A DNA stretch of 64,000 nucleotides from Antiquaquibacter oligotrophicus. GTDB taxonomy: Bacteria > Actinomycetota > Actinomycetes > Actinomycetales > Microbacteriaceae. Under the pieces are notes generated by a model, which saw nothing but the letters and a program-made list of their open reading frames with translations, was not told where the DNA came from and made no database searches. This document shows positions 1-64,000 of this stretch, piece by piece; positions within the stretch are counted from its first letter, which is position 1; every line of letters starts with the position of its first letter. The translations under genes and the position numbers were made by a program. The stretch covers positions 434,001 through 498,000 of the forward strand of contig NZ_CP085036.1 of assembly GCF_020535405.1 (NCBI RefSeq), in the 5' to 3' direction.

Positions 1-593
1 TCGAGCTCCACGGTCGGGAGGCCCGGGGTCGGCTCCTGGTCCTCTCCGTTCGCACGGGGAAGTGCGGGCTCCGGTGCCTCGGCGACCTCAATGATGTCGA
101 CAACAAAAACGAGGCTCTCGTCGGCTGCGACTCCCAGCGTCTCTTGTCCGGCGTCGCCGAACGCGTCGATCGCGGGCACAACTCCGACCACACGGGAGCC
201 CACGGTCGAGCATTCGAGAGTCTTGACGATGCCAGGAAGCAGGGCTGCCTCATCGAGCGTGAACTCGGCGACCGGCGTCTCGCCGTACTCGGTCGAGTCG
301 AGCTCTTCGCCGCTCTCACCGTTGAAGACCTTGTATTCCACGAGCACGGTGTCGCCCTCGACAACCGTCTCACCGTCGCCCTGAATTGCGACGGTGCGCT
401 GGGTCTCCTCGGCGGACACGGGGCTGGGGATCGTCACCTCGGGGGCAGCTCCGAAGTCGCCGCTGACCTCGATCGAGTCCGAGACCGAACCGGACGGCGT
501 CGTCGGGCAGTCGGGAGTGGAAGCGCCGGGAGCGCAGGCGGCGAGCGACATCACCAGCCCAGCCGAGAGAAGAAGTGGGGTTGCTGCGCGCAC
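1..593 (-). CDS. FKBP-type peptidyl-prolyl isomerase-like lipoprotein (3' end outside window)
   Basis: A GTG start at 593 follows GAAAGG at a good distance, and the frame stays open to the window edge, so the C-terminus is missing (197 codons present). The N-terminus is a lipoprotein signal: a short hydrophobic stretch ending in the lipobox SLAAC (Cys about residue 20). A region such as VVEGDTVLVEYKVFNGESG followed by FTLDEAALLPGIVKTL has the layout of an FKBP domain (the turn after the first strand, then the 'pGi...al' helix). Actinobacterial lipoproteins of this type often carry two FKBP domains; only one is visible here. The expected role is extracytoplasmic protein folding. OsmC lies upstream on the same strand 50 bp away. 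The family call rests on fold pattern, and several canonical FKBP pocket residues are not conserved, so activity is uncertain. Confidence 0.7.
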   Translation of the reverse strand, partial: MRAATPLLLSAGLVMSLAACAPGASTPDCPTTPSGSVSDSIEVSGDFGAAPEVTIPSPVSAEETQRTVAIQGDGETVVEGDTVLVEYKVFNGESGEELDSTEYGETPVAEFTLDEAALLPGIVKTLECSTVGSRVVGVVPAIDAFGDAGQETLGVAADESLVFVVDIIEVAEAPEPALPRANGEDQEPTPGLPTVEL

Positions 594-643
594 GAGGGCA
601 CCTTTCGAGGGGGAATTGAGCGGAATGTCTCCCCTATCCTTGC

Positions 644-1144
644 CTACTCCGGCTGAGTCGTGGGTGTGGCTTTGCCTGCCACAACCTGGATGGTGGGCTC
701 ATGGGCTACCGGAAAGGCGAGCGACGCGTTGATGAAACACAACTTCGCGGCGTCATCGTGCAGCCTGCGAGCCCGATCGGGGTCACCCGCTGAGATCGTC
801 ACCTCGGGTCGCAGGGTCGCCGACACGAAGGCACCGCCGCCGTCGGCGTTTGTGCGAAGCAGGCCGGTGGCGGCATCCGCGTAACTTTCGACAACGACCC
901 CCTCGCGCGTGGCCACGTAGAGGTAGCTCAAGAGGTGACACTGCACGAGCGAGGCGATCAAGAGCTGCTCCGGATTCCATCGATCGTGCGCCCCGTGGAA
1001 TGGCTTGTCGGCTGACGCGAGGATGCTCGGCAGACCGTCCACGGAGATCTCGGTATCGCGCCCAAACGCCCGCGGACCCGACGTACCGGTACCTCGATTG
1101 CCCAGCCAGCGCACGTCCACGCGGTAGTGATGGTCTGTTCGCAT
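644..1144 (-). CDS. OsmC-family protein (peroxiredoxin-like)
   Basis: 166 residues from the ATG at 1144; a longer in-frame reading to 1285 would run into the divergent gabT gene and was rejected. OsmC/Ohr proteins reduce organic hydroperoxides with two cysteines. Both are visible: one in LIASLVQCHLLSYL (about residue 72) and one in AAKLCFINASLAFPV (about residue 146), the latter matching the family's CFI-N-S pattern. The length is usual for the family. The gene is transcribed away from gabT across a 49-bp spacer, so the two probably have back-to-back promoters. It is a cytoplasmic stress protein; the substrate cannot be told from sequence. Confidence 0.85.
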   Translation of the reverse strand: MRTDHHYRVDVRWLGNRGTGTSGPRAFGRDTEISVDGLPSILASADKPFHGAHDRWNPEQLLIASLVQCHLLSYLYVATREGVVVESYADAATGLLRTNADGGGAFVSATLRPEVTISAGDPDRARRLHDDAAKLCFINASLAFPVAHEPTIQVVAGKATPTTQPE

Positions 1145-1177
1145 CGCGTCCTGAGCCTTCTGCCCGCCGGGGGCGAA

Positions 1178-1183
1178 TAAACT
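1178..1183 (+). promoter_or_regulatory. Candidate -10 element for gabT (near-leaderless)
   Basis: TAAACT lies 10 bp before the gabT ATG. With the usual 6-7 bp from -10 to transcription start, the mRNA would begin only a few bases before the start codon. No Shine-Dalgarno sequence is visible in the 49-bp spacer, which agrees with a leaderless message. No convincing -35 was found. Confidence 0.35.
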
Positions 1184-1193
1184 TGGCCTCATT

Positions 1194-2552
1194 ATGACTG
1201 ACACCACCGTTGCCACCGGCACCCCCGACACCTCGGCACCAGTAACCCAGGAGCGGCGGGTGGTCACGGCGATCCCGGGACCCAAGTCGCAGGAGCTCCA
1301 CGCACGCCGTCTCGAGGTGGTCCCCGTCGGTGTGACCGCCGCCCTCCCCGTCTACATCGAGCGAGCCCACGGGGCGATCGTGGTCGACGTCGACGGCAAC
1401 CAGTTCATCGACCTCGGCGCCGGAATCGGCGTGACGACCATCGGTCACACCAACGATGCAGTGGTGGCCGCCGCCACAACCCAGCTCGACAGCGTCATCC
1501 ACACCCTGTTCACGATCACGCCGTACGAGTCCTATGTCCGTGTCGCGGAGCTGCTCGCCGCGCACACACCGGGCGACTTCGCGAAGAAGACCGTCCTCGT
1601 GAACTCGGGCGCCGAAGCCGTGGAGAACGGCGTCAAGATCGCCCGCAAATACACGGGCAAAAACGGGGTCGCCGTGCTCGACCACGCCTACCACGGTCGT
1701 ACCAACCTCACGATGGCCATGAACTTCAAGGCTGCCCCGTACGCGACCGGCTTCGGACCGCTCGCCGGCGACGTGTACCGCGCTCCGAACTCGTACCCGT
1801 TCCACGACGGACTCTCCGGGTCGGAGGCGGCACGCCGCACGATCTCGTACCTCGAGAAGACCGTCGGCGCGGACGACCTCGCGTGCCTCGTCGTCGAGCC
1901 CATCCAGGGCGAGGGCGGTTTTGTAGTGCCGGCAGAGGGCTACCTGCCCGCGCTCCAGGAGTGGTGCACCGCCAATGGCGTTGTGATGATCGCCGACGAG
2001 ATTCAGTCCGGCATGGCCCGAACCGGTGCGTACTTCGCGAGTGAGCACTTCGGATGGGTTCCCGATCTGGTGCTGAGCGCCAAGGGCATCGCCGGTGGAC
2101 TGCCGCTCGCGGGAGTTACGGGTCGCGCCGAGATCATGGATGCCGCCCAGCCTGGCGGTCTCGGCGGAACGTTCGGCGGCAACCCCGTCGCGTGCGCCGC
2201 GGCGGTCGCAGTATTCGAACAGATCGAATCGCAGGGACTTCTCGCCGAGGGCAAGCGCATCGAGAGCGCGCTCGTCACGGGCCTGCGTGACCTGCAGGCC
2301 AAGTACCCCGTCATCGGAGACGTGCGCGGAATCGGCGCGATGATCGCCATCGAACTGATCGTTCCCGGCACCCACGAGCCCGATGCCGCTGCTGTGACAG
2401 CGGTTGCCGCCTACGCTGCGCAGAAGGGTGTGCTCCTTCTCACTGCAGGGACATACGGCAACGTCCTGCGCTTCTTGCCGAGCCTCGCGATCTCCGACGA
2501 GCTCATCGCCGAGGCCCTCGGCGTGATCGACGAGGCGTTCGCCAGCCTGTGA
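1194..2552 (+). CDS. gabT: 4-aminobutyrate aminotransferase
   Basis: A 452-residue class-III PLP aminotransferase of the GABA transaminase type, transferring the amino group of GABA to 2-oxoglutarate to give succinate semialdehyde and glutamate. Visible motifs: the substrate/PLP segment VLVNSGAEAVENGVKIAR, DHAYHGRTNLTMAM, the PLP-binding Asp in VMIADEIQSGMARTG, and the Schiff-base Lys in LVLSAKGIAGGLPLAG. GGLGGTFGGNPVACAAA follows, as in GabT. The length is normal. The following asparaginase overlaps its stop by four bases (GTGA), so they are co-transcribed. It fits with the PotABCD transporter and the aldehyde dehydrogenase in this window as the last transamination step of putrescine breakdown. 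Succinate-semialdehyde dehydrogenase is not present here. Confidence 0.93.
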   Translation: MTDTTVATGTPDTSAPVTQERRVVTAIPGPKSQELHARRLEVVPVGVTAALPVYIERAHGAIVVDVDGNQFIDLGAGIGVTTIGHTNDAVVAAATTQLDSVIHTLFTITPYESYVRVAELLAAHTPGDFAKKTVLVNSGAEAVENGVKIARKYTGKNGVAVLDHAYHGRTNLTMAMNFKAAPYATGFGPLAGDVYRAPNSYPFHDGLSGSEAARRTISYLEKTVGADDLACLVVEPIQGEGGFVVPAEGYLPALQEWCTANGVVMIADEIQSGMARTGAYFASEHFGWVPDLVLSAKGIAGGLPLAGVTGRAEIMDAAQPGGLGGTFGGNPVACAAAVAVFEQIESQGLLAEGKRIESALVTGLRDLQAKYPVIGDVRGIGAMIAIELIVPGTHEPDAAAVTAVAAYAAQKGVLLLTAGTYGNVLRFLPSLAISDELIAEALGVIDEAFASL

Positions 2553-3499
2553 TCGGGGAACTCCGCCCCGCCACTGCCGTCGAACTCGCCGTCGTCGAGC
2601 GTTCAGGTCTGCGCGAATCGAGCCACATCGGTGCGGCGGTGGTGCTCGACGGGGACGGCGAGACACGGGCAGAACACGGCGACGCTGGCGCACTCATCTA
2701 TCCCCGTTCGACCATGAAGCTCTTCCAGGCTGTCGCGCTCCGTCGCCTCGGCGTGCACCTCGAGGGCGAGGAGCTGGTGATGTCGGCGGCGAGCCACATC
2801 GGCACACCCGATCACGTGCGAGTGGTGCGCAGCATCCTCTCGCGCGCTCGACTCACCGAAGACGCCCTACAGTGCCCCGTCGATTGGCCGATGGATGCTG
2901 CGGCGCGCCACGAGGCGGATGCACCGAGCCGCGTCACGATGGGCTGCTCCGGCAAACACGCGGCATTCCTCCTCGCGTGTGTGCACAACGGCTGGCCCGT
3001 CGACACCTACCTCCACCCCGATCATCCGCTGCAAAAAGCCATCCGCGAGACCGTCGAAGAATTTGTCGGCGAGCGCATAGTGCACAGCGGAATCGACGGA
3101 TGCGGGGCGCCCGTCCACGCCATGAGCCTCCGCGCCCTCGCCAGGGGCGCCAGCCGAGTGGCGCGCGGTATCGATGACGACGCCGCGCGGCTCGCGGACG
3201 CCATCCGGCGGCACCCCTGGGTTTTGGACAATCGCGTCGTCCGCACGGTCATCACAGAGACGGGGATGGTTGCCAAGAGCGGCGCGGAGGGCGTTTTTGT
3301 TGCCGGTGAGAAGGATGGCACCGCAGTCGCGGTTCGTGTTCTCGACGGCTCACAACGTGCTCTCGCACCAGTAGCCCTCTCGTTGCTCATGCAGCACGGT
3401 GCGCTCGGTTTGGAGCTCGGCGAACGCGTCACGGCAGCAGTCACCGAGCCGGTGCTCGGAGCTGGTCTCCCCGTCGGATCGTTGTACGCGGTCGTCTGA
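2549..3499 (+). CDS. Asparaginase (type II-like, AnsA/pfam06089 family)
   Basis: 316 residues with a GTG start inside the gabT stop codon (GTGA overlap). This is the asparaginase family found mainly in actinobacteria and rhizobia, unrelated to the classic EcA type; it hydrolyses L-asparagine to aspartate and ammonia. Family blocks are present: PRSTMKLFQ (catalytic Ser-x-x-Lys), CSGKHAAFL, GIDGCGAPVHAMSL and GMVAKSGAEGVF. No signal peptide is seen, so it is cytoplasmic. Pairing with gabT suggests shared use in amino-acid or amine nitrogen recovery; that is inference from position. Confidence 0.85.
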   Translation: MIGELRPATAVELAVVERSGLRESSHIGAAVVLDGDGETRAEHGDAGALIYPRSTMKLFQAVALRRLGVHLEGEELVMSAASHIGTPDHVRVVRSILSRARLTEDALQCPVDWPMDAAARHEADAPSRVTMGCSGKHAAFLLACVHNGWPVDTYLHPDHPLQKAIRETVEEFVGERIVHSGIDGCGAPVHAMSLRALARGASRVARGIDDDAARLADAIRRHPWVLDNRVVRTVITETGMVAKSGAEGVFVAGEKDGTAVAVRVLDGSQRALAPVALSLLMQHGALGLELGERVTAAVTEPVLGAGLPVGSLYAVV

Positions 3500-3515
3500 C
3501 CGAAGCTCCGGTCAG
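3496..3515. terminator. Short hairpin between convergent genes
   Basis: CTGACCG and CGGTCAG form a perfect 7-bp stem with a 6-base loop. The stem contains the stop codons of both converging genes (asparaginase TGA 3497-3499; minus-strand TGA at 3514-3512). It lacks a clear T-tract, so it may act as a weak bidirectional or Rho-assisted end. Confidence 0.45.
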
Positions 3516-4846
3516 GTCGTGACCTGCATCGCGTCGATGTATTCCTTGATCGTTGGCATTCCCATCAGCCGGTCTCGGAAGAACGTGTTGATGAGGTTGA
3601 TCACACGCGTCTGGGCGGCCGCGACCGTAGCGGTTCGGGCCTCCCCCGCCTCCTGATCGTCGAGCGTGCGTCGGAGCGCGAGAAGCGACTCCACGATCTC
3701 GACCTCCTCGTCGCCCTCGAGGGCGCGGATAACGTCCATCACGAGCGCGTCCGATTGTTCCTTGACCGCTTCGATCGGGATGGATGACCCCGGCACCGTC
3801 GCGTTGTCCAGCGTCGTGATGAGCGACCAGACCTGGTAGAGGATCGTCGCTGGTTCGTCGAAGAGTTCGCGAACGAACGCGGCATCGAGGTGACGGCCCG
3901 ACAGACGGAAGACGTTGTACATGCGCTTGGCGGCCTTGCCATAGTTGAGCGACTTCGTGAGGTACTTCCTGACCTCGCCCTCCAGCTTCTCGACGTACTC
4001 GTCGAGGGCGTCGTCGGAGACGAAGCTCGCCACCTTGGCGAACACCGGCACGGCATCCGCGTCGAGGTAGACCTCCTGGAAGTAGGCGTCGAGGTATCCG
4101 TCGAGGGCCACGATCTCGCCGTCGGGACCCTCCCATGTCACATCGATGACGTTGCTCGCGTTGGAGAGCTGCCGCCGCTCCGGATCCGCCACCACCCAGT
4201 CGGCCTTCACCCAGCCGGGATCACGGGCGGCGTCCTCCCACCGGACAACGTGAACTGACCCGGCGCTGTGAACGTGTTGCTCTCCCGCCTCGATCTCCGC
4301 TGCCGACCAGGAGATGGGGCTGCCCGCGCGAACGGCGCGCCCACCGACCTCGCCATCGAGTGCGTACGTCCCGAGCTTGGCTTCGAGGAACTGGTACGTG
4401 GGACCTTGCAGGGTCGAGAGCACCTTCTCCCGCAGCACGGTGGCGAGGATGCCGCTGGCCTCATCTCGGGTCGCGGCGATGATGTTGAGACGCTGGAAGT
4501 AGTCCGCGTCACCCGGAAAACTCTGGATCTTAGACTGCGCGGCGGAACCCGACAGGGCGAGGGCTCCTTCGACAACACCCGCGGGTCCGGTCACTTCGAC
4601 GATCTGACCGATACGCCGAAAGCGAGCCAGATCGTGGGGACTGAAATCGAGCATCGTGACCTTATGGCCGAAAGTGCCGCTCTCGGTGTCGATCTGCAGG
4701 GCATCCGGGTCCGCCTGGGCTGCCGCAATCGCCGTGAGCCACTGCGTCGTGGACTCCTCGTCGAGTTCGACCCCAAGCCTCTGGGCTGACTCGACGATAC
4801 GGCGAACCTCATCGGCGGCATCGTCGATCACGGGCTGGTCCGTCAC
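3512..4846 (-). CDS. Conserved protein of unknown function with a nucleotidyltransferase-like signature
   Basis: 444 residues, not assignable to a named family by eye. The N-terminal half contains LSGSAAQSKIQSFPGDADYF (about residues 98-117): a Gly-Ser, eleven residues, then Asp-Ala-Asp. This is the spacing of the Pol-beta/nucleotidyltransferase signature hG[GS]-x9-13-[DE]h[DE]h. Further acidic strands (NVIDVTWE about residue 235, IVALDGYLDAYF about 249) could supply a third carboxylate. The C-terminal half is helical, with SLNYGKAAKRMYNVFRL (about 307-323) recalling the helical domains after the catalytic part of such enzymes. There are no membrane segments. The exonuclease gene upstream ends 14 bp before its start, so the two are probably co-transcribed. 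A nucleotide-transfer role is inference. Confidence 0.6.
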   Translation of the reverse strand: MTDQPVIDDAADEVRRIVESAQRLGVELDEESTTQWLTAIAAAQADPDALQIDTESGTFGHKVTMLDFSPHDLARFRRIGQIVEVTGPAGVVEGALALSGSAAQSKIQSFPGDADYFQRLNIIAATRDEASGILATVLREKVLSTLQGPTYQFLEAKLGTYALDGEVGGRAVRAGSPISWSAAEIEAGEQHVHSAGSVHVVRWEDAARDPGWVKADWVVADPERRQLSNASNVIDVTWEGPDGEIVALDGYLDAYFQEVYLDADAVPVFAKVASFVSDDALDEYVEKLEGEVRKYLTKSLNYGKAAKRMYNVFRLSGRHLDAAFVRELFDEPATILYQVWSLITTLDNATVPGSSIPIEAVKEQSDALVMDVIRALEGDEEVEIVESLLALRRTLDDQEAGEARTATVAAAQTRVINLINTFFRDRLMGMPTIKEYIDAMQVTT

Positions 4847-4860
4847 GGTGAACCTCGCTC

Positions 4861-5427
4861 TCAGGCGTCGTGCGCGGCGCCCGAATCCGCCAGAATCGCG
4901 CGGAACAGCGCGGCCTGGTCTCGTGCGTCGCCCAAAGCATTATGGGAGAGTGCCGACCCACCGAGGTATCGAGGCGAGAGCTCGCTCATGCTCGACTGCG
5001 CCAGGGTGGAACCGGCCTTGCCCATATAGTAGGCCTTGATGTCGACGGCGGCGTGGCCGAACGGATTGCGTCCGAGGTGACGTTCGAAGTAGTCGGCCAC
5101 GAACATCCAATCGAAAGCGGCGTTGAACCCCACGAACACCGGGCGCTCGCCTTTCGGGGTCACCTCGTCGACCCATTCCGCAAACTGGCGCATAGCGACC
5201 TCGGGGTGAGTGCCGTCCTGAGCGAGTTCCTCCATCGAGAGCTTCGATACCTCGAGAGCAGCGGGAAGCGCAGCCTCGTGCTCTGGCGCGAGCTCGACGT
5301 AGAAAGACACCTCGGGCCGGTCGACGAGGCACGCACCAATCGAGAGGAGGGAGTAGAGGCTCGGGACAGGGCCGGCGGTCTCGACGTCGACGGAGATGAA
5401 GCACTCCGCTGGCTCGGGTTGGGGCAT
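4861..5427 (-). CDS. DEDDh-type 3'-5' exonuclease
   Basis: 188 residues from the ATG at 5427; this start leaves 10 bp after the upstream aminotransferase stop, while the longer frame would overlap it. All acidic positions of the DnaQ/RNase T-like exonuclease fold are visible: Asp and Glu in FISVDVETAGPVPS, Asp in VGFNAAFDWMFV, and His/Asp in HNALGDARDQAALF. It is a single-domain cytoplasmic protein, so it could act on RNA ends (oligoribonuclease/RNase T-like) or DNA. The NTase-like gene follows directly, a pairing that may mean RNA-end or nucleotide processing; that is a guess. Confidence 0.82.
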   Translation of the reverse strand: MPQPEPAECFISVDVETAGPVPSLYSLLSIGACLVDRPEVSFYVELAPEHEAALPAALEVSKLSMEELAQDGTHPEVAMRQFAEWVDEVTPKGERPVFVGFNAAFDWMFVADYFERHLGRNPFGHAAVDIKAYYMGKAGSTLAQSSMSELSPRYLGGSALSHNALGDARDQAALFRAILADSGAAHDA

Positions 5428-5437
5428 GGGCCCAACG

Positions 5438-6790
5438 TTATCCGTAGAGGCTGACGACCGCCTCACGGAACGCCTCCGTGTGTCTCTCAACGTCGGCGGG
5501 AGACGTCACAGGGCACATGAGCGCCATGTTGTGGAACGGTGTGATGAGGATGCCGCGATTGAGGGCGTGCAGGTGCAGGTACTGCTGCAACTCGAAATCA
5601 TCGGCATCCGCTGCCTCGCGTCCGTCGCGCGGCGGCGTTGGTCGGAAGCTGTACTCCGCCCGCGCACCGAGTTGGGTGACCTGCCACGGCACGTCGAACT
5701 CGTCGATCGTCTTCTGAACGCCCACGGTCCATTCCGTGGAGCGAGCGATCATGTTGCCGAATGCGCTCTCGGTGAGCACGCGCTCGAGTGTTGCCCTCAT
5801 ACCCGCGAGAGAGAGGGCGTTGCCGGCGAGGGTTCCCCCCACTCCCCCGACGTCGATGTCCTCGAGGTCGAGCGACTCGCGCACGGCGTTCGAGAACTCG
5901 CGCGTCATGCCCCATGCGGCGGCGGGGATGCCCCCGCCGATGCTCTTGCCGAGCACGAGCGCATCAGGCTCCAGGCCGAGCTCGCGAGTAAGCCCACCGG
6001 CCCCCGCACTGAACGTGTGGGTCTCGTCAATGATGAGGATCGTGCCGTACCGTGTGCACAGCTCGCGCACCGCGTCGTGGTAGCCGGGATCCGGCAGCAC
6101 GATACCGATGTTGGTGAGGGCCGGCTCGATGAGCAGCGCCGCAATCTCCCTGGTGCGCAGTACCGCATCGAGGCCATCAATGTCGTTGAACTGCACAACG
6201 GCCGTCGTCTCGTCGAGCGGAACCGGTGCACCGATGTTGCCTCGGCGTGAAACCACGGCACCGTCGGCGTCGAGCGTCGCATACGCCTCGTCCACCGTGC
6301 CGTGGTAGCTGAAGTCGTGCACGGCGATCTTCCGCCTGCCGGTCGACTGACGCGCGTAGCGGATGAGGCTACGGTTCGCGTCCGTTGCGGAGAGCGAGAA
6401 CTGCCACACGGGGAGGGGGAAACGCGCACTCAGGAGCTCGGCCGTCGCCGCGGCATCCTCGGTGGGGAGCATAAAGGTCGAGCCGCGCCGTGCCTGCGCC
6501 TCGATCGCCGCGACGGATGCCTCGGGTGCGTGGCCGCACATGGCTCCCGTATCACCGAGGCACAGGTCGACATGATCGATGCCGTCAACACACGTGAAAT
6601 GGGCTCCGCCGGCGGACTCGACGTAGACCGGCCACGGCCCCGGCCATTTCGCCATCCACAACATGGGCACACCGTCGGGCAGGTGCTCGATCGCACGCTG
6701 CCACTGGTCGGCAGATCGCGGGCGCGCCGCCCGAAACACCTCGAGCTCGCTCTCCCACGCCGCAGCCAGTCGCTCCCGGTCCTCGTACAT
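5438..6790 (-). CDS. Class-III PLP aminotransferase (glutamate-1-semialdehyde aminomutase-like)
   Basis: 450 residues. It has the class-III fold: LCLGDTGAMCGHAPEASVAAI near the N-terminus, DFSYHGTVDEAY, the PLP-binding Asp in GTILIIDETHTFSAGAGG, and the Schiff-base Lys in LVLGKSIGGGIPAAAWG. The motif set resembles glutamate-1-semialdehyde aminotransferase-like enzymes more than GabT. Because it lies 18 bp after the PotABCD operon on the same strand, an amine or amino-acid substrate linked to polyamine use is more likely than haem synthesis. ATG at 6790; length normal. Confidence 0.8.
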   Translation of the reverse strand: MYEDRERLAAAWESELEVFRAARPRSADQWQRAIEHLPDGVPMLWMAKWPGPWPVYVESAGGAHFTCVDGIDHVDLCLGDTGAMCGHAPEASVAAIEAQARRGSTFMLPTEDAAATAELLSARFPLPVWQFSLSATDANRSLIRYARQSTGRRKIAVHDFSYHGTVDEAYATLDADGAVVSRRGNIGAPVPLDETTAVVQFNDIDGLDAVLRTREIAALLIEPALTNIGIVLPDPGYHDAVRELCTRYGTILIIDETHTFSAGAGGLTRELGLEPDALVLGKSIGGGIPAAAWGMTREFSNAVRESLDLEDIDVGGVGGTLAGNALSLAGMRATLERVLTESAFGNMIARSTEWTVGVQKTIDEFDVPWQVTQLGARAEYSFRPTPPRDGREAADADDFELQQYLHLHALNRGILITPFHNMALMCPVTSPADVERHTEAFREAVVSLYG

Positions 6791-6808
6791 CGTCGGTTTC
6801 GCTCCGGG

Positions 6809-7612
6809 TCAGCCGAGACGGGCGAGACGCTTGCGGCGAGCCGACTGGGTCACCTGACCGACGATCACCAGGACGATCGCGAGAAGGAACACTGCGGACG
6901 CGATCACGTTCGCCTCCGCCGGCACACCACGCGCGGCGGCCGTGTAGATGTAGATGGGGAAGGTCGTCACCGCGCCATTGTTGAATCGCGTGATGATGAA
7001 GTCATCGAAGCTCAGCGCGAAGGAGAGCAGTGCTGCCGCGATGATTCCCGGGAGCAACAACGGGAATGTAATACGCCAGAAGACTTGGGCGCTCGAGCCG
7101 TAGAGGTCACGGCCCGCCTCCTCGAGTGCGGGATCGAGACTGGAGATGCGCGCCTTGACCGTCACGACAACAAAACTCAGGCAGAACAACGCGTGCGCGG
7201 CGATGATCGTGCCGAGCCCCTTGGGGATGCCGGCCGACAAGAACTGCGCCGCAAGGCCAGCGCCCAGCACGATCTCGGGGGTCGCCATGGGGAGGAAAAG
7301 CAGCAGGCTGACGGATGAACGCGCGCGGAAGCGGTACCGCGTGAGCGCGAGTGCCATGAGGGTGCCGAGCGCTGTCGCGATGATCGTCGCAACAACACCG
7401 ACCAGGATGCTCGTGCCGAACGCGTTACACACGCTCATGTCAGAGCACACGTTGATCCAGTTGTCGAAGGTAAACCCGACCCACACGATGTTCGACTTCA
7501 CCGACGCGTTGAAGGAGAAAACGAACGTGTAGGCGATGGGAACCAACAGGAAGACCAACGCGAGCACGGCATACACCGGCAGGAGCCACTTTCCGAGGGA
7601 GAACGACCTCAC
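6809..7612 (-). CDS. potC: Polyamine ABC transporter permease (PotC-like)
   Basis: 267 residues from a GTG at 7612 that overlaps the potB stop codon; the longer in-frame reading upstream is antisense noise within potB. About six hydrophobic membrane segments are seen, starting with WLLPVYAVLALVFLLVPIAY. The EAA loop that docks on the ATPase is LEEAGRDLYGSSAQVFWRI followed by TFPLLLPGI. FDDFIITRFNNG is typical of PotC. Forms the inner-membrane channel with PotB. Confidence 0.88.
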   Translation of the reverse strand: MRSFSLGKWLLPVYAVLALVFLLVPIAYTFVFSFNASVKSNIVWVGFTFDNWINVCSDMSVCNAFGTSILVGVVATIIATALGTLMALALTRYRFRARSSVSLLLFLPMATPEIVLGAGLAAQFLSAGIPKGLGTIIAAHALFCLSFVVVTVKARISSLDPALEEAGRDLYGSSAQVFWRITFPLLLPGIIAAALLSFALSFDDFIITRFNNGAVTTFPIYIYTAAARGVPAEANVIASAVFLLAIVLVIVGQVTQSARRKRLARLG

Positions 7613-8526
7613 AGCAGGTCCTCCGTTCCGCTGCGACGCACGTACAGCCCCACGATGAGAAGGATGAGCCCCATAAGAATTACCGACATGGCCGCGGCCG
7701 CGGGGTAGTTCAGCAGTTCGAGGAAGTTCGCTTCGATCACGTTGCCCACCATTTGTGTGGACGTCGACCCGAGGAAGCTCGAGCTCGCGTTGATGAAGTC
7801 GCCGGATGCCGGGATGAAGGTCAGGAGGGTGCCCGAGACGATCCCCGGCACCGAGAGCGGAAGCGTGACCTTCCAAAACGTCGTGGCCGGTGTCGCATAT
7901 AGATCGGAACCCGCCTCGAGGTAGCGCGTATCGAGACGTTCGAGCGTGGTGTAGATCGGCAGGGTCATGAAGGGGATGAAGTTGTAGGTGAGTCCGAAGA
8001 TCACCGAAAACGCGGTGCCCGTCAGGTGGCCGTCGGGAGGCAGGATCGCGAGCGCCTTGAGCCCCTGCACGAGTGGAGTGTCATCCGACATCAGCTGCTT
8101 CCACGCGAGGGTACGCAGGAGGAAGGAGATGAAGAACGGCGCGATGACGAGCGTGAGCATGAGCGCCTGGAGAAGCGGCCACTTGCGTGCCGTCACGCCG
8201 ATGAAGTAAGCGAGCGGATAACTGATGATGAGCGCGAAGAAGGTCGCGGCGAGCGCGTACCCGAACGCCCGGAGGAAGTGCGGCCAATACTGGGCGACAA
8301 CCGTCGCGTAGTTCTCGATCTTGAAAGCCTGCTGATACTGGCCGACGTCGCCGAAGTCCACGGGGGCCTGGAGCGAGGTGAGAATGAGAGAGATAAACGG
8401 CGTGAGGAAAAAGAGCGCGAGATAGGCGAGGCCCGGCGCGAGAAGCACCCAGGCGATCCAGCTCTTCTTGCGCGGCGCTTGCTCGACGGGCTGCGCCGTC
8501 GACGATCCAAAGGCTGCGAAGGCCAT
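7609..8526 (-). CDS. potB: Polyamine ABC transporter permease (PotB-like)
   Basis: 305 residues with about six membrane segments, the first being WIAWVLLAPGLAYLALFFL. The EAA loop is YLEAGSDLYATPATTFWKV followed by TLPLSVPGI. GDFINASSSFLGS matches PotB-type permeases. Translationally coupled to potC by a stop/start overlap and placed 2 bp after the ATPase gene, so the four genes are one operon. Confidence 0.88.
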   Translation of the reverse strand: MAFAAFGSSTAQPVEQAPRKKSWIAWVLLAPGLAYLALFFLTPFISLILTSLQAPVDFGDVGQYQQAFKIENYATVVAQYWPHFLRAFGYALAATFFALIISYPLAYFIGVTARKWPLLQALMLTLVIAPFFISFLLRTLAWKQLMSDDTPLVQGLKALAILPPDGHLTGTAFSVIFGLTYNFIPFMTLPIYTTLERLDTRYLEAGSDLYATPATTFWKVTLPLSVPGIVSGTLLTFIPASGDFINASSSFLGSTSTQMVGNVIEANFLELLNYPAAAAMSVILMGLILLIVGLYVRRSGTEDLL

Positions 8527-8528
8527 CG

Positions 8529-9728
8529 TCAGGCTTCCTCGATCTCCGCGAGGAGGTCCTTGCGCGTCTGCAGGGCGATCGAGGAGGTGTCGGCGTCGGA
8601 CGCGAATCTGGGTGCGGCCTCCGGCTCATCGGCCAGACCGAAGCCGTGATCGACCGTCCACGACACCCACACTTCCGCCCCCTCGTGGACGACGGGGCCG
8701 AAGACCATGTTCTGCGCAAAGACCGTCACCGGCCCGACCCCGGGAATGGCGATTTGATACTGGGTGCTCACGCCACTGAACGACACGTCGATAACCCGTC
8801 CAGGGCCGAGGATGTTGGTGCCGGGAGCCGCTGTCGGGGCGGAGGTGGCGAGCATGAGCTTCTCCGGCCGAACTCCGATCGTCACACGCCCCGTGTGCCG
8901 CTGAGCGCGCTCCTTCGGCACTTCGATCTTCACACCAGCGACGTCCACCACTATCGAGCCGCCGGTCGACGAGGTGACCGAACCGGTGAAAAGGTTCGAC
9001 TGCCCGAGGAAGTTTGCAACGAAGGCCGTTTTCGGCAACTCATACAGTTCTTCGGGCGCGCCCATCTGCTCAATGGCGCCCTTGTTCATGACGGCGACCG
9101 TGTCGGCCATCGTCATGGCTTCTTCCTGATCGTGCGTCACATGGAGGAACGTCAGGCCGACCTCGTCCTGGATGGTTTTGAGCTCGGTCTGCATCTGTCG
9201 TCTCAACTTGAGATCGAGCGCCCCGAGCGGCTCGTCGAGGAGCAACAGCGCTGGGCGGTTGACGACCGCACGGGCGAGAGCGACGCGTTGCTGCTGGCCG
9301 CCCGAAAGCTGCTGCGGTCGACGAGACGCGAGATGATCGAGTTCCACGAGTCGCAAGGCCTCGTGCGCCTTCCCGAGCGGGTCGCCGATCTTGCGGCGGC
9401 GAAGACCGAAGGCGACGTTCTCCAGAACGGTCATATGCGGAAAGAGCGCGTACGACTGGAACACCGTATTGACCGGACGCTTGAAGGGCTTGACGCTCGT
9501 CACATCCTTGCCGCCGATGAGAATGCGACCAGCGGTGGGCTGTTCGAGTCCCGCGACGAGGCGGAGAGTTGTCGTCTTGCCGCACCCGGACGGCCCGAGA
9601 AGTGCGAAAAACGAGCCGGCCGGAATCACCAGATCGAGGTCCTCGATCGCCGTGAATCCGGGAAACCGCTTGTTGATGCCGACGAGTTCGAGATCGGCTC
9701 CGGCCTCAGCGAAGGTGCGGTCGGCCAT
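8529..9728 (-). CDS. potA: Polyamine ABC transporter ATP-binding protein (PotA-like)
   Basis: 399 residues from the ATG at 9728, which shares one base with the stop of the binding-protein gene; the 64 extra upstream residues of the open frame are antisense-like and rejected. Walker [13 protein letters not shown]-loop [12 protein letters not shown], signature [16 protein letters not shown], Walker [13 protein letters not shown] and switch His [10 protein letters not shown] are all intact. The C-terminal ~130 residues form a TOBE-type domain (GVRPEKLML). Length is normal for PotA. Energises uptake through PotB/PotC. Confidence 0.9.
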
Positions 9729-10942
9729 CAGGCACCGAGGCTGACTCGCTGGAACTCGTTGTTGAAGGCCTGATCGTCGGCCGCATCGAGCGTGCGGAAG
9801 ATGTGCGCGTTGCTGAGCGTCTCCTCGTCGGGGAAGATCAGCTGGTTTTCGGCCACCTCGGGGAACAGCTCGGCGGCCGCCTCGGCCGCTCCCACCACGG
9901 GCGTGATGTAGTTGACCCACGCTGCGACCTCGGCAGCGACCTCAGGCTCGTAGTAGTAGTTCATGAGCGCTTCCGCGTTCGCCTTGCGGGTCGACCCCAT
10001 GGGCACAACAAAGGTGTCGCCCCACAGGGTGCCACCGGTATCGGGAAGCGCGAACTTGAACCGCTCGTAGCCCACCTCCGCGTTCAGCACGGTGATGTCA
10101 CCCGACCAGCAGATCCCGGCCACAGCATCGCCGGCAACGAAGTCCTGCATGTACTCGTTGCCCTTGATCCCGAGGATCTGCCCGTCTGTGACCTGCTTCT
10201 CCAGCACCTCGATGGCAGCGCCGTACTCGTCGGTGCCCCAATCGGACGACGAAATATCGACGCCGTTGGCGAGCAGGATCACCCCCATGGTGTCGCGGAG
10301 TTCGCTGAGGACGGTGACCTTGCCCTTGAGTTCTGGTGACCACAGGTCATCGAGTGACTCCAGGCCGGCGGGCACGGCTTCCGTATCCCAAGCAAGACCC
10401 GCGAAGCCGTTCTGCCACGGCAGGGACTTCATACGCCCGGGGTCAAAATCGGGTTCCAGGAGCGACGGAGCGAGATTTGCCTTGTTCGGAATGTTCGCCT
10501 CATCCAAATCTTGGACGTATCCGAACCGGATGAGGCGAGCAACCATCCATTCCGTGAGGCAGAAAGTATCGAACCCGGGGTACTGACCGAGAGCGAGCTG
10601 GTCCTTGATGGTCCCGTAGAACGTGTTGTTGTCGTCAATGTCGACGCGGTACTCGACCGCGATGCCACTCTCCTCTTCGAACCGCATGAGAGTGGGCGAG
10701 GCTCCGGAATCGTCCTCGTCGAGGTACGCCGGCCAGTTTCCCCACACAAGTGTTGGGTCGTTCGCAGAGTTGTCCTCCGCGGGGGTGGGCGCGGTTCCCC
10801 CCGACGGCGCGCACGCCGCGAGCGCGAGAGCACCAGCTCCGATGCCCATCCCCTGCAGGACATGGCGACGGCTGAGCTGTGCCCGCTTGGCCTGCAGCAC
10901 AAGCTGGCGAATCATCGGGTCCTGGGGAAGTTCTCTCGGCAT
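9728..10942 (-). CDS. potD: Polyamine-binding lipoprotein (PotD-like substrate-binding protein)
   Basis: 404 residues from the ATG at 10942, set by a strong AAAGGAGG eight bases upstream; the longer frame was rejected. The N-terminus has a twin-arginine pair (SRRHVLQGMGIGAGALALAAC) followed by a lipobox, so it is probably exported folded and lipid-anchored outside the membrane. The body matches spermidine/putrescine-binding proteins: LVWGNWPAYLDED, FEEESGIAVEYRVD, ICWSGD, and the C-terminal NYYYEPEVAAEVAAWVNYITPV. First gene of the potDABC operon; the frameshifted FtsK-like gene ends 161 bp upstream. Confidence 0.9.
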   Translation of the reverse strand: MPRELPQDPMIRQLVLQAKRAQLSRRHVLQGMGIGAGALALAACAPSGGTAPTPAEDNSANDPTLVWGNWPAYLDEDDSGASPTLMRFEEESGIAVEYRVDIDDNNTFYGTIKDQLALGQYPGFDTFCLTEWMVARLIRFGYVQDLDEANIPNKANLAPSLLEPDFDPGRMKSLPWQNGFAGLAWDTEAVPAGLESLDDLWSPELKGKVTVLSELRDTMGVILLANGVDISSSDWGTDEYGAAIEVLEKQVTDGQILGIKGNEYMQDFVAGDAVAGICWSGDITVLNAEVGYERFKFALPDTGGTLWGDTFVVPMGSTRKANAEALMNYYYEPEVAAEVAAWVNYITPVVGAAEAAAELFPEVAENQLIFPDEETLSNAHIFRTLDAADDQAFNNEFQRVSLGA

Positions 10943-11103
10943 CGGCAGCCTCCTTTGGTTCGCGCGTCTTCGAATCCTGACACACTCCGTGAGCAGCGCA
11001 CAGCACCGAACGGACAAATCGCGCGGTTTGTAACATGAATTTCACCGAATCAGTGTCGCCGGGGCGGAAAATGTGCGGAATCCATCGTGCGGGCGGCATG
11101 GCG
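10943..11103. other. Intergenic region before potD
   Basis: 161 bp between the FtsK-like gene stop and potD. It must hold any independent potDABC promoter. A CAGGAT resembling a -10 is visible on the minus strand near 10977, without a convincing -35. No clear terminator hairpin with a T-tract is seen after the FtsK-like gene. Confidence 0.3.
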
Positions 11104-13895
11104 TTACACAGCCCGGCCAGCCCCCGGGTCGATGGGGAGACGAATACGCCCGATGGTGTTATCGGCTCGGTACTCCCACGCCATCGTCGATCCGACGGGA
11201 AGCGGTGGAGGCACGGTGCGCAGACGCGTCACCATTCGAACGTCGGAGAGCGAGCATCCGTCGAGCACAACGTGCATGGTCGAACGCAGCGACGATAAGA
11301 GCCCCCAGTGCGATTGCCACTCGTCGAGGTCGGCGACGATCGCCGACGAGCTGCTCGTCTCGGTGGTCGACACCGCCGCAATACCCTCCACCCGCCATCC
11401 CGTACGCGCGAGTTCCGCGGCTAGATAGTCGGCCCGCGTCGAGGCCACTGCGAGCGAGCGACCGGGCTGCGGCACGGCCACGACCGGTTCGCGGCCGGTG
11501 TCGCGCACCTGCGCGAAGTGTGCCACCTGGATACGTGTGTCGCCCCTGAAACCCCACCCGGGGTGAGGACGTGCCGCAAAGGACTCACTCCTTCCACCCG
11601 CCAGCACCCAGTCCTGGCGCGAGGATGCCCAAGGAGGATCGTCGACGGGAAGAGAGCAGCAAGCGCGAGTGACTCGCCCTGGAGCCGCACCGCGCTCGCA
11701 GCAACCATGAACCCCCCACCCGGCCCTTCGCGCAGGATGCGGGTCAGCGAGTCCAGCCACGCGACACGGTGCTCACCGGAGAAACGCGACAGGATCGCAT
11801 CCAGGTCATCGATGATCAGGATGCCCGGCTCCAGCCGATCAGTGTCGAGCCGATCCGCGGCCTCCGCAACGACATCCCACGCCCGCGGCGGGTCGGGCGG
11901 AACACGGATGCCCGGAATGCCTGCCAACGTGGTGCTCTTGCCACTGCGCGGGCCTCCGATGACGAGAAGGTTCCCGTCGGCGCTCGGATCCCACCCGAAA
12001 GTCTCTTGCCGCTGGACCTCGGGGATATCCGCGGCGCCCAGAGCGATGCCTCCCTCGATTCGCGCGAGCGTTGATGGCGCAATGTCACGTGGGAGCGGAT
12101 CCAACCACGGTCGCCGTGGACGCGCCGCTCGGGCCCAGCGCTTCCGCACCACGTCGGCGTCGGCCGCATCGGCGAGTCCGACCTGGAGTGTTTCCGTGTC
12201 TGCACCTGCCCGGCGGACCACGACGCGACCGCGGCTCGCGGCGCTCAACTCCGACGCCTCGGATGTTCCGACGACGGCATGACTATCGGCGGCATTGTTG
12301 ACGCGAAGCGAGAGTCGAAGATCGGCATTGGCCAGGAGGGAGTCTTTGACCACTCCGGCGGGGCGCTGAGTGCACAAAATGAGGTGCACGCCGAGCGAGC
12401 GACCGCGTGCCGCGATGTCGGCGAAGAGCGCATGGAGGTCGGGGAACTCGGCGAGCATCGCAGCGAACTCGTCGGCCACGATCACGAGGCGCGGCATCGA
12501 CACGTCCTCGATGCCCCGAGCTCCGGTCACGGCCAATCGAGTTTCCCGGTAGCGCAATTCGGCCCGGAGGCTCGCCAGCGCCCGCTCCGCTTCGTGCTCG
12601 TCGAGGTCGTTGATCGTCCCGACGACATGCGGGAGCGAGGCCAGCGGGGCGAATGCAGATCCACCCTTGAAGTCGATGAGAAGAAAAGAGACTCGCTCCG
12701 GGGAATGCTCTGCCGCCATGGCGATGACCCAGGCGATGAGCAGTTCGCTCTTGCCACTCCCCGTTGTTCCGGCCACCACGGCGTGTGGACCTTCGGCGAC
12801 CAGATCGAGTGACACGGGGCCGCTCGGACCGACAACGGGTGTGCACGGAAGCCCCGGTGCCGCCTCGTCCGCGACAGGGCGAAGGAGCGAACCTAGCGTC
12901 ACGCTGTGCGGCAGTGCGGCTCCGATCTCCGCGACGGCCCTGGGGTCGTCGCGAAGGCGCGAGACCCAGGCCTCCGCCTCCCGTTGCGAGACGAAGGCGA
13001 GCCGGAGCGACACGCGGGCATCCGGCTCAGGATGCTGGACAACACGTGCCTCGTGCGGCCCCGTCACGACAACGATGCGGCACGTCGGCGGAATCTCCGC
13101 CTCCGATCCGCCGAGAGCCAGACGGATCACCGGATCAGCGTGACCGTGCTGTCCGAACGTGATGATCGACGCTCCGCCGGTGTCGCTGGCTTCGACGCGA
13201 CGATGCGGAATGAGAGTGAGCCACAGCTCGCTGAGCTCATCGGAACAACTCATCCAGTAGTCCGCCGGTGGAAGAGAGCGAAGCAGCTGCAGCACGAGGC
13301 CGCGATAGACGGCGAGCGCGGTAGGCGCAGGCCCGACAATTCCGATTCCCAAGCGCGGGTCGGCGCCGAAGGGGCCGAGCAGTGTCCGGGCGGAAACCGC
13401 GATGTCAGTGATGTCGTCGCCGCTGCCGGCTGGCGGGGTGACCTCGAGCGAACTGCGGATGTCCGCTTCCCCGAGGACGACAACGAGAGCGCGTGTATCC
13501 GCGTGCCACAGTCCTCTGTCGTGCCGGCGCGACAGGATGGCCGGACCGTCGGGCCAGGCGTCCAAGAGCGCATCGCGCTCGCGCGAATGGGCGCGGACGA
13601 TGTGTGCGCGTGCCTCGAGCATCTCGCGGTCGAACCTGGCCCGCTCGCGCGCGGCCCCGCGTCGACCGCCCCACCATTGGTCTCCAACGCTCGCGAGCGC
13701 TGTCACGGGGCCGAGTGCGGCGAAGCCGAGAGCGAAGAGTGACCCCGTGATCAGCCAGAGCGCCACCGAGACGACCACGGGTGCCAGTACCGCGAGCACG
13801 GGAAAGCGCCACGGCGTGGCGGGGGCGACCGGTGTGGGCAGAACGAGTCGGTTGTCTAACACGGCCGCAGTCTGCCGCCTCGCGCGGCCCGACAT
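11104..13895 (-). CDS. EccC/EssC-like FtsK/SpoIIIE ATPase, interrupted by a -1 frameshift near 11628
   Basis: Two open frames make one protein. Frame 1 runs from 13895 to about 11628 (756 residues); the protein-like continuation lies in the -1 frame to the TAA at 11104 (174 residues), about 930 in all. Two N-terminal membrane segments (residues 31-70). ATPase domain 1: Walker A GTTGSGKSE (376-384), LLIDFKGGSAFAPL, Walker B LVIVADEF (470-477), and RGRSLGVHLILCTQRP, as in type VII secretion motors. Domain 2: Walker A GGPRSGKST (647-655) and GILIIDDLD. After the shift the text reads ASSRQDWVLAGG...RIQVAHF, in keeping with the end of such a domain. A GTG at 13862 is an alternative start. No WXG100, EccB, EccD or EccE gene is in the window. 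It is the last gene of the minus-strand module. Confidence 0.78.
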
Positions 13896-13952
13896 CCGGT
13901 GACTGAGCGGAGCTGTGCAGAACTAGCCGTCCACAACGCAGGGAGGTGGCGG

Positions 13953-15002
13953 TCAGCTCACGATGAAGAACTGCTCACCGATCTCCACGCGCGTGCCTCG
14001 CGCGATGCGGTAACGCTTGCCGGGTTCGCAGCGGCGTGCTGGCCGCTCGGGCTCTCGAACGATCGTGCCGTTGCCGGAGTAGCGATCGCTCACCCAGAAG
14101 GCACCGCCCTCCCGCCCGAATTCGAGGTGTGTCTTGGATACGGACTTGCCGGGATCCGAGATCGCCACGATCGTGTCCATGTGTTCGCCGGGTTCGGGGG
14201 TCGGATTACGACCCAGCAGCCCGGTTCCCGTGACACTCACACTCTCGCCCGTACTGAACTGCAGGATGAATCGGTCGCCACCCGCGCCCGGCGCCACGAT
14301 TCTGGTCTGCTCGAGGTCCTCATCAAGTCGCAGCACAGCATCGACGGGCGTTGCGGCCGCGTGCCGTCCGTCCGTCGACCGGGCGATCGGCTCGGGCACG
14401 CCCGGCTCAGGCACGACCGGCTCAGGCACGACCGGCTCAGGCGCGACCGGCTCGGGCGCACTGTCGGTCACGACGAGCGGGTCATCACTCCACGGGAACG
14501 GCTCGATGATCTCGGTGTCACGCGGAAGAGCACTGCCACCGACGCGAACGAGACCGCACTCGCCGCAGAAGATATCCGTCTCGGAGAGTGCTGCTCCGCA
14601 TTGCGCGCATGTCAAGCCGTGCTCACCCGGTGCGTCTTCTCGAGATGCGGGTGGGGCGGTGGGCGCGTGGACGATGGGCTCCGGCTGGGATGGCGGAGGC
14701 GGCGGAGTGGCCTCGGGCGGGGCTACCGGAGCGGGAGGCGTGGTGGCAACGGGAGGGGTCGGATTCTGGTCAACCACAGCGGGCGGGAGGTCGGCGAGGA
14801 AGTCCTCGCGCACCGCCGGATGCTGAGCCTCCGGCACCACGAGGTCCTCGACGACGAGCTCCTGGAGGGACCAGGGCGCGAGGGCGGGCTCTTCCGCCGC
14901 CGGTGCGGGCGTAGCCGCGTCGCGCACGGCGACGGCTCGACCACATTCGCCGCAAAACATGGCTCCGACCGGCAAATGGGTTCCGCAGTAGGAACAGGTC
15001 AC
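13953..15002 (-). CDS. Double zinc-ribbon and FHA-domain protein
   Basis: 349 residues, GTG start. Two CxxC...CxxC zinc ribbons (C3/C6/C17/C20 and C132/C135/C146/C149) flank a Pro/Ala-rich linker. A second linker carries an imperfect five-residue Pro-Glu-Pro repeat (about 184-205). The C-terminal ~100 residues are an FHA domain that binds phosphothreonine: GLLGRNP, KSVSKTHLEF and SDRYSGNGTIV hold the Arg, Ser-x-x-His and Asn landmarks. A candidate phospho-site, EQTRIV (T233), lies just before it. Cytoplasmic. Placed between the transglutaminase-like gene and the EccC-like ATPase, it may link kinase signalling to that motor. Confidence 0.85.
   Translation of the reverse strand: MTCSYCGTHLPVGAMFCGECGRAVAVRDAATPAPAAEEPALAPWSLQELVVEDLVVPEAQHPAVREDFLADLPPAVVDQNPTPPVATTPPAPVAPPEATPPPPPSQPEPIVHAPTAPPASREDAPGEHGLTCAQCGAALSETDIFCGECGLVRVGGSALPRDTEIIEPFPWSDDPLVVTDSAPEPVAPEPVVPEPVVPEPGVPEPIARSTDGRHAAATPVDAVLRLDEDLEQTRIVAPGAGGDRFILQFSTGESVSVTGTGLLGRNPTPEPGEHMDTIVAISDPGKSVSKTHLEFGREGGAFWVSDRYSGNGTIVREPERPARRCEPGKRYRIARGTRVEIGEQFFIVS
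14388..14453 (-). repeat. 15-bp imperfect tandem repeat coding for a Val-Pro-Glu-Pro linker
   Basis: About four copies of a 15-bp unit (GGCTCAGGCACGACC on the + strand) inside the zinc-ribbon/FHA gene encode APEP/VPEP/VPEP/VPEP. Such in-frame units easily change copy number and here set linker length. Confidence 0.7.
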
Positions 15003-15012
15003 GGTCGTCCTT

Positions 15013-17295
15013 CTATCGGGAAAAAATCCTGGTCACACTATAGCCACCGAGGGAGCGCAGGGAGACGCGAGCCTTCAGCCGCTGCCAACGGGTCAGGCCT
15101 GAGTCCAGAGTGCCACGCAGGTCGTCGACCGCACGCCATACGACGTCGGCATCCTCCGCTGTCGGTTCGTCCGGAGAGAACGTCGCCCTGTCCGCGACCG
15201 CGGCGAGGACCTGTGCCCCGACAACCCCGGTTACCCCTGCGACCTCGCTTCGGGTGCTCGAGGGTGCAGTCGAGACGCCGTGGTCGAGCACGGCATCCTC
15301 GAACTCGCGCCATCCTCCCGCGACGCGATCGGCGGGGAGCGTAGCGCGTCGTCGCAGACGGCGACGTCGGGCTTTCGCAACGATGATGACGAGGAAGGGC
15401 GAGATGAGGATCGCAAGCGCAAGCAGGACCCAGCCGAGCACCGTTGCGATCGCCAAGAGCACTCCCCAGAGCGGGTTGAGGTCAGGGGGAAGCTCTTGCT
15501 CGCTGTCGGGCGTCTCCTGGCGATCGGGTTGCTCGGTGTCGACGACCGGCGGGGGAACGATCGTCGGGGGGCGCGACACCTGCGCGTTGTCCTCCGGGAG
15601 TTCTTCGGGAATGTCGCGGTAGGGCGGAGTGACATCGAGGGCCACCCAGCCGTACTGAGCGGTATCGACCTCCACATAGGCGACGACGTCACCGCCTCGC
15701 ACGACACCATCCTGAGGGACGAAACCGAGCACCACACGAGAGGGGAAGCCGAGCTCTCGCGCCATGAGCGCGGCGGTCGCGGCGTACTGTTCGCCGTCGC
15801 CGATCATCCGAGGCGCCGACAGGAGTTCGGTGAGACGATCGGACCCGTGTCCAGATCGGCTGGGAGGCTCGTCGTCGGTTACGCCGTGGCTGATATAGCC
15901 GTTGACGGCCAAGCCATCCAGCATGGCGGCCAGTTGTGCGCCGGGACCGTCCACTCCCGACACGTATTCCTCGAGAACGGTCACGAGTTCCTCGGGCACA
16001 CCTGTCGCCTCCGGCACCACTGCGGACCCCGGTTCGAGATCTGAGATGTCCGAGAGTGCCGGCGATGGCGGCACGACCGAGTCGAGCTGGTAGCGATCTC
16101 CAGAGCTCAGGCCGCGCAGATCTGCCGCGGTGCCCGTGGTGTCGTTGTAGAAGAACGCTCCCCGGAGGTCTGCACCGTCAGGCCCCTCGAAGTCGATGGA
16201 TCGCAGCTTTCCCACGGTAGGCACCCACACACCCGAGTACTGGTCGATCTCAATCGACGTCGACGTGTCGACCCCCTCGAGTCCAGACTGGTCGAACGTG
16301 GACGGCACACGTACGAAGGCACCGGATTCGCTGGTCACCGCAGCGCTTCCGACGGCAAAAACGACGCCGTCGTAGGTGTCGAGCGTTGCCAGCCGCACCA
16401 ACTCCCCGTCCTGTCCGCTGACACGGAAGAGCACCGAATCGACCGTGTCTTCTTGCCAATAGCTTCGAAACGCGGAGAGCGGGCTGACGTAGTCGCGCGG
16501 ATCGAAAGGCTGTTCCACGGCGGTGCGAAGCACGGTACGCGCCGTCGTCGGAGCGAGAGCCGACGCCGCTCCGACTCCCGCGCCTGCAGCAAGGACGAGC
16601 AGAACGAGGCCGCCGGCGAGTGCTCGGAAACCGGCGGCGTCTCGGGTCGGATGCTCGTCCGTCTCGCGAGCGAGGGCCGCCGTAGCTGCACGACGACGCC
16701 CCTGCCGAAAGCCGATGAGAGCGAGTGCGACGGCGGTCAGAAGAGCGATGGGGAGGATGACACTGGCGGCCCGATCATCCGGCCCGAAGGCGACGGCGAC
16801 GATGTACACGATGACGGCAGGGAGCACGGATGCTTCCGGAACACGCGTTCTCGTCGCGATCGAAACGCCGATCACGACCGAGAGGAGCACGAGGAGAAAA
16901 GCGGGAACCAGGAGCGCCTCGTAGTCGCCGACGGGAAGCGTGACGGTGAGGAGCTGCTTCCACCCGAGTGCGACGCCGGCGAGGAGATCGAGGATTCCCT
17001 CGGGAGTGGGAAAAATCCCGTTGAGCGCGCGGGAGGGAACGGCGACCGGCACTCCGACCGCCACAAAATAGAGCGCGGTCAGGATCATGACAACCCATGA
17101 CGGGTGACGGAATCGGGCGCCAAGGCCCGCGACAACGGCACCCCCTACGAGTCCCGCGCCGATCGCCACAAGAATGCCGCGGCTCTCGTAGATGGGCCAC
17201 AGCGCCGCGCCCGCGATGAGGGTGACAAGCCAGACCGCAAGGATCGCGAACACGATCCGCGCCACGGGAACCCGCTCGCGCGACGGCGCCTTCAC
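15013..17295 (-). CDS. Transglutaminase-like membrane protein, catalytic Cys and His replaced
   Basis: 760 residues, GTG start overlapping the DUF58 stop. About five or six N-terminal membrane segments (residues 11-245), an extracytoplasmic part (250-600), another membrane segment (about 606-636) and a cytoplasmic tail; this is the TgpA-like layout. The transglutaminase core is recognisable: GDGEQYAATAALMARELGFP aligns with the usual G-Y-C-E-x-F-A block, but the Cys position is Gly501. The usual His before the second strand is Val538 (VVAYVEVDT), while the third Asp is kept (VALDVTPP, D554). It therefore looks like a pseudoenzyme with a structural or binding role. Such genes commonly accompany MoxR and DUF58. 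Confidence 0.82.
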   Translation of the reverse strand: MKAPSRERVPVARIVFAILAVWLVTLIAGAALWPIYESRGILVAIGAGLVGGAVVAGLGARFRHPSWVVMILTALYFVAVGVPVAVPSRALNGIFPTPEGILDLLAGVALGWKQLLTVTLPVGDYEALLVPAFLLVLLSVVIGVSIATRTRVPEASVLPAVIVYIVAVAFGPDDRAASVILPIALLTAVALALIGFRQGRRRAATAALARETDEHPTRDAAGFRALAGGLVLLVLAAGAGVGAASALAPTTARTVLRTAVEQPFDPRDYVSPLSAFRSYWQEDTVDSVLFRVSGQDGELVRLATLDTYDGVVFAVGSAAVTSESGAFVRVPSTFDQSGLEGVDTSTSIEIDQYSGVWVPTVGKLRSIDFEGPDGADLRGAFFYNDTTGTAADLRGLSSGDRYQLDSVVPPSPALSDISDLEPGSAVVPEATGVPEELVTVLEEYVSGVDGPGAQLAAMLDGLAVNGYISHGVTDDEPPSRSGHGSDRLTELLSAPRMIGDGEQYAATAALMARELGFPSRVVLGFVPQDGVVRGGDVVAYVEVDTAQYGWVALDVTPPYRDIPEELPEDNAQVSRPPTIVPPPVVDTEQPDRQETPDSEQELPPDLNPLWGVLLAIATVLGWVLLALAILISPFLVIIVAKARRRRLRRRATLPADRVAGGWREFEDAVLDHGVSTAPSSTRSEVAGVTGVVGAQVLAAVADRATFSPDEPTAEDADVVWRAVDDLRGTLDSGLTRWQRLKARVSLRSLGGYSVTRIFSR

Positions 17296-18728
17296 TCTGC
17301 CGCCGATCGCGACAGGGCCTTCTGAAGGTCTTCGAGGTAGCCGATGGTGAGGACACTGAGGCCTGGCACCCTTCGCAGACCGGGCGGCTCATCCGGGTTA
17401 CAGACGACGGCCACAACATCGACATCGGGCGGGAAGAGAGTGGACGCCGCGCGCAGTTCACTGGGGCTCACACCCGAACCGCACACGAGGAAGGCCACGG
17501 AGACGCCGACGGTCCGATCGCCGGTCACGCGCGCAATGTCGTGCATTCCGAGCGCCGACTCGGAGAGTTCGACTCCCGCGAGATCATCGAGAAGCCTCGA
17601 TCGCGACAGCGACGACAACTCGCGCACAGCGTAGAGCTTTCTCTTCGCAAACTGAGGTGTCTCGACACCCGTCACGACCGTGATGGTGCGCGCATCCCGA
17701 ATGGCGCGAGCCCCGAGCGATCCCGCGACACTCACAGCGAGTTCGAACTCGTCTGGCGACCCGTAGTCCGCGTCGGCAACACTCAGCGCGACAACGAGGT
17801 GGCTGCGCCTGGTCTCCTCGAACTGCCGCACCATGTAGGTGCCGGTTTTTGCCGTCGACTTCCAGTGGATGTTGCGGCGCTCATCCCCCGGGACGTACTC
17901 GCGGATGGCATGGAAGGCGACATCGTTGGCCGCCAGGTCGCGCGTGGGGTTTCCCTCGAGATCTCGGATGAGTCCGGTGCTCATGCTGGGAATACCCACG
18001 GTGCGCGGATGAATGTACAGCTGTGCGACGTCCGCCCACACGACATCTCGGCGCACGATGCCGATCGGGTCCGCGCGAACTGTCCGCACGGGTCCGACGG
18101 TGATGATGCCGCGACGCGAGCTCGGAACAACAAACTCTCGAGTGGACTCCGCTCCTCCGGCGAGGCCGGGAAGGGCGAGTTCCACCACACCGGGACCGAC
18201 GGGGACCTCGACGGTGGTGCCGATCGCCCGTCGGCGCGATGGATTGCGCACATCGATCTCGCCGATCGCTCGCTCCCCGACCACCACCCGCGAACGCGGA
18301 ATGCGAACAGACAGCCGCATCGGCGACCGTCCGATCAGGTAGACGACCGCGAGGGACACGAGTGTGACGAGTGCCCATCCGAGCACAACGAACTCGACGA
18401 TCCCCCAGACGTACCCGGCGATCAGTGCGGCCGGTGCAAGCACGATCAGGGTCCATCCGACGGGCGAGATAACGTCGGCGACGCGACCGAACACCCGCGA
18501 GGTGACCTTGCGAATGGCTCGACCAATCCTGACAACCCCGATGACAAGGTCTGCAAGGAATCCGGTACGGTCACCGACGATCTTCGTTCGAGCGTTCGTC
18601 AGTCCCCGCGTACCCGTACTGAAGTGACTGTCGAATCTGGACGAGGTTGCATCCCGGGCACGCGTGGACTGCCGCGTCGATGACGCAGCCGTCTTCGACG
18701 CGGCAGAGCCGCCAACCGTTCGTGCCAC
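17292..18728 (-). CDS. DUF58-domain membrane protein
   Basis: 478 residues, GTG start one base after the MoxR stop. Two adjacent membrane segments at about 92-132 (VGWTLIVLAPAALIAGYVWG and VLGWALVTLVSLAVVYL). The DUF58 hallmark FHAIREYVPGDERRNIHWKS is followed by MVRQFEETR and a vWA-like fold, LVVALSVADADYGSPDEFE. DUF58 proteins almost always travel with MoxR ATPases, which are thought to remodel them; the exact job is unknown. The Ser/Thr-rich first 50 residues are probably disordered. Confidence 0.88.
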   Translation of the reverse strand: MARTVGGSAASKTAASSTRQSTRARDATSSRFDSHFSTGTRGLTNARTKIVGDRTGFLADLVIGVVRIGRAIRKVTSRVFGRVADVISPVGWTLIVLAPAALIAGYVWGIVEFVVLGWALVTLVSLAVVYLIGRSPMRLSVRIPRSRVVVGERAIGEIDVRNPSRRRAIGTTVEVPVGPGVVELALPGLAGGAESTREFVVPSSRRGIITVGPVRTVRADPIGIVRRDVVWADVAQLYIHPRTVGIPSMSTGLIRDLEGNPTRDLAANDVAFHAIREYVPGDERRNIHWKSTAKTGTYMVRQFEETRRSHLVVALSVADADYGSPDEFELAVSVAGSLGARAIRDARTITVVTGVETPQFAKRKLYAVRELSSLSRSRLLDDLAGVELSESALGMHDIARVTGDRTVGVSVAFLVCGSGVSPSELRAASTLFPPDVDVVAVVCNPDEPPGLRRVPGLSVLTIGYLEDLQKALSRSAAE

Positions 18729-19703
18729 CTACTGAGCCGTTTGCCGATCGGACGGCGGCGGTGTCTCGAGGATGATCTGCGCCATAAGGCTCGCGGCCGT
18801 GACGCCGTCGAACTCGGCCTCGGGGTCGACGACAAGTCGGTGGGCCAAAACCGGCTCCGCGAGAGACTTGACGTCATCCGGGATCACGTAGTGGCGACCG
18901 CTCGCAGCAGCCAGCGTCTTGGACGATCGCACGAGAGCGAGGGCCCCTCTGACACTCGCACCCAATCGAATTTCGGGTAGCGAGCGTGTTGCTTCGACGA
19001 GGCGCCCGACGTAGTCGTTGATCGACGGGTCGACGTGAACGGTTCTAGCTAGCTGCGCCATCTCCGTGACGACCTCTGCGGTGACGATCGGCGACAGAGT
19101 GTTCTCGTGTGAACGGACCACGGAGCCCTCGAGGATACGCATCGTCGACGCGTGGTCGGGGTACCCGATCGACGCTTTCATGAGGAATCGATCGAGTTGG
19201 GCCTCCGGGAGACGATACGTTCCGGCCTGCTCGATGGGATTCTGCGTCGCGATGACCATGAAGGGCGATGCAACATCGTGGGTGACACCGTCGACCGTCA
19301 CGTGCTGCTCTTCCATCACCTCGAGGAGAGCGGACTGAGTTTTGGGGCTCGCACGGTTGATCTCGTCGGCGAGCACGATGTTGGCGAAAACCGGCCCCGG
19401 GTGGTACTCGAACTCCGCCCGTCCCTGGTCGTAGATGTTGACCCCCGTGATGTCACCGGGCAGGAGGTCGGGGGTGAATTGGATGCGACTGGATGTACCC
19501 GCAACCGACTGCGCGATCGCCCGTGCGAACGAGGTCTTGCCGGTGCCCGGGTAGTCCTCGAGGAGAAGGTGTCCCTCGCTGAGCAGGGCGGTGAATCCCA
19601 GCCGCACCACAAACGTCTTACCGAGGAGAACCTGGTCGACGTTCGCGACGAGGCGGCCGAAGATATCCGAGAACCACGAGGCCTGTTCCGGGGTCATGGT
19701 CAT
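18729..19703 (-). CDS. MoxR-family AAA+ ATPase
   Basis: 324 residues, preceded by AGGAGA. Walker A YPGTGKTSFARA, Walker B NIVLADEINRASPKTQSALLEVMEE, sensor-1 VIATQNPIEQAGTYRLPEAQLDRF, and the C-terminal lid are complete. MoxR ATPases act as chaperones for vWA/DUF58 proteins and the complexes they assemble; the DUF58 gene follows directly. The giant FN3 gene ends 24 bp upstream, so all are in one operon. Confidence 0.92.
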   Translation of the reverse strand: MTMTPEQASWFSDIFGRLVANVDQVLLGKTFVVRLGFTALLSEGHLLLEDYPGTGKTSFARAIAQSVAGTSSRIQFTPDLLPGDITGVNIYDQGRAEFEYHPGPVFANIVLADEINRASPKTQSALLEVMEEQHVTVDGVTHDVASPFMVIATQNPIEQAGTYRLPEAQLDRFLMKASIGYPDHASTMRILEGSVVRSHENTLSPIVTAEVVTEMAQLARTVHVDPSINDYVGRLVEATRSLPEIRLGASVRGALALVRSSKTLAAASGRHYVIPDDVKSLAEPVLAHRLVVDPEAEFDGVTAASLMAQIILETPPPSDRQTAQ

Positions 19704-19727
19704 AGCTTTCTCCTGGTGGTGATCGGG

Positions 19728-22700
19728 TCAGTCATAGTCGAATCCGTTGTAACTCGCGTCGTAGGTCCCACCCGCGACAAGCACACGAATCGTGAGGTAC
19801 GGGGTCTCCCCCGCCGCGGCCTCGAATCGGCAGGATGCCCCCGCGATCGAGATACTCGTAAAACTACCCGCGCCCGGACTGGAACCGCACGCGACTTGCA
19901 CGTCGTCGTAGCTTCCGGTCGGCCATCCGGTGAAGGCGAAGTTACCGGTGGGCGCCTCAGATGAAGGGTCATCCCAGGTGTACGTGATGCCACTCGCGCC
20001 CGCATTGACGGGGACACCCATGGTCTGAGAGGCGGAGGGAACGTCCTGACACAGCTCCTGTCCCGAGTACACCCGGCACGCGACGGCGGTGATCGCCACA
20101 GACGTTCCGTACTGCAGAGGGTCGGCCTCGATGAACGACCCGATCGTGATCGGCCCCTTCAGCGTGCCGCCATTGAGCCTGTAGTACACACGGAAATCGC
20201 TCGTGAGCGCCGTCGAGCCCATCTGCCCGCCCGTGAGAACAAAGTCGAACAATGTTCCCGTGCGCGCGGTGGGACCGCTCCAGGTGAGGTTGGTGATCAC
20301 ACCCGGTTTGGTCTGCGCACGAACTGCCGGGCTCGCGGTACAGCCCTGGCTGTTCACCGCGAAAACGATGAACGAATACTCGGCGTTGGCGTTCAATCCG
20401 CCGAACGATGTCGAGGTGCCCGTGCCGACTGAATTCACGGTGGCACCGCCGGCGTTGATCGTGCCGTCCGGGGCGCACGTTGGGGCGGAATCGGTGTATG
20501 CCGCTGCGTGATACGCGGTGATCGGTCGGCCGTTGTCGCTGAACACACCCGCCCACGTGAGAGCGATCTCGGTGTCGCTCGTCACGGAGGCGAGCGGGCT
20601 TCCCCCTGCCACGGGCGGACCAGCTGGGGTTCCCGTGACCGACGAGGAATTCCACGCGGCGAGAGGACTGTAGGCGTCGTTGCGGGCGCTAACGGTCGCC
20701 GTGACGGCAGATCCGTTGGTCAGGGACGCGTCGTAGATGTCCGCCGAGCACCGCGCGGTCGAGCATCCGGCCGTCGTACTCACTCCCCCGACCGTGACGA
20801 GATAACCCGACACCGGCGATGCGCCGGCGGGCATTGCTACGCGATCCCACGACACACGCAGCCCGCGGTTGAGGGGCTCGGCGCTCAGACTCGTGGGTGC
20901 TGCGGGGATGACATCGGACCAGATGTTCTCGAGGAGCGACACGGGATCGGACGCACCGATCGCGTTCACCGCCGAGACAGACACGCGCACGGCGTTGCCC
21001 GGCCCGTTTCCGGGAGTCGAGATCGTGCAGGTTGTTGTCGGGCACGTCGTAACCCCGAGAGGAGCACCGCCCGCTGACTGGATTGTGACCCGGTATTCGG
21101 TGATGGGCGAATTGTTGAACTGGCCCGCGTTCCAGCGCAGAGTGATGCTGCGATCGCCGAACGACGTCGGGGCAACGTTCGTCACCGGATCTGGACGGTC
21201 CTGCACGGATGCGGTGATCGTTCCCCACGCAAAACGAGTCGGATCGTTGGTCGCATCAGCTACCTGGTACTGGAAACTCACGTCCGCAGGCGCGGCGGAG
21301 GGCGCGACGCTGACGACGAGGGTCGAATTGTCCGAGCTCGGGCGCACGGACAACCCCGCGGGAAGCGTGCTGCCATCGAGGCCGCGAATCTGGACGACAC
21401 GCAACGGCACCGAGGGGAAGGGATTTGTGGCGCGGTCGTTGGCGAGCACATCGATTGTGGTGGTTTCGCCACGGCGCACAACAGCGCTGTCGGGCGCAGG
21501 GCGCACAAGCGGTCTCGTCGAGGCAACAACCCGCACATCGACCCGACCCGACTTGCCCTCGCTCAGATCGTCGCGAACGCCGATACCGAACGATCCGGTC
21601 GACCCCTTGACCGCGTTGGCACCAGCGATGATGGTCAGCTGCGTTCCGCTGAGTGAAGCCGTGAATCCTGTCGGCTGTGTTCCCACGATCGAGTAGGCGA
21701 GCTCGGTGAGGTCATCGGGGTACGGGTAATTTGTGAGCCGGAGCAGATCGATGACCTTCTCTTGCCCCGGTTCGAACTCGAGCGACGCGCCCGTGAACAC
21801 CGGCGGCTGGTTATCTCTCGGCAGCACGGTGATCGGCAGCACGAGGGTCGCGGTTCGACCATCAGGGTCGGTCGCGCTCGTCCCGTCGGTCACCTCGAAG
21901 GAAATGGATGCCGGGCCGAAGTACTTCTCGGCCGAGGTGAACTCGAGTGTGTCAGAGTCCACGACGAGATCGTCGCCGTTGGCGTGGGTCGCCTGCACGG
22001 AGCTCGAATCGGTGAGCCTGACCTGTTTGCCCCCGACAGCGATGACGTAGTCATTGATGTCGATGCGCAGGGTCGACTCGCTGTTGACCCGTAACGCCGG
22101 TGCACGAGTATCGAGTTGCGGAAGGGCATCCTCGAACCCCGGAACACGAATGAAGGCGTAACTGAACACCTCGGGGTCCTCGGGATGGGTGACCCGGAAC
22201 GGGATGATTTGGCGCCGCTCATCGATGGTCACCTCCACGAGCTTGGTGTCGAGGACACGCGCCGACCCCTCGAAGCCCGGGTAGATGCTCAGCCCCAGCG
22301 AGCGCGGATCACCGTCGGCGAAAAACACTTGCGAGAGAACATCGACCATGACGGTGTCGCGATCAAGCACATCCGAGAGCGTCAATACCGTGTCCGAAGC
22401 GACGGGATAGGCGAGCGGGGCATCCTCGGCCACCCGCACTCGGATGAAGTTCTGGCTCGTACCGCCAAGTTCGTTTTCGATGCTGTAGATGACGCCGTAC
22501 GTGCCCTCCTGACGCGGCGGTGTCACGCGAACGACGTCTCCCACAACCTGGGCGATGGTCTCGGGGTCGTTGGGTTCCGCCGAGACCACACGCAGGGGAC
22601 TACCGTCTGGGTCGGAGTCGTTGGCGAGCACCTGCACGGAGACGGTGAAGCCGGGGCGCACGGTCACCTCGTCGACGATAGCGACCGGGTTACGCGCGCC

Positions 22701-25601
22701 ATCGAGGCGTGGGCTGATGCCGACCCTGATGGTGCCGGTGGCCCTGGCGCCCAAGGCGTCGATGACCGCGTAGGTGAAGACGTCGGTGCCGGCGGAGTAC
22801 TCCCCCGCCTCATAAACGAGCGACTCGGCATCCGCGGAGACGACCGTTCCCTTGTCTGGATTGCTGGACTGACCCAAGAGCTGCACGGAGTCGCCGTCCG
22901 GGTCGGTCCCGGTGAGCGGAATGCGGATGCTCACACTCTCGCCGGCGAGGACGCGCGCCGTGACGGTGGGTGGCACGGGAGGGTTGTTGGTCGCGGCATC
23001 CTCTTCTCGAACCGCGATGCGAACCGTTGCGGTCGCGAGTTGCCCGTCCGGCCCTGACACCGAGTAGGCCGCCGTGAAGTTACCCGGTGTCTCGGGTGCG
23101 AGATAACGCAATACGTTGCCCGACGCGAAGAGCAATCCGCCGTCCTCTGGCACGTCCTGCGCAAGTTCGGGTTCGAGGGTGAGAGCGAGGCCATCCGGAT
23201 GCTCGTCGTTGCTGAGAACGGGGATGTCGATGGCATCCCCGACCCTGACCGTCGCGGAGTCCTCTTCGGCGATGGGTGGCTGGATTCGAGCCGGTGCGGG
23301 GATCTCGACGACGGTGATGACACCCTCGGCTTCGGCGAGACCGTTGCTTATTCGATAGTTGAAGGCAACCGGCCCCGAATCCAAGGGGGATTCCAGGCTC
23401 ACTCGCACAAGTCGCTGCTCGAGGATCTCGGCCCGTACTCCCGATCCTTCGGGGAGGTTCATGATCCCCGTGACGAGGAGAACGCCTCCGGCCGGGTCGA
23501 CATCGGTACCTGCGACGTCGATTCTCTCGTTGCGCAGGGTCTGAACAAAAACGGTTTTGGGGATCGTGATGGGCCGCGTACTCGTCGTCGGCGAGACCAC
23601 ATCGACACGAACGACCCCGTTGGCGGTCTGTGTGCCGTCGGTGACGACAAAGTCGACGTAGTGGGTGCGGATCTCGGTACTGACGAAGCGGAATGTGCCC
23701 GTTTCGTAGCTTGGGGTGACGGTAAAGCCAGAGCGTGCCGGAACACTGCCGAGGCGGATCGTTCCGGATCCGCCCGTGACGTGATCGAGCGGAGCCACCG
23801 TGAGTTCCTCGCCAGCGATGGCCGTCACGACAAACGGCCGCGCAGTGAGAGGCACCTCTCCGCGCGGGAGCACCGCAACCGTGAGCGCGCCCGTGCCCTG
23901 AGCCAAACCGTCCGAGACGACGAGCGCCACGGTCTTGGCCCCTGAGGCCTCCCCTCCGTCGGAGAAGACGACCGTGCCCTGAGGCTTGTATGCGACGCTG
24001 TCAGGCGCGGGGATGCTCGCGTCCACGAGGTAGAACGGGTCGCCGTCGGGGTCGACCCAGTCCCCCAGCACCTCGGTCGCCACGCGGCCGCCCACCTCGA
24101 CGGTGGCGCTGGTTGATCGCACTTGAATCGGCGGAGAGTTTTCCTCTGGCGACCTCACCGTCACGGTGACATTGGCGGAGGCCACTCCTCCGCGGCCATC
24201 GGAGATCGAGTAGCCGAACGTCACGGTTCCGCTCGCTCCGGGAGAGAGGGTCAGTTGAATCTGCTGACGCTCTGTGATGAGGTCGGCGCGCCCGATCGAC
24301 TCGTCGATCGGTGTTACCTCGTCGATGACGAGCACGTCACCGTTGGCGTCGTAGTCGTTGAGCAGTACGGGAAGGACAGTGGCTCGACCCGGTCGCGCCC
24401 CGAACTCGTCGTCGACAGCGACGGGAGGTTGCTGAACCTTCTCGACCTCGGTGGGAACGTTCTCGTCCGTGAGTTCCTCGTCTGGCTGCTCGTCGTCGGG
24501 AACGATGAGGTCGTCCCAATTGTCGATCAGCTGACCATCGCGCTGAATTGCCCACGAATCGCCCGATCGCGAATCGTTGAGCACCGCACGCGAACCGTTG
24601 GCGACAAACGCGAGCGCCGCCGTCGACGGCATCGAATCGAGTTCGATAGTCGCACCGGCATCCGTCCCGCAACGCCGCCACGATTGGCCGGATGTCCACG
24701 CCGCGTATTCACAGTCCCCGATCGCGAACGGAGGAGCAGCAACACCGGATGTGTCGCCGGTGATCTCAACGGGAGCCCCACCGTCGAACGGCACCCCGAC
24801 GAGCCCACCGGAGTGGGCGAGGAGGAATCGATCACCGACAGAACTCGGAGCCTGAATCCGCGCGCCTGCCGCCGAGGGAACGAATTCGCTCAGATCGATC
24901 GAGCCCTGCTCCGTCGTCACCGTTCTGGACGCCGAGTTCCACAGGGCCCAGCGGTCGGCGACCGAGGTCAGCGTCAGGGAGCCTGGCACCGCCTCCACCT
25001 GTACGGACCCCACGGTCTGAGCGACCTCCGATGAGCTCGCCTCGAGTCGGTACAGGGCGCCGGTTGCGGCGGCCCAACCGAATAGCGTTCCGTCCGGTTC
25101 GACGGTGACAAGAGCATCGGGGCCGAGTTCTAGGACGGCCGGGGCCTGCGAATCGAATCCGGCAACATCGTCAACGGGTACGACCCAGACACGACCCGAC
25201 CCCGCCTCGAAGATGACGGTGTTTGGTCCCGCTGTCCACACTTCCGGGCGCTCAGGTGGGAGCACAACGCTGTCGACGGATTCCGACGTAGCAGGGTCGA
25301 TAACCTCGAGGCGCGCCTCCGATCGATCCACGAGCAGCACGGAGGAGCCATCCTGGACGACCGAGAGGTCGCTTCCGGTCGTGGGGACAACCGAGTTCAG
25401 TTCGAGGATTTCGGTATTCGCACGACCGATTGCCTGCTGGGCATTGTTTGGCACCCAGACGGACCCGTCACCCAGGTCGAATCGTTGAGCCGTGTAGCCC
25501 GTCGACACGATGGCCACACCCGCGATGAGTGCAGCGATGACCGTCCCGCTCGCGACACTCGCTGTCAGCGATCGGTGAGAAGAGAACCATTGCCTGATCA
25601 C
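19728..25601 (-). CDS. Giant anchored Ig-like / fibronectin type III surface protein
   Basis: About 1,957 residues from the GTG at 25601 (MIRQWFSSHRSL); a GTG at 25631 is an alternative that would overlap the kinase. A short basic cytoplasmic end is followed by a signal-anchor (about 14-36). Residues ~40-370 look beta-propeller-like (LLVDRSEARLEVIDPAT, short repeated strands). An acidic linker leads into tandem Ig/cadherin-like domains (about 395-1470) with recurring 'pvAvdD...VLxNDxDPDG' units, e.g. VQVLANDSDPDGSPLRV. The rest (about 1470-1957) is FN3-like: SITLRWNAGQFNNSPITEYR, LRVSWDRV, EIALTWAGV. No LPxTG signal or C-terminal helix, so it should hang outside on its N-terminal anchor. Follows the kinase gene directly. 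Matches the 'fn3' gene of the bifidobacterial PFNA cluster in context. Confidence 0.85.
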   Translation of the reverse strand: MIRQWFSSHRSLTASVASGTVIAALIAGVAIVSTGYTAQRFDLGDGSVWVPNNAQQAIGRANTEILELNSVVPTTGSDLSVVQDGSSVLLVDRSEARLEVIDPATSESVDSVVLPPERPEVWTAGPNTVIFEAGSGRVWVVPVDDVAGFDSQAPAVLELGPDALVTVEPDGTLFGWAAATGALYRLEASSSEVAQTVGSVQVEAVPGSLTLTSVADRWALWNSASRTVTTEQGSIDLSEFVPSAAGARIQAPSSVGDRFLLAHSGGLVGVPFDGGAPVEITGDTSGVAAPPFAIGDCEYAAWTSGQSWRRCGTDAGATIELDSMPSTAALAFVANGSRAVLNDSRSGDSWAIQRDGQLIDNWDDLIVPDDEQPDEELTDENVPTEVEKVQQPPVAVDDEFGARPGRATVLPVLLNDYDANGDVLVIDEVTPIDESIGRADLITERQQIQLTLSPGASGTVTFGYSISDGRGGVASANVTVTVRSPEENSPPIQVRSTSATVEVGGRVATEVLGDWVDPDGDPFYLVDASIPAPDSVAYKPQGTVVFSDGGEASGAKTVALVVSDGLAQGTGALTVAVLPRGEVPLTARPFVVTAIAGEELTVAPLDHVTGGSGTIRLGSVPARSGFTVTPSYETGTFRFVSTEIRTHYVDFVVTDGTQTANGVVRVDVVSPTTSTRPITIPKTVFVQTLRNERIDVAGTDVDPAGGVLLVTGIMNLPEGSGVRAEILEQRLVRVSLESPLDSGPVAFNYRISNGLAEAEGVITVVEIPAPARIQPPIAEEDSATVRVGDAIDIPVLSNDEHPDGLALTLEPELAQDVPEDGGLLFASGNVLRYLAPETPGNFTAAYSVSGPDGQLATATVRIAVREEDAATNNPPVPPTVTARVLAGESVSIRIPLTGTDPDGDSVQLLGQSSNPDKGTVVSADAESLVYEAGEYSAGTDVFTYAVIDALGARATGTIRVGISPRLDGARNPVAIVDEVTVRPGFTVSVQVLANDSDPDGSPLRVVSAEPNDPETIAQVVGDVVRVTPPRQEGTYGVIYSIENELGGTSQNFIRVRVAEDAPLAYPVASDTVLTLSDVLDRDTVMVDVLSQVFFADGDPRSLGLSIYPGFEGSARVLDTKLVEVTIDERRQIIPFRVTHPEDPEVFSYAFIRVPGFEDALPQLDTRAPALRVNSESTLRIDINDYVIAVGGKQVRLTDSSSVQATHANGDDLVVDSDTLEFTSAEKYFGPASISFEVTDGTSATDPDGRTATLVLPITVLPRDNQPPVFTGASLEFEPGQEKVIDLLRLTNYPYPDDLTELAYSIVGTQPTGFTASLSGTQLTIIAGANAVKGSTGSFGIGVRDDLSEGKSGRVDVRVVASTRPLVRPAPDSAVVRRGETTTIDVLANDRATNPFPSVPLRVVQIRGLDGSTLPAGLSVRPSSDNSTLVVSVAPSAAPADVSFQYQVADATNDPTRFAWGTITASVQDRPDPVTNVAPTSFGDRSITLRWNAGQFNNSPITEYRVTIQSAGGAPLGVTTCPTTTCTISTPGNGPGNAVRVSVSAVNAIGASDPVSLLENIWSDVIPAAPTSLSAEPLNRGLRVSWDRVAMPAGASPVSGYLVTVGGVSTTAGCSTARCSADIYDASLTNGSAVTATVSARNDAYSPLAAWNSSSVTGTPAGPPVAGGSPLASVTSDTEIALTWAGVFSDNGRPITAYHAAAYTDSAPTCAPDGTINAGGATVNSVGTGTSTSFGGLNANAEYSFIVFAVNSQGCTASPAVRAQTKPGVITNLTWSGPTARTGTLFDFVLTGGQMGSTALTSDFRVYYRLNGGTLKGPITIGSFIEADPLQYGTSVAITAVACRVYSGQELCQDVPSASQTMGVPVNAGASGITYTWDDPSSEAPTGNFAFTGWPTGSYDDVQVACGSSPGAGSFTSISIAGASCRFEAAAGETPYLTIRVLVAGGTYDASYNGFDYD

Positions 25602-25611
25602 GGAGCACCCA

Positions 25612-27033
25612 CTATTCCGGCACGTCCGCACACTTTTGAGCGCTCGGGGGACCTACTCTGCCCGCGCTGTTGACGGCGACGGTGATACACACGCGATCGC
25701 CCGGCTCTGCTGCCACAACAAAGGTGCTTGTCCTCTGCTGCACCGGCGGGGCCGAATCCGCCGAAACCTGGAACGTATCGGCGGATCCGATGCCCGGATC
25801 TGACCAGGAGAATTCGACGGTGTCACCCTCGACGCGCGCCTCGATGTCCGATACAGCCAAGGTGCCGGTTCCCGCCGACTGAACGAGGATGACCGTCGCG
25901 AACACACCGAGCCCGACAACGAGCGCGGCGACTCCGACAAGAGCCCACGCGAGCGCCGTCAACCCGCGGCCCGCGACGGGGCGCAAAGAGTTGCCACTCG
26001 GCGCTGCGACGGGGTCTTCCTTGATGATCGTGCCGACGGAACTGAACTCAGTGTCGCCACCGCGACGGCGACGGCGCCGCTGGGCAACCGACGATGGTGT
26101 GGGGTTGCCTCCCTTGATGACCGTGCGGTCTTCGAGATCGGCGACAGTCGAGGACGCCCAATCGTCCACGGCGATCTCGATGGGTGTCTGTGCGACACCC
26201 ATCTCGCTCTCAACGCTCTGCAGTTCGCGCACGAGTTCCATGACGCTCGCCTGTCGGGACTCGGGACGCCTCGACATCGCTCGCGCCAGTGCTCGCTCGA
26301 GCGACGGAGGAACGTCGGGCCTGCCGATGGGCAAGACCTTCGCGCGATTGATCCGAGAGATCAGATCGGCGGATTTATTGGATTGACCGGGAACCTCGAA
26401 CGGGGAGCGTCCGGCCAGAAGCGAATACACCGTGGCTGCGAAGGCCCACACCTCACTCGCGATGGTGCCAGCCGTCTCATCCATGAGCACTTCGGGCGCC
26501 GACCACGGTATCGACATGCCGACGGCTTCCCGCTCACCGGATTCGGCGAGCGTCGCGGCGATTCCGAAGTCCGAGAGAACCGGATGCCCGTAGGCCGTCA
26601 CGAGGATGTTGGACGGCTTGATGTCCCGGTGGAGCACACCGGCGCGATGCGCGGTCTCGATGGCGCTTCCGATTTTGACACCGATCCGCAGCACGTCGGC
26701 CACGGGGAGCCGCTCGCTGCGATAGCGCTGACTGAGCGACGAGGAACACAACTCCATGACGAGATACGGCCGACCGTCGGACGACACCCCAGCCTGGTAC
26801 ACGGTGAGGATCGACGGATGCGCCGACAGCTGCGCCATGAGATTCGCCTCCGCTTGGAACATCTGGCGAACCTGATCGTTGACCACCTCGGCGAGCATGA
26901 CTTTGACGGCGACCTGTCGTCGCGGCATGTTCTGCTCGAAAAGGAACACGTCGGCGAATCCACCGGACCCGAGCACGTGCACGTGCGAGAACCCCGGGAG
27001 GATGGGTGGTTGAGAGGGCAGTCTGCGCGCCAC
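25612..27033 (-). CDS. Transmembrane Ser/Thr protein kinase with FN3-like outer domain
   Basis: 473 residues from the GTG at 27033, chosen because AGGGGG lies five bases upstream and the kinase fold starts soon after. Complete Hanks kinase: LGSGGFADVF, VAVKV (Lys44), catalytic HRDIKPSN (Asp about 136), SDFGIA, and SAPEVL. A basic juxtamembrane segment carries candidate phospho-sites DRTVIK (about 302-307) and SSVGTIIK. One membrane helix (about 359-384). The ~85-residue outer part (VEFSWSDPGIGSADTFQVSA...TVAVNSAGRVGPPSAQ) looks like one FN3 domain rather than the PASTA repeats of PknB. PP2C and FHA genes lie upstream and the giant FN3 gene downstream. Equivalent to pkb2 of the PFNA cluster by context. 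Confidence 0.88.
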   Translation of the reverse strand: MARRLPSQPPILPGFSHVHVLGSGGFADVFLFEQNMPRRQVAVKVMLAEVVNDQVRQMFQAEANLMAQLSAHPSILTVYQAGVSSDGRPYLVMELCSSSLSQRYRSERLPVADVLRIGVKIGSAIETAHRAGVLHRDIKPSNILVTAYGHPVLSDFGIAATLAESGEREAVGMSIPWSAPEVLMDETAGTIASEVWAFAATVYSLLAGRSPFEVPGQSNKSADLISRINRAKVLPIGRPDVPPSLERALARAMSRRPESRQASVMELVRELQSVESEMGVAQTPIEIAVDDWASSTVADLEDRTVIKGGNPTPSSVAQRRRRRRGGDTEFSSVGTIIKEDPVAAPSGNSLRPVAGRGLTALAWALVGVAALVVGLGVFATVILVQSAGTGTLAVSDIEARVEGDTVEFSWSDPGIGSADTFQVSADSAPPVQQRTSTFVVAAEPGDRVCITVAVNSAGRVGPPSAQKCADVPE

Positions 27034-27097
27034 AAACACCCCCTGGACACTCCGGACGACTTCCCTAGTGTAAGTCGCCGTATTCCAGGCGCGGGCC

Positions 27098-27121
27098 TGT
27101 GTCCTCTGAAATGAGGACACA
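27098..27121. other. 9-bp perfect inverted repeat between PP2C and kinase genes
   Basis: TGTGTCCTC and GAGGACACA are separated by TGAAAT. It sits 21 bp after the PP2C stop and about 65 bp before the kinase start. There is no T-tract, so it may be an attenuating hairpin, a processing site, or an operator for a promoter serving the kinase-FN3-MoxR part. Confidence 0.5.
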
Positions 27122-27141
27122 GCAGTCCCCCCACTTCGGGG

Positions 27142-27972
27142 CTAGGGCGACACTTCCGCCCGAGGTTGGGTGTCCTCGAAGTCCGACGGCTCCGGCGCAG
27201 ACAGCACATCAACGACAATCGCCGTGATGTTGTCCCTGCCACCTTCGGCGAGCGCGGCATCGATGAGGGCCCCCGCAGTCTCCTCCGGAGATAGCCCGGC
27301 CGCGAGGTGCAAGCGGATGCGATCCGCGGAGACTTCCTTGGTCAGCCCGTCGGAGCACACGAGCAAGCGCAGGCCCGTTCTGGCGGGAATCATCCAGTAA
27401 TCCGCCATGGGCGGCACACCGAACCCGACCGCGCGTGTGATGACGTTGCTGTCGGGGTGGAACTCGGCGTCCTCGGCAGACAGTGCACCGGACTCGATGA
27501 GTTCCTGCACAACCGAGTGGTCCACGGTGACCTGTGTGAGCTCGTTGCGCTCGAAGGCGTAGACCCGGCTATCGCCGATGTTGAAGACGGCGAAGAATGG
27601 GTCTCCCGATTCGAGGACGAGTACCGCCCCGGTTGCCGTCGTGCCAACGCCGAGAAGACTGTCCGCCGCGATCACCGTAATGTCGTCGGTTGCCGCGGTG
27701 AGGGCTCGCTCAACGTCGGCGAGCGTAGTGAAATCTCCGACGACCGTTTCGGCGAGACGCTCGACAACCGCAGCACTCGCGAGGTCGCCGGCGGAGTGAC
27801 CGCCCATTCCGTCGGCTACAACAAAAGCGGGAGCCTGTGCGAGAAAGCTGTCCTCGTTGGCGGTGCGCCGCTTGCCCGTGTCCGTCGCGGCCGCCCACGA
27901 GAGTGTCACGACGCCGTCCGAGCCGGGAACCGCGACAGTGTGAGCGATCGCGGACGCGCCGATCTCCGTCAC
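27142..27972 (-). CDS. PP2C-type Ser/Thr protein phosphatase
   Basis: 276 residues; its GTG start overlaps the FHA gene stop (GTGA). Metal-binding motifs of bacterial PP2C (PrpC/PstP) are intact: NEDSFLA, VVADGMGGHSAGDLAS, FNIGDSRVYAF, LLVCSDGLTKEV and GGRDNITAIVV. No membrane helix, so it is a soluble phosphatase, unlike membrane-bound mycobacterial PstP. Expected to reverse phosphorylation by the kinase encoded next to it and control the FHA proteins. Confidence 0.92.
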   Translation of the reverse strand: MTEIGASAIAHTVAVPGSDGVVTLSWAAATDTGKRRTANEDSFLAQAPAFVVADGMGGHSAGDLASAAVVERLAETVVGDFTTLADVERALTAATDDITVIAADSLLGVGTTATGAVLVLESGDPFFAVFNIGDSRVYAFERNELTQVTVDHSVVQELIESGALSAEDAEFHPDSNVITRAVGFGVPPMADYWMIPARTGLRLLVCSDGLTKEVSADRIRLHLAAGLSPEETAGALIDAALAEGGRDNITAIVVDVLSAPEPSDFEDTQPRAEVSP

Positions 27973-28559
27973 GCGTGTGCCCCCGTCATTCCCGTGGCAA
28001 CCGGAGTGGGCGCCACTACGTATACGACGATATCGTCTCCGAGGTCGATGCGTGTGCCAGCTGACACGGTGACGGACTCGCGCTGGCGAAGGGTGCGCGG
28101 CACAAGCCCCGGTACGTGGACTACCGTCCCGTTGGTTGATCCGAGATCGGTCACCACGATGGCGCCGCCCACCTGTCTCAGCTCGACGTGGGTGGACGAG
28201 ACCTCTCTTCGGGGAGATTCGACGGTCACCAGTCGCGGTGGCAGTCCCGTGATGATTCTCGGAGCGCGAGGGCGCCGACCGATGAGGCTCGGAACGTCGA
28301 GCGGGATGAGAGCACCCGCTTCGCCGATGCGAATGGCGAAGTGTCGCGAGGATCCGCGCGGGGCGGACGTGAGTTTCGGGGGCGCGGGAGCGTCGGGAGG
28401 CGGCGATTCCTGAGCGGACTGCTGCTGCGGGGGCGCATCTTCCACGGGCTGGCTCGCGGGGCGAGGACCGCGCACGACCGTGTCATCGAGATCGGTGCCA
28501 TCAATGGATGGCGACGTCCCTCGCACACGGATGACCGTGTCGTCGAAGTCCTCGGTCAT
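27969..28559 (-). CDS. FHA-domain protein with N-terminal Thr motifs
   Basis: 196 residues. The N-terminus has two close copies of an acidic Thr motif, DDTVIR (6-11) and DDTVVR (25-30), then a Gln/Pro-rich linker. The FHA domain covers about 72-185 (LIGRRPRAPR, REVSSTHVELR, DLGSTNGTVVHV), with the phosphothreonine-binding Arg, Ser, His and Asn positions present. The arrangement recalls GarA/FhaA-type proteins, where an N-terminal phospho-Thr is bound by the protein's own FHA domain. First gene of the module and 34 bp from the convergent-free upstream aldehyde dehydrogenase gene end; a promoter should lie in that gap or further upstream. Confidence 0.88.
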   Translation of the reverse strand: MTEDFDDTVIRVRGTSPSIDGTDLDDTVVRGPRPASQPVEDAPPQQQSAQESPPPDAPAPPKLTSAPRGSSRHFAIRIGEAGALIPLDVPSLIGRRPRAPRIITGLPPRLVTVESPRREVSSTHVELRQVGGAIVVTDLGSTNGTVVHVPGLVPRTLRQRESVTVSAGTRIDLGDDIVVYVVAPTPVATGMTGAHA

Positions 28560-28593
28560 GACGTCAGCTTAGGCAGTGCGGAAGGAACGTGCG

Positions 28594-30027
28594 TCAGCCG
28601 ATGAACGACATGACGTGCTTGATCCTCGTGTAGTCCTCGAATCCGTAGCTCGACAGGTCCTTGCCGTATCCCGAGTGCTTGAACCCACCGTGCGGCATCT
28701 CGGCAACAAGCGGAATGTGCGTGTTGATCCACACACATCCGAAGTCGAGGTGCTTGGCGAAGCGCATGGCACGGGCGTGATCCTTCGTCCAGACACTCGA
28801 CGAGAGGCCGTAGCTGACACCGTTGGCCCACTCCAGTGCCTGCTTCTCGTCCGTAAAGCTCTGGACGGTGATGACGGGTCCGAAGATTTCGTTCTGGATC
28901 GCGTCATCCGTTTGCTCGAGACCCGAGACAATAGTCGCCTCGAGAAAGTACCCCTTGTCACCCTGACGCTTGCCGCCGAGCTCCACGATTGCGTGGTCGG
29001 GAAGGGCATCGATGACACCCGACACACGCTCGAACTGGCTGGCATTGTTGACGGGACCAAACAGGATGCCGTCGTCGCTCGGAGCACCCGTCTTGGCATT
29101 GTCACGGGCCCAGGCGACCATGGCTGCGACAAATTCGTCGTGAATCGACTGGTGCACGAGCACACGGGTCGCGGCCGTGCAGTCCTGGCCGGCGTTGAAG
29201 TACCCGGCGATGCCGATGCCCTCGACGGTGGCTTCGATGTCGGCGTCTTCGAAGACCACAACGGGGGCCTTGCCACCCAGCTCCAAATGAACCCGCTTGA
29301 GATCGGATGCGGCAGCCTTCGCGACCTCCATACCTGCGCGCACCGAGCCCGTGATCGAGACCATCTGCGGAGTGCGGTGATCGATCATGCGGGCGCCCGT
29401 GGTCCGGTCTCCCGTGATGACGTTGAGCACACCGGGCGGAAGGAACTCGGCCGCGACCTCCGCGAGGAGGAGTGTCGACGATGGCGTCGTGTCACTCGGC
29501 TTCAGCACGGTTGTGTTTCCCGCGGCGATCGCCGGTGCGAACTTCCAGACGGCCATGTTGAGCGGGTAGTTCCACGGAGTCACCTGGCCGATAACGCCGA
29601 TGGGCTCGCGACGGATGCTCGACGTGTGGTCCTTCATGTACTCGGCCGTCGCCATCCCGGAGAGGTGGCGAGCCTCACCCGCGAAGAAGCGGATCTGGTC
29701 GACCGAAAGCATGATCTCGTCCTCGACGAGGGATGCCCGGGGCTTGCCGGTGTCCTTCGATTCGACATCGGCGAACTCTTCGGCGCGGGCCTCCATGGCA
29801 TCGGCGATACGGAACAACGCGAGTTGTCGCTCGGCGGGAGTCGTCTCCCCCCACTCCTCGAACGCGGCAGCGGCCGCCGCGAACGCGTCATCGACATCGG
29901 CCTGGCCGGACACCGGCGAGCTCGCGTACTGCTCCTCCGTGGCGGGGTCGATGACGGCGAAACTCTCGTCGCCCTTGGCCGATACGAACTGACCGTTGAT
30001 GAAGTTCTTGATCTCCGATGCGCTCAT
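28594..30027 (-). CDS. Gamma-aminobutyraldehyde dehydrogenase-type aldehyde dehydrogenase
   Basis: 477 residues of the NAD(P)+ aldehyde dehydrogenase superfamily. TPWNYPLNMAVWKFAPAIAA, SITGSVRAGMEVAK, catalytic Glu in HLELGGKAPVVVF and catalytic Cys in YFNAGQDCTAATRVLV are all present; GCVWINTHIPLVAEMPHGGFKHSG is typical of the aminobutyraldehyde group (PatD-like). Likely oxidises 4-aminobutyraldehyde to GABA. It diverges from an Lrp-type regulator and lies beside the putrescine-type aminotransferase, which would make its substrate. A possible -10 lies directly before the ATG. Confidence 0.87.
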   Translation of the reverse strand: MSASEIKNFINGQFVSAKGDESFAVIDPATEEQYASSPVSGQADVDDAFAAAAAAFEEWGETTPAERQLALFRIADAMEARAEEFADVESKDTGKPRASLVEDEIMLSVDQIRFFAGEARHLSGMATAEYMKDHTSSIRREPIGVIGQVTPWNYPLNMAVWKFAPAIAAGNTTVLKPSDTTPSSTLLLAEVAAEFLPPGVLNVITGDRTTGARMIDHRTPQMVSITGSVRAGMEVAKAAASDLKRVHLELGGKAPVVVFEDADIEATVEGIGIAGYFNAGQDCTAATRVLVHQSIHDEFVAAMVAWARDNAKTGAPSDDGILFGPVNNASQFERVSGVIDALPDHAIVELGGKRQGDKGYFLEATIVSGLEQTDDAIQNEIFGPVITVQSFTDEKQALEWANGVSYGLSSSVWTKDHARAMRFAKHLDFGCVWINTHIPLVAEMPHGGFKHSGYGKDLSSYGFEDYTRIKHVMSFIG

Positions 30028-30033
30028 GGCACT

Positions 30034-30039
30034 AACCTA
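30034..30039 (-). promoter_or_regulatory. Candidate -10 element of the aldehyde dehydrogenase gene (leaderless)
   Basis: On the minus strand TAGGTT ends seven bases before the ATG at 30027, which would place transcription start on the start codon. No Shine-Dalgarno is visible. The -35 region is poor, which could suit control by the divergent Lrp-type regulator. Confidence 0.35.
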
Positions 30040-30115
30040 ACGCGCGCGTCGGCCGTGGGCCACCCTCCTGGCTATCGATTTCAGCAGAAAAAGTGCTCGA
30101 CTCGTGCGGAATCGC

Positions 30116-30144
30116 TTGTATGCAGCCTTTCTCGCTGACAGAAT
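30116..30144 (+). promoter_or_regulatory. Candidate promoter of the Lrp-type regulator (leaderless)
   Basis: TTGTAT (30116-30121), a 17-bp spacer and CAGAAT (30139-30144) make a good sigma-70-type promoter. The start point would fall at about 30151, the first base of the ATG, so the mRNA is probably leaderless. The 123-bp divergent region is also the expected binding site of the regulator. Confidence 0.5.
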
Positions 30145-30150
30145 CAAGCC

Positions 30151-30633
30151 ATGAGCGCTGCTCCCCGTCCTTCGACGTCCAAGCCGGTACAGCTCGACGA
30201 TGTCTCCAAGGGCATCATCGAGCAATTGCAGAACGATGGACGCCGGTCCTACGCCGAGATCGGCAAGGCGGTGGGGCTGAGCGAGGCGGCCGTCCGGCAG
30301 CGGGTCCAGAAGCTCACCGAAGCGGGAGTGATGCAGGTCGTCGCTGTGACCGATCCGATGCAGCTGGGTTTTTATCGCCAAGCGATGGTCGGAATCTGCG
30401 TCACCGGCGACACCACCCGCGTCGCCGAGCAATTGGGCCAGCTCGCAGCGGTCGATTACGTCGTTCTGACGGCTGGCAGTTTCGACATTCTCGCCGAAGT
30501 CGTGTGCGAGAACGATGACGACCTCATCGACCTGCTCAACAAACAGATCCGCAATATCGAAGGCGTGCAGTCGACAGAGACCTTTGTGTACCTCCGACTG
30601 CACAAGCAGTTCTACAACTGGGGAACTCGCTAG
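30151..30633 (+). CDS. Lrp/AsnC-family transcriptional regulator
   Basis: 160 residues. N-terminal helix-turn-helix: LDDVSKGIIEQLQNDGRRSY followed by AEIGKAVGLSEAAVRQRVQKL. C-terminal RAM (ligand-binding) domain from about residue 75: MVGICVTGDTTRVAEQLGQL, VVLTAGSFDILAEVVCEND and the closing TFVYLRLHKQFYNWG. Normal length. Sits between the divergent aldehyde dehydrogenase gene and the aminotransferase/oxidase genes it precedes, so it very likely senses an amine or amino acid and controls these genes. Confidence 0.9.
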   Translation: MSAAPRPSTSKPVQLDDVSKGIIEQLQNDGRRSYAEIGKAVGLSEAAVRQRVQKLTEAGVMQVVAVTDPMQLGFYRQAMVGICVTGDTTRVAEQLGQLAAVDYVVLTAGSFDILAEVVCENDDDLIDLLNKQIRNIEGVQSTETFVYLRLHKQFYNWGTR

Positions 30634-30663
30634 GTCCCTGACGAAACAGAAAGAACGATAACC

Positions 30664-32061
30664 ATGGCCGACATCGACGAGGCCTCGCTCCAGCAGAAGG
30701 CCAAAGACCACCTCTGGATGCACTTCTCCCGGCAATCCGTGATGGAGGACGGTCACGGCGTGCCCATCATCACGCGCGGTGAAGGTCACCACATCTGGGA
30801 CTCCGCCGGGCGAAAGTACATCGACGGCCTGAGCGGCCTCTTTGTCGTCAACGCGGGGCACGGCCGACGGCGCCTCGCGGAGGTCGCTGCCCGGCAGGCG
30901 GAAGAACTCGCGTTCTTCCCGATCTGGTCGTACGCGCATCCGAGTGCCATCGAACTCGCCGATCGCCTCGCGGACTACGCTCCCGGCGACCTCAATCGAG
31001 TTTTTTTCTCCACGGGCGGCGGCGAGGCCGTTGAGACGGCCTTCAAACTCGCGAAGTACTACTGGAAGCTCCAGGGACGACCAACGAAGCACAAGGTCAT
31101 CTCGCGCTCCATCGCCTATCACGGCACCCCGCAGGGTGCTCTCGCAATCACGGGCATCCCCGCGATGAAGGAAATGTTCGAACCGGTCACCCCTGGCGGC
31201 TTTCGGGTGCCGAACACCAACTTCTATCGGGCCGAGGAGATGGGTTTTGTGCCGTCCGGTACCGGAGACGACGAGTACGAGTTCGGGCAGTGGGCCGCGG
31301 GGCGCATTGAAGAGATGATCCACTTCGAGGGCCCGGAGACCGTCGCAGCAGTCTTCCTCGAACCGGTGCAGAACTCCGGTGGATGCTTCCCCCCGCCGCG
31401 AGGCTACTTCGAGCGGGTGCGCGAAATCTGCAACAAATACGACGTGCTTCTCGTCAGCGACGAGGTGATCTGTGCATTCGGGCGCATCGGTCAGGTTTTC
31501 GCGTGTGACGCGTACGGCTACGTACCCGACATGATCACGTGCGCGAAAGGGATGACGAGTGGCTACTCCCCCATCGGTGCCACCATCGTGTCCGACCGGG
31601 TGTATGAGCCCTTCCGTCACGGCAACACCGCCTTCTATCACGGCTACACCTTCGGCGGACATCCGGTCTCGGCAGCGGTCGCCCTCGAAAACCTCACCAT
31701 CTTCGAGGAAGAGGGTCTCAACGAGCGTGTTCGCGAGAACTCGCCACTGTTCCGTGCAGCCCTCGAGCGTCTGAACGATCTCCCGATCGTCGGGGACGTG
31801 CGAGGCGACGGGTACTTCTTCGGAATCGAACTCGTCAAAGACAAGGCAACAAAACAGACCTTCGACGAGGACGAGTCGGAGCGGCTGCTGCGAGGTTTCC
31901 TCTCCAAAGCCCTGTTTGATGCCGGTTTGTACTGTCGAGCAGACGACCGCGGTGATCCCGTGATCCAGCTGGCACCGCCGCTGACCATCGGTCCCGCCGA
32001 GTTCGACGAGATCGAGGGGATTCTGCGCGGGGTCCTCACGGAGGCATGGACGCGGCTGTAG
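30664..32061 (+). CDS. Putrescine-type class-III aminotransferase
   Basis: 465 residues. The start region GEGHHIWDSAGRKYIDGLSG and VNAGHGRRRLAEVAARQ resemble the putrescine/beta-alanine:pyruvate aminotransferases (SpuC group). PLP contacts: FSTGGGEAVETAFKLAKYYW, SIAYHGTPQGALAITG, Asp in LLVSDEVICAFGRIG and Lys in MITCAKGMTSGYSPIGA. Likely transfers an amino group from putrescine to pyruvate, giving 4-aminobutyraldehyde for the dehydrogenase encoded nearby. 30 bp after the regulator, so probably one transcript. Substrate is inferred from context. Confidence 0.85.
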   Translation: MADIDEASLQQKAKDHLWMHFSRQSVMEDGHGVPIITRGEGHHIWDSAGRKYIDGLSGLFVVNAGHGRRRLAEVAARQAEELAFFPIWSYAHPSAIELADRLADYAPGDLNRVFFSTGGGEAVETAFKLAKYYWKLQGRPTKHKVISRSIAYHGTPQGALAITGIPAMKEMFEPVTPGGFRVPNTNFYRAEEMGFVPSGTGDDEYEFGQWAAGRIEEMIHFEGPETVAAVFLEPVQNSGGCFPPPRGYFERVREICNKYDVLLVSDEVICAFGRIGQVFACDAYGYVPDMITCAKGMTSGYSPIGATIVSDRVYEPFRHGNTAFYHGYTFGGHPVSAAVALENLTIFEEEGLNERVRENSPLFRAALERLNDLPIVGDVRGDGYFFGIELVKDKATKQTFDEDESERLLRGFLSKALFDAGLYCRADDRGDPVIQLAPPLTIGPAEFDEIEGILRGVLTEAWTRL

Positions 32062-33419
32062 GGCGCTACCGAGGTCTCAGCTTCTGGCACGACTCTGTAC
32101 CGGACGACCTCACGCCCCGAGCGCCGCTCCCCGGCGACATCGACGCCGATGTCGCCATCATCGGTGGAGGTCTCACGGGTCTCTGGACGGCGTGGTACCT
32201 GCTCGATCGCGACCCGACACTTCGCGTTGTTGTACTCGAGAAGGAGGTCGTCGGATTCGGCGCGTCGGGGCGAAACGGCGGATGGTGCAGTGCCCTCTTC
32301 CCGCGCAGCACCGAATCGCTCGTACGCGCTCACGGCCTCGAGGCCGCGCTGGCCATGCGCAGGGCGATGATCGAGACGGTCGACGAAGTTGGCCTGGTCA
32401 CGGCATCCGCTGGCCTGGATATCAACTACGTCAAGGGTGGCACCGTCGCGTTCGCGCGCTCTGCCGCGCAGTGGCGATCCGCCCAGGATGAGGTGGCGGA
32501 TGCCGCGCGTTACGGCGTCGATCAGCTCGAGCTCTGGGGGCCCGAGAGAGTTCGGGCGGCGGGAGCTCGCGGCGCGAGCTTCGATCCGGCGTGCGCCCGC
32601 ATCCATCCCGCTCGGCTCGTTCGGGGACTGGGGCGCCTCCTTGAGGGCCGCGGGGCGACGATCTTCGAAGGCACCGAGGTCACCGGTTATACGGCCGGGG
32701 AGGTCACGACGGCGGGCGGGCGCGTACGGGCCGAGACGGTCGTGAGAGCCCTCGAGGGCTATACGGCCTCACTTCGCCAAGATCATCGCGCGATTCTCCC
32801 CCTGTACTCGCTCATGATCGCGACCGAACCGTTGAGCGAGGCCGTGTGGGATGAGATGGGCATCTCGCACGGCCAGACCTTCACCGACCATCGGCACCTC
32901 GTGATCTACGGTCAGCGCACCGCCGACAACCGGATCGCCTTCGGGGGACGAGGCGCCCGATACCACTGGGGCAGCGCGATTCGCGACGGATACGATCGTG
33001 TGGATCGTGTGTTCGATCACCTCTCCAACACGCTCCGATCGCTCTTTCCCGGGATCGGGTCGCCGGAAGTCACACACCGCTGGGGCGGTCCACTCGGTGT
33101 CCCGCGGGATTGGCACGCCTCGGTGACGTGGGACCGTCGCACGCGCATCGCCACCGCCGGTGGTTATGTGGGTGATGGGCTGAGCACAACAAACCTCGCG
33201 GGTCGCACACTCGCCGATCTCATCGTCGGACACTCGACAAACCTGACACGACTTCCCTGGGTAGACCATCACTCGCCGACGTGGGAACCCGAACCACTGC
33301 GGTTCATCGGAGCGAATGCGGGTCTCCTCGCCATGACCGCGGCCGACGCGGAAGAGCGGGTGACAGGAAAGCCGTCCATCGCGGCTCGGGTGATGGCACC
33401 GTTGGTCGGTGGCTCCTAA
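32046..33419 (+). CDS. FAD-dependent amine oxidoreductase (DAO family, PuuB-like)
   Basis: 457 residues; the ATG lies inside the aminotransferase gene (16-bp overlap). N-terminal FAD-binding Rossmann motif DVAIIGGGLTGLWTAWYLL, followed by VVLEKEVVGFGASGRNGGW as in gamma-glutamylputrescine oxidase and other DAO-family enzymes. C-terminal FAD contact TAGGYVGDGLSTTNLAGR. Could oxidise gamma-glutamylputrescine or another amine, but no gamma-glutamylputrescine synthetase is in the window, so the substrate remains open. Confidence 0.85.
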   Translation: MDAAVGRYRGLSFWHDSVPDDLTPRAPLPGDIDADVAIIGGGLTGLWTAWYLLDRDPTLRVVVLEKEVVGFGASGRNGGWCSALFPRSTESLVRAHGLEAALAMRRAMIETVDEVGLVTASAGLDINYVKGGTVAFARSAAQWRSAQDEVADAARYGVDQLELWGPERVRAAGARGASFDPACARIHPARLVRGLGRLLEGRGATIFEGTEVTGYTAGEVTTAGGRVRAETVVRALEGYTASLRQDHRAILPLYSLMIATEPLSEAVWDEMGISHGQTFTDHRHLVIYGQRTADNRIAFGGRGARYHWGSAIRDGYDRVDRVFDHLSNTLRSLFPGIGSPEVTHRWGGPLGVPRDWHASVTWDRRTRIATAGGYVGDGLSTTNLAGRTLADLIVGHSTNLTRLPWVDHHSPTWEPEPLRFIGANAGLLAMTAADAEERVTGKPSIAARVMAPLVGGS

Positions 33420-33428
33420 AAATTCTCG

Positions 33429-33480
33429 TTGACGCGTCCACTTTTTTGGGAATGTTCTCAAACTCCATGTACTTGCATGG
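33429..33480 (+). promoter_or_regulatory. Candidate yceI promoter with palindromic operator
   Basis: TTGACG (33429-33434), an 18-bp gap and TGTTCT (33453-33458) form a plausible promoter. CCATG-TACTTG-CATGG (33465-33480), a 5-bp inverted repeat with 6-bp spacer, covers the expected start of transcription and would suit a dimeric repressor. No candidate regulator gene is adjacent. Confidence 0.35.
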
Positions 33481-33484
33481 AAGT

Positions 33485-34042
33485 ATGACTATCACCACGG
33501 ACATCCATCCCCAGTACACCGTCGGCACCTGGAAGCTTGACCCCACCCACTCCGAGGTTTCCTTTTCGGTCAAGCACCTCATGATTTCGAAGGTGCGCGG
33601 CACGTTCGAAACCTTCGACGTGACGATCGTGACGGCCGAGAACCCGGCAGACAGCACCATCGACGCCACAATCGACGTGGCATCGGTGAACACCGGTGTC
33701 GAGGCGCGCGACCAGCACCTTCGTACGAGCGATTTTTTCCTCGTCGAGGAGCACCCCGAGATGGTTTTCCACTCGACCGAGTTCACGGGAACCCCTGACA
33801 ACTTCACCGTGACCGGAGACCTCACCCTTCGCGGCGTGACCAAGCCCGTTGTACTCACGGGAGAGTTCGGCGGACTCATCGTTGACGGATACGGACAGAC
33901 GAGGGCCGGAGCGACCGCGACAACCAAGATCAACCGCCACGACTTCGGCGTCAGTTGGAACAACGCGCTCGAGGGTGGCGGCGTCACCCTCGGAGACGAC
34001 GTGACCATCAATCTCGACCTTCAGGTAGTTCTCCAGCCGTAG
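33485..34042 (+). CDS. YceI-family lipocalin-like protein
   Basis: 185 residues from the ATG at 33485 (an in-frame ATG at 33467 is possible; the longer upstream frame lies inside the oxidoreductase gene). YceI proteins form a lipocalin-like barrel that binds isoprenoid or other hydrophobic chains. Family blocks: YTVGTWKLDPTHSEVSFSVK, VASVNTGVEARDQHLRTSDF, GDLTLRGVTKPVVL and KINRHDFGVSWN. No signal peptide, as in many actinobacterial members, so probably cytoplasmic. Confidence 0.9.
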   Translation: MTITTDIHPQYTVGTWKLDPTHSEVSFSVKHLMISKVRGTFETFDVTIVTAENPADSTIDATIDVASVNTGVEARDQHLRTSDFFLVEEHPEMVFHSTEFTGTPDNFTVTGDLTLRGVTKPVVLTGEFGGLIVDGYGQTRAGATATTKINRHDFGVSWNNALEGGGVTLGDDVTINLDLQVVLQP

Positions 34043-34048
34043 CGGCTT

Positions 34049-34085
34049 CTCGTCGGGGTCGAGGGCGATCCTCGGCCCCGACGAG
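34049..34085. terminator. Strong hairpin terminator after yceI
   Basis: A 16-bp stem with one G-T wobble (34049-34064 with 34070-34085) and a GCGAT loop, followed by TTCT. It starts 7 bp after the yceI stop. Confidence 0.75.
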
Positions 34086-34180
34086 TTCTACGGCTCCTCC
34101 CCCATCGAGCAGGCGTGACGTCGATCCTCAGGTCCGATATCCGCGAGAAGCACGTCGGTTGAGGGCGTTAGCCTCGTCCC

Positions 34181-34693
34181 ATGCCCAGCCGAACCCTTCG
34201 TCCAAGTCCACCTCCGTTCCTGCGCCGAATCGACTCCCCGATCGGCCGTATCGAGATCGGTAGCGACGGTCAGTCGATCGTGTCGCTCTCGATCGAACGC
34301 GACGGACATCTGCCGTGGGAAGAGAAAGACGAGGCGAACGCGCCCGTTCTCGACGGCGCAATAACGCAGCTTCGCGAGTACTTCGTGGGGCAACGTCGCG
34401 AGTTCGATCTGCCCGTTGTTATGGTGGGCACCGAGTTCCAGCGGTCCATCTGGGATCAGCTGTCGAACGTTCCGTTCGGCGAGGTGGCATCGTATGGCGA
34501 GCTCGGCATTGCCACCGGTCGAGCGACCGCCGGTCGCGCCGTCGGCGGAGCGGTCGGCGCCAACCCCATCCCCCTTATCGTGCCGTGCCATCGTGTGCTC
34601 GCCTCGAACGGCAAGATCACCGGATACAGCGGAGGCAACGGCATCCCCACCAAAGTGTGGCTCCTCGACCACGAGGGGATACCGCATCTGTGA
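34181..34693 (+). CDS. ogt: Methylated-DNA--protein-cysteine methyltransferase
   Basis: 170 residues. Contains the alkyl-acceptor site PCHRV (Cys about residue 139) and the helix-turn-helix region GTEFQRSIWDQLSNVPFGEV with ASYGELG. It removes alkyl groups from O6 of guanine in a single-use reaction. The tag glycosylase gene overlaps its stop (GTGA), making a two-gene alkylation-repair operon. Length is typical of Ogt. Confidence 0.93.
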   Translation: MPSRTLRPSPPPFLRRIDSPIGRIEIGSDGQSIVSLSIERDGHLPWEEKDEANAPVLDGAITQLREYFVGQRREFDLPVVMVGTEFQRSIWDQLSNVPFGEVASYGELGIATGRATAGRAVGGAVGANPIPLIVPCHRVLASNGKITGYSGGNGIPTKVWLLDHEGIPHL

Positions 34694-35271
34694 GCGGCGT
34701 CACGGTGGGGGCCGACGGAATTTCACGCTGCGCGTGGGCCGGGAACGACTCGGAATACCTTCGCTACCACGACGAAGAGTGGGGCTATCCCCTCCACGGT
34801 GACCGGCCGCTCTTTGAGAAGATTTCGTTGGAAGCGTTCCAAGCTGGTCTGTCCTGGATCACAATTCTCAAACGTCGAGACGGTTTTCGCGCCGCGTTTG
34901 ACGGCTTCGACGCCGCGATCGTGGCGGGCTACGGCGAGGATGACATCGCACGACTCATGGCGAACGAGCGCATCATCCGTAATCGCGCCAAGATCCTTGC
35001 CACCATCGGCAACGCACGGGCTACGCGTCGACTCGCGGAGGAGGGCGACAACGCGCTCGACGAACTCATCTGGTCCTTCGCACCGCCCGAGCGTGCAAAG
35101 CGACCATCATCGCTCGCCGAGATTCCTGCTGTGACCGCCGAGTCCACTGCCCTCAGCGCCGAACTTCGCGCCCGCGGATTCCGATTCGTCGGCCCCACAA
35201 CGATGTACGCACTCATGCAATCGGCAGGACTCGTCGATGATCACGTCGTGGGATGCTTCCGAGCCCGCTAA
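34690..35271 (+). CDS. tag: DNA-3-methyladenine glycosylase I
   Basis: 193 residues from a GTG overlapping the ogt stop. The helix-hairpin-helix glycosylase Tag excises 3-methyladenine. Diagnostic segments: CAWAGNDSEYLRYHDEEWG, EAFQAGLSWITILKRRDGFR with the catalytic-pocket Glu, and the C-terminal zinc-site end DDHVVGCF. The 3' end overlaps the convergent yaaA gene by four bases. Confidence 0.92.
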   Translation: MSGVTVGADGISRCAWAGNDSEYLRYHDEEWGYPLHGDRPLFEKISLEAFQAGLSWITILKRRDGFRAAFDGFDAAIVAGYGEDDIARLMANERIIRNRAKILATIGNARATRRLAEEGDNALDELIWSFAPPERAKRPSSLAEIPAVTAESTALSAELRARGFRFVGPTTMYALMQSAGLVDDHVVGCFRAR

Positions 35272-36008
35272 ACCGCGACGAGCTCCAGCTCACCCTCGCG
35301 ACCGCGCTCCAGCCGATGACCCGAGCCGTGTGCCCATTCGAGCAAACTCTCCGCGGTCGGATGCTCGACCCCAGCCTCGACGATCGCCCGAACGAACTCG
35401 CCCTTCGCCTTCTTGTTGAAGTGGCTGAGTGCCTTTCTGCGGCCGTCGGCGCCCTCGCTCACCACGCGCACATAAAGCCCGTCGGACGACACCGGGCCGA
35501 GCGCGGCGTACGCCTCAGAACGCAGGTCGATCACGAGGCCGCGGCGTAGCGCAAGAATCTCCGAGATAGGCCCACGCCAAAGGCCCCGCAGGGGTGTCTT
35601 CGGAAGTCTCGAATTGTGCGAGAGCCGATACGCGGGAATCCGGTCGTCGGCCGACAGCAGCCCAAAGAGAGCCGAGTGAATCGCGACATGCTCGCGCGCG
35701 AACGCACGCGCCGCGTCACTCAACTCGCCGGCCGCGAGTCCGTCGTACAGCACGCCGGTATAGCGATCGATCGCCGGCATCGTTGCGGAACTCGTGAGGG
35801 CACGATTGCGCTCCACCTCAATACCCTGCTGAGGACCGAGCCCGAGAGCGGTGAACGAGCGTTCCGAATCGGTCGAGAGTTCAACGAGCGCCGACACTGC
35901 GCGAGATCGCGGCTCCGTCAGTTCCGGGAACGACAGCGAGCCGAGATCGAGCGGAAGACCGTCGCCTCCGTCACGCTTCGTCTCGGACGGAGGAAGAAGG
36001 ACAAGCAC
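35268..36008 (-). CDS. yaaA: YaaA-family peroxide-stress protein
   Basis: 246 residues, GTG start directly after the stop of the P-loop kinase gene. YaaA (DUF328) limits free iron and damage during peroxide stress and binds DNA. Family landmarks: LLPPSETKRDGG at the N-terminus, RYTGVLYDGL, HSALFGLLSADDRIPAYRLS, VIDLRSEAY and the C-terminal HFNKKAKGEFVRAI. Last gene of a minus-strand run from the ATP synthase operon. Confidence 0.9.
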   Translation of the reverse strand: MLVLLPPSETKRDGGDGLPLDLGSLSFPELTEPRSRAVSALVELSTDSERSFTALGLGPQQGIEVERNRALTSSATMPAIDRYTGVLYDGLAAGELSDAARAFAREHVAIHSALFGLLSADDRIPAYRLSHNSRLPKTPLRGLWRGPISEILALRRGLVIDLRSEAYAALGPVSSDGLYVRVVSEGADGRRKALSHFNKKAKGEFVRAIVEAGVEHPTAESLLEWAHGSGHRLERGREGELELVAV

Positions 36009-36527
36009 CTAGGACTGGAGAAACGCGACGGCGCGTTCGACGTTGGTGCCAAGAGGCTCGACCGAATCCAGAGTGATGCGTGCGATCGCAGCGCTCTCCC
36101 CGGTCCACTCGGAGTAGTCGTCGAGACTCTGCTCGACCGCGTTCCACGTGAGCTGAATGTGCGGCATACTCCGCCGCCACGATTCGATCCGCTCGCGGTG
36201 CAAGTCGGGGTCCGAGCAGACAACCTCGATGAACCGGATGGGCTCGCCGGTGCGAGCAGCCAGGTGCACCCATTGCTCGCGAGCGGGGGCAACCGCGTTC
36301 ACCGCATCGATGAGGACTCCGGTGCCAGCCTCCAGCACGCGCTCCGCGAGCGTTTCCGCCACGAGATATGCCGCGAGACCGGTTGGCTGGTCGCTCGCGA
36401 TCCCCGCTTGAAGGATCGCCGTCTCGATCGGGTCGACCGGCACGACGGGGATGCCCAGACGGCTCGCCACAACCTGACCGATCGTGGACTTACCAGTGCC
36501 GGGCAAACCCGCCATGACCACAAGCAT
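36009..36527 (-). CDS. P-loop (AAA-type) small-molecule kinase-like protein
   Basis: 172 residues. Walker A GLPGTGKSTIGQ at the N-terminus and a short nucleotide-kinase fold: PVDPIETAIL, VLIDAVNAVAPAREQW, FIEVVCSDPDLHRERIESW. Similar to the zeta-toxin/chloramphenicol-kinase-like family of ATPases, but the substrate is unknown. Starts 3 bp after the atpC stop and abuts yaaA, so it is probably read from the end of the ATP synthase transcript. Confidence 0.8.
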   Translation of the reverse strand: MLVVMAGLPGTGKSTIGQVVASRLGIPVVPVDPIETAILQAGIASDQPTGLAAYLVAETLAERVLEAGTGVLIDAVNAVAPAREQWVHLAARTGEPIRFIEVVCSDPDLHRERIESWRRSMPHIQLTWNAVEQSLDDYSEWTGESAAIARITLDSVEPLGTNVERAVAFLQS

Positions 36528-36529
36528 GA

Positions 36530-36799
36530 CTAGACCGTAGTCGCCAATTCGGCGTCGCGCGCGACAACCGTGACCGTGTCGTGCTCGACCGAAAGGAATC
36601 CATCGTCGGCGCTCGCGCGAACAACGCTGCCGTCGACCGTCGTGACACGGACCTCACCGGTCGCGAGGATCGCGAGAAGAGGCTCGTGACCGGGCAGGAT
36701 TCCAATCTCACCCTCGGTCGTGCGCGCGATGATCTGCTTCGCCTTGCCCGACCACACCTCGTGGTCGGCAGAGACAACGCTCACGGTGAGTTCGGCCAT
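36530..36799 (-). CDS. atpC: F1 ATP synthase epsilon subunit, short form without C-terminal helices
   Basis: 89 residues from the ATG at 36799. Covers only the N-terminal beta-sandwich of epsilon (LTVSVVSADHEVWSGKAKQI, GEIGILPGHEPLLAIL, FLSVEHDTVTVVA). The two C-terminal helices that inhibit the rotor in longer homologues (about 120-140 residues) are absent, and the stop is clean. Two bases after atpD, last of the ATP synthase genes. Confidence 0.93.
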   Translation of the reverse strand: MAELTVSVVSADHEVWSGKAKQIIARTTEGEIGILPGHEPLLAILATGEVRVTTVDGSVVRASADDGFLSVEHDTVTVVARDAELATTV

Positions 36800-36801
36800 G
36801 A

Positions 36802-38286
<1,485 letters not shown>

Positions 38287-39186
38287 CTACTTCGCCGAGG
38301 CGAGGGCGTCTGCGCCGCCCACGATCTCGGAAATCTGCTGGGTGATCTCGGACTGGCGCGCGTTGTTGGCCAGCGTCGTGTACGTCTTGATGAGCTTGTC
38401 TGCGTTGTCGCTCGCGGCCTTCATCGCCTTCTGCGTCGCGGCGTGCTTAGCAGCGGCCGACTGGAGCATGGCGTTGAAGATGCGGCTTTCGATGTAGACG
38501 GGAAGCAGGGCATCCAGCACATCGCCAACTTCGGGCTCGAACTCGTAGAGAGGCAGCACTTCGCTCTCGGCGGGAGCCTCAACACCCTCGACGACCTCGA
38601 GCGGGAGGAGGCGGACAACCTCGGGCTCCTGGACCAGCATGCTGACAAAGCGGTTGTAGACGATGTGAATCTCGTCGACTCCGCCTTCGCTGGCAGGCTG
38701 AAGGAACTTGGCCACAACCGCGTCACCGATCTCTTTCGCAGTAGCGAACTCCGGAGAATCCGTTCCCCCGGTCCAGATCTGCTCCGCATCACGACGACGG
38801 AAGGCGAAGTACCCGGCGGCCTTACGACCGACGAGGTAGTAGACGACCTCCTTGCCCTCACCCTGCAGGCGCGCAGCGAGCTCGCCTGCCTCGCGAAGCA
38901 CGTTCGCGTTGAACGCTCCCGCGAGACCACGGTCCGAGGAGAAGATGACGATCGCGGCGCGATCGATCGTCTCCGGCTCGGTCGTCAAGATGTGGTCGAC
39001 GTTCGAGAAGGTCGCGACCGCCGAGACCGCGCGCGTGACGGCACGGGAGTAGGGGCCGGATGCCGCCACCCGCTGCTGCGCCTTCTGAATGCGCGACGCG
39101 GAGATGAGCTCCATGGCCCGAGTGATCTTCTTGGTCGTCTGGGCAGCACGGATTTTCTGCCGGTAGACCCGAAGTTGCGCTCCCAT
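38287..39186 (-). CDS. atpG: F1 ATP synthase gamma subunit
   Basis: 299 residues, central stalk. N-terminal helix [37 protein letters not shown], and the C-terminal helix ending [20 protein letters not shown] match AtpG. Between atpA and atpD as usual. Confidence 0.96.
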
Positions 39187-39227
39187 GTCTTACTTGCTTT
39201 CCCTTGAGTGTGGTTGCCGGTTGATAA

Positions 39228-40865
39228 TCAGCGCTTTTGCTTGACGATGCGCTCTTGCTCGATCTCCTCGGGCTCGATCTCCTCGAAGACCTCGGTACCC
39301 ACGGAGTTCAGCGGCTTGCCCTCACCGGTCTGGAACTCGAGCTTGAACTTGTCGACCGCCGCCTCGAGCTCAGCAACCGTGTTGTCGTCGAGGACGTTCG
39401 TGTCGCGGAGGGTGTCGAGCACCTTCGTGTTGCGGCCCAGGTAGTCGTGGAGTTCTGCCTCAAAACGAAGGATGTCCTCAACCGGGACCTCGTCGAGCTT
39501 GCCGTTCGTGCCTGCCCAGATCGAGACGACCTGCTTCTCAACCGGGAACGGCGAGTACTGCGGCTGGCGGAGCAGCTCGGTGAGGCGTGCACCGCGAGCG
39601 AGCTGACGGCGGGACGTGGCATCCAGGTCGCTTGCGAACATCGCGAATGCCTCGAGCGAGCGGTACTGGGCGAGCTCGAGCTTGAGTGTTCCCGAGACCT
39701 TCTTGATCGACTTGACCTGAGCGTCACCACCGACGCGCGACACCGAGATACCGACGTCCACGGCGGGGCGCTGGTTGGCGTTGAACAGGTCGGACTGAAG
39801 GAAGATCTGGCCGTCGGTGATCGAGATCACGTTGGTGGGAATGTACGCGGAGACGTCGTTGGCCTTGGTCTCGATGATCGGAAGACCGGTCATCGAACCC
39901 GCACCGAGCTCGTCGGAGAGCTTGGCGCAACGCTCGAGCAGACGGGAGTGCAGGTAGAAGACGTCACCCGGGTAGGCCTCACGTCCCGGCGGACGACGCA
40001 GGAGGAGCGAAACGGCGCGGTAGGCCTCGGCCTGCTTCGACAGGTCATCGAAGATGATGAGGACGTGCTTGCCGCCGTACATCCAGTGCTGGCCGATGGC
40101 CGAACCGGTGTAGGGGGCGAGGTACTTGAACCCGGCGGGGTCGGATGCCGGAGCAGCAACGATCGTTGTGTACTCCATGGCGCCGGCCTCTTCGAGCGCA
40201 CCCTTGACGGCCGCGATCGTCGAGCCCTTCTGACCGATGGCGACGTAGATGCAACGAACCTGCTTGTTCGTGTCGCCCGACTCCCAGTTGGCCTTCTGGT
40301 TGATGATCGTGTCGATCGCGATGGCCGTCTTGCCGGTCTGGCGGTCACCGATGATGAGCTGGCGCTGGCCGCGGCCGATCGGGATCATGGCGTCGATGGC
40401 CTTGATACCGGTCTGCATGGGCTCGTGCACACTCTTACGCTGCATGACGCCGGGAGCCTGGAGCTCGAGCTCACGACGACCCTCCGACGCGATCTCGCCG
40501 AGACCGTCAATGGGCGCTCCGAGCGGGTCGACTACGCGGCCGAGGAAGCCGTCGCCGACGGGAACGGAGAGGACGTCACCCGTGCGGGTAACCTCCTGGC
40601 CCTCCACGATGCCGGTGAACTCACCGAGCACGATGGCGCCGATCTCGTTCTCGTCGAGGTTGAGGGCGAGGCCCGCTGTTCCGTCCGCGAAGCGGAGGAG
40701 CTCGTTGGCCATCGCGCCCGGGAGGCCCTCGATGTGGGCGATGCCGTCACCGGCATCCACGACGGTGCCGACCTCGGTCGCCGCCGCCTTGCCGGGCTCG
40801 TACGCCTTGACGAAGTCCTGGAGCGCATCGCGGATCTGATCCGGGCTGATGCTGAGTTCTGCCAT
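39228..40865 (-). CDS. atpA: F1 ATP synthase alpha subunit
   Basis: 545 residues. P-loop [51 protein letters not shown], and the Arg-finger segment [20 protein letters not shown] are visible. Non-catalytic nucleotide-binding subunit. Normal length for actinobacteria. Confidence 0.97.
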
Positions 40866-40898
40866 TGTGGTTGTGCCTTCCGTGGAAAGTGACGGCCG

Positions 40899-41690
40899 CT
40901 AGGACGCGAGCCGAATCCTGAGGTCTGTGAGGCGGGTGGAGACGCTGCCGTCGATGACATCGTCACCGATCTGAACGCGGAGACCGCCGATGATCGAGGG
41001 GTCGATGACCTGGTTGATGAGCAGGTCGCGACCGTGCTGCTTGGCCAGACCGGCACGAAGGCGGTCGAGCTGAGCTGCGCTGAGAGGGGCTGCCGACACA
41101 ACAGTCGCGACGGAGAGGCCCGCCTCATCCGCGACGATGGATGCGGCGCTGCGCACGAGTTCGCCGATGCGACGGCCACGCGGCTGCTGCACGAGGTGAT
41201 TGACGATCGCGACGGTCTGCTTGCTCGCGCCGCCGAGGAGCGAAGTCACCAGGCGTGACTTCGACTCGGGAGAACCGAGCTTGCTGCCGACGGCGAGTTC
41301 GAGTTGTGCATCCGACGACACCGCGGAGCCGAACGAGAAGAGCTCGTTCTCGACCGAGACACCCTTGGCTGCCGATCGAGCGGCCGCGCGAATGGCGATC
41401 TCCTCGATCCCGGAGAGCAGGTCGTCCTGCGTCGACCAGCGCGACCCCGCGATCTCCGCGAGGAGCGTGACGGCAGGAGCCGAAAGTGAGGAGAAGAGGC
41501 TCGAAATAACGGCCTTCTTGTTCTCAGCGGCAGCCGCCGGGTCGGCGAGCACGGCGCGCAGTTGCGCCGACGTGCCGATGACCCGTCCGGCCTCGAACAG
41601 GTCGTTCGCCGTCGTCAGGCCGTCAGTGGAGGGCACGGCCGACAGCGCGGACCGCGCGGCCTCCAGTGCTTCCCTCGTCGCTGAACCCAT
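40899..41690 (-). CDS. atpH: F1 ATP synthase delta subunit
   Basis: 263 residues; abuts atpF. N-terminal helical bundle (AVPSTDGLTTANDLFEAGRV) and the conserved C-terminal block ATVVSAAPLSAAQLDRLRAG followed by VIDPSIIGGLRVQIGDDVIDGS. Not fused to subunit b, unlike in mycobacteria. Forms the outer-stalk cap. Confidence 0.94.
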   Translation of the reverse strand: MGSATREALEAARSALSAVPSTDGLTTANDLFEAGRVIGTSAQLRAVLADPAAAAENKKAVISSLFSSLSAPAVTLLAEIAGSRWSTQDDLLSGIEEIAIRAAARSAAKGVSVENELFSFGSAVSSDAQLELAVGSKLGSPESKSRLVTSLLGGASKQTVAIVNHLVQQPRGRRIGELVRSAASIVADEAGLSVATVVSAAPLSAAQLDRLRAGLAKQHGRDLLINQVIDPSIIGGLRVQIGDDVIDGSVSTRLTDLRIRLAS

Positions 41691-42242
41691 TTACTTCGCC
41701 TTGCTCTTCTCGTCGTTCTCCAGGTCGGCCAGGAACTGGTCGACGAGGGCTGCAGCCTTCTTGTCGTCGCTCAGGCTCTGCCCGATGACACCCGATGCCA
41801 GGTCGATCGCAAGCGATCCGACCTCGGTGCGCAGGGATGCGACAGCTGCCTGACGCTCTGCCTCGATCTGGGCCTGAGCCGTCGCGGTCACGCGCGCGGC
41901 CTCGACCGACGCCTGCTCCTTGAGCTCAGCGATGATCTTGTTGCCGTCGGCGCGAGCCTGCTCACGAATGGCGGCAGCCTCGGCGCGACCCTCCGCAAGC
42001 TTCGCGTTGTACTCCTCGAGGGCGGCGGCAGCTTCGGCCTGAGCGATCTCGGCCTTCTTGATGCCGCCTTCGATGGCCTCCGCGCGGGCATCCAGCGTCT
42101 TGTTGATCGTGGGAAGGAACTTCCACACGAAGAAGATGAGGATGATCGCGAAGCAGACAGCGGACCAGATGATGTCGTAGACCGCCGGGATCAGCGGGTT
42201 CGGCGACTCTTCTGCTGCTGCGGCGAGGATTGCGGTGAGCAT
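41691..42242 (-). CDS. atpF: F0 ATP synthase b subunit
   Basis: 183 residues. One N-terminal membrane helix (IIWSAVCFAIILIFFVWKFL) and a long charged, Ala/Glu/Lys-rich coiled coil (from LDARAEAIEGGIKKAEIAQA onward), the outer stalk. Confidence 0.95.
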   Translation of the reverse strand: MLTAILAAAAEESPNPLIPAVYDIIWSAVCFAIILIFFVWKFLPTINKTLDARAEAIEGGIKKAEIAQAEAAAALEEYNAKLAEGRAEAAAIREQARADGNKIIAELKEQASVEAARVTATAQAQIEAERQAAVASLRTEVGSLAIDLASGVIGQSLSDDKKAAALVDQFLADLENDEKSKAK

Positions 42243-42269
42243 CCTTGCCTCCTTTGCGGGTACTGAGGC

Positions 42270-43426
<1,157 letters not shown>

Positions 43427-43474
43427 ACACTATCAAGAGATAGCGCCCTGACCCAATCGGGGACGCATTCACTA

Positions 43475-43936
43475 TTACTTAGGGGTCGTGCGCGATTCAT
43501 TCGAGGGATCACCGGGCAACGGGACGTCCCCGACGTAGGGCACTCGCGCCCCAACGAAGGCGATGACATCGACCACCAGGCTGCCGATGACGGCCGCGAG
43601 GATCGCGAAGAAGAACACGAGCGGCTCGAGGAAAGGCTGGCCCCGCAGCAGCAGCAGGATCGCGATGAACAACACGAACTTGATGAGCCAGCCGCCGAGA
43701 ACGATGCCGAAAAACAGGACGCTCGACGGCTCGTTTTTCGTGACCTTCGCGCCAACGACGATCGTGGCGGCCGTCAGAGCCATGAACAACGCCGTGAGAC
43801 CGGCTCCGAGCAGTCCGGAGACGAGGCCGGGTGTACCCGCGACGAGGAAGCCCACGATCGAGCCGACAATGGCGATCGCCACCGTGAGAATCGCACCGAA
43901 GACGAGGGCGCGAGCAAGGATGGTCGCGGATTTCAT
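43475..43936 (-). CDS. AtpI-like membrane protein
   Basis: 153 residues with four hydrophobic segments (ALVFGAILTVAIAIVGSIVG, SGLLGAGLTALFMALTAATI, SVLFFGIVLGGWLIKFVLFI, LVFFFAILAAVIGSLVVDVI). Position directly before atpB is that of the poorly conserved atpI/uncI gene, thought to help c-ring assembly or Mg2+ handling. Assignment rests on position and topology. Start overlaps the wecA stop by four bases. Confidence 0.75.
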   Translation of the reverse strand: MKSATILARALVFGAILTVAIAIVGSIVGFLVAGTPGLVSGLLGAGLTALFMALTAATIVVGAKVTKNEPSSVLFFGIVLGGWLIKFVLFIAILLLLRGQPFLEPLVFFFAILAAVIGSLVVDVIAFVGARVPYVGDVPLPGDPSNESRTTPK

Positions 43937-45189
43937 GATGTGGCCTTTCGGGGCGCGGTTTGGGGTGCCGTGGAGTCGAGGTCGAGATCATCGTCGGATT
44001 CGGATTCGGATGCAGCGTCGAGACCGTCGAAGCGCGCATCATCCGACCCCTCCTTCGCCGCTGCCTGGGCGGCGAGCTCGAGCGCCTTGTGGCGACTGAG
44101 CGGCGCGAGCGTGATCACGGTGCAGATGGCGAGGCCCACGGCAATGAACAGCGTGGGGAGATACCAGGGCAGAAACACGTAGCCGAGGGACCCGACCGCC
44201 ACCACGAGAGTCCAGCCGTAGAAGAGCAGCACGGCGTGGAGGTGCGAGTGCCCCATGTCGAGGAGGCGGTGATGCAGGTGCTTTCGGTCCGCGGAGAAGG
44301 GCGACTTGCCAGCCCTCAAGCGGCGGACGATGGCCATCCCGAAATCCAGCAACGGCACGATGAGCACAGCGAAAGGCAGAAGGATCGGAATGTAGGCCGC
44401 TAGGAAGTAGGCGTTGAAGATATCCGGTTGCGCGATGATGCCGGGGTCAACGGCACCGGTCACCGAGATGGCAGATGCCGCCATGAGGAGTCCGACCAGG
44501 AGAGCTCCAGCGTCACCCATGAACAACTTGGCCGGGTGGAAATTGAGCGGCAGGAAGCCGATACACGCGCCAATGAGCACCGCGGTCGTGAGCGAGGCGA
44601 GATTGAAGTACTCGGTCTGCGCTCGCGCCTGCAGGATGTAGACGTACACGAAGAACACACCGTTGGCGATGAGTGCGACACCGGCAACGAGACCGTCGAG
44701 ACCGTCGATGAAGTTGATCGCATTCATCACGAGCACGATCGCCAAGATCGTGATGATGAGGGACACGTAGGGCGAGACAATCACCTGGCCGCCGATGGGC
44801 AACGTCGACAGCTGGAAGCCCTGCCAGGCGAGGAGACCGGCCGCAATGATCTGGCCGGCGAGTTTGGTGAGCCAATCCAGATCCCACAGGTCGTCGGCGA
44901 CACCGAGGAGCACGATGATGAGGGCAGCACCGAGAAGGCCAAGCACCGGGGCCGGGTCCGCGTACACGAGGCTCAGTTGTGGGATGAACGATGCCGCACC
45001 GAAGGCGGCGAGCACACCAAGAAACATGGCGACGCCACCCAACCGGGGCGTAGGCGTCGTGTGAACGTCACGTTCCCGGATGCCCGGATAGAGCTTGTAC
45101 TTCGTCGACAGACGCCAGATCAACCACGCGAGCCCGAAGGTCACGACGGCCGAAATGCCCGTCACGAGCACGTAAAAAACTATTCGCAC
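43933..45189 (-). CDS. wecA: WecA/TagO-type undecaprenyl-phosphate sugar-1-phosphate transferase
   Basis: 418 residues, GTG start overlapping the tsaC stop by 10 bp. About eleven membrane helices. Conserved cytoplasmic loops: GVADDLWDLDWLTKL, NAINFIDGLDGLVAG, FMGDAGALLVG and the HIHH-like SADRKHLHHRLLDMGHSH. Transfers GlcNAc- or similar sugar-1-phosphate to the lipid carrier, starting cell-wall glycopolymer synthesis. The last ~50 residues are acidic and low in complexity. Confidence 0.9.
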   Translation of the reverse strand: MRIVFYVLVTGISAVVTFGLAWLIWRLSTKYKLYPGIRERDVHTTPTPRLGGVAMFLGVLAAFGAASFIPQLSLVYADPAPVLGLLGAALIIVLLGVADDLWDLDWLTKLAGQIIAAGLLAWQGFQLSTLPIGGQVIVSPYVSLIITILAIVLVMNAINFIDGLDGLVAGVALIANGVFFVYVYILQARAQTEYFNLASLTTAVLIGACIGFLPLNFHPAKLFMGDAGALLVGLLMAASAISVTGAVDPGIIAQPDIFNAYFLAAYIPILLPFAVLIVPLLDFGMAIVRRLRAGKSPFSADRKHLHHRLLDMGHSHLHAVLLFYGWTLVVAVGSLGYVFLPWYLPTLFIAVGLAICTVITLAPLSRHKALELAAQAAAKEGSDDARFDGLDAASESESDDDLDLDSTAPQTAPRKATS

Positions 45190-45833
45190 CGGTCCCCCAG
45201 GATCGCCCGGATGTCCGACGACGGGATGGCACCCTCCCGCACGATGCGCGCGCGCCCACCGGGAGTGCTGAGGCCCGTGGCATCCACGATGGTGGAGGCC
45301 ACCGTTCCGCCGAGGCCGCCGTCGAGGTAGACGGCAACCGAGTCGCCGAGCATCCGTTCCGCTTCTTCTGCCGTCGTCGCGGCGGGGTCACCGGTCGTGT
45401 TGGCGCTGGAGACGGCAAGGGGGCCGGTCTCCGAGAGCAGTTCGAGCGCGATCGGATGCGACGGCATCCGCAAGGCGACCGTGCCCTTGGTCTCGCCCAA
45501 ATTCCAGTTCAGGGTGCTGCGTGCGGTGAGGATCACGGTGAGCCCTCCGGGCCAGTACTCCGCCACGAGCGCTCGCACCTCGTCGGGGACCGACTCGGCG
45601 AGGGCATCGAGTGTGGGAATACCCGGAATGAGCACGGGAGGCGGGGCAGCAAGCGTGCGGCCCTTGGCGGTAACGAGCTTCTCCACGGCGCTCGGCGAGA
45701 ACGCGTCGGCGGCGACTCCGTACACGGTGTCGGTGGGGATAACGACGAGATCGCCGCGGCCGATGGCCGCACGCGCCAAGCGCATGCCGGTGAGAAGTTC
45801 AGCCTCCACCGAGCAATCGAAAACTGGGGCCAT
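45180..45833 (-). CDS. tsaC: L-threonylcarbamoyladenylate synthase (Sua5/YciO/YrdC)
   Basis: 217 residues. Makes threonylcarbamoyl-AMP for tRNA t6A37 formation. Family segments: VVIPTDTVYGVAADAFSP, EYWPGGLTVIL, GTVALRMPSHPIALELL, PLAVSSANTTGDPAATT. The first Lys/Arg motif is KGRTLAAPPPVLI rather than the common KxRP. Short YrdC form without the Sua5 C-terminal domain. Normally next to prmC; here two HAD genes come between. Confidence 0.9.
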   Translation of the reverse strand: MAPVFDCSVEAELLTGMRLARAAIGRGDLVVIPTDTVYGVAADAFSPSAVEKLVTAKGRTLAAPPPVLIPGIPTLDALAESVPDEVRALVAEYWPGGLTVILTARSTLNWNLGETKGTVALRMPSHPIALELLSETGPLAVSSANTTGDPAATTAEEAERMLGDSVAVYLDGGLGGTVASTIVDATGLSTPGGRARIVREGAIPSSDIRAILGDRCE

Positions 45834-45906
45834 GGTGCCCTCATCGTACCGGCAGGCGCACCGAGGGACCTGTGACGGCGCCCACTGCTGGCAGACTGAT
45901 GGGGCC

Positions 45907-46533
45907 GTGGACTACTACTTCTTCGATCTCGACAAGACGCTGTACGCGTACGATTTCCGCCGACGACTCCCTGCGCTGGCCGAGCTCACCGGCTCGAGCC
46001 AGTACCACCTCGCCCGTTCGTGGTGGGCAGACGGGTACGAAGCACGCGCAGAGGTCGGCGAGTGGGGAACGGCCGACGAATACCTCGACCACTTTGCACT
46101 CGTCACGCACACACGGAGGCTGTCGCTCGAGGAGTGGGCATCGGCGCGGGCTCGAGCAATGACACGCATCGACGGCAGCGTCGCGGCGCTCAGGAGGGCC
46201 TCACAGCTCGGAGCGGTGTCGCTGCTCTCCAACAACCCCGCGGCGACCGCGGCCGCACTCCCCCTGCTGGTGCCCGACGTCATCGAGATACTCGGGGGCA
46301 ACGTGCTCGTGAGTTCCTCGCTCGGAGCAAAGAAGCCCGACGAACTCGCCTACCTCCGCGCGCTAGGCGCGTACGGCATCGAATCGAAGGATGCCTTCTT
46401 CGCCGACGACTCCGCAGCCAATTGTGCGGGTGCAGCCGCCGTCGGGATCACCGCACACCACTTCACTCAGCTCAACGGCGTTTACCAGACAGACGCTCTG
46501 CTCACCGCGATCGAGGAGTTCGCCGCCCGATGA
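45907..46533 (+). CDS. HAD-superfamily phosphatase-like protein, copy 1
   Basis: 208 residues from a GTG at 45907 (the long open frame upstream is antisense to tsaC). HAD motifs: I FDLDKTLYAYD, II LLSNN, III GAKKPDELA, IV FFADDSAAN. Cap type I helices lie between I and II. Same family as pyrimidine-5'-nucleotidase-type HADs; substrate unknown. Overlaps the next HAD gene (ATGA), to which it is clearly related. Lies on the strand opposite to its neighbours. Confidence 0.83.
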   Translation: MDYYFFDLDKTLYAYDFRRRLPALAELTGSSQYHLARSWWADGYEARAEVGEWGTADEYLDHFALVTHTRRLSLEEWASARARAMTRIDGSVAALRRASQLGAVSLLSNNPAATAAALPLLVPDVIEILGGNVLVSSSLGAKKPDELAYLRALGAYGIESKDAFFADDSAANCAGAAAVGITAHHFTQLNGVYQTDALLTAIEEFAAR

Positions 46534-47144
46534 CTCTGCTGTTCATCTTCGACATGGACGACGTGCTGTACGACTACGACTGGAGTGTGCGGATGCGCGC
46601 ACTCACCGATCTGACGGGCCACGACCTCGCCGAGCTGCGGCGACGATGGTGGCATGACGACGGCGAGTGGGCAGCGGAGGCTGGCCGCTTCGCGTCGCCG
46701 GATGACTACCTCGACGCGGTGCGCCGTGCGCTGGAGTTCGACATCGACGAGGACGAGTGGGTGCGCATCCGCGGAGCCGCGATGACGCCGTTCCCGGAGT
46801 CGATCGACGCCGTACGCCGCGCGGCCGAGCTCGGGCAGGTCACACTCCTCACCAACAACGGACCGCTCATCTCCAAACACCTGCGCACGGTTGCTCCCGC
46901 GCTGACGGACGTGTTCGGCGAGCACCTGTTCACCTCCAGCGACTACGGAGCGCGCAAGCCCGAGCGGGAGGTGTTCGAGCGCGTACTCGAGTCGTATGGT
47001 GTGCCGGCATCCGACGCCTTCTTCGCTGACGACCTCGCCATCAATATCGCGGGTGCTCGGAGCGTTGGCATCACCTCGCACCTTTTCACGGAACCGTCCG
47101 GCATGCGCCGGGCAATCGAGGAGTTCGCCGCCGCGCACGCGTGA
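46530..47144 (+). CDS. HAD-superfamily phosphatase-like protein, copy 2
   Basis: 204 residues, ATG inside the previous stop. Motifs: I FDMDDVLYDYDW, II LLTNN, III GARKPEREVFE, IV FFADDLAIN. It shares layout with copy 1 throughout (RRRWWHDDGEWA versus ARSWWADGYEAR; matching ends IEEFAA). The change DKT to DDV after the nucleophile suggests a different substrate. The pair looks like a tandem duplication that has diverged. Confidence 0.83.
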   Translation: MTLLFIFDMDDVLYDYDWSVRMRALTDLTGHDLAELRRRWWHDDGEWAAEAGRFASPDDYLDAVRRALEFDIDEDEWVRIRGAAMTPFPESIDAVRRAAELGQVTLLTNNGPLISKHLRTVAPALTDVFGEHLFTSSDYGARKPEREVFERVLESYGVPASDAFFADDLAINIAGARSVGITSHLFTEPSGMRRAIEEFAAAHA

Positions 47145-47262
47145 TGGCGCTGCGAGCAGCAGATTTGGTTGCGCGAAGGTTTGGGTTCGTCGCGCTCGTA
47201 TGAACTCACGCGCAGTGAACAAACCTGCGCGCGCGGTGCGACGCTGAGCGACGTCCCCGTGG

Positions 47263-48117
47263 TTAGCGGAGGGCCGTCGTCGCTCGGTCGCGGCCGGTGA
47301 GGTCGCGGTGGTGGGCTACCGCGGTCCACCCGTCCGCGCTGAGGAGCGCGGCGATCGGCGCGGCCTGCAACTCGCCGTGCTCGAGAACGAGAGTGCCACC
47401 CGGGCGGAGCAGGTCCAGCGCCCGACGCGAAACCTGCCGCACGACATCCAGGCCGTCCTCGCCGCCGTAGAGGGCTAGCTCCGGATCGTGGAAACGAACC
47501 TCCGGATCGCGCGGAATAGCGCGCTGCGGGATGTAGGGGGGATTCGAGATGACGACATCCACGAGACCGTTGAGTTCGGGGAGAGCCTCGGCAAGGTCGT
47601 GGAAGACGGGAGTGGCGTTGTCGGCACCGACGGAGCGGAAGTTCTGGCGCGTCCACACATACGCCTTGGGTGATACTTCGACCCCGAAGACCCGCGCGTG
47701 CGGAACTTCCGTCGCCATAGCTAGAGCGATCGCGCCGCTACCCGTGCCCAAGTCGACAGCGACGGGCTCGGCGGATGCAACGGACCGAAGAGCATCGATG
47801 GCGTACTGCACCACGACTTCCGTTTCGGGCCGAGGCACAAAGACCCCGGGACCGACCGCCAGTTCGAGTGAACGGAAATATGCCACACCGGTGATGTGCT
47901 GCAGAGGCTCCCGTGCTGCGCGGCGCTCAACGAACTCAGCGAACGCGATCGCCTCGTCGGGGCCGAGGGCGGCCTCCGTGATAACGCGAGCCTGAACACC
48001 ACCCCGGCTGATGCCCAGCACGTGCCCGACGAGGAGTTCGGCATCCACGCGCGCACCGGGCACTCCGGCACTCTCGAGGATCGCGGTGGCGCGGTCTACG
48101 GAATCTCTGAGGTTCAT
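47263..48117 (-). CDS. prmC: Release-factor glutamine N5-methyltransferase
   Basis: 284 residues. SAM-binding DLGTGSGAIALAMA and the catalytic NPPY box (VISNPPYIPQ), with RPETEVVV before it, are diagnostic. It methylates the Gln of the GGQ loop in release factors. 32 bp after prfA. Confidence 0.94.
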   Translation of the reverse strand: MNLRDSVDRATAILESAGVPGARVDAELLVGHVLGISRGGVQARVITEAALGPDEAIAFAEFVERRAAREPLQHITGVAYFRSLELAVGPGVFVPRPETEVVVQYAIDALRSVASAEPVAVDLGTGSGAIALAMATEVPHARVFGVEVSPKAYVWTRQNFRSVGADNATPVFHDLAEALPELNGLVDVVISNPPYIPQRAIPRDPEVRFHDPELALYGGEDGLDVVRQVSRRALDLLRPGGTLVLEHGELQAAPIAALLSADGWTAVAHHRDLTGRDRATTALR

Positions 48118-48149
48118 TGCGGGAAGGGCGAGCGCCCGTGGGGTTCGGG

Positions 48150-49229
48150 TTAGGAGTCGTTTCCGAGGTCGGCGAGACGCGCTTCCTCGTCCGCTGTGAT
48201 GCAGGACTGGATGACGGGCTCGAGCGCGCCGTTCATCACGGCGTCGAGGTTGTAGGCCTTGTATCCGGTGCGGTGATCGGCGATGCGGTTCTCGGGGAAG
48301 TTGTACGTGCGGATACGCTCCGAGCGATCCATCGTGCGAATCTGACCCTTGCGGAACTCGGCGGCCTCGGCGTCGGCCTTCTCCTGGTGGTGGGCGAGGA
48401 TGCGAGCGCGCAGGACGCGCATCGCGGCCTCACGGTTCTGGAGCTGGCTCTTCTCGTTCTGCATGGCCACGACGATCCCGGTCGGGAGGTGCGTGATGCG
48501 CACCGCAGAGTCCGTCGTGTTGACGGACTGGCCACCGGGGCCGCTCGAACGGTAGACGTCGATCTTGAGATCGTTCTGGTTGATCTCGACCTCTTCGGGC
48601 TCGTCCACCTCGGGGAAGACGAGCACGCCGGCAGCCGAAGTGTGAATGCGGCCCTGCGACTCCGTCGCGGGCACACGCTGCACGCGGTGGACACCACCCT
48701 CGTACTTGAGGTGGGCCCACACACCCTCGGCGGGGTCGCTCGAGGTGCCCTTGAACGCGACCTGGACGTCCTTGATGCCACCGAGATCGCTCGAGGTCTG
48801 CTCAATGATCTCGGTCTTCCACTTCTTCGACTCGGCGTAGTGGAGGTACATCCGCAGGAGGTCACCGGCAAAGAGCGCCGACTCGGCACCACCCTCGCCC
48901 ATCTTGATCTCCATGATGACGTCACGGGAATCGTTGGGGTCGCGCGGGATCAGGAGGCGTCGAAGCTTTTCCTGTGCCACTTCGAGCGATTCGGTCAGAC
49001 CGGGGATCTCGGCTGCGAAGGACTCGTCCTCCGCCGCCATCTCGGTGGCAGCGGCGAGATCATCCGTCAGCTGGTTCCACTCGCGGTACGCGGCAGCGAT
49101 GCGCGACAACTCGGCATAGCGGCGGTTGACCTTTTTGGCCCTGACCGGGTCTGAGTGGAGATCGGGGTCAGCGAGCTGGCCCTCTAGCTCATCATGTTCG
49201 GCCAGCAGCGGTTGCACTGACTCGAACAT
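48150..49229 (-). CDS. prfA: Peptide chain release factor 1
   Basis: 359 residues. GGQ loop [20 protein letters not shown] (Gln is the PrmC target) and the codon-recognition region [12 protein letters not shown]. Reads UAA/UAG. Two bases after rho. Confidence 0.96.
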
Positions 49230-49231
49230 GA

Positions 49232-51196
49232 CTAGTCCTCCTTGTGACCGTTGGTGCTCGGCATCGACTTCTGCACGAGCATGAGGAACTCGACGTTCGA
49301 CTGAGTCTCCTTGAGCTTGCCGAGAACGATCTCGAGCGCCTGCTGCTGGTCGAGACCGGCAAGGGCGCGACGCAGCTTCCAGGTGACCTTGACCTCTTCG
49401 GCGCCGAGCAGCATCTCCTCGCGACGAGTACCAGAGGCGTTCACGTCGACGGCCGGGAAGATGCGCTTGTCGGCAAGGTGACGCGACAGGCGAAGCTCCA
49501 TGTTGCCGGTGCCCTTGAACTCCTCGAAGATGACCTCGTCCATCTTGGAACCGGTCTCGACCAGGGCCGTGGCGATGATGGTGAGCGAACCACCCTCCTC
49601 GATGTTGCGAGCAGCACCGAAGAAGCGCTTGGGCGGGTAGAGCGCCGACGAGTCGACACCACCCGAGAGAACACGACCGGATGCGGGTGCCGAGAGGTTG
49701 TACGCACGACCGAGTCGAGTGATCGAGTCGAGGAGCACAACAACATCGTGGCCGAGTTCGACGAGACGCTTGGCACGCTCGATGGCGAGCTCGGCGACCG
49801 TGGTGTGGTCTTCGGCCGGACGGTCGAAGGTCGAGGCGATGACCTCACCCTTGACCGTGCGCTGCATGTCGGTGACCTCTTCGGGGCGCTCGTCGACGAG
49901 CACAACCATGAGGTGAACCTCGGGGTTGTTCTTGGAGATCGCGTTGGCGATGGCCTGCAGCACGAGCGTCTTGCCCGCCTTGGGCGGCGAGACGATGAGT
50001 CCGCGCTGACCCTTACCGATCGGCGACACGAGGTCAATGATGCGGGTCGAGAGCTTCTGCGGCTCCGTCTCCAGGCGCAGACGCTCCTGGGGGTAGAGCG
50101 GGGTGAGCTTGCCGAACTCGACGCGGTTCGCGGCTTCCTCGACGGCCTGGCCGTTGATCGAGTCGATCTTCACGATCGCGTTGTACTTCTGGCGGCCCTG
50201 GCCCTGCTCGCCCTCACGCGGCTGGCGGATGGCGCCGACCACGGCGTCTCCCTTGCGCAGGTTGTACTTCTTGACCTGGCCGAGCGAGACGTAGACATCG
50301 TTGTTGCCCGGGAGGTAACCGGTGGTGCGCACGAAGGCGTAGTTGTCGAGAACATCGAGGATGCCCGCGACGGGGATGAGGATGTCGTCTTCGGTGATCT
50401 CGGGCTCGAAGTCGTCGGCGAGGGCTCCCCCGCGTCCGCGCTTGCGGTCGCGGTACCGGTTACGGCCGGAGCGCTCCTGCTGCTCGGCATCCACCTCAGA
50501 GCGCTGCTGGCCCTGCTGGCGGTTGTTCTGGCGCTCGCCCTGCTGGCGATCGTTGTTGCGATCGTTCTGCTGGCGGTCGCCGTTGCGATCACCCTGCTGG
50601 CGGTCACCGTTGCGATCGTTCTGCTGACGGTCACCGTTGCGGTCGTTCTGCTGACGGTCACCGCGGTCGCCGCGATTGCGGTTGCGACCGCGGCCGCGAC
50701 CCTGGGTGTTCTCACCCTCGGCGTCGTCGGAGTTGTCGCTCTCGGCGGGCGGTGTGTGCCCGGTGGGACCCTCGGGAAGTTCGATACCCAGGTCGGTGGT
50801 GACGAGCTTGGACGCGCGGCGAGGAGCGATCGCCTCGGCGGGAAGATCGACGATCGGGGCACCCGCGAGCACGGGCGCGGCGGCGATGACCTCGGTGTCA
50901 GCGCTCGTCACTCGGCGGGAGGTGCGCTTACGTGCGACCGGCTCGGCCGCGGTCTGCGACGGCGCAGTCTCGCCGGCGGGCTGCTGAGTGTCGGCGGGCT
51001 GCTCCGTCGTGGCAGGCTGCTCCGTGGCGGTGGGCTCGGTGCTCGCACCGGTGGACGGGGCGCCGTTCTCGGTGATGGCCTTCACGAGCTCGCCCTTACG
51101 CAGCTTGGAGGCGCCGCTGATGCCGAGCGAAGCGGCGAGAGTCTGAAGCTCTGCGAGTTTGAGGGTGCTCAGGTTGGACGTGTTGACGTCGGTCAC
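49232..51196 (-). CDS. rho: Transcription termination factor Rho with actinobacterial insertion
   Basis: 654 residues, GTG start. N-terminal Rho-N helical domain ([20 protein letters not shown]), then a ~200-residue low-complexity insertion (about 45-245) with Arg/Asn/Asp/Gln repeats, then the RNA-binding cold-shock-like fold ([20 protein letters not shown]) and the hexameric ATPase: Walker [14 protein letters not shown], Walker [17 protein letters not shown]. The insertion is known in actinobacterial Rho proteins and adds RNA binding. Confidence 0.96.
50513..50659 (-). repeat. 27-bp tandem repeat in rho coding for DRQQ(N/G)DRNG units
   Basis: About five and a half copies of a nine-residue unit (residues ~180-228): DRQQNDRNG twice, [18 protein letters not shown] and a decayed copy. 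In frame, so copy-number changes would not break rho. Confidence 0.85.
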
Positions 51197-51329
51197 GATG
51201 TGTGGGGTTCCTTTCCCCTGCGGGTATGTGATTCATCCCTGCGGGAGAGCTGATCGCTGCCCACCGCGAGCGAGTGCACGGGAATGGCGGGCGGAGCGAG
51301 GGTGATGGTGCGTAGTGAGGGAGTGTCGG
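51197..51329. other. Spacer between thrB and rho
   Basis: 133 bp that should contain the rho promoter and leader. Two CCCTGCGGG elements at about 51217 and 51237 form a direct repeat (CCCTGCGGG-TATGTGATTCAT-CCCTGCGGG) of unknown role. No clear terminator for thrB. Confidence 0.35.
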
Positions 51330-52265
51330 CTAGGCCGGTTCTGCTACCTCGTGCGAAAACACTGTAGCACCTTTGAAGTCCACGGCGAGCATCAGGGCCT
51401 CCCAGGGGTTCGCCGACTGCTCCGAGACGAGCTCCGCCGCTCGCGCGCGCTGCGACGGATCACTTCCGAGAACGAGGATCGAGGGTCCTGCGCCCGAGAC
51501 GACAGCCGCGAGACCCTGCGAACGCAACAGCCGGACGAGCTCGTTGGTCTCCGGCATGGCGCTGGCTCGGTAGTCCTGATGCAGTCGGTCCTCGGTGGCT
51601 TCAAGAAGCAATTCGGGGCTCTGGATGAGCGCAGCGATCAGCAGGGCGGACCGCGACAGGTTGAAGACGGCATCCGCATGCGGAACCGACTCGGGCTGCA
51701 GGCTCCGAGCCAGCGCCGTCGACATGGTCGCGGCCGGCACGAGCACAACGGGCGAGACACCGCGATGGACGATGAGTTTCTTGGCGCGCGGTCCGTCCGG
51801 GGTGACCCATGCAATGGTCAGGCCGCCGAAGATCGCGGGTGCGACGTTGTCGGGATGCCCTTCCAGCTCGGTCGCGAGCGTAAGCAGATCGTCGGAGTCG
51901 ATGTCGACAACACCCTCGAGCAGCCCCTTGGCGGCCATCACACCGGCGACGATCGCCGCACCGGACGAACCCATGCCCCGCCCGTGAGGAATCGCGTTGT
52001 GCGCGACCAGGCGAATGCCGGGCATCGGGATCGAGTAGTGATCGAACGCGTGCTTGATCGAACGGATGACGAGATGCGAGTCATCCGTCGGAACCTCGCC
52101 CGCTCCGACGCCGTGCACCTCGATCTCGACCCCGGACTCGATTGCCGTGACATCGAGCTCGTCGTAGAGCGCGAGAGCGAGTCCGAGCGTGTCGAAACCG
52201 GGCCCGAGGTTGGCCGACGTGGCGGGCACACGAACGTGAACCGAACGACCGACGAGGCTCGTCAT
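51330..52265 (-). CDS. thrB: Homoserine kinase
   Basis: 311 residues, GHMP kinase. VRVPATSANLGPGFDTLGLA at the N-terminus and the ATP loop IPHGRGMGSSGAAIVAG are diagnostic. Phosphorylates homoserine for ThrC. Its ATG shares a base with the thrC stop. Confidence 0.94.
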   Translation of the reverse strand: MTSLVGRSVHVRVPATSANLGPGFDTLGLALALYDELDVTAIESGVEIEVHGVGAGEVPTDDSHLVIRSIKHAFDHYSIPMPGIRLVAHNAIPHGRGMGSSGAAIVAGVMAAKGLLEGVVDIDSDDLLTLATELEGHPDNVAPAIFGGLTIAWVTPDGPRAKKLIVHRGVSPVVLVPAATMSTALARSLQPESVPHADAVFNLSRSALLIAALIQSPELLLEATEDRLHQDYRASAMPETNELVRLLRSQGLAAVVSGAGPSILVLGSDPSQRARAAELVSEQSANPWEALMLAVDFKGATVFSHEVAEPA

Positions 52266-53338
52266 CAGCCGACGAGTCCCAGAACGGAGGCGACCTCTGC
52301 CGTGTCGACCGGCACGATGGTGGGTGTCACATCGTCACCGCTCGCGGTCTTGAGCGCCCACTGCGGATCCTTGAGACCGTGACCGGTGACCGTGAGCACA
52401 ACCGTCGAATCCTTCGGGATGGCTCCGGCCTCGGCACGCTCGAGCAGTCCGGCGACACTGATCGCCGACGCCGGCTCAACGAAGATGCCGACCTCGGCCG
52501 ACAGGATGCGGTGCGCCTCGAGGATCTTCTCGTCGCTGATGGCACCGAAGTAGCCGTCGCTGTTGTCACGGGCGGCAAGGGCCAGTTCCCAGCTCGCCGG
52601 GTTGCCGATACGGATGGCCGAGGCAATCGTGTCCGGATTCTTGACGATCTCGCCCGCGACGATGGGGGCGCTACCCGCGGCCTGGAAACCGAACATCCTC
52701 GGCATCTTCGTGGTGGCACCCACGGCGAGCTCCTCGGTGTAGCCACGGTGGTATGCCGTGTAGTTACCGGCGTTGCCGACGGGCACGATGTGGAAGTCCG
52801 GCGCGTCACCGAGAACCTCGACGACCTCGAAAGCAGCCGTCTTCTGTCCCTCGATGCGGTCGTTGTTGACCGAGTTGACGAGGTGGACTGGGTAGTTCTC
52901 GGCGAGTTCGCGAGCGATCTCGAGACAGTCGTCGAAGTTGCCCTGCAACTGAATGAGCTGACCGTTGTGGGCGATGGCCTGGCTGAGCTTGCCCATGGCG
53001 ATCTTGCCCTCGGGAACGAGCACGGCTGCCGTGATGCCCGCGTGCGCCGCGTAGGCCGCGGCGGACGCCGACGTGTTACCGGTCGAGGCGCAGATGATGG
53101 CCTTCGCTCCATGCTCGACAGCCTTGGACACGGCCATCGTCATCCCGCGATCCTTGAACGACCCGGTGGGGTTCATTCCTTCGAACTTGACCCACACATT
53201 CGCGCCCGTTCGACGGTTCAGCGCCGCAGCGGGAATGAGCGGCGTGCCGCCCTCCCCGAGGGTCACGATGGGGGTCGCCTCAGAGATGTCGAGGCGGTCG
53301 GCATATTCGCGGAGAACTCCGCGCCACTGGTGGGCCAC
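52265..53338 (-). CDS. thrC: Threonine synthase
   Basis: 357 residues from the GTG at 53338, giving MAHQWRGVLREYADRL as in relatives, with GAAGGA upstream at the hom stop; a TTG at 53356 is a less likely start. PLP Lys in MNPTGSFKDRGMTMAV, phosphate loop PVGNAGNYTAY. Converts O-phosphohomoserine to threonine. Confidence 0.94.
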   Translation of the reverse strand: MAHQWRGVLREYADRLDISEATPIVTLGEGGTPLIPAAALNRRTGANVWVKFEGMNPTGSFKDRGMTMAVSKAVEHGAKAIICASTGNTSASAAAYAAHAGITAAVLVPEGKIAMGKLSQAIAHNGQLIQLQGNFDDCLEIARELAENYPVHLVNSVNNDRIEGQKTAAFEVVEVLGDAPDFHIVPVGNAGNYTAYHRGYTEELAVGATTKMPRMFGFQAAGSAPIVAGEIVKNPDTIASAIRIGNPASWELALAARDNSDGYFGAISDEKILEAHRILSAEVGIFVEPASAISVAGLLERAEAGAIPKDSTVVLTVTGHGLKDPQWALKTASGDDVTPTIVPVDTAEVASVLGLVG

Positions 53339-53345
53339 GTTCTGG

Positions 53346-54656
53346 TTATCCTTCAACTCGCAGGACGGATACGACGCTGGAGACGACAGGACTCGCCGCG
53401 AGCGACGTCACGGTCGCGGCCAGAGCTGACTCGGCCGCTTCGTGCGTAACAATGACAAGGGTAGCGGTGGGTCGCGAGCCCTCCTGACCGTCTGGCACGG
53501 TTTGCGACACCGCTTCAACGGAAACGTCGTGCTCACTGAAGAGCTGTGCGATGGTCGCGAGCACACCCGGCTCGTCTGCCACCTCGAGGATCACGTGGTA
53601 CCGCGTGGTCGCGCTGGAGATGGGCAGAATCGGCAGGTTTGCGTGAGTCGACTCTGCGACTCCGGGGCCACCGGCGACGTGACGTCGCGCCGCGGAGACG
53701 ACATCGCCGAGGACGGCCGATGCCGTGGGGACACCGCCGGCGCCGGCTCCGTAGAACATAAGGCTGCCCGCGGCCTCTGCCTCGACGAAGACCGCGTTGT
53801 TGGCTCCGTGCACCGCAGCGAGCGGGTGCGACAGCGGCACGAGCGCGGGATGCACGCGAGCAGACACACCCTCGACCCCGTCAGCGTCGATCCGCTCGCA
53901 TACGGCCAGGAGCTTCACGACGTACCCGGCCTCGCGCGCGGAGAGGACCTCGTCGCGGGTGAGCGCGGTGATGCCCTCGCGGTGCACGGCATCCAGTGGA
54001 ACTGTGGTGTGGAAGGCGAGGCTCGCAAGGATCGCGGCCTTCGCCGCGGCGTCGTAGCCCTCGATGTCCGCGGTGGGATCGGCCTCCGCGTACCCGAGCC
54101 TTGTCGCCTCGGCGAGCGCCTCCTCGAGGCTGTCCCCCTGGGTGTCCATGCGGTCGAGAATGTAGTTGGTCGTGCCATTGACAATGCCGAGGATCCGTTT
54201 GACCCGGTCGCCGGCGAGGCTGTCGCGAAGCGGTCGGATGATCGGAATCGCCCCACCGACGGCCGCCTCGTAGTACAGCTGGGCGCCAACCTGCTCTGCG
54301 GCCTCGAAGAGTTCGGGACCGTGGCTCGCGAGCACCGCCTTGTTCGCCGTGATGACGTCGGCACCCGACCCGAGCGCCCCGAGGATGAGGGTGCGGGCCG
54401 GCTCGATTCCGCCGATGAGCTCGACAACGATGTCGGCACCGAGGATGAGGGCATCCGCGTCGGTCGTGATCAACTCACGTGGGATGTCAGTGTCGCGCGC
54501 CGCATCCGGGTTGCGTACGGCCACTCCGACGAGCTCGAGTCCGGCTCCCGCGCGTGCGGCGAGCTCCTCGCGGTGCTCCAGCAGAAGACTTGCGACTTGG
54601 GACCCAACGGATCCACCGCCCAGGACGGCTACTCGGAGGTTTCGGTATTCGATCAT
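53346..54656 (-). CDS. hom: Homoserine dehydrogenase
   Basis: 436 residues from the ATG at 54656 that overlaps the lysA stop (ATGA); the 53 extra upstream residues of the frame are antisense-like. NAD(P)-binding RVAVLGGGSVGSQVA, active-site region YYEAAVGGAIPIIRPL and GIVNGTTNYIL. The C-terminal ACT domain (YHVILEVADEPGVLATIAQL) is where threonine feedback acts in relatives. Confidence 0.95.
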   Translation of the reverse strand: MIEYRNLRVAVLGGGSVGSQVASLLLEHREELAARAGAGLELVGVAVRNPDAARDTDIPRELITTDADALILGADIVVELIGGIEPARTLILGALGSGADVITANKAVLASHGPELFEAAEQVGAQLYYEAAVGGAIPIIRPLRDSLAGDRVKRILGIVNGTTNYILDRMDTQGDSLEEALAEATRLGYAEADPTADIEGYDAAAKAAILASLAFHTTVPLDAVHREGITALTRDEVLSAREAGYVVKLLAVCERIDADGVEGVSARVHPALVPLSHPLAAVHGANNAVFVEAEAAGSLMFYGAGAGGVPTASAVLGDVVSAARRHVAGGPGVAESTHANLPILPISSATTRYHVILEVADEPGVLATIAQLFSEHDVSVEAVSQTVPDGQEGSRPTATLVIVTHEAAESALAATVTSLAASPVVSSVVSVLRVEG

Positions 54657-56098
54657 TCTCGCTCCAGGTTCGGTGCGGGCGCGGCGGCGATGCCGGCATC
54701 CCGCGAGAGAAGGTCGGACTCGGTTTCGCCGCGGACGATCACTCGCGCGCGACCATCGCGCACGGCCACGACGGGTGGCCGCGCGAGGTAGTTGTAGTTG
54801 CTGGCCATCGCCCACCCGTAGGCGCCTGTTGCCGGAACCGCGAGCAGGTCATCGGGTGCCACATCCGCCGGAAGGTACTCGGCGTGCACAACGATGTCGC
54901 CCGACTCGCAATGTTTACCGGCGACCCGCACGAGGGCTGGCTCAGCGCTGGAGAAGCGACTCGCGATGCGGGCTGAGTAGTCTGCGCCGTAGAGGGAGGG
55001 GCGGATGTTGTCGCTCATCCCACCGTCGACGGAAACGTACTTGCGCACCGCGCTCGACTGCTCCGCCTGCTCGGGCTGGCCGGGAACCGTGACCTCGACG
55101 TCCTTGATCGTGCCGACGCGGTACAGCGTCGTGGTCGAGGGGCCGATGACGGACCGCCCCGGTTCGATGGCGACGATCGGCACGGGGACCCCGAACGATG
55201 CGGCGCCCTCCGCCACGATGTCGGCGAAACGCTTCGCGATCTCCTCGACGTCGAGAGGCTCATCGACCGAGGTGTAGGCGATACCGAAACCGCCGCCCAG
55301 GTTGAGTTCTGGAACGGGACCACCCTCGAGGAGTCGAGCGTGCAGGTCGAACAGGCGGTGGGCGGCCTCGGCGAAGCCATCGGACTCGAAGATCTGCGAG
55401 CCGATGTGCGAGTGGAGCCCGAGGAACTCGAGTTCGGGGTGCGTACGGATCTGCGCCACAACGGCGGGGGCATCCGCGAGCGGGATGCCGAACTTCTGGT
55501 CCTCACGGGCGGTCGCGAGGTATTCGTGGGTCGAGGCGTGGACTCCGCTGTTGATGCGAAGGCGGACGCGCTGGACGACTCCGCGCCGGGCAGCGGCCTG
55601 CGCTACACGCTCGATTTCGACGACACTGTCGATGACGATCGCACCGACACCCACCTCGACGGCACGGTCGATCTCGGCGAGGCTCTTGTTGTTGCCGTGC
55701 AGGCCGAGCCTGGCAGCGTCGACGCCCGCAGCGAGAGCCACCGCGAGCTCCCCGCCACTCGCGACATCGATGTTGAGGCCCTCCTCGGTCACCCACCGAG
55801 CGACCTCGGTCGACAGGAACGCCTTACCCGCGTAGTAGACCTTCGCGGAGCTTCCGACCCGAGCGAACTCGCGGTCGAAGGACGTGCGGATGCGCGAGGC
55901 ACGGGTGCGGGCATCCGCCTCGTCCACGACGTACAGGGGTGTACCGAACTCGGCCGCGAGGTCGGATGCCCGTACCCCGGCGATCACGAGTTCACCGCTG
56001 GAGTCACGCGAAGCACCCATCGACCACACGTTCTCGGGAAGCGCGTTGGCGTCCGCGGGCACACGCAGCCACGACGGCGCGAGCGGATTGCTGGACAC
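54653..56098 (-). CDS. lysA: Diaminopimelate decarboxylase
   Basis: 481 residues from the GTG at 56098 with GAGG five bases upstream. PLP Lys in AKVYYAGKAFLSTEV, HSHIGSQIFESDGF, GGGFGIAY, EPGRSVIGP, and the active-site Cys in KHCESGDIV. Final step of lysine synthesis. Coupled to hom. Confidence 0.95.
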   Translation of the reverse strand: MSSNPLAPSWLRVPADANALPENVWSMGASRDSSGELVIAGVRASDLAAEFGTPLYVVDEADARTRASRIRTSFDREFARVGSSAKVYYAGKAFLSTEVARWVTEEGLNIDVASGGELAVALAAGVDAARLGLHGNNKSLAEIDRAVEVGVGAIVIDSVVEIERVAQAAARRGVVQRVRLRINSGVHASTHEYLATAREDQKFGIPLADAPAVVAQIRTHPELEFLGLHSHIGSQIFESDGFAEAAHRLFDLHARLLEGGPVPELNLGGGFGIAYTSVDEPLDVEEIAKRFADIVAEGAASFGVPVPIVAIEPGRSVIGPSTTTLYRVGTIKDVEVTVPGQPEQAEQSSAVRKYVSVDGGMSDNIRPSLYGADYSARIASRFSSAEPALVRVAGKHCESGDIVVHAEYLPADVAPDDLLAVPATGAYGWAMASNYNYLARPPVVAVRDGRARVIVRGETESDLLSRDAGIAAAPAPNLERE

Positions 56099-56198
56099 GA
56101 TGACCTCACGAGGCGGTTCGAACGGGTGAGGCGAGCGGACCCGGATTGGTCCCTGAAGCCGCAACCAGTGTACCGGGGCGTCGCGACCCGTGACGGCG

Positions 56199-57020
56199 CT
56201 AAGGGCAGGTGCCCGTCTGTAGCAGCGCCGGATCCCCGAACGCGATACCGTCACCCTCGATCGTCGCCACGAGATCGCTTCCCTCGACGGCCACATCGGT
56301 CACCGAGAACGCTGCGGGCAGCGAGTCGGCGATACAGAAGGTCTGCGAATTCAGGAGACTGCCCGCCAGACTCGAGACGAGGGGGTTGGACCGCAAGTCA
56401 TCAACTGAGATCGCCTGACCCTCGAGGGTGATCGTCTCCGGGGAGAACGCGATGCCGCCGTCGGCCGCCGACGGCGCCAAGCCGATGGAGACCGGGAGTT
56501 GCACCAGCACGAGGTCGAGCGTTGTAGTGACGGTGATCAACCCTCCCCCGAGTTCAATCGACTCGAGGTCGATGCCGCTGAGGTAGGACGAGAGTGTCTG
56601 AACGCCCGACTCGGGGATACGTACGTCGATGCGCAGGGCATCCGTCGGCTGTGTCTCGTCGAGCGGGATGCCGCGCGCACTCACCTCGGCAGAACCCGAC
56701 ACCCCTCCGACGACGAACTCGGGGATCGTCGCATCGATCTCCGTCATGCGGCCGGCGAGCGCCTGCAGGAGCACGGGGCCTCCCCCGACCCGCACGTCGA
56801 TGGGCGTCGACGGGTCAACGGGCAAGGACTCGAGGATGCGGTCGCGCACGTAGTCCTGGGCATAGGCCCGCGCGAGCGATTCGCCGACGATCGCGGCCAC
56901 CGCGAGGAGCACGACAACGACGAGCAGGCCGATGAGCACACCAACACCCCGTCGCTTGCGGCGTGGCGCCGGCACCACGATCGTGGGGCCGGGTTCACGC
57001 GCTGCGAGGGGCTCGGTCAT
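56199..57020 (-). CDS. DUF2993 (LmeA-like) lipid-binding protein
   Basis: 273 residues. Basic cytoplasmic start, one anchor helix (GVLIGLLVVVVLLAVAAIVG, about 27-46), then the DUF2993 fold: IDVRVGGGPVLLQALAGRM, ALRIDVRIPESGVQTLSSYL and a final VEGSDLVATIEGDG. LmeA of mycobacteria binds phospholipid and helps lipomannan formation; the same role is a reasonable guess here. One base after the argS stop. Confidence 0.85.
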   Translation of the reverse strand: MTEPLAAREPGPTIVVPAPRRKRRGVGVLIGLLVVVVLLAVAAIVGESLARAYAQDYVRDRILESLPVDPSTPIDVRVGGGPVLLQALAGRMTEIDATIPEFVVGGVSGSAEVSARGIPLDETQPTDALRIDVRIPESGVQTLSSYLSGIDLESIELGGGLITVTTTLDLVLVQLPVSIGLAPSAADGGIAFSPETITLEGQAISVDDLRSNPLVSSLAGSLLNSQTFCIADSLPAAFSVTDVAVEGSDLVATIEGDGIAFGDPALLQTGTCP

Positions 57021-57021
57021 G

Positions 57022-58674
57022 TCACATGCGTTCTGGGGCGGTTACGCCGAGCAGGCCGAGCGCGTTGGCGAGCACCTGGCCGACAGCGTCGTTGAGCCAC
57101 AACCGCGTGCGGTGCACATCGGTGATTGGTTCGTCGCCCTGCGGGGTGACACGGCAGCTCGAATACCAGCTGTGATAGGCGCCGGCGAGCTCTTCGGCGT
57201 ACCGGGCGACACGGTGCGGCTCCCGCAACTCCGCCGCCTGGCGCACGATACGCGGGAACTCGGCAAGAACACCGAGCAGAACACTCTCGGACTCGTGGCT
57301 CAGCAGACTCGCATCGAACGCCGAGCGGTCGACGCCGTACTCTGCCGCGTTCCGAGCGACCGAGTGGGTGCGCGCATGCGCATACTGAACGTAGAACACC
57401 GGATTGTCCGGGGTGTGCTTGCCCCAGAGCTCGAGATCGATGTCGACTTGGGAGTCGATGGATGACCGCACGAGCGCGTATCGCCCGGCATCCACTCCGA
57501 CCGCTTCGACCAGATCCTCGAGCGTCACAACCGTGCCAGCGCGCTTCGACATCCGCATGGGTTCGCCGTCACGTACGAGGTTTACGAGCTGACCGATGAG
57601 GATCTCCAGGTTGACGTAGGGTTCGTCGCCGAAGGCCTTCGTCATCGCCATGAGTCGCTGCACGTAGCCGTGGTGGTCGGCACCGAGCATGATGAGGTTG
57701 CGCTCGAAACCGCGCTCGCGCTTGTTCAAGTAGTAGGCGAGATCACCAGAGATATAGCCGGCCTCGCCATCGGACTTGATGACAACACGGTCCTTATCGT
57801 CGCCGAAGTCGGTCGAGCGGAACCAAACCGCGCCGTCCTTCTCGTAGATCGTGCCGAGGTCGCGCAGACGCTGGATGGCCCGCTCCACCGCTCCGGAGTC
57901 GTGCAGTTCGTTCTCGTGGAAGTAGACGTCGAAGTCGACACCGAAATCGTGGAGGCTCGCCTTGATGTCGCCGAACATGAGCTCGACGCCGACCGCGCGG
58001 AAAACCTCCTGCTGTTCCTCGCGCGGAATGTGGAACAGGTCTCCGGGGTAGTCGGCGATCACGCGAGCAGCGATATCGGAGATGTACTGACCGCCGTACC
58101 CGTCCTCGGGCGTTGGCTCGCCGAGCCAGCTTGCGAGAAGGCTGCGGGCGAAACGGTCGATCTGGGCGCCGTGATCGTTGAAGTAGTACTCGCGCGTGAC
58201 GTCGGCACCCTCGAACTCGAAGATACGCGCGAGGCTGTCACCGACGGCAGCCCAACGGACCCCGCCGATGTGAATCGGCCCAGTGGGGTTCGCGGAGACG
58301 AACTCGAGATTGATGGGGACTCCCGCGTAGAGGTCGCCGCGCCCGTAGTCCGCGCCCTCCTCCACGATGCGCTTGGCCAGCGCACCGGCGGCCGCCGCGT
58401 CGAGGGTGATGTTGAGAAAGCCGGGGCCCGCGACATCCGCCGACGCAACACCATCGATGGCGCGGGCGCCGGAAGCGATCTCCTCGGCGAGTTCCCGCGG
58501 GTTCACGCCGAGGGGCTTCGCCAACCGCATCGCGATGTTTGTTGCCCAATCACCGTGTTCCCGATTACGGGGCCGCTCGAGCGGAACGTCCGTGGGGGCC
58601 AGATCCGAACCGCGGTCCGCAACGACCTTCTGGACGACAACGAGAAGGGCGGAGGAGAGCTCGGCAGGATTCAC
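57022..58674 (-). CDS. argS: Arginyl-tRNA synthetase
   Basis: 550 residues from the GTG at 58674; the longer frame runs antisense through the divergent lipoprotein gene. N-terminal tRNA-binding domain, HIGH box as HIGG in [23 protein letters not shown]-like [15 protein letters not shown], and a C-terminal anticodon-binding helical domain ending [10 protein letters not shown]. Length normal. Confidence 0.95.
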
Positions 58675-58773
58675 GATCCCCAAGAGTACCGCCCAGCCAC
58701 GGCATGTCGTCGGGCCTGGCGACGCGCGGCCAACCTGCCCCCCGCCACGGTGCGGGCGGGTGAGGATGAACGC

Positions 58774-59355
58774 ATGTTCTCCGTGCGCGCAGCGATCGCT
58801 CTCCCCGTGCTGGCCATCACCGCGCTCACCCTGAGCGCCTGCGTTCCCACCCAAGAACCGAGCGACCGCCCGACGCCGAGCGCCTCCACGACGCGCACCC
58901 CCGGTGCCGCACCGTCGAGCACTCCCACTCCGACACCCACCCCGGACGGGCCGATTCCGTATTCGGTTTCGTGCGACGAGCTCCTCTCCCCCGACACGCT
59001 CTACGGTCTCGACCCCAACTTCTCGTCGCTCGGACCAGCCGAACCCGCGGCCGGATCTCTCGCCGCGACGGCTGTCGCCGACGGCGGAACCGCGTGCCGG
59101 TGGATCCACGAGACGAGCTCGGTCACCATCGACATCGCGGTCGCTGAACTGACACCGGATGCCGCGGCCAGCCGCCGGGCATCCGCCGACGCGTCCGGCA
59201 CGGCCGTTGCCGACTTCGGCGACGCCGGGTACTTCGCGAGCGACAGCGGAGCGCAGGTCTTTCGCGGGCCCTACTGGATCACGGTGTCGTCGAGCATGTT
59301 CGCGTCGGCCGCGGATGCCGCACCGTTCGTCAACGCGGTGACCGCCGGCTACTGA
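58774..59355 (+). CDS. Putative lipoprotein of unknown function
   Basis: 193 residues, ATG after GTGAGGATGAACGC. Signal peptide with lipobox TLSAC (Cys about 23), then a Thr/Pro/Ser-rich linker (repeated Thr-Pro pairs, residues ~30-58) and a ~130-residue domain with two cysteines ([14 protein letters not shown]) that may form a disulfide. Family not recognised. Divergent from argS across 99 bp. Confidence 0.78.
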
Positions 59356-59364
59356 CGCTTCCCG

Positions 59365-60153
59365 TCAACCGAGCTGAACCGGCTGCTCACCATCGTCGTA
59401 CGGGAGCTCATCGACCACGGCGAGCACCTCCATGGTGAGCAGCGTCAGGTCTGACCCGTGGTTGGTGAGGAAAGCGACATCCGCCGCGTCCCGGCCCGTC
59501 GAGATGCGGAGCATGCTCTGGCGGGGAGCCAGTCTCGTTGCATCCACGAGCCACCACTGACCGTCGATGTGGGCTTCAACGACGGCATGGAAGTCCATGG
59601 GTGAGAGGCCGGGGGCGTAGACGGCAACCATGCGCGCCGGGATGTCGAGCGCGCGCAGGAGGGCGATGACCAGGTGGGCGTAGTCCCGACATACTCCGCG
59701 GCGGTCGGCGAGGGTCTGGACGGCACCGTCGGTGGGTTCGCTCGAGCCGGAGACGTAGGTGAGGTGCGAACTGACCCAGTCGACGACGGAGGTCAGCAGC
59801 GCGTGTCCGGACAGTCCCGAAAAGGTTTGTCGCGCCATGGGTGTGAGGCTGTCCGATTCGCAGTAGCGGCTCGGCCGCAGGTACCGGATGAGATCGAGGC
59901 GATCCGTCGGCGCTGGTTCTGCTCGCCCCTCGACCTCCAGGCGGTAGTCGACGCTGAGTCGACCGGGTTCGGCGTCGGCGACGTGGAGCCGGCTTCCGTG
60001 AGTGTCGATGAGTTCATCCACGGCGAGCGCCGCCGTCGAGAACTCGAGATTCTCCGCGCGAATGGCCGCGCCCTGGGCTGCGGCAATGCCGAAAACCAGG
60101 TTGGTGGCGCCGCCGAGTTCAAGGTCGAGGTGTACTGCCACATTCCTGATCAT
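59365..60153 (-). CDS. Transglutaminase-like cysteine protease-fold protein
   Basis: 262 residues. The catalytic triad is intact: Cys in RRGVCRDYAHLVIALLRAL, His in MDFHAVVEAHIDGQWW and Asp in LVDATRLAP. N-terminal beta-rich region. No signal peptide, so cytoplasmic, of the type often found near peptide ligase-like genes. Contrast with the inactive homologue at 15-17 kb. Converges on the lipoprotein gene. Confidence 0.87.
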   Translation of the reverse strand: MIRNVAVHLDLELGGATNLVFGIAAAQGAAIRAENLEFSTAALAVDELIDTHGSRLHVADAEPGRLSVDYRLEVEGRAEPAPTDRLDLIRYLRPSRYCESDSLTPMARQTFSGLSGHALLTSVVDWVSSHLTYVSGSSEPTDGAVQTLADRRGVCRDYAHLVIALLRALDIPARMVAVYAPGLSPMDFHAVVEAHIDGQWWLVDATRLAPRQSMLRISTGRDAADVAFLTNHGSDLTLLTMEVLAVVDELPYDDGEQPVQLG

Positions 60154-60213
60154 GGGTCGATACTGTCACGGGGATCGCCCAGCACTCGGCGCTGGTACTG
60201 TGGAGTCACCCTG

Positions 60214-60289
60214 GCCCCCATAGCTCAGGGGATAGAGCGTCTGCCTCCGGAGCAGAAGGCCGCAGGTTCAAATCCTGCTGGGGGCACCA
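60214..60289 (+). tRNA. tRNA-Arg (anticodon CCG)
   Basis: 76 nt with the CCA end encoded. Acceptor GCCCCCA/TGGGGGC, D stem GCTC/GAGC, anticodon stem TCTGC/GCAGA around loop CTCCGGA (anticodon CCG, 60247-60249), T stem GCAGG/CCTGC with loop TTCAAAT. Reads CGG. A possible -10 TACTGT lies at 60196-60201. Confidence 0.95.
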
Positions 60290-60322
60290 ATGGGAGAGGC
60301 TCCGCCCAGAGGGTGGGGCCTC
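60268..60322 (+). repeat. Copy A of a ~55-bp direct repeat (tRNA-Arg 3' end plus terminator)
   Basis: Begins in the T loop of the tRNA and runs through the CCA end into the terminator hairpin. Copy B lies 159 bp downstream with one inserted G and two or three mismatches. This is the pattern of an attachment site duplicated by an integrative element. Confidence 0.85.
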
Positions 60323-60331
60323 TTCCCATTT
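60289..60331 (+). terminator. tRNA-Arg terminator
   Basis: A 19-bp stem (60289-60307 with 60311-60330) with a 3-base loop, one bulged base and two G-T wobbles, ending in ATTTGT. It directly follows the CCA end. Confidence 0.8.
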
Positions 60332-60507
60332 GTACCGTTAGCCGGACGCGAGGCTGTTCCTGGGGTCCCCCGCCGCGCCGGTTCCGGCGCACGGCGCAGC
60401 CGTGTGACGGCCGTGCCGGTGGGGAGTCAAATCCTGCTGGGGGCACCAATGGGGAGAGGCTCCGCCCATCGGGTGGGGCCTTTCACCTTTCGGAACACTC
60501 GCACCAC
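60332..60507. other. Gene-free stretch between tRNA-Arg and the HdeD-like gene
   Basis: No coding gene seen. Contains a 16-bp palindrome GCGCCGGTTCCGGCGC (60375-60390), repeat copy B (60427-60482) and a second hairpin (about 60455-60483) that could end the HdeD-like transcript arriving on the minus strand. Confidence 0.6.
60427..60482 (+). repeat. Copy B of the tRNA-Arg 3'-end direct repeat
   Basis: TCAAATCCTGCTGGGGGCAC and the following CAATGGGG-AGAGGCTCCGCCC match copy A almost exactly. The 5' two thirds of the tRNA are absent, so this is a fragment, not a second tRNA gene. Confidence 0.85.
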
Positions 60508-61071
60508 CTACTTACGCGCCGCGAGCACCCTTCCCACGGTGATGAGGAGCACAAGGTCGAGCACTCCGACCGCAATGAGGGTGATGCCGAAGAAGATCGC
60601 GTAGGCGATGGTGACGCCGTCAGCGAAGAGGATGACGAGCACCCCGGCGAGGGCGATGAGGATGCCGATGACGATCGTCACCCCCGAACCGTTGCCGCGC
60701 GCCGTGTCGATGAGGGTTGCGACCCCCTCGAAGATCCACGAGACACCGATGAGGATGACGATGAAAACCGCGGTCTCGAACGGGTTGCGAATGACGATGA
60801 CCCCCGCCGCGAGAATGACCGCACCAAGGATGAAGTTGGCGGCCTTCCCGCCTCCGTTGAGGTCTTTGTCGATGAAGCCCTGAACGATGCGGATGATGCC
60901 CAGAATGACGAAGTAGATACCGAGGATGACCGCCAGCACGTTCACCGTCGATTGGGGCCAGACGAGCACGAGGATGCCGAGGATGAGGGCCGCGGCGGCG
61001 CGCAACCCCCACACGATCCGTGTCTGACGGAAGAACCCGGTCAGTTCAGTTGTGCCTGCTTGTCGTGCCAT
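60508..61071 (-). CDS. HdeD/DUF308-family membrane protein
   Basis: 187 residues with six hydrophobic helices in three hairpins: AAALILGILVLVWPQSTVNV, VNVLAVILGIYFVILGIIRI, ILGAVILAAGVIVIRNPF, VFIVILIGVSWIFEGVATLI and two more. This is the internal-repeat layout of HdeD (acid-stress family). Function in actinobacteria is not defined. Confidence 0.85.
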   Translation of the reverse strand: MARQAGTTELTGFFRQTRIVWGLRAAAALILGILVLVWPQSTVNVLAVILGIYFVILGIIRIVQGFIDKDLNGGGKAANFILGAVILAAGVIVIRNPFETAVFIVILIGVSWIFEGVATLIDTARGNGSGVTIVIGILIALAGVLVILFADGVTIAYAIFFGITLIAVGVLDLVLLITVGRVLAARK

Positions 61072-61266
61072 GGCCAGCCCCAGCCTCTCGTCGCGGCCCG
61101 CGTCGATGCGGACCGATGCACCACACGTTAGCGCTCGCCGAGCATCCTGACGCCTCTGTCACACAACGTTTTCGCCGAGCTGTGCGTCTTATCGAGTGTG
61201 AGTACAACGGTGACGGCACGCGCCGGTACGGTGTCGGGAGCGACTGGGGTTCCGAGGAGGGGCGGC
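61072..61266. other. Divergent intergenic region between HdeD-like and sigma factor genes
   Basis: 195 bp that must contain promoters for both genes. Only the ribosome-binding site GAGGAGGGG before the sigma-factor GTG is clear; no confident -35/-10 pair was found. Confidence 0.3.
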
Positions 61267-61797
61267 GTGACGACGGATGAGGCGAGCCCTCCCACGTGGG
61301 AGCAGGTTGTCACGCGTCTCGTGGCCGACCGTGGCGACGCCCTCACGAGGTACGCCTTTCTCATCTGCGGCGATCGGGACGAGGCATCCGATCTCGTCCA
61401 AGACGCGCTCGTCAAAACGTTCGGGCGGCTGCGCAACGGCTTCAGCATTGCCAGCGCCGAGGCCTACGTGAGACGCACCATTCTGAACAGCTACCTAGAC
61501 GCGGGGCGGAGAGTTTCCCGCTGGCGTCGCATCGCTCACCTGGAGGCCACGCCGGAGCAGGACGACGCGCGCACGGGCGGTGTCGACTCGCACATCGACG
61601 TGCAGGCGGAGTTGCGCAAACTCGCGCCGCGCGAGCGCGCGTGCGTCGTGCTGAGGTACTACGAGGATCTCAAGGTCGATGACATCGCCGAATGGTTGGG
61701 CATCAGCCCCGGAGCCGTAAAGCGGTACCTGAGCGACGCGCTCGCCAAGCTGGCGGTCTCCATGTCGGATGAGGAGGTGACACGGGATGCGCGATGA
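61267..61797 (+). CDS. SigE-family (ECF-type) RNA polymerase sigma factor
   Basis: 176 residues from the GTG at 61267, chosen because GAGGAGG lies six bases upstream; an in-frame ATG-equivalent at 61198 lacks a site. Region 2: DALTRYAFLICGDRDEASDL with VQDALVKTFGRL. Region 4: LRKLAPRERACVVLRYYEDL with VDDIAEWLGISPGAVKRYLS. This is the SigE70-like actinobacterial ECF group. The next gene overlaps its end by 11 bp and is a candidate anti-sigma or membrane partner. Confidence 0.9.
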   Translation: MTTDEASPPTWEQVVTRLVADRGDALTRYAFLICGDRDEASDLVQDALVKTFGRLRNGFSIASAEAYVRRTILNSYLDAGRRVSRWRRIAHLEATPEQDDARTGGVDSHIDVQAELRKLAPRERACVVLRYYEDLKVDDIAEWLGISPGAVKRYLSDALAKLAVSMSDEEVTRDAR

Positions 61798-62464
61798 GGA
61801 TGATCTCCGCAAGCTCCTCGCGGGGGCGGAAGCACCCGGAGGGCTCGACGCGAACGCTGTGATCGCTCGTAGTCGGCGCCGCAGGCTGCCCCGCCAACTG
61901 GCCGCTGGCGGGATCGGTGTGCTCGCCCTTGCCGGAGTGGGCGTGGTGGCCGTCAACGCCTCACTCCTCGCGCCCGTCGGCTCGTCGGGTGGTGCTGATT
62001 CCGCCGTGATGAGCGAGGAGTCCGGCGACCTGGAGACGATGAAGCAGTTTGGTGCGATCGAGTCGCTCGCGTGCGGCGCAGCAGTGGACAGCGTTCCCGC
62101 GGCGGCGAGCGGGTTGGAGCTCACGAGCACGTTCCCGGCAGTGGCATCCGTCGACGACGGTACGGTGCCGGGCCGTGTCGCCGTCACGAACACGTCGACC
62201 GAATCCGTGTCCGGGGTGTTGACGACCGCACCGGTCGCGGCCCTTGCTCAGGCGGGCGTGATCGTCGCGGTCGGCTCACCCGAGTACACCGGTACGGATG
62301 TGGATCTCGCCGGCGGCGAGTCGATCGACCTCGCAGCATCCCTCGCCCTCACCGGATGCTCGAGCGAACCGCTCGCGCCCGGGAGCTACGACATCGTGGT
62401 CGCCGTCGATTTTGCGCCCGCGGGCGTCATCGCGGCGCCGACCGTCGCAATCACCTTGGAGTGA
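61787..62464 (+). CDS. Single-pass membrane protein coupled to the sigma factor
   Basis: 225 residues, unrecognised family. A short acidic cytoplasmic start (DEDDLRKLLAGAEAPGGLDA), a basic patch RSRRRRLPR, one membrane helix (about 38-60, LAAGGIGVLALAGVGVVAVN), and a ~165-residue outer domain with two cysteines. The cytoplasmic part has no HxxxCxxC zinc anti-sigma motif. Overlap with the sigma gene suggests it regulates or is tied to that factor. Confidence 0.78.
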   Translation: MRDEDDLRKLLAGAEAPGGLDANAVIARSRRRRLPRQLAAGGIGVLALAGVGVVAVNASLLAPVGSSGGADSAVMSEESGDLETMKQFGAIESLACGAAVDSVPAAASGLELTSTFPAVASVDDGTVPGRVAVTNTSTESVSGVLTTAPVAALAQAGVIVAVGSPEYTGTDVDLAGGESIDLAASLALTGCSSEPLAPGSYDIVVAVDFAPAGVIAAPTVAITLE

Positions 62465-62563
62465 CCGTCGACAGTGGTGGCGATTTCGCCCCGGCGGTAG
62501 GTTTCTAGCACGGTCGCGATTGTCTCGATCCCGTCGGTCGACCCCACACGAAAGGCACGATTC

Positions 62564-63304
62564 ATGGCCAAGCAGTCCATCCTCGGTCGCATCACCCAGC
62601 TCCTCAAGGCAAACATCAATGCGCTCCTCGATCAGGCGGAGGACCCGCAGTTGCTCTTGGACCAGTTGGTGCGTGACTACACGAACTCGATCGCGGAAGC
62701 CGAGAGCGCCGTCGCTCAGACCATCGGCAACCTGCGTCTCATGGAGCAGGACCACGCGGAGGATGTCGCAGCCGCCGAGGATTGGGGCCGCAAGGCTCTC
62801 GCGGCGAGCGCCAAAGCCGACGAGCTGCGCGCGGCAGGCAACACCACCGACGCGGACAAGTTCGACAACCTCGCCAAGATCGCACTCGGCAAGCAGGTCT
62901 CGTCGGAGAACGAGGCGCGCAACGCGGAGCCGACTATCGCGTCGCAGACGGCCGTCGTCGAACAGCTCAAGAAGGGCCTCGACGGCATGCGGTCGAAGCT
63001 CAACGAGCTCACCTCCAAGCGGGACGAGCTCGTCGCTCGCGCCAAAACGGCCGAAGCCCAGAAGCAGGTGCACGAGGCGATCGGATCCATCGACCTACTC
63101 GACCCGACGAGCGAGATCAGCCGCTTCGAAGACAAAATTCGTCGCGAGGAAGCGAAGGTACTCGGCCACCAGGAGCTCGCGGCGTCCCGCCTCGACGCCC
63201 AGTTCGAGTCCCTCGAAGACCTGAGTGCGCAAGCCGAGATCGAGACCAGGCTCGCGCAGCTCAAAGCGGGAGGGAGCCCGAAGGCGGTCACGTCGGGCGA
63301 GTGA
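62564..63304 (+). CDS. pspA: PspA/IM30-family membrane-stress protein
   Basis: 246 residues, almost wholly helical coiled coil. The start QSILGRITQLLKANINALLD with DQAEDPQLLLDQLVRDY is the PspA signature; heptads rich in Ala/Glu/Lys follow. Coats and repairs stressed membranes. Located 99 bp after the sigma-factor pair, so a promoter in that gap or read-through is possible. Confidence 0.92.
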   Translation: MAKQSILGRITQLLKANINALLDQAEDPQLLLDQLVRDYTNSIAEAESAVAQTIGNLRLMEQDHAEDVAAAEDWGRKALAASAKADELRAAGNTTDADKFDNLAKIALGKQVSSENEARNAEPTIASQTAVVEQLKKGLDGMRSKLNELTSKRDELVARAKTAEAQKQVHEAIGSIDLLDPTSEISRFEDKIRREEAKVLGHQELAASRLDAQFESLEDLSAQAEIETRLAQLKAGGSPKAVTSGE

Positions 63305-63307
63305 GTC

Positions 63308-64000
63308 GTGCCGTCGACCTTTCTCATCGTTCCCCAGTGGCAGGGCTCGGGATCGTCTCGGGCCATGCGGCTCGTCGATGGTGCCGAAACGATCTCCGGC
63401 GACCTGCCGTCGAGCACAACAGCGCGCGTCGAGGTACCGCTCGAGGCAGGTGACGCGCTCGGTTCGAGCGTTCTTCGATTGAGTTCCCTGACCACCGTCG
63501 CCGAGCGTGTTCGTGAACACGTGACTCGGGCGACCGACCCGGTCATCGTCATCGGCGGAGACTGCGGAATCGAAGCCGGGGCCATAGCGCCCGTCATCGC
63601 GCCGGATGTCGCGGTGGTCTGGTTCGACGCCCACCCCGACCTGAACACTCCAGAGTCGAGTCCTTCTGGCGCGTTCGGCGGCATGGTCCTGCGCACGCTC
63701 CTGGGTGACGGCCCCGCGAACCTGGTGCCCGCAGCGCCACTCTCACCCGAGCGCGTCATCCTCGCTGGAGCACGAGCATTCGACGCACACGAGGAGGAAT
63801 ACCTCGACCAGACCGCCATGGCCGTGCTCGGGCCAGAGCAGGTGACCGCCGCGCGACTCCTGGAGGCTGTCGAAGCGACGGGCGCGAGCCGCGTTTACGT
63901 GCACATCGACCTCGACGTTCTGGACCCGGCGGAGTTCGAGAGCCTCACCGCTCCGCAGCCGTTCGGGGTGCCGACGAGAGAGTTGGTGGCGGGCATCCGG
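63308..64000 (+). CDS. Arginase/agmatinase-family protein (3' end outside window)
   Basis: A GTG three bases after the pspA stop opens a frame to the window edge (231 codons). Manganese-site blocks: GGDCGIEAG (the usual His of GGDH is Cys), WFDAHPDLNTPESSPSGAFG and HIDLDVLDP. Ureohydrolase fold; could act on arginine, agmatine or a related guanidine. Substrate unknown and C-terminus missing. Confidence 0.82.
   Translation, partial: MPSTFLIVPQWQGSGSSRAMRLVDGAETISGDLPSSTTARVEVPLEAGDALGSSVLRLSSLTTVAERVREHVTRATDPVIVIGGDCGIEAGAIAPVIAPDVAVVWFDAHPDLNTPESSPSGAFGGMVLRTLLGDGPANLVPAAPLSPERVILAGARAFDAHEEEYLDQTAMAVLGPEQVTAARLLEAVEATGASRVYVHIDLDVLDPAEFESLTAPQPFGVPTRELVAGIR

Follow-up and report, generated by a model that had tools for sequence, protein, structure and literature searches.

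The locus lies within a window of 64,000 nucleotides, the whole stretch of Antiquaquibacter oligotrophicus DNA that was analysed. Nine genes on its minus strand form a close array in which neighbours overlap or lie no more than 57 bases apart; this confirmed the arrangement given in a preliminary description. The first gene encodes an FHA-domain protein of 196 aa (27969..28559; Pfam FHA, 31.9 bits), whose sequence holds GR, SSTH and STNG residues, presumably the phosphothreonine-binding pattern. The second encodes a PP2C-type Ser/Thr phosphatase of 276 aa (27142..27972; Pfam PP2C_2) with DGMGG, GDSR, SDG and DN, which we take to be the motifs of such phosphatases; it scored 192 bits with the Stp1-like model of NCBIfam, under the cut-off of that model. 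A membrane Ser/Thr kinase of 502 aa follows (25612..27120; Pfam Pkinase, 134.6 bits), in which VAVK, HRD and DFG motifs were all found, and hydropathy predicted one TM segment at residues 395-413 and a small outer domain. The giant surface protein of 1967 aa (19728..25631) has an N-terminal hydrophobic segment at residues 24-42, seven Big_9 Ig-like stretches and two fn3 domains, as judged by Pfam and hydropathy.

Next come a MoxR-family AAA+ ATPase of 324 aa (18729..19703; Pfam AAA_3, 207.9 bits, and AAA_lid_2), a DUF58 protein of 478 aa with two TM segments predicted from hydropathy (17292..18728; Pfam DUF58), and a TgpA-like membrane pseudo-transglutaminase of 760 aa, hereafter TG (15013..17295; Pfam TgpA_N and Transglut_core). 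The eighth gene encodes a protein of 349 aa with two zinc ribbons and a C-terminal FHA domain (13953..15002; Pfam Zn_Ribbon_1, Zn_ribbon_3 and FHA), and the FHA pattern was kept in all 45 of its homologs found among the window and the named loci. The ninth encodes an FtsK/EccC-like ATPase, the short EccC (824-aa frame, 11421..13895), assigned by Pfam and NCBIfam profiles and by the fold of an intact ortholog.

The left end of this last gene had been placed at 11104. The gene is in place, but the 824-aa frame stops at 11421, and a different frame is needed to reach 11104. The final ~70 residues of the 824-aa frame did not align to relatives, while in the minus-strand ORF at 11104..11760 the part from about 11,6xx leftwards holds the short EccC tail that is conserved among relatives. 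The gene is thus frame-changed near 11,6xx in the assembly, by mutation or by sequencing error. The change comes after the membrane part and the two ATPase domains, all of which are in frame.

The description as transglutaminase-like stood for the fold and failed for the catalytic site, where Cys and His are gone. A fold search with the TG protein led to TgpA, and a PDB sequence search returned a chance match only. At the catalytic Cys position, none of 82 aligned rows had Cys (80 with a letter and 2 gaps; duplicate fetches of one gene, L071 and L140, are included). Cys is present at the position that corresponds by eye in L216, another transglutaminase-fold protein encoded in this genome. An active transglutaminase was rejected on account of the replaced Cys and His, both also substituted relative to TgpA of Pseudomonas aeruginosa. 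Judged from sequence and fold, TG of the cluster is a TgpA-like pseudo-transglutaminase.

Class and partners of the short EccC

The ATPase had been assigned to the EccC/EssC class rather than to DNA-translocating FtsK, and this was upheld by profile scores (EssC, 240 bits; FtsK, 53 bits), PDB sequence matches and fold; the protein falls below the curated EccC/EssC equivalog cut-offs of NCBIfam. It comprises a TM/stalk part, D0, D1 with intact catalytic residues, and D2. The fold model of an intact ortholog starts with one short strand, then TM helices, and contains ESX-type TM, stalk and DUF parts followed by two ATPase domains and a small tail domain. A Pfam search of the window ATPase found no FHA domain, which sits on the separate upstream protein. 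The D1 catalytic residues were invariant in 80 of 80 orthologs (the best 80 of at least 515), including those of 42 loci without TG, suggesting that ATP hydrolysis is under selection.

Grouping with FtsK in a tree would have spoken against this class. In a D1 tree, with domains cut by an HMM built from two EccC sequences, the ATPase sided with EccC/EssC, and the FtsK of the same genome, the single FtsK included and used as outgroup, was very distant. The sister group of the short EccC was left unresolved by this tree. A DNA-translocating FtsK or conjugation protein was ruled out by profiles and fold, and weakly by the tree. A viral origin was also rejected: a viral-contig scan with the ATPase gave six pattern matches and no relative. 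PHROG matches of the ATPase were FtsK-like and terminase families.

The reported lack of WXG100 and EccB at the locus was borne out. A home-made HMM, whose 12 seeds came mostly from loci then scanned and included one, from L043, that is WhiB-like by eye, detected no WXG100 gene in either the window or the named loci (best 80 of at least 515). For EccB, PF05108 was not found in the genome, and the same search was positive in G059 and G061. The YukD domain is part of EccD, and no YukD-type domain was found in the genome, with B. subtilis as positive control. The genome has a single Pfam WXG100 match, a 96-aa gene adjoining groEL (groEL recognised by eye), and such matches occur in 108 of the 110 genomes of the family.

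Linkage to the cluster genes and related operons

Random placement of EccC in relatives was not observed: TG or PP2C precedes EccC in all 80 named loci (best 80 of at least 515). The linkage of EccC to cluster genes is more than chance. The suggested co-occurrence with the whole kinase/fn3/MoxR/DUF58/transglutaminase set held only in part. EccC is preceded by TG, accompanied or not by the zinc-ribbon/FHA gene, in 38 of these best 80 of at least 515, but the other 42 are PP2C-EccC loci whose fetched upstream DNA, limited by a short contig in 9 of them, lacks MoxR, the giant and the kinase. Among 64 EccC-bearing family genomes, 22 have no adjacent TG, one of them probably through a contig split. 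Some genomes carry the kinase-to-TG core without EccC, and L067-L069 keep the core and the zinc-ribbon/FHA gene with no adjoining EccC. Of 16 genomes with high-scoring TG and no EccC, at most 15 stand, because the E 1e-70 limit missed at least one linked EccC (G216). In Cryobacterium, 6 of 16 loci have PP2C and the zinc-ribbon/FHA gene beside EccC with no core between, and 10 have TG. EccC and the kinase-to-TG core are separable.

Operons combining the cluster's genes with a long FHA-bearing EccC and WXG100 were found in the genus of the window, which is Salinibacterium-like, as well as in several further families, for example in Okibacterium sp. HSC-33S16 (L056/L057), Salinibacterium sp. SWN167 (L220/L221) and L074-L088. 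Overlooked by the preliminary description, these operons are the best evidence of descent from a type VII secretion system (T7SS). They share the gene families of the window, and the order in SWN167 is identical except that FHA and PP2C are swapped; they differ in a long EccC, mostly of 1463-1516 aa, whose FHA domain was tested by Pfam in L056, in an added gene, h286, and in downstream WXG100 genes. The zinc-ribbon/FHA gene of the window matches in position the place of the N-terminal FHA in the long EccC. The joined gene order varies among WXG100-bearing operons of several families.

WXG100 was scanned in 21 regions, of which L055 and L109 are one locus and L110 has an EccC that branches differently. 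Pfam WXG100 matches passed the cut-off in L103, L221, L056 and L102, the last two with two genes each; those in L095, L098, L099 and L100 fell short of it. The long EccCs were the best 39 of 99 genomes matching at E 1e-60; the upstream regions fetched cover 20 of them, of which 15 have TG nearby and 5 lack it.

Comparison with known systems and proposed explanation

The module had been called PFNA-like, and this stands: kinase, giant, MoxR, DUF58 and TG follow the pkb2-fn3-aaa-atp-duf58-tgm order of the bifidobacterial operon, which in some species also has prpC, an unknown gene and fha, according to the accessible part of PMC8430577. Both thus have phosphatase and FHA genes, but in the window these come before the kinase, and the zinc-ribbon/FHA gene and short EccC follow TG. 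In the accessible main texts of PMC8430577 and PMC6803598, FtsK has no mention, nor EccC in the latter; in the accessible part of PMC12067865 a comparison is drawn between PFNA and the moxR operon of mycobacteria, with no mention of ESX or FtsK. In L112 and L113, putative Bifidobacterium by gene order, an FHA-like match lies on the opposite strand.

T7SSd (Garrett, Higginson and Palmer 2024; PMC11217815) comprises the WXG100 protein TsdA, TsdC with FHA and ATPase, the kinase TsdD, TsdH and the Ig-like giant TsdI. It shares with the window an EccC/EssC-class ATPase, a membrane kinase, a giant Ig-like envelope protein and an FHA linkage, whereas the window lacks WXG100 and FHA on the ATPase and adds PP2C, MoxR, DUF58 and the pseudo-TG. 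MoxR, DUF58 and transglutaminase are not mentioned in the main text of PMC11217815. The window giant had no match at E 1e-4 to the giant of a T7SSd-like locus; in one genome (L114-L117) such a locus and a PFNA core lie apart. Published T7SSd as the exact family was ruled out by the missing WXG100 and the FHA position.

T7SSa (ESX) of mycobacteria has the same membrane-stalk-D0-ATPase architecture in EccC, which there has three ATPase domains; the short EccC has two and a small tail domain, and the window system lacks EccB and a YukD-type domain (genome) and WXG100 (locus). CoCoNuT defence systems likewise have an EssC-class motor outside a standard T7SS, but, in the accessible part of PMC11090510, with WXG100 nearby and no TM part, the reverse of the window EccC. 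None of the titles and abstracts listed in the literature search linked type VII secretion to MoxR, DUF58 or transglutaminase; the accessible parts of PMC5819568, PMC8191103 and PMC11090510 contain both kinds of term in incidental joint mentions.

The nine-gene cluster looks like a trimmed relative of a type VII secretion machine, switched by kinase and phosphatase, with a giant surface protein on top. We favour, with moderate confidence, the explanation that it is a WXG100-less, EccB-less paralog of a type VII-like secretion operon. The membrane kinase would receive an outside signal through its small outer domain and phosphorylate partner proteins on threonine. The two FHA proteins would bind these partners, docking or gating an EccC hexamer, with the zinc-ribbon/FHA protein substituting for the FHA domain built into the long EccC, and PP2C would reset the switch. 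MoxR and DUF58 may act as a chaperone assembling the membrane part, which would centre on the TgpA-like pseudoenzyme and on the Ig-like giant that spans the envelope; through this complex, ATP hydrolysis in D1 could drive transport or assembly. Against this explanation, EccC and the core also occur apart, the window EccC tail is out of frame and the protein scores below the NCBIfam cut-offs. Among the long FHA-EccC genes sampled across the order, the 5 from the window's own family all lack TG within 25 kb, although G150, G221 and G252 of this family combine both in one locus. The D1 tree leaves the sister of the short EccC open, and the second, quick tree behind the explanation is midpoint-rooted, with T7SS-linked rows picked mostly for TG beside EccC.

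A PFNA-like envelope sensor or surface-adhesion system, with EccC as a leftover or scaffold that pumps no protein and the giant exported via Sec, is a somewhat unlikely alternative. The EccC-free PFNA-order clusters L112 and L113, the EccC-free L067-L069 and the out-of-frame tail fit it, as do reports of TNF-alpha binding and a contribution to adhesion by bifidobacterial FN3 (accessible parts of PMC8430577 and PMC6803598), but invariant D1 residues in all of the best 80 of at least 515 orthologs, TG-less loci included, argue against an idle motor. We judge it unlikely that two systems with separate jobs, EccC-FHA-PP2C and kinase-giant-MoxR-DUF58-TG, share one operon through a common kinase/phosphatase pair: either half does occur without the other, as in the six Cryobacterium loci, but WXG100-bearing operons of several families unite the same genes, and not always in one order.

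It is distinctly improbable that the cluster is an ordinary secretion system for a WXG100 protein encoded elsewhere. The groEL-side gene and the near-universal WXG100 matches in the family would suit it, but the window and named loci lack WXG100, and G159 has a groEL-side WXG100 yet only FtsK-like or weaker matches to the window ATPase. G233, with a WXG100 match somewhere in its genome, has a like ATPase-match pattern, and both genomes weaken the lone groEL-side gene as a substrate. A DNA translocase or conjugation coupling protein lying here by accident is hardly credible in view of the profile scores, the ESX-type parts and the distance of the one outgroup FtsK; none of the annotated window genes is a relaxase or transposase.

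The cluster joins two subjects kept apart in the papers examined: type VII secretion, and PFNA, which is studied as a surface system that binds cytokines. We tentatively propose that these loci may form a new branch of EccC-driven machines in the actinobacterial order, a kinase/PP2C/FHA-gated complex of TgpA-like pseudoenzyme, MoxR-DUF58 chaperone pair and envelope-spanning giant. Its WXG100-bearing form would be a T7SS subtype not covered by the published c-j scheme; the window form would have lost WXG100 and would move or assemble something else, and bifidobacterial PFNA would have lost the motor entirely. The locus is a natural case of an EccC motor with invariant catalytic residues and no WXG100 beside it, and so bears on what EccC needs for pumping. 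Should the PFNA proteins be members or descendants of a T7SS-type complex, the giant, DUF58 and the "transglutaminase" would acquire testable roles as structural parts of a secretion machine, in place of those of a receptor and an enzyme.

The nine-gene cluster and its ATPase frame

The window represents 64 kb of a 2.9-Mb single-contig genome. With Pfam, its minus strand was found to encode, from 28559 down to 11421, an FHA protein, a PP2C phosphatase, a membrane kinase, a Big_9/fn3 giant of 1967 residues, MoxR, DUF58, a TgpA-like transglutaminase-fold protein without catalytic Cys/His (TG), a zinc-ribbon/FHA protein and an FtsK-like ATPase (short EccC, 11421-13895). The kinase and PP2C had the expected motifs. 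The nine genes of the preliminary description were confirmed with two corrections, one of which concerns the end of EccC. Similarity to orthologs was lost in the last ~70 residues of the 824-residue frame, and the conserved ATPase tail was found in a different frame, in ORF 11104-11760. Open frames of the named orthologs (best 80 of 515 confirmed loci) were 867-1137 residues long. The frame change looks isolated when compared with ten further window frames analysed by Pfam: eight had domains, each contained in a single frame, and two had no match. The change may be a mutation or a sequencing error.

An aldehyde dehydrogenase (28594-30027), not counted in the set, lies directly upstream; with a class III aminotransferase it adjoins the cluster (28594-32061), perhaps as a GABA-type pair. 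A second transglutaminase-fold protein of 262 aa, with Cys within the motif GVCRDY, is encoded at 59365-60153. The cluster seems to occupy a conserved chromosomal site. The gene run at 36530-45189, which we take to be the ATP synthase operon from gene sizes and order, is common to PP2C-EccC loci of relatives.

Linkage of the short EccC with the core genes

A short-EccC ortholog was detected at E 1e-70 in 64 of 110 sampled family genomes. In 42 of the 64, TG shared the strand of EccC and was located 0.1-5.2 kb upstream of it; EccC was apart from TG in 21, and the pair was probably divided over contigs in one. At most 15 more genomes, without EccC at this threshold, had a TG gene of high score. 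In the best 80 of 515 confirmed loci (79 from Microbacteriaceae, one without assignment), EccC came after TG in 38, 36 of them with the zinc-ribbon/FHA gene, and the upstream DNA of these 38, on some short contigs, contained DUF58 (35), MoxR (33) and the giant (31). EccC came after PP2C in the other 42, with the zinc-ribbon/FHA gene in eight; MoxR, giant and kinase were found in none of the 42 fetched upstream stretches, nine of which were short. The PP2C type made up 31/32 of these loci in Microbacterium, 6/16 in Cryobacterium and 1/9 in Agromyces. Random placement of EccC in relatives, which would speak against the proposed module, was thus not seen, as TG or PP2C preceded it in all 80. Since EccC occurs apart from TG, the fetched DNA of PP2C-type loci showed no MoxR, giant or kinase, and TG occurs without EccC at this threshold, EccC and the core are separable units.

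WXG100 genes and operons with a long EccC

As the preliminary description had stated, no EccB partner was found: EccB was absent from the whole genome in a search that detected its positive controls, and YukD was also absent. The search for WXG100 elsewhere in the genome gave a single match, beside groEL (locus L054:6755-7045, corresponding to C1:892754-893044). The groEL-side gene was also present at L222:10432-10719, and 108 of 110 family genomes had a WXG100 match. A 1.5-Mb genome (G159) also has the WXG100-groEL pair, and its ATPase matches are FtsK-like or weaker, so in that genome this WXG100 is independent of EccC. The groEL-side gene is possibly a housekeeping WXG100 without a secretion motor.

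A further locus of Okibacterium sp. HSC-33S16 (G150) encodes a 1496-residue FHA+FtsK protein (long EccC), two WXG100 genes and a T7SS_signal protein, followed by PP2C, FHA, kinase, a 286-aa gene, giant, MoxR, DUF58, TG and a zinc-ribbon/FHA-like gene. When 149 genomes of the order were searched using this long EccC and TG as queries, 39 matched the long EccC at E <=4.1e-244. In 21 of these, TG was 0.04-8.7 kb upstream and without exception on the strand of EccC; the 21 came from 8 of the 11 families involved. TG was near the long EccC in none of the five genomes from the window's family in this sample, although three genomes of that family (G150, G221 and G252) combine the two genes in a single locus. 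For 20 of the 39, the upstream DNA was retrieved. The 15 selected for TG nearby all had MoxR, DUF58, TG, PP2C and kinase, and most had the giant (14), FHA (14), the 286-aa-type gene (14) and the zinc-ribbon/FHA-like gene (10). The five selected without TG nearby had no MoxR, DUF58, TG, kinase or giant; PP2C was present in one and a zinc-ribbon/FHA-like match in two. WXG100-like genes were detected in 16 of 21 regions around long-type EccCs (L055 and L109 being one locus, and L110 having a differently branching EccC) with a home-made HMM of 12 seeds, most from the loci then scanned and one (L043) WhiB-like by eye.

A conserved gene of 230-290 residues without a Pfam family lies beside the kinase in WXG100-bearing operons (L056:14351-15211, L220:8209-8928); it was not found in the window cluster and is possibly an extra secretion part. 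A 575-583-residue EccC-like protein encoded in genomes of another bacterial family, f4 (L118:9805-11532, L119:8803-10554), forms a separate, well-supported branch of the D1 tree.

Proposed descent and relation to PFNA and type VII secretion

Salinibacterium sp. SWN167 (G221), of the window's own genus, carries a window-type locus and, on another contig, a second operon in the order PP2C-FHA-kinase-286-aa-type gene-giant-MoxR-DUF58-TG-FHA protein-long EccC-WXG100. Identity between its two sets was 32% for TG, 38% for DUF58, 59% for MoxR, 33% for the giant (1598 positions), 39% for PP2C and 46% for the kinase; six window proteins were 52-79% identical to its window-type set. These paired loci appear to be the most telling pointer to the descent of the window type. 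A tree of 34 loci was built from concatenated MoxR, DUF58 and TG by a quick method, with SH-aLRT as the only support measure and the root at the midpoint. It placed the window type, which included the EccC-less cores, among T7SS-linked loci, one of which (L082) shared its clade.

Two ~2 Mb genomes of another family (L112, L113), likely bifidobacteria, had their genes in the order published for PFNA (kinase-giant-MoxR-DUF58-TG-PP2C), and the DNA fetched there contained no EccC. In families f9 and f13 (L206-L212, L215), giant-MoxR-DUF58-TG had no EccC within the 12 kb fetched. In the same family as L112 and L113, one genome has a PFNA core (L114) and, ~13 kb past its kinase, a locus (L115-L117) with WXG100, kinase, an Ig-like giant, a 1523-residue ATPase and a small FHA-like protein, and without MoxR, DUF58 or TG. 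This locus resembles the published T7SSd, and stands apart from the PFNA core. The main texts of the PFNA papers (PMC8430577, PMC6803598) do not mention FtsK, and that of the T7SSd paper (Garrett et al. 2024, PMC11217815) does not mention MoxR, DUF58, transglutaminase or fibronectin.

The preliminary interpretation, a phospho-controlled system with EccC as motor, stands in part: evidence for anatomy, conservation and kinship is direct, and transport, cargo and the forming of a complex are inferences. The best reading would be an EccC complex, gated by phosphorylation and no longer equipped with WXG100, in which MoxR would act as assembly chaperone, and TG, the giant and DUF58 would serve EccC as membrane and envelope partners. 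The cluster links the PFNA surface operon with type VII secretion and offers clean tests.
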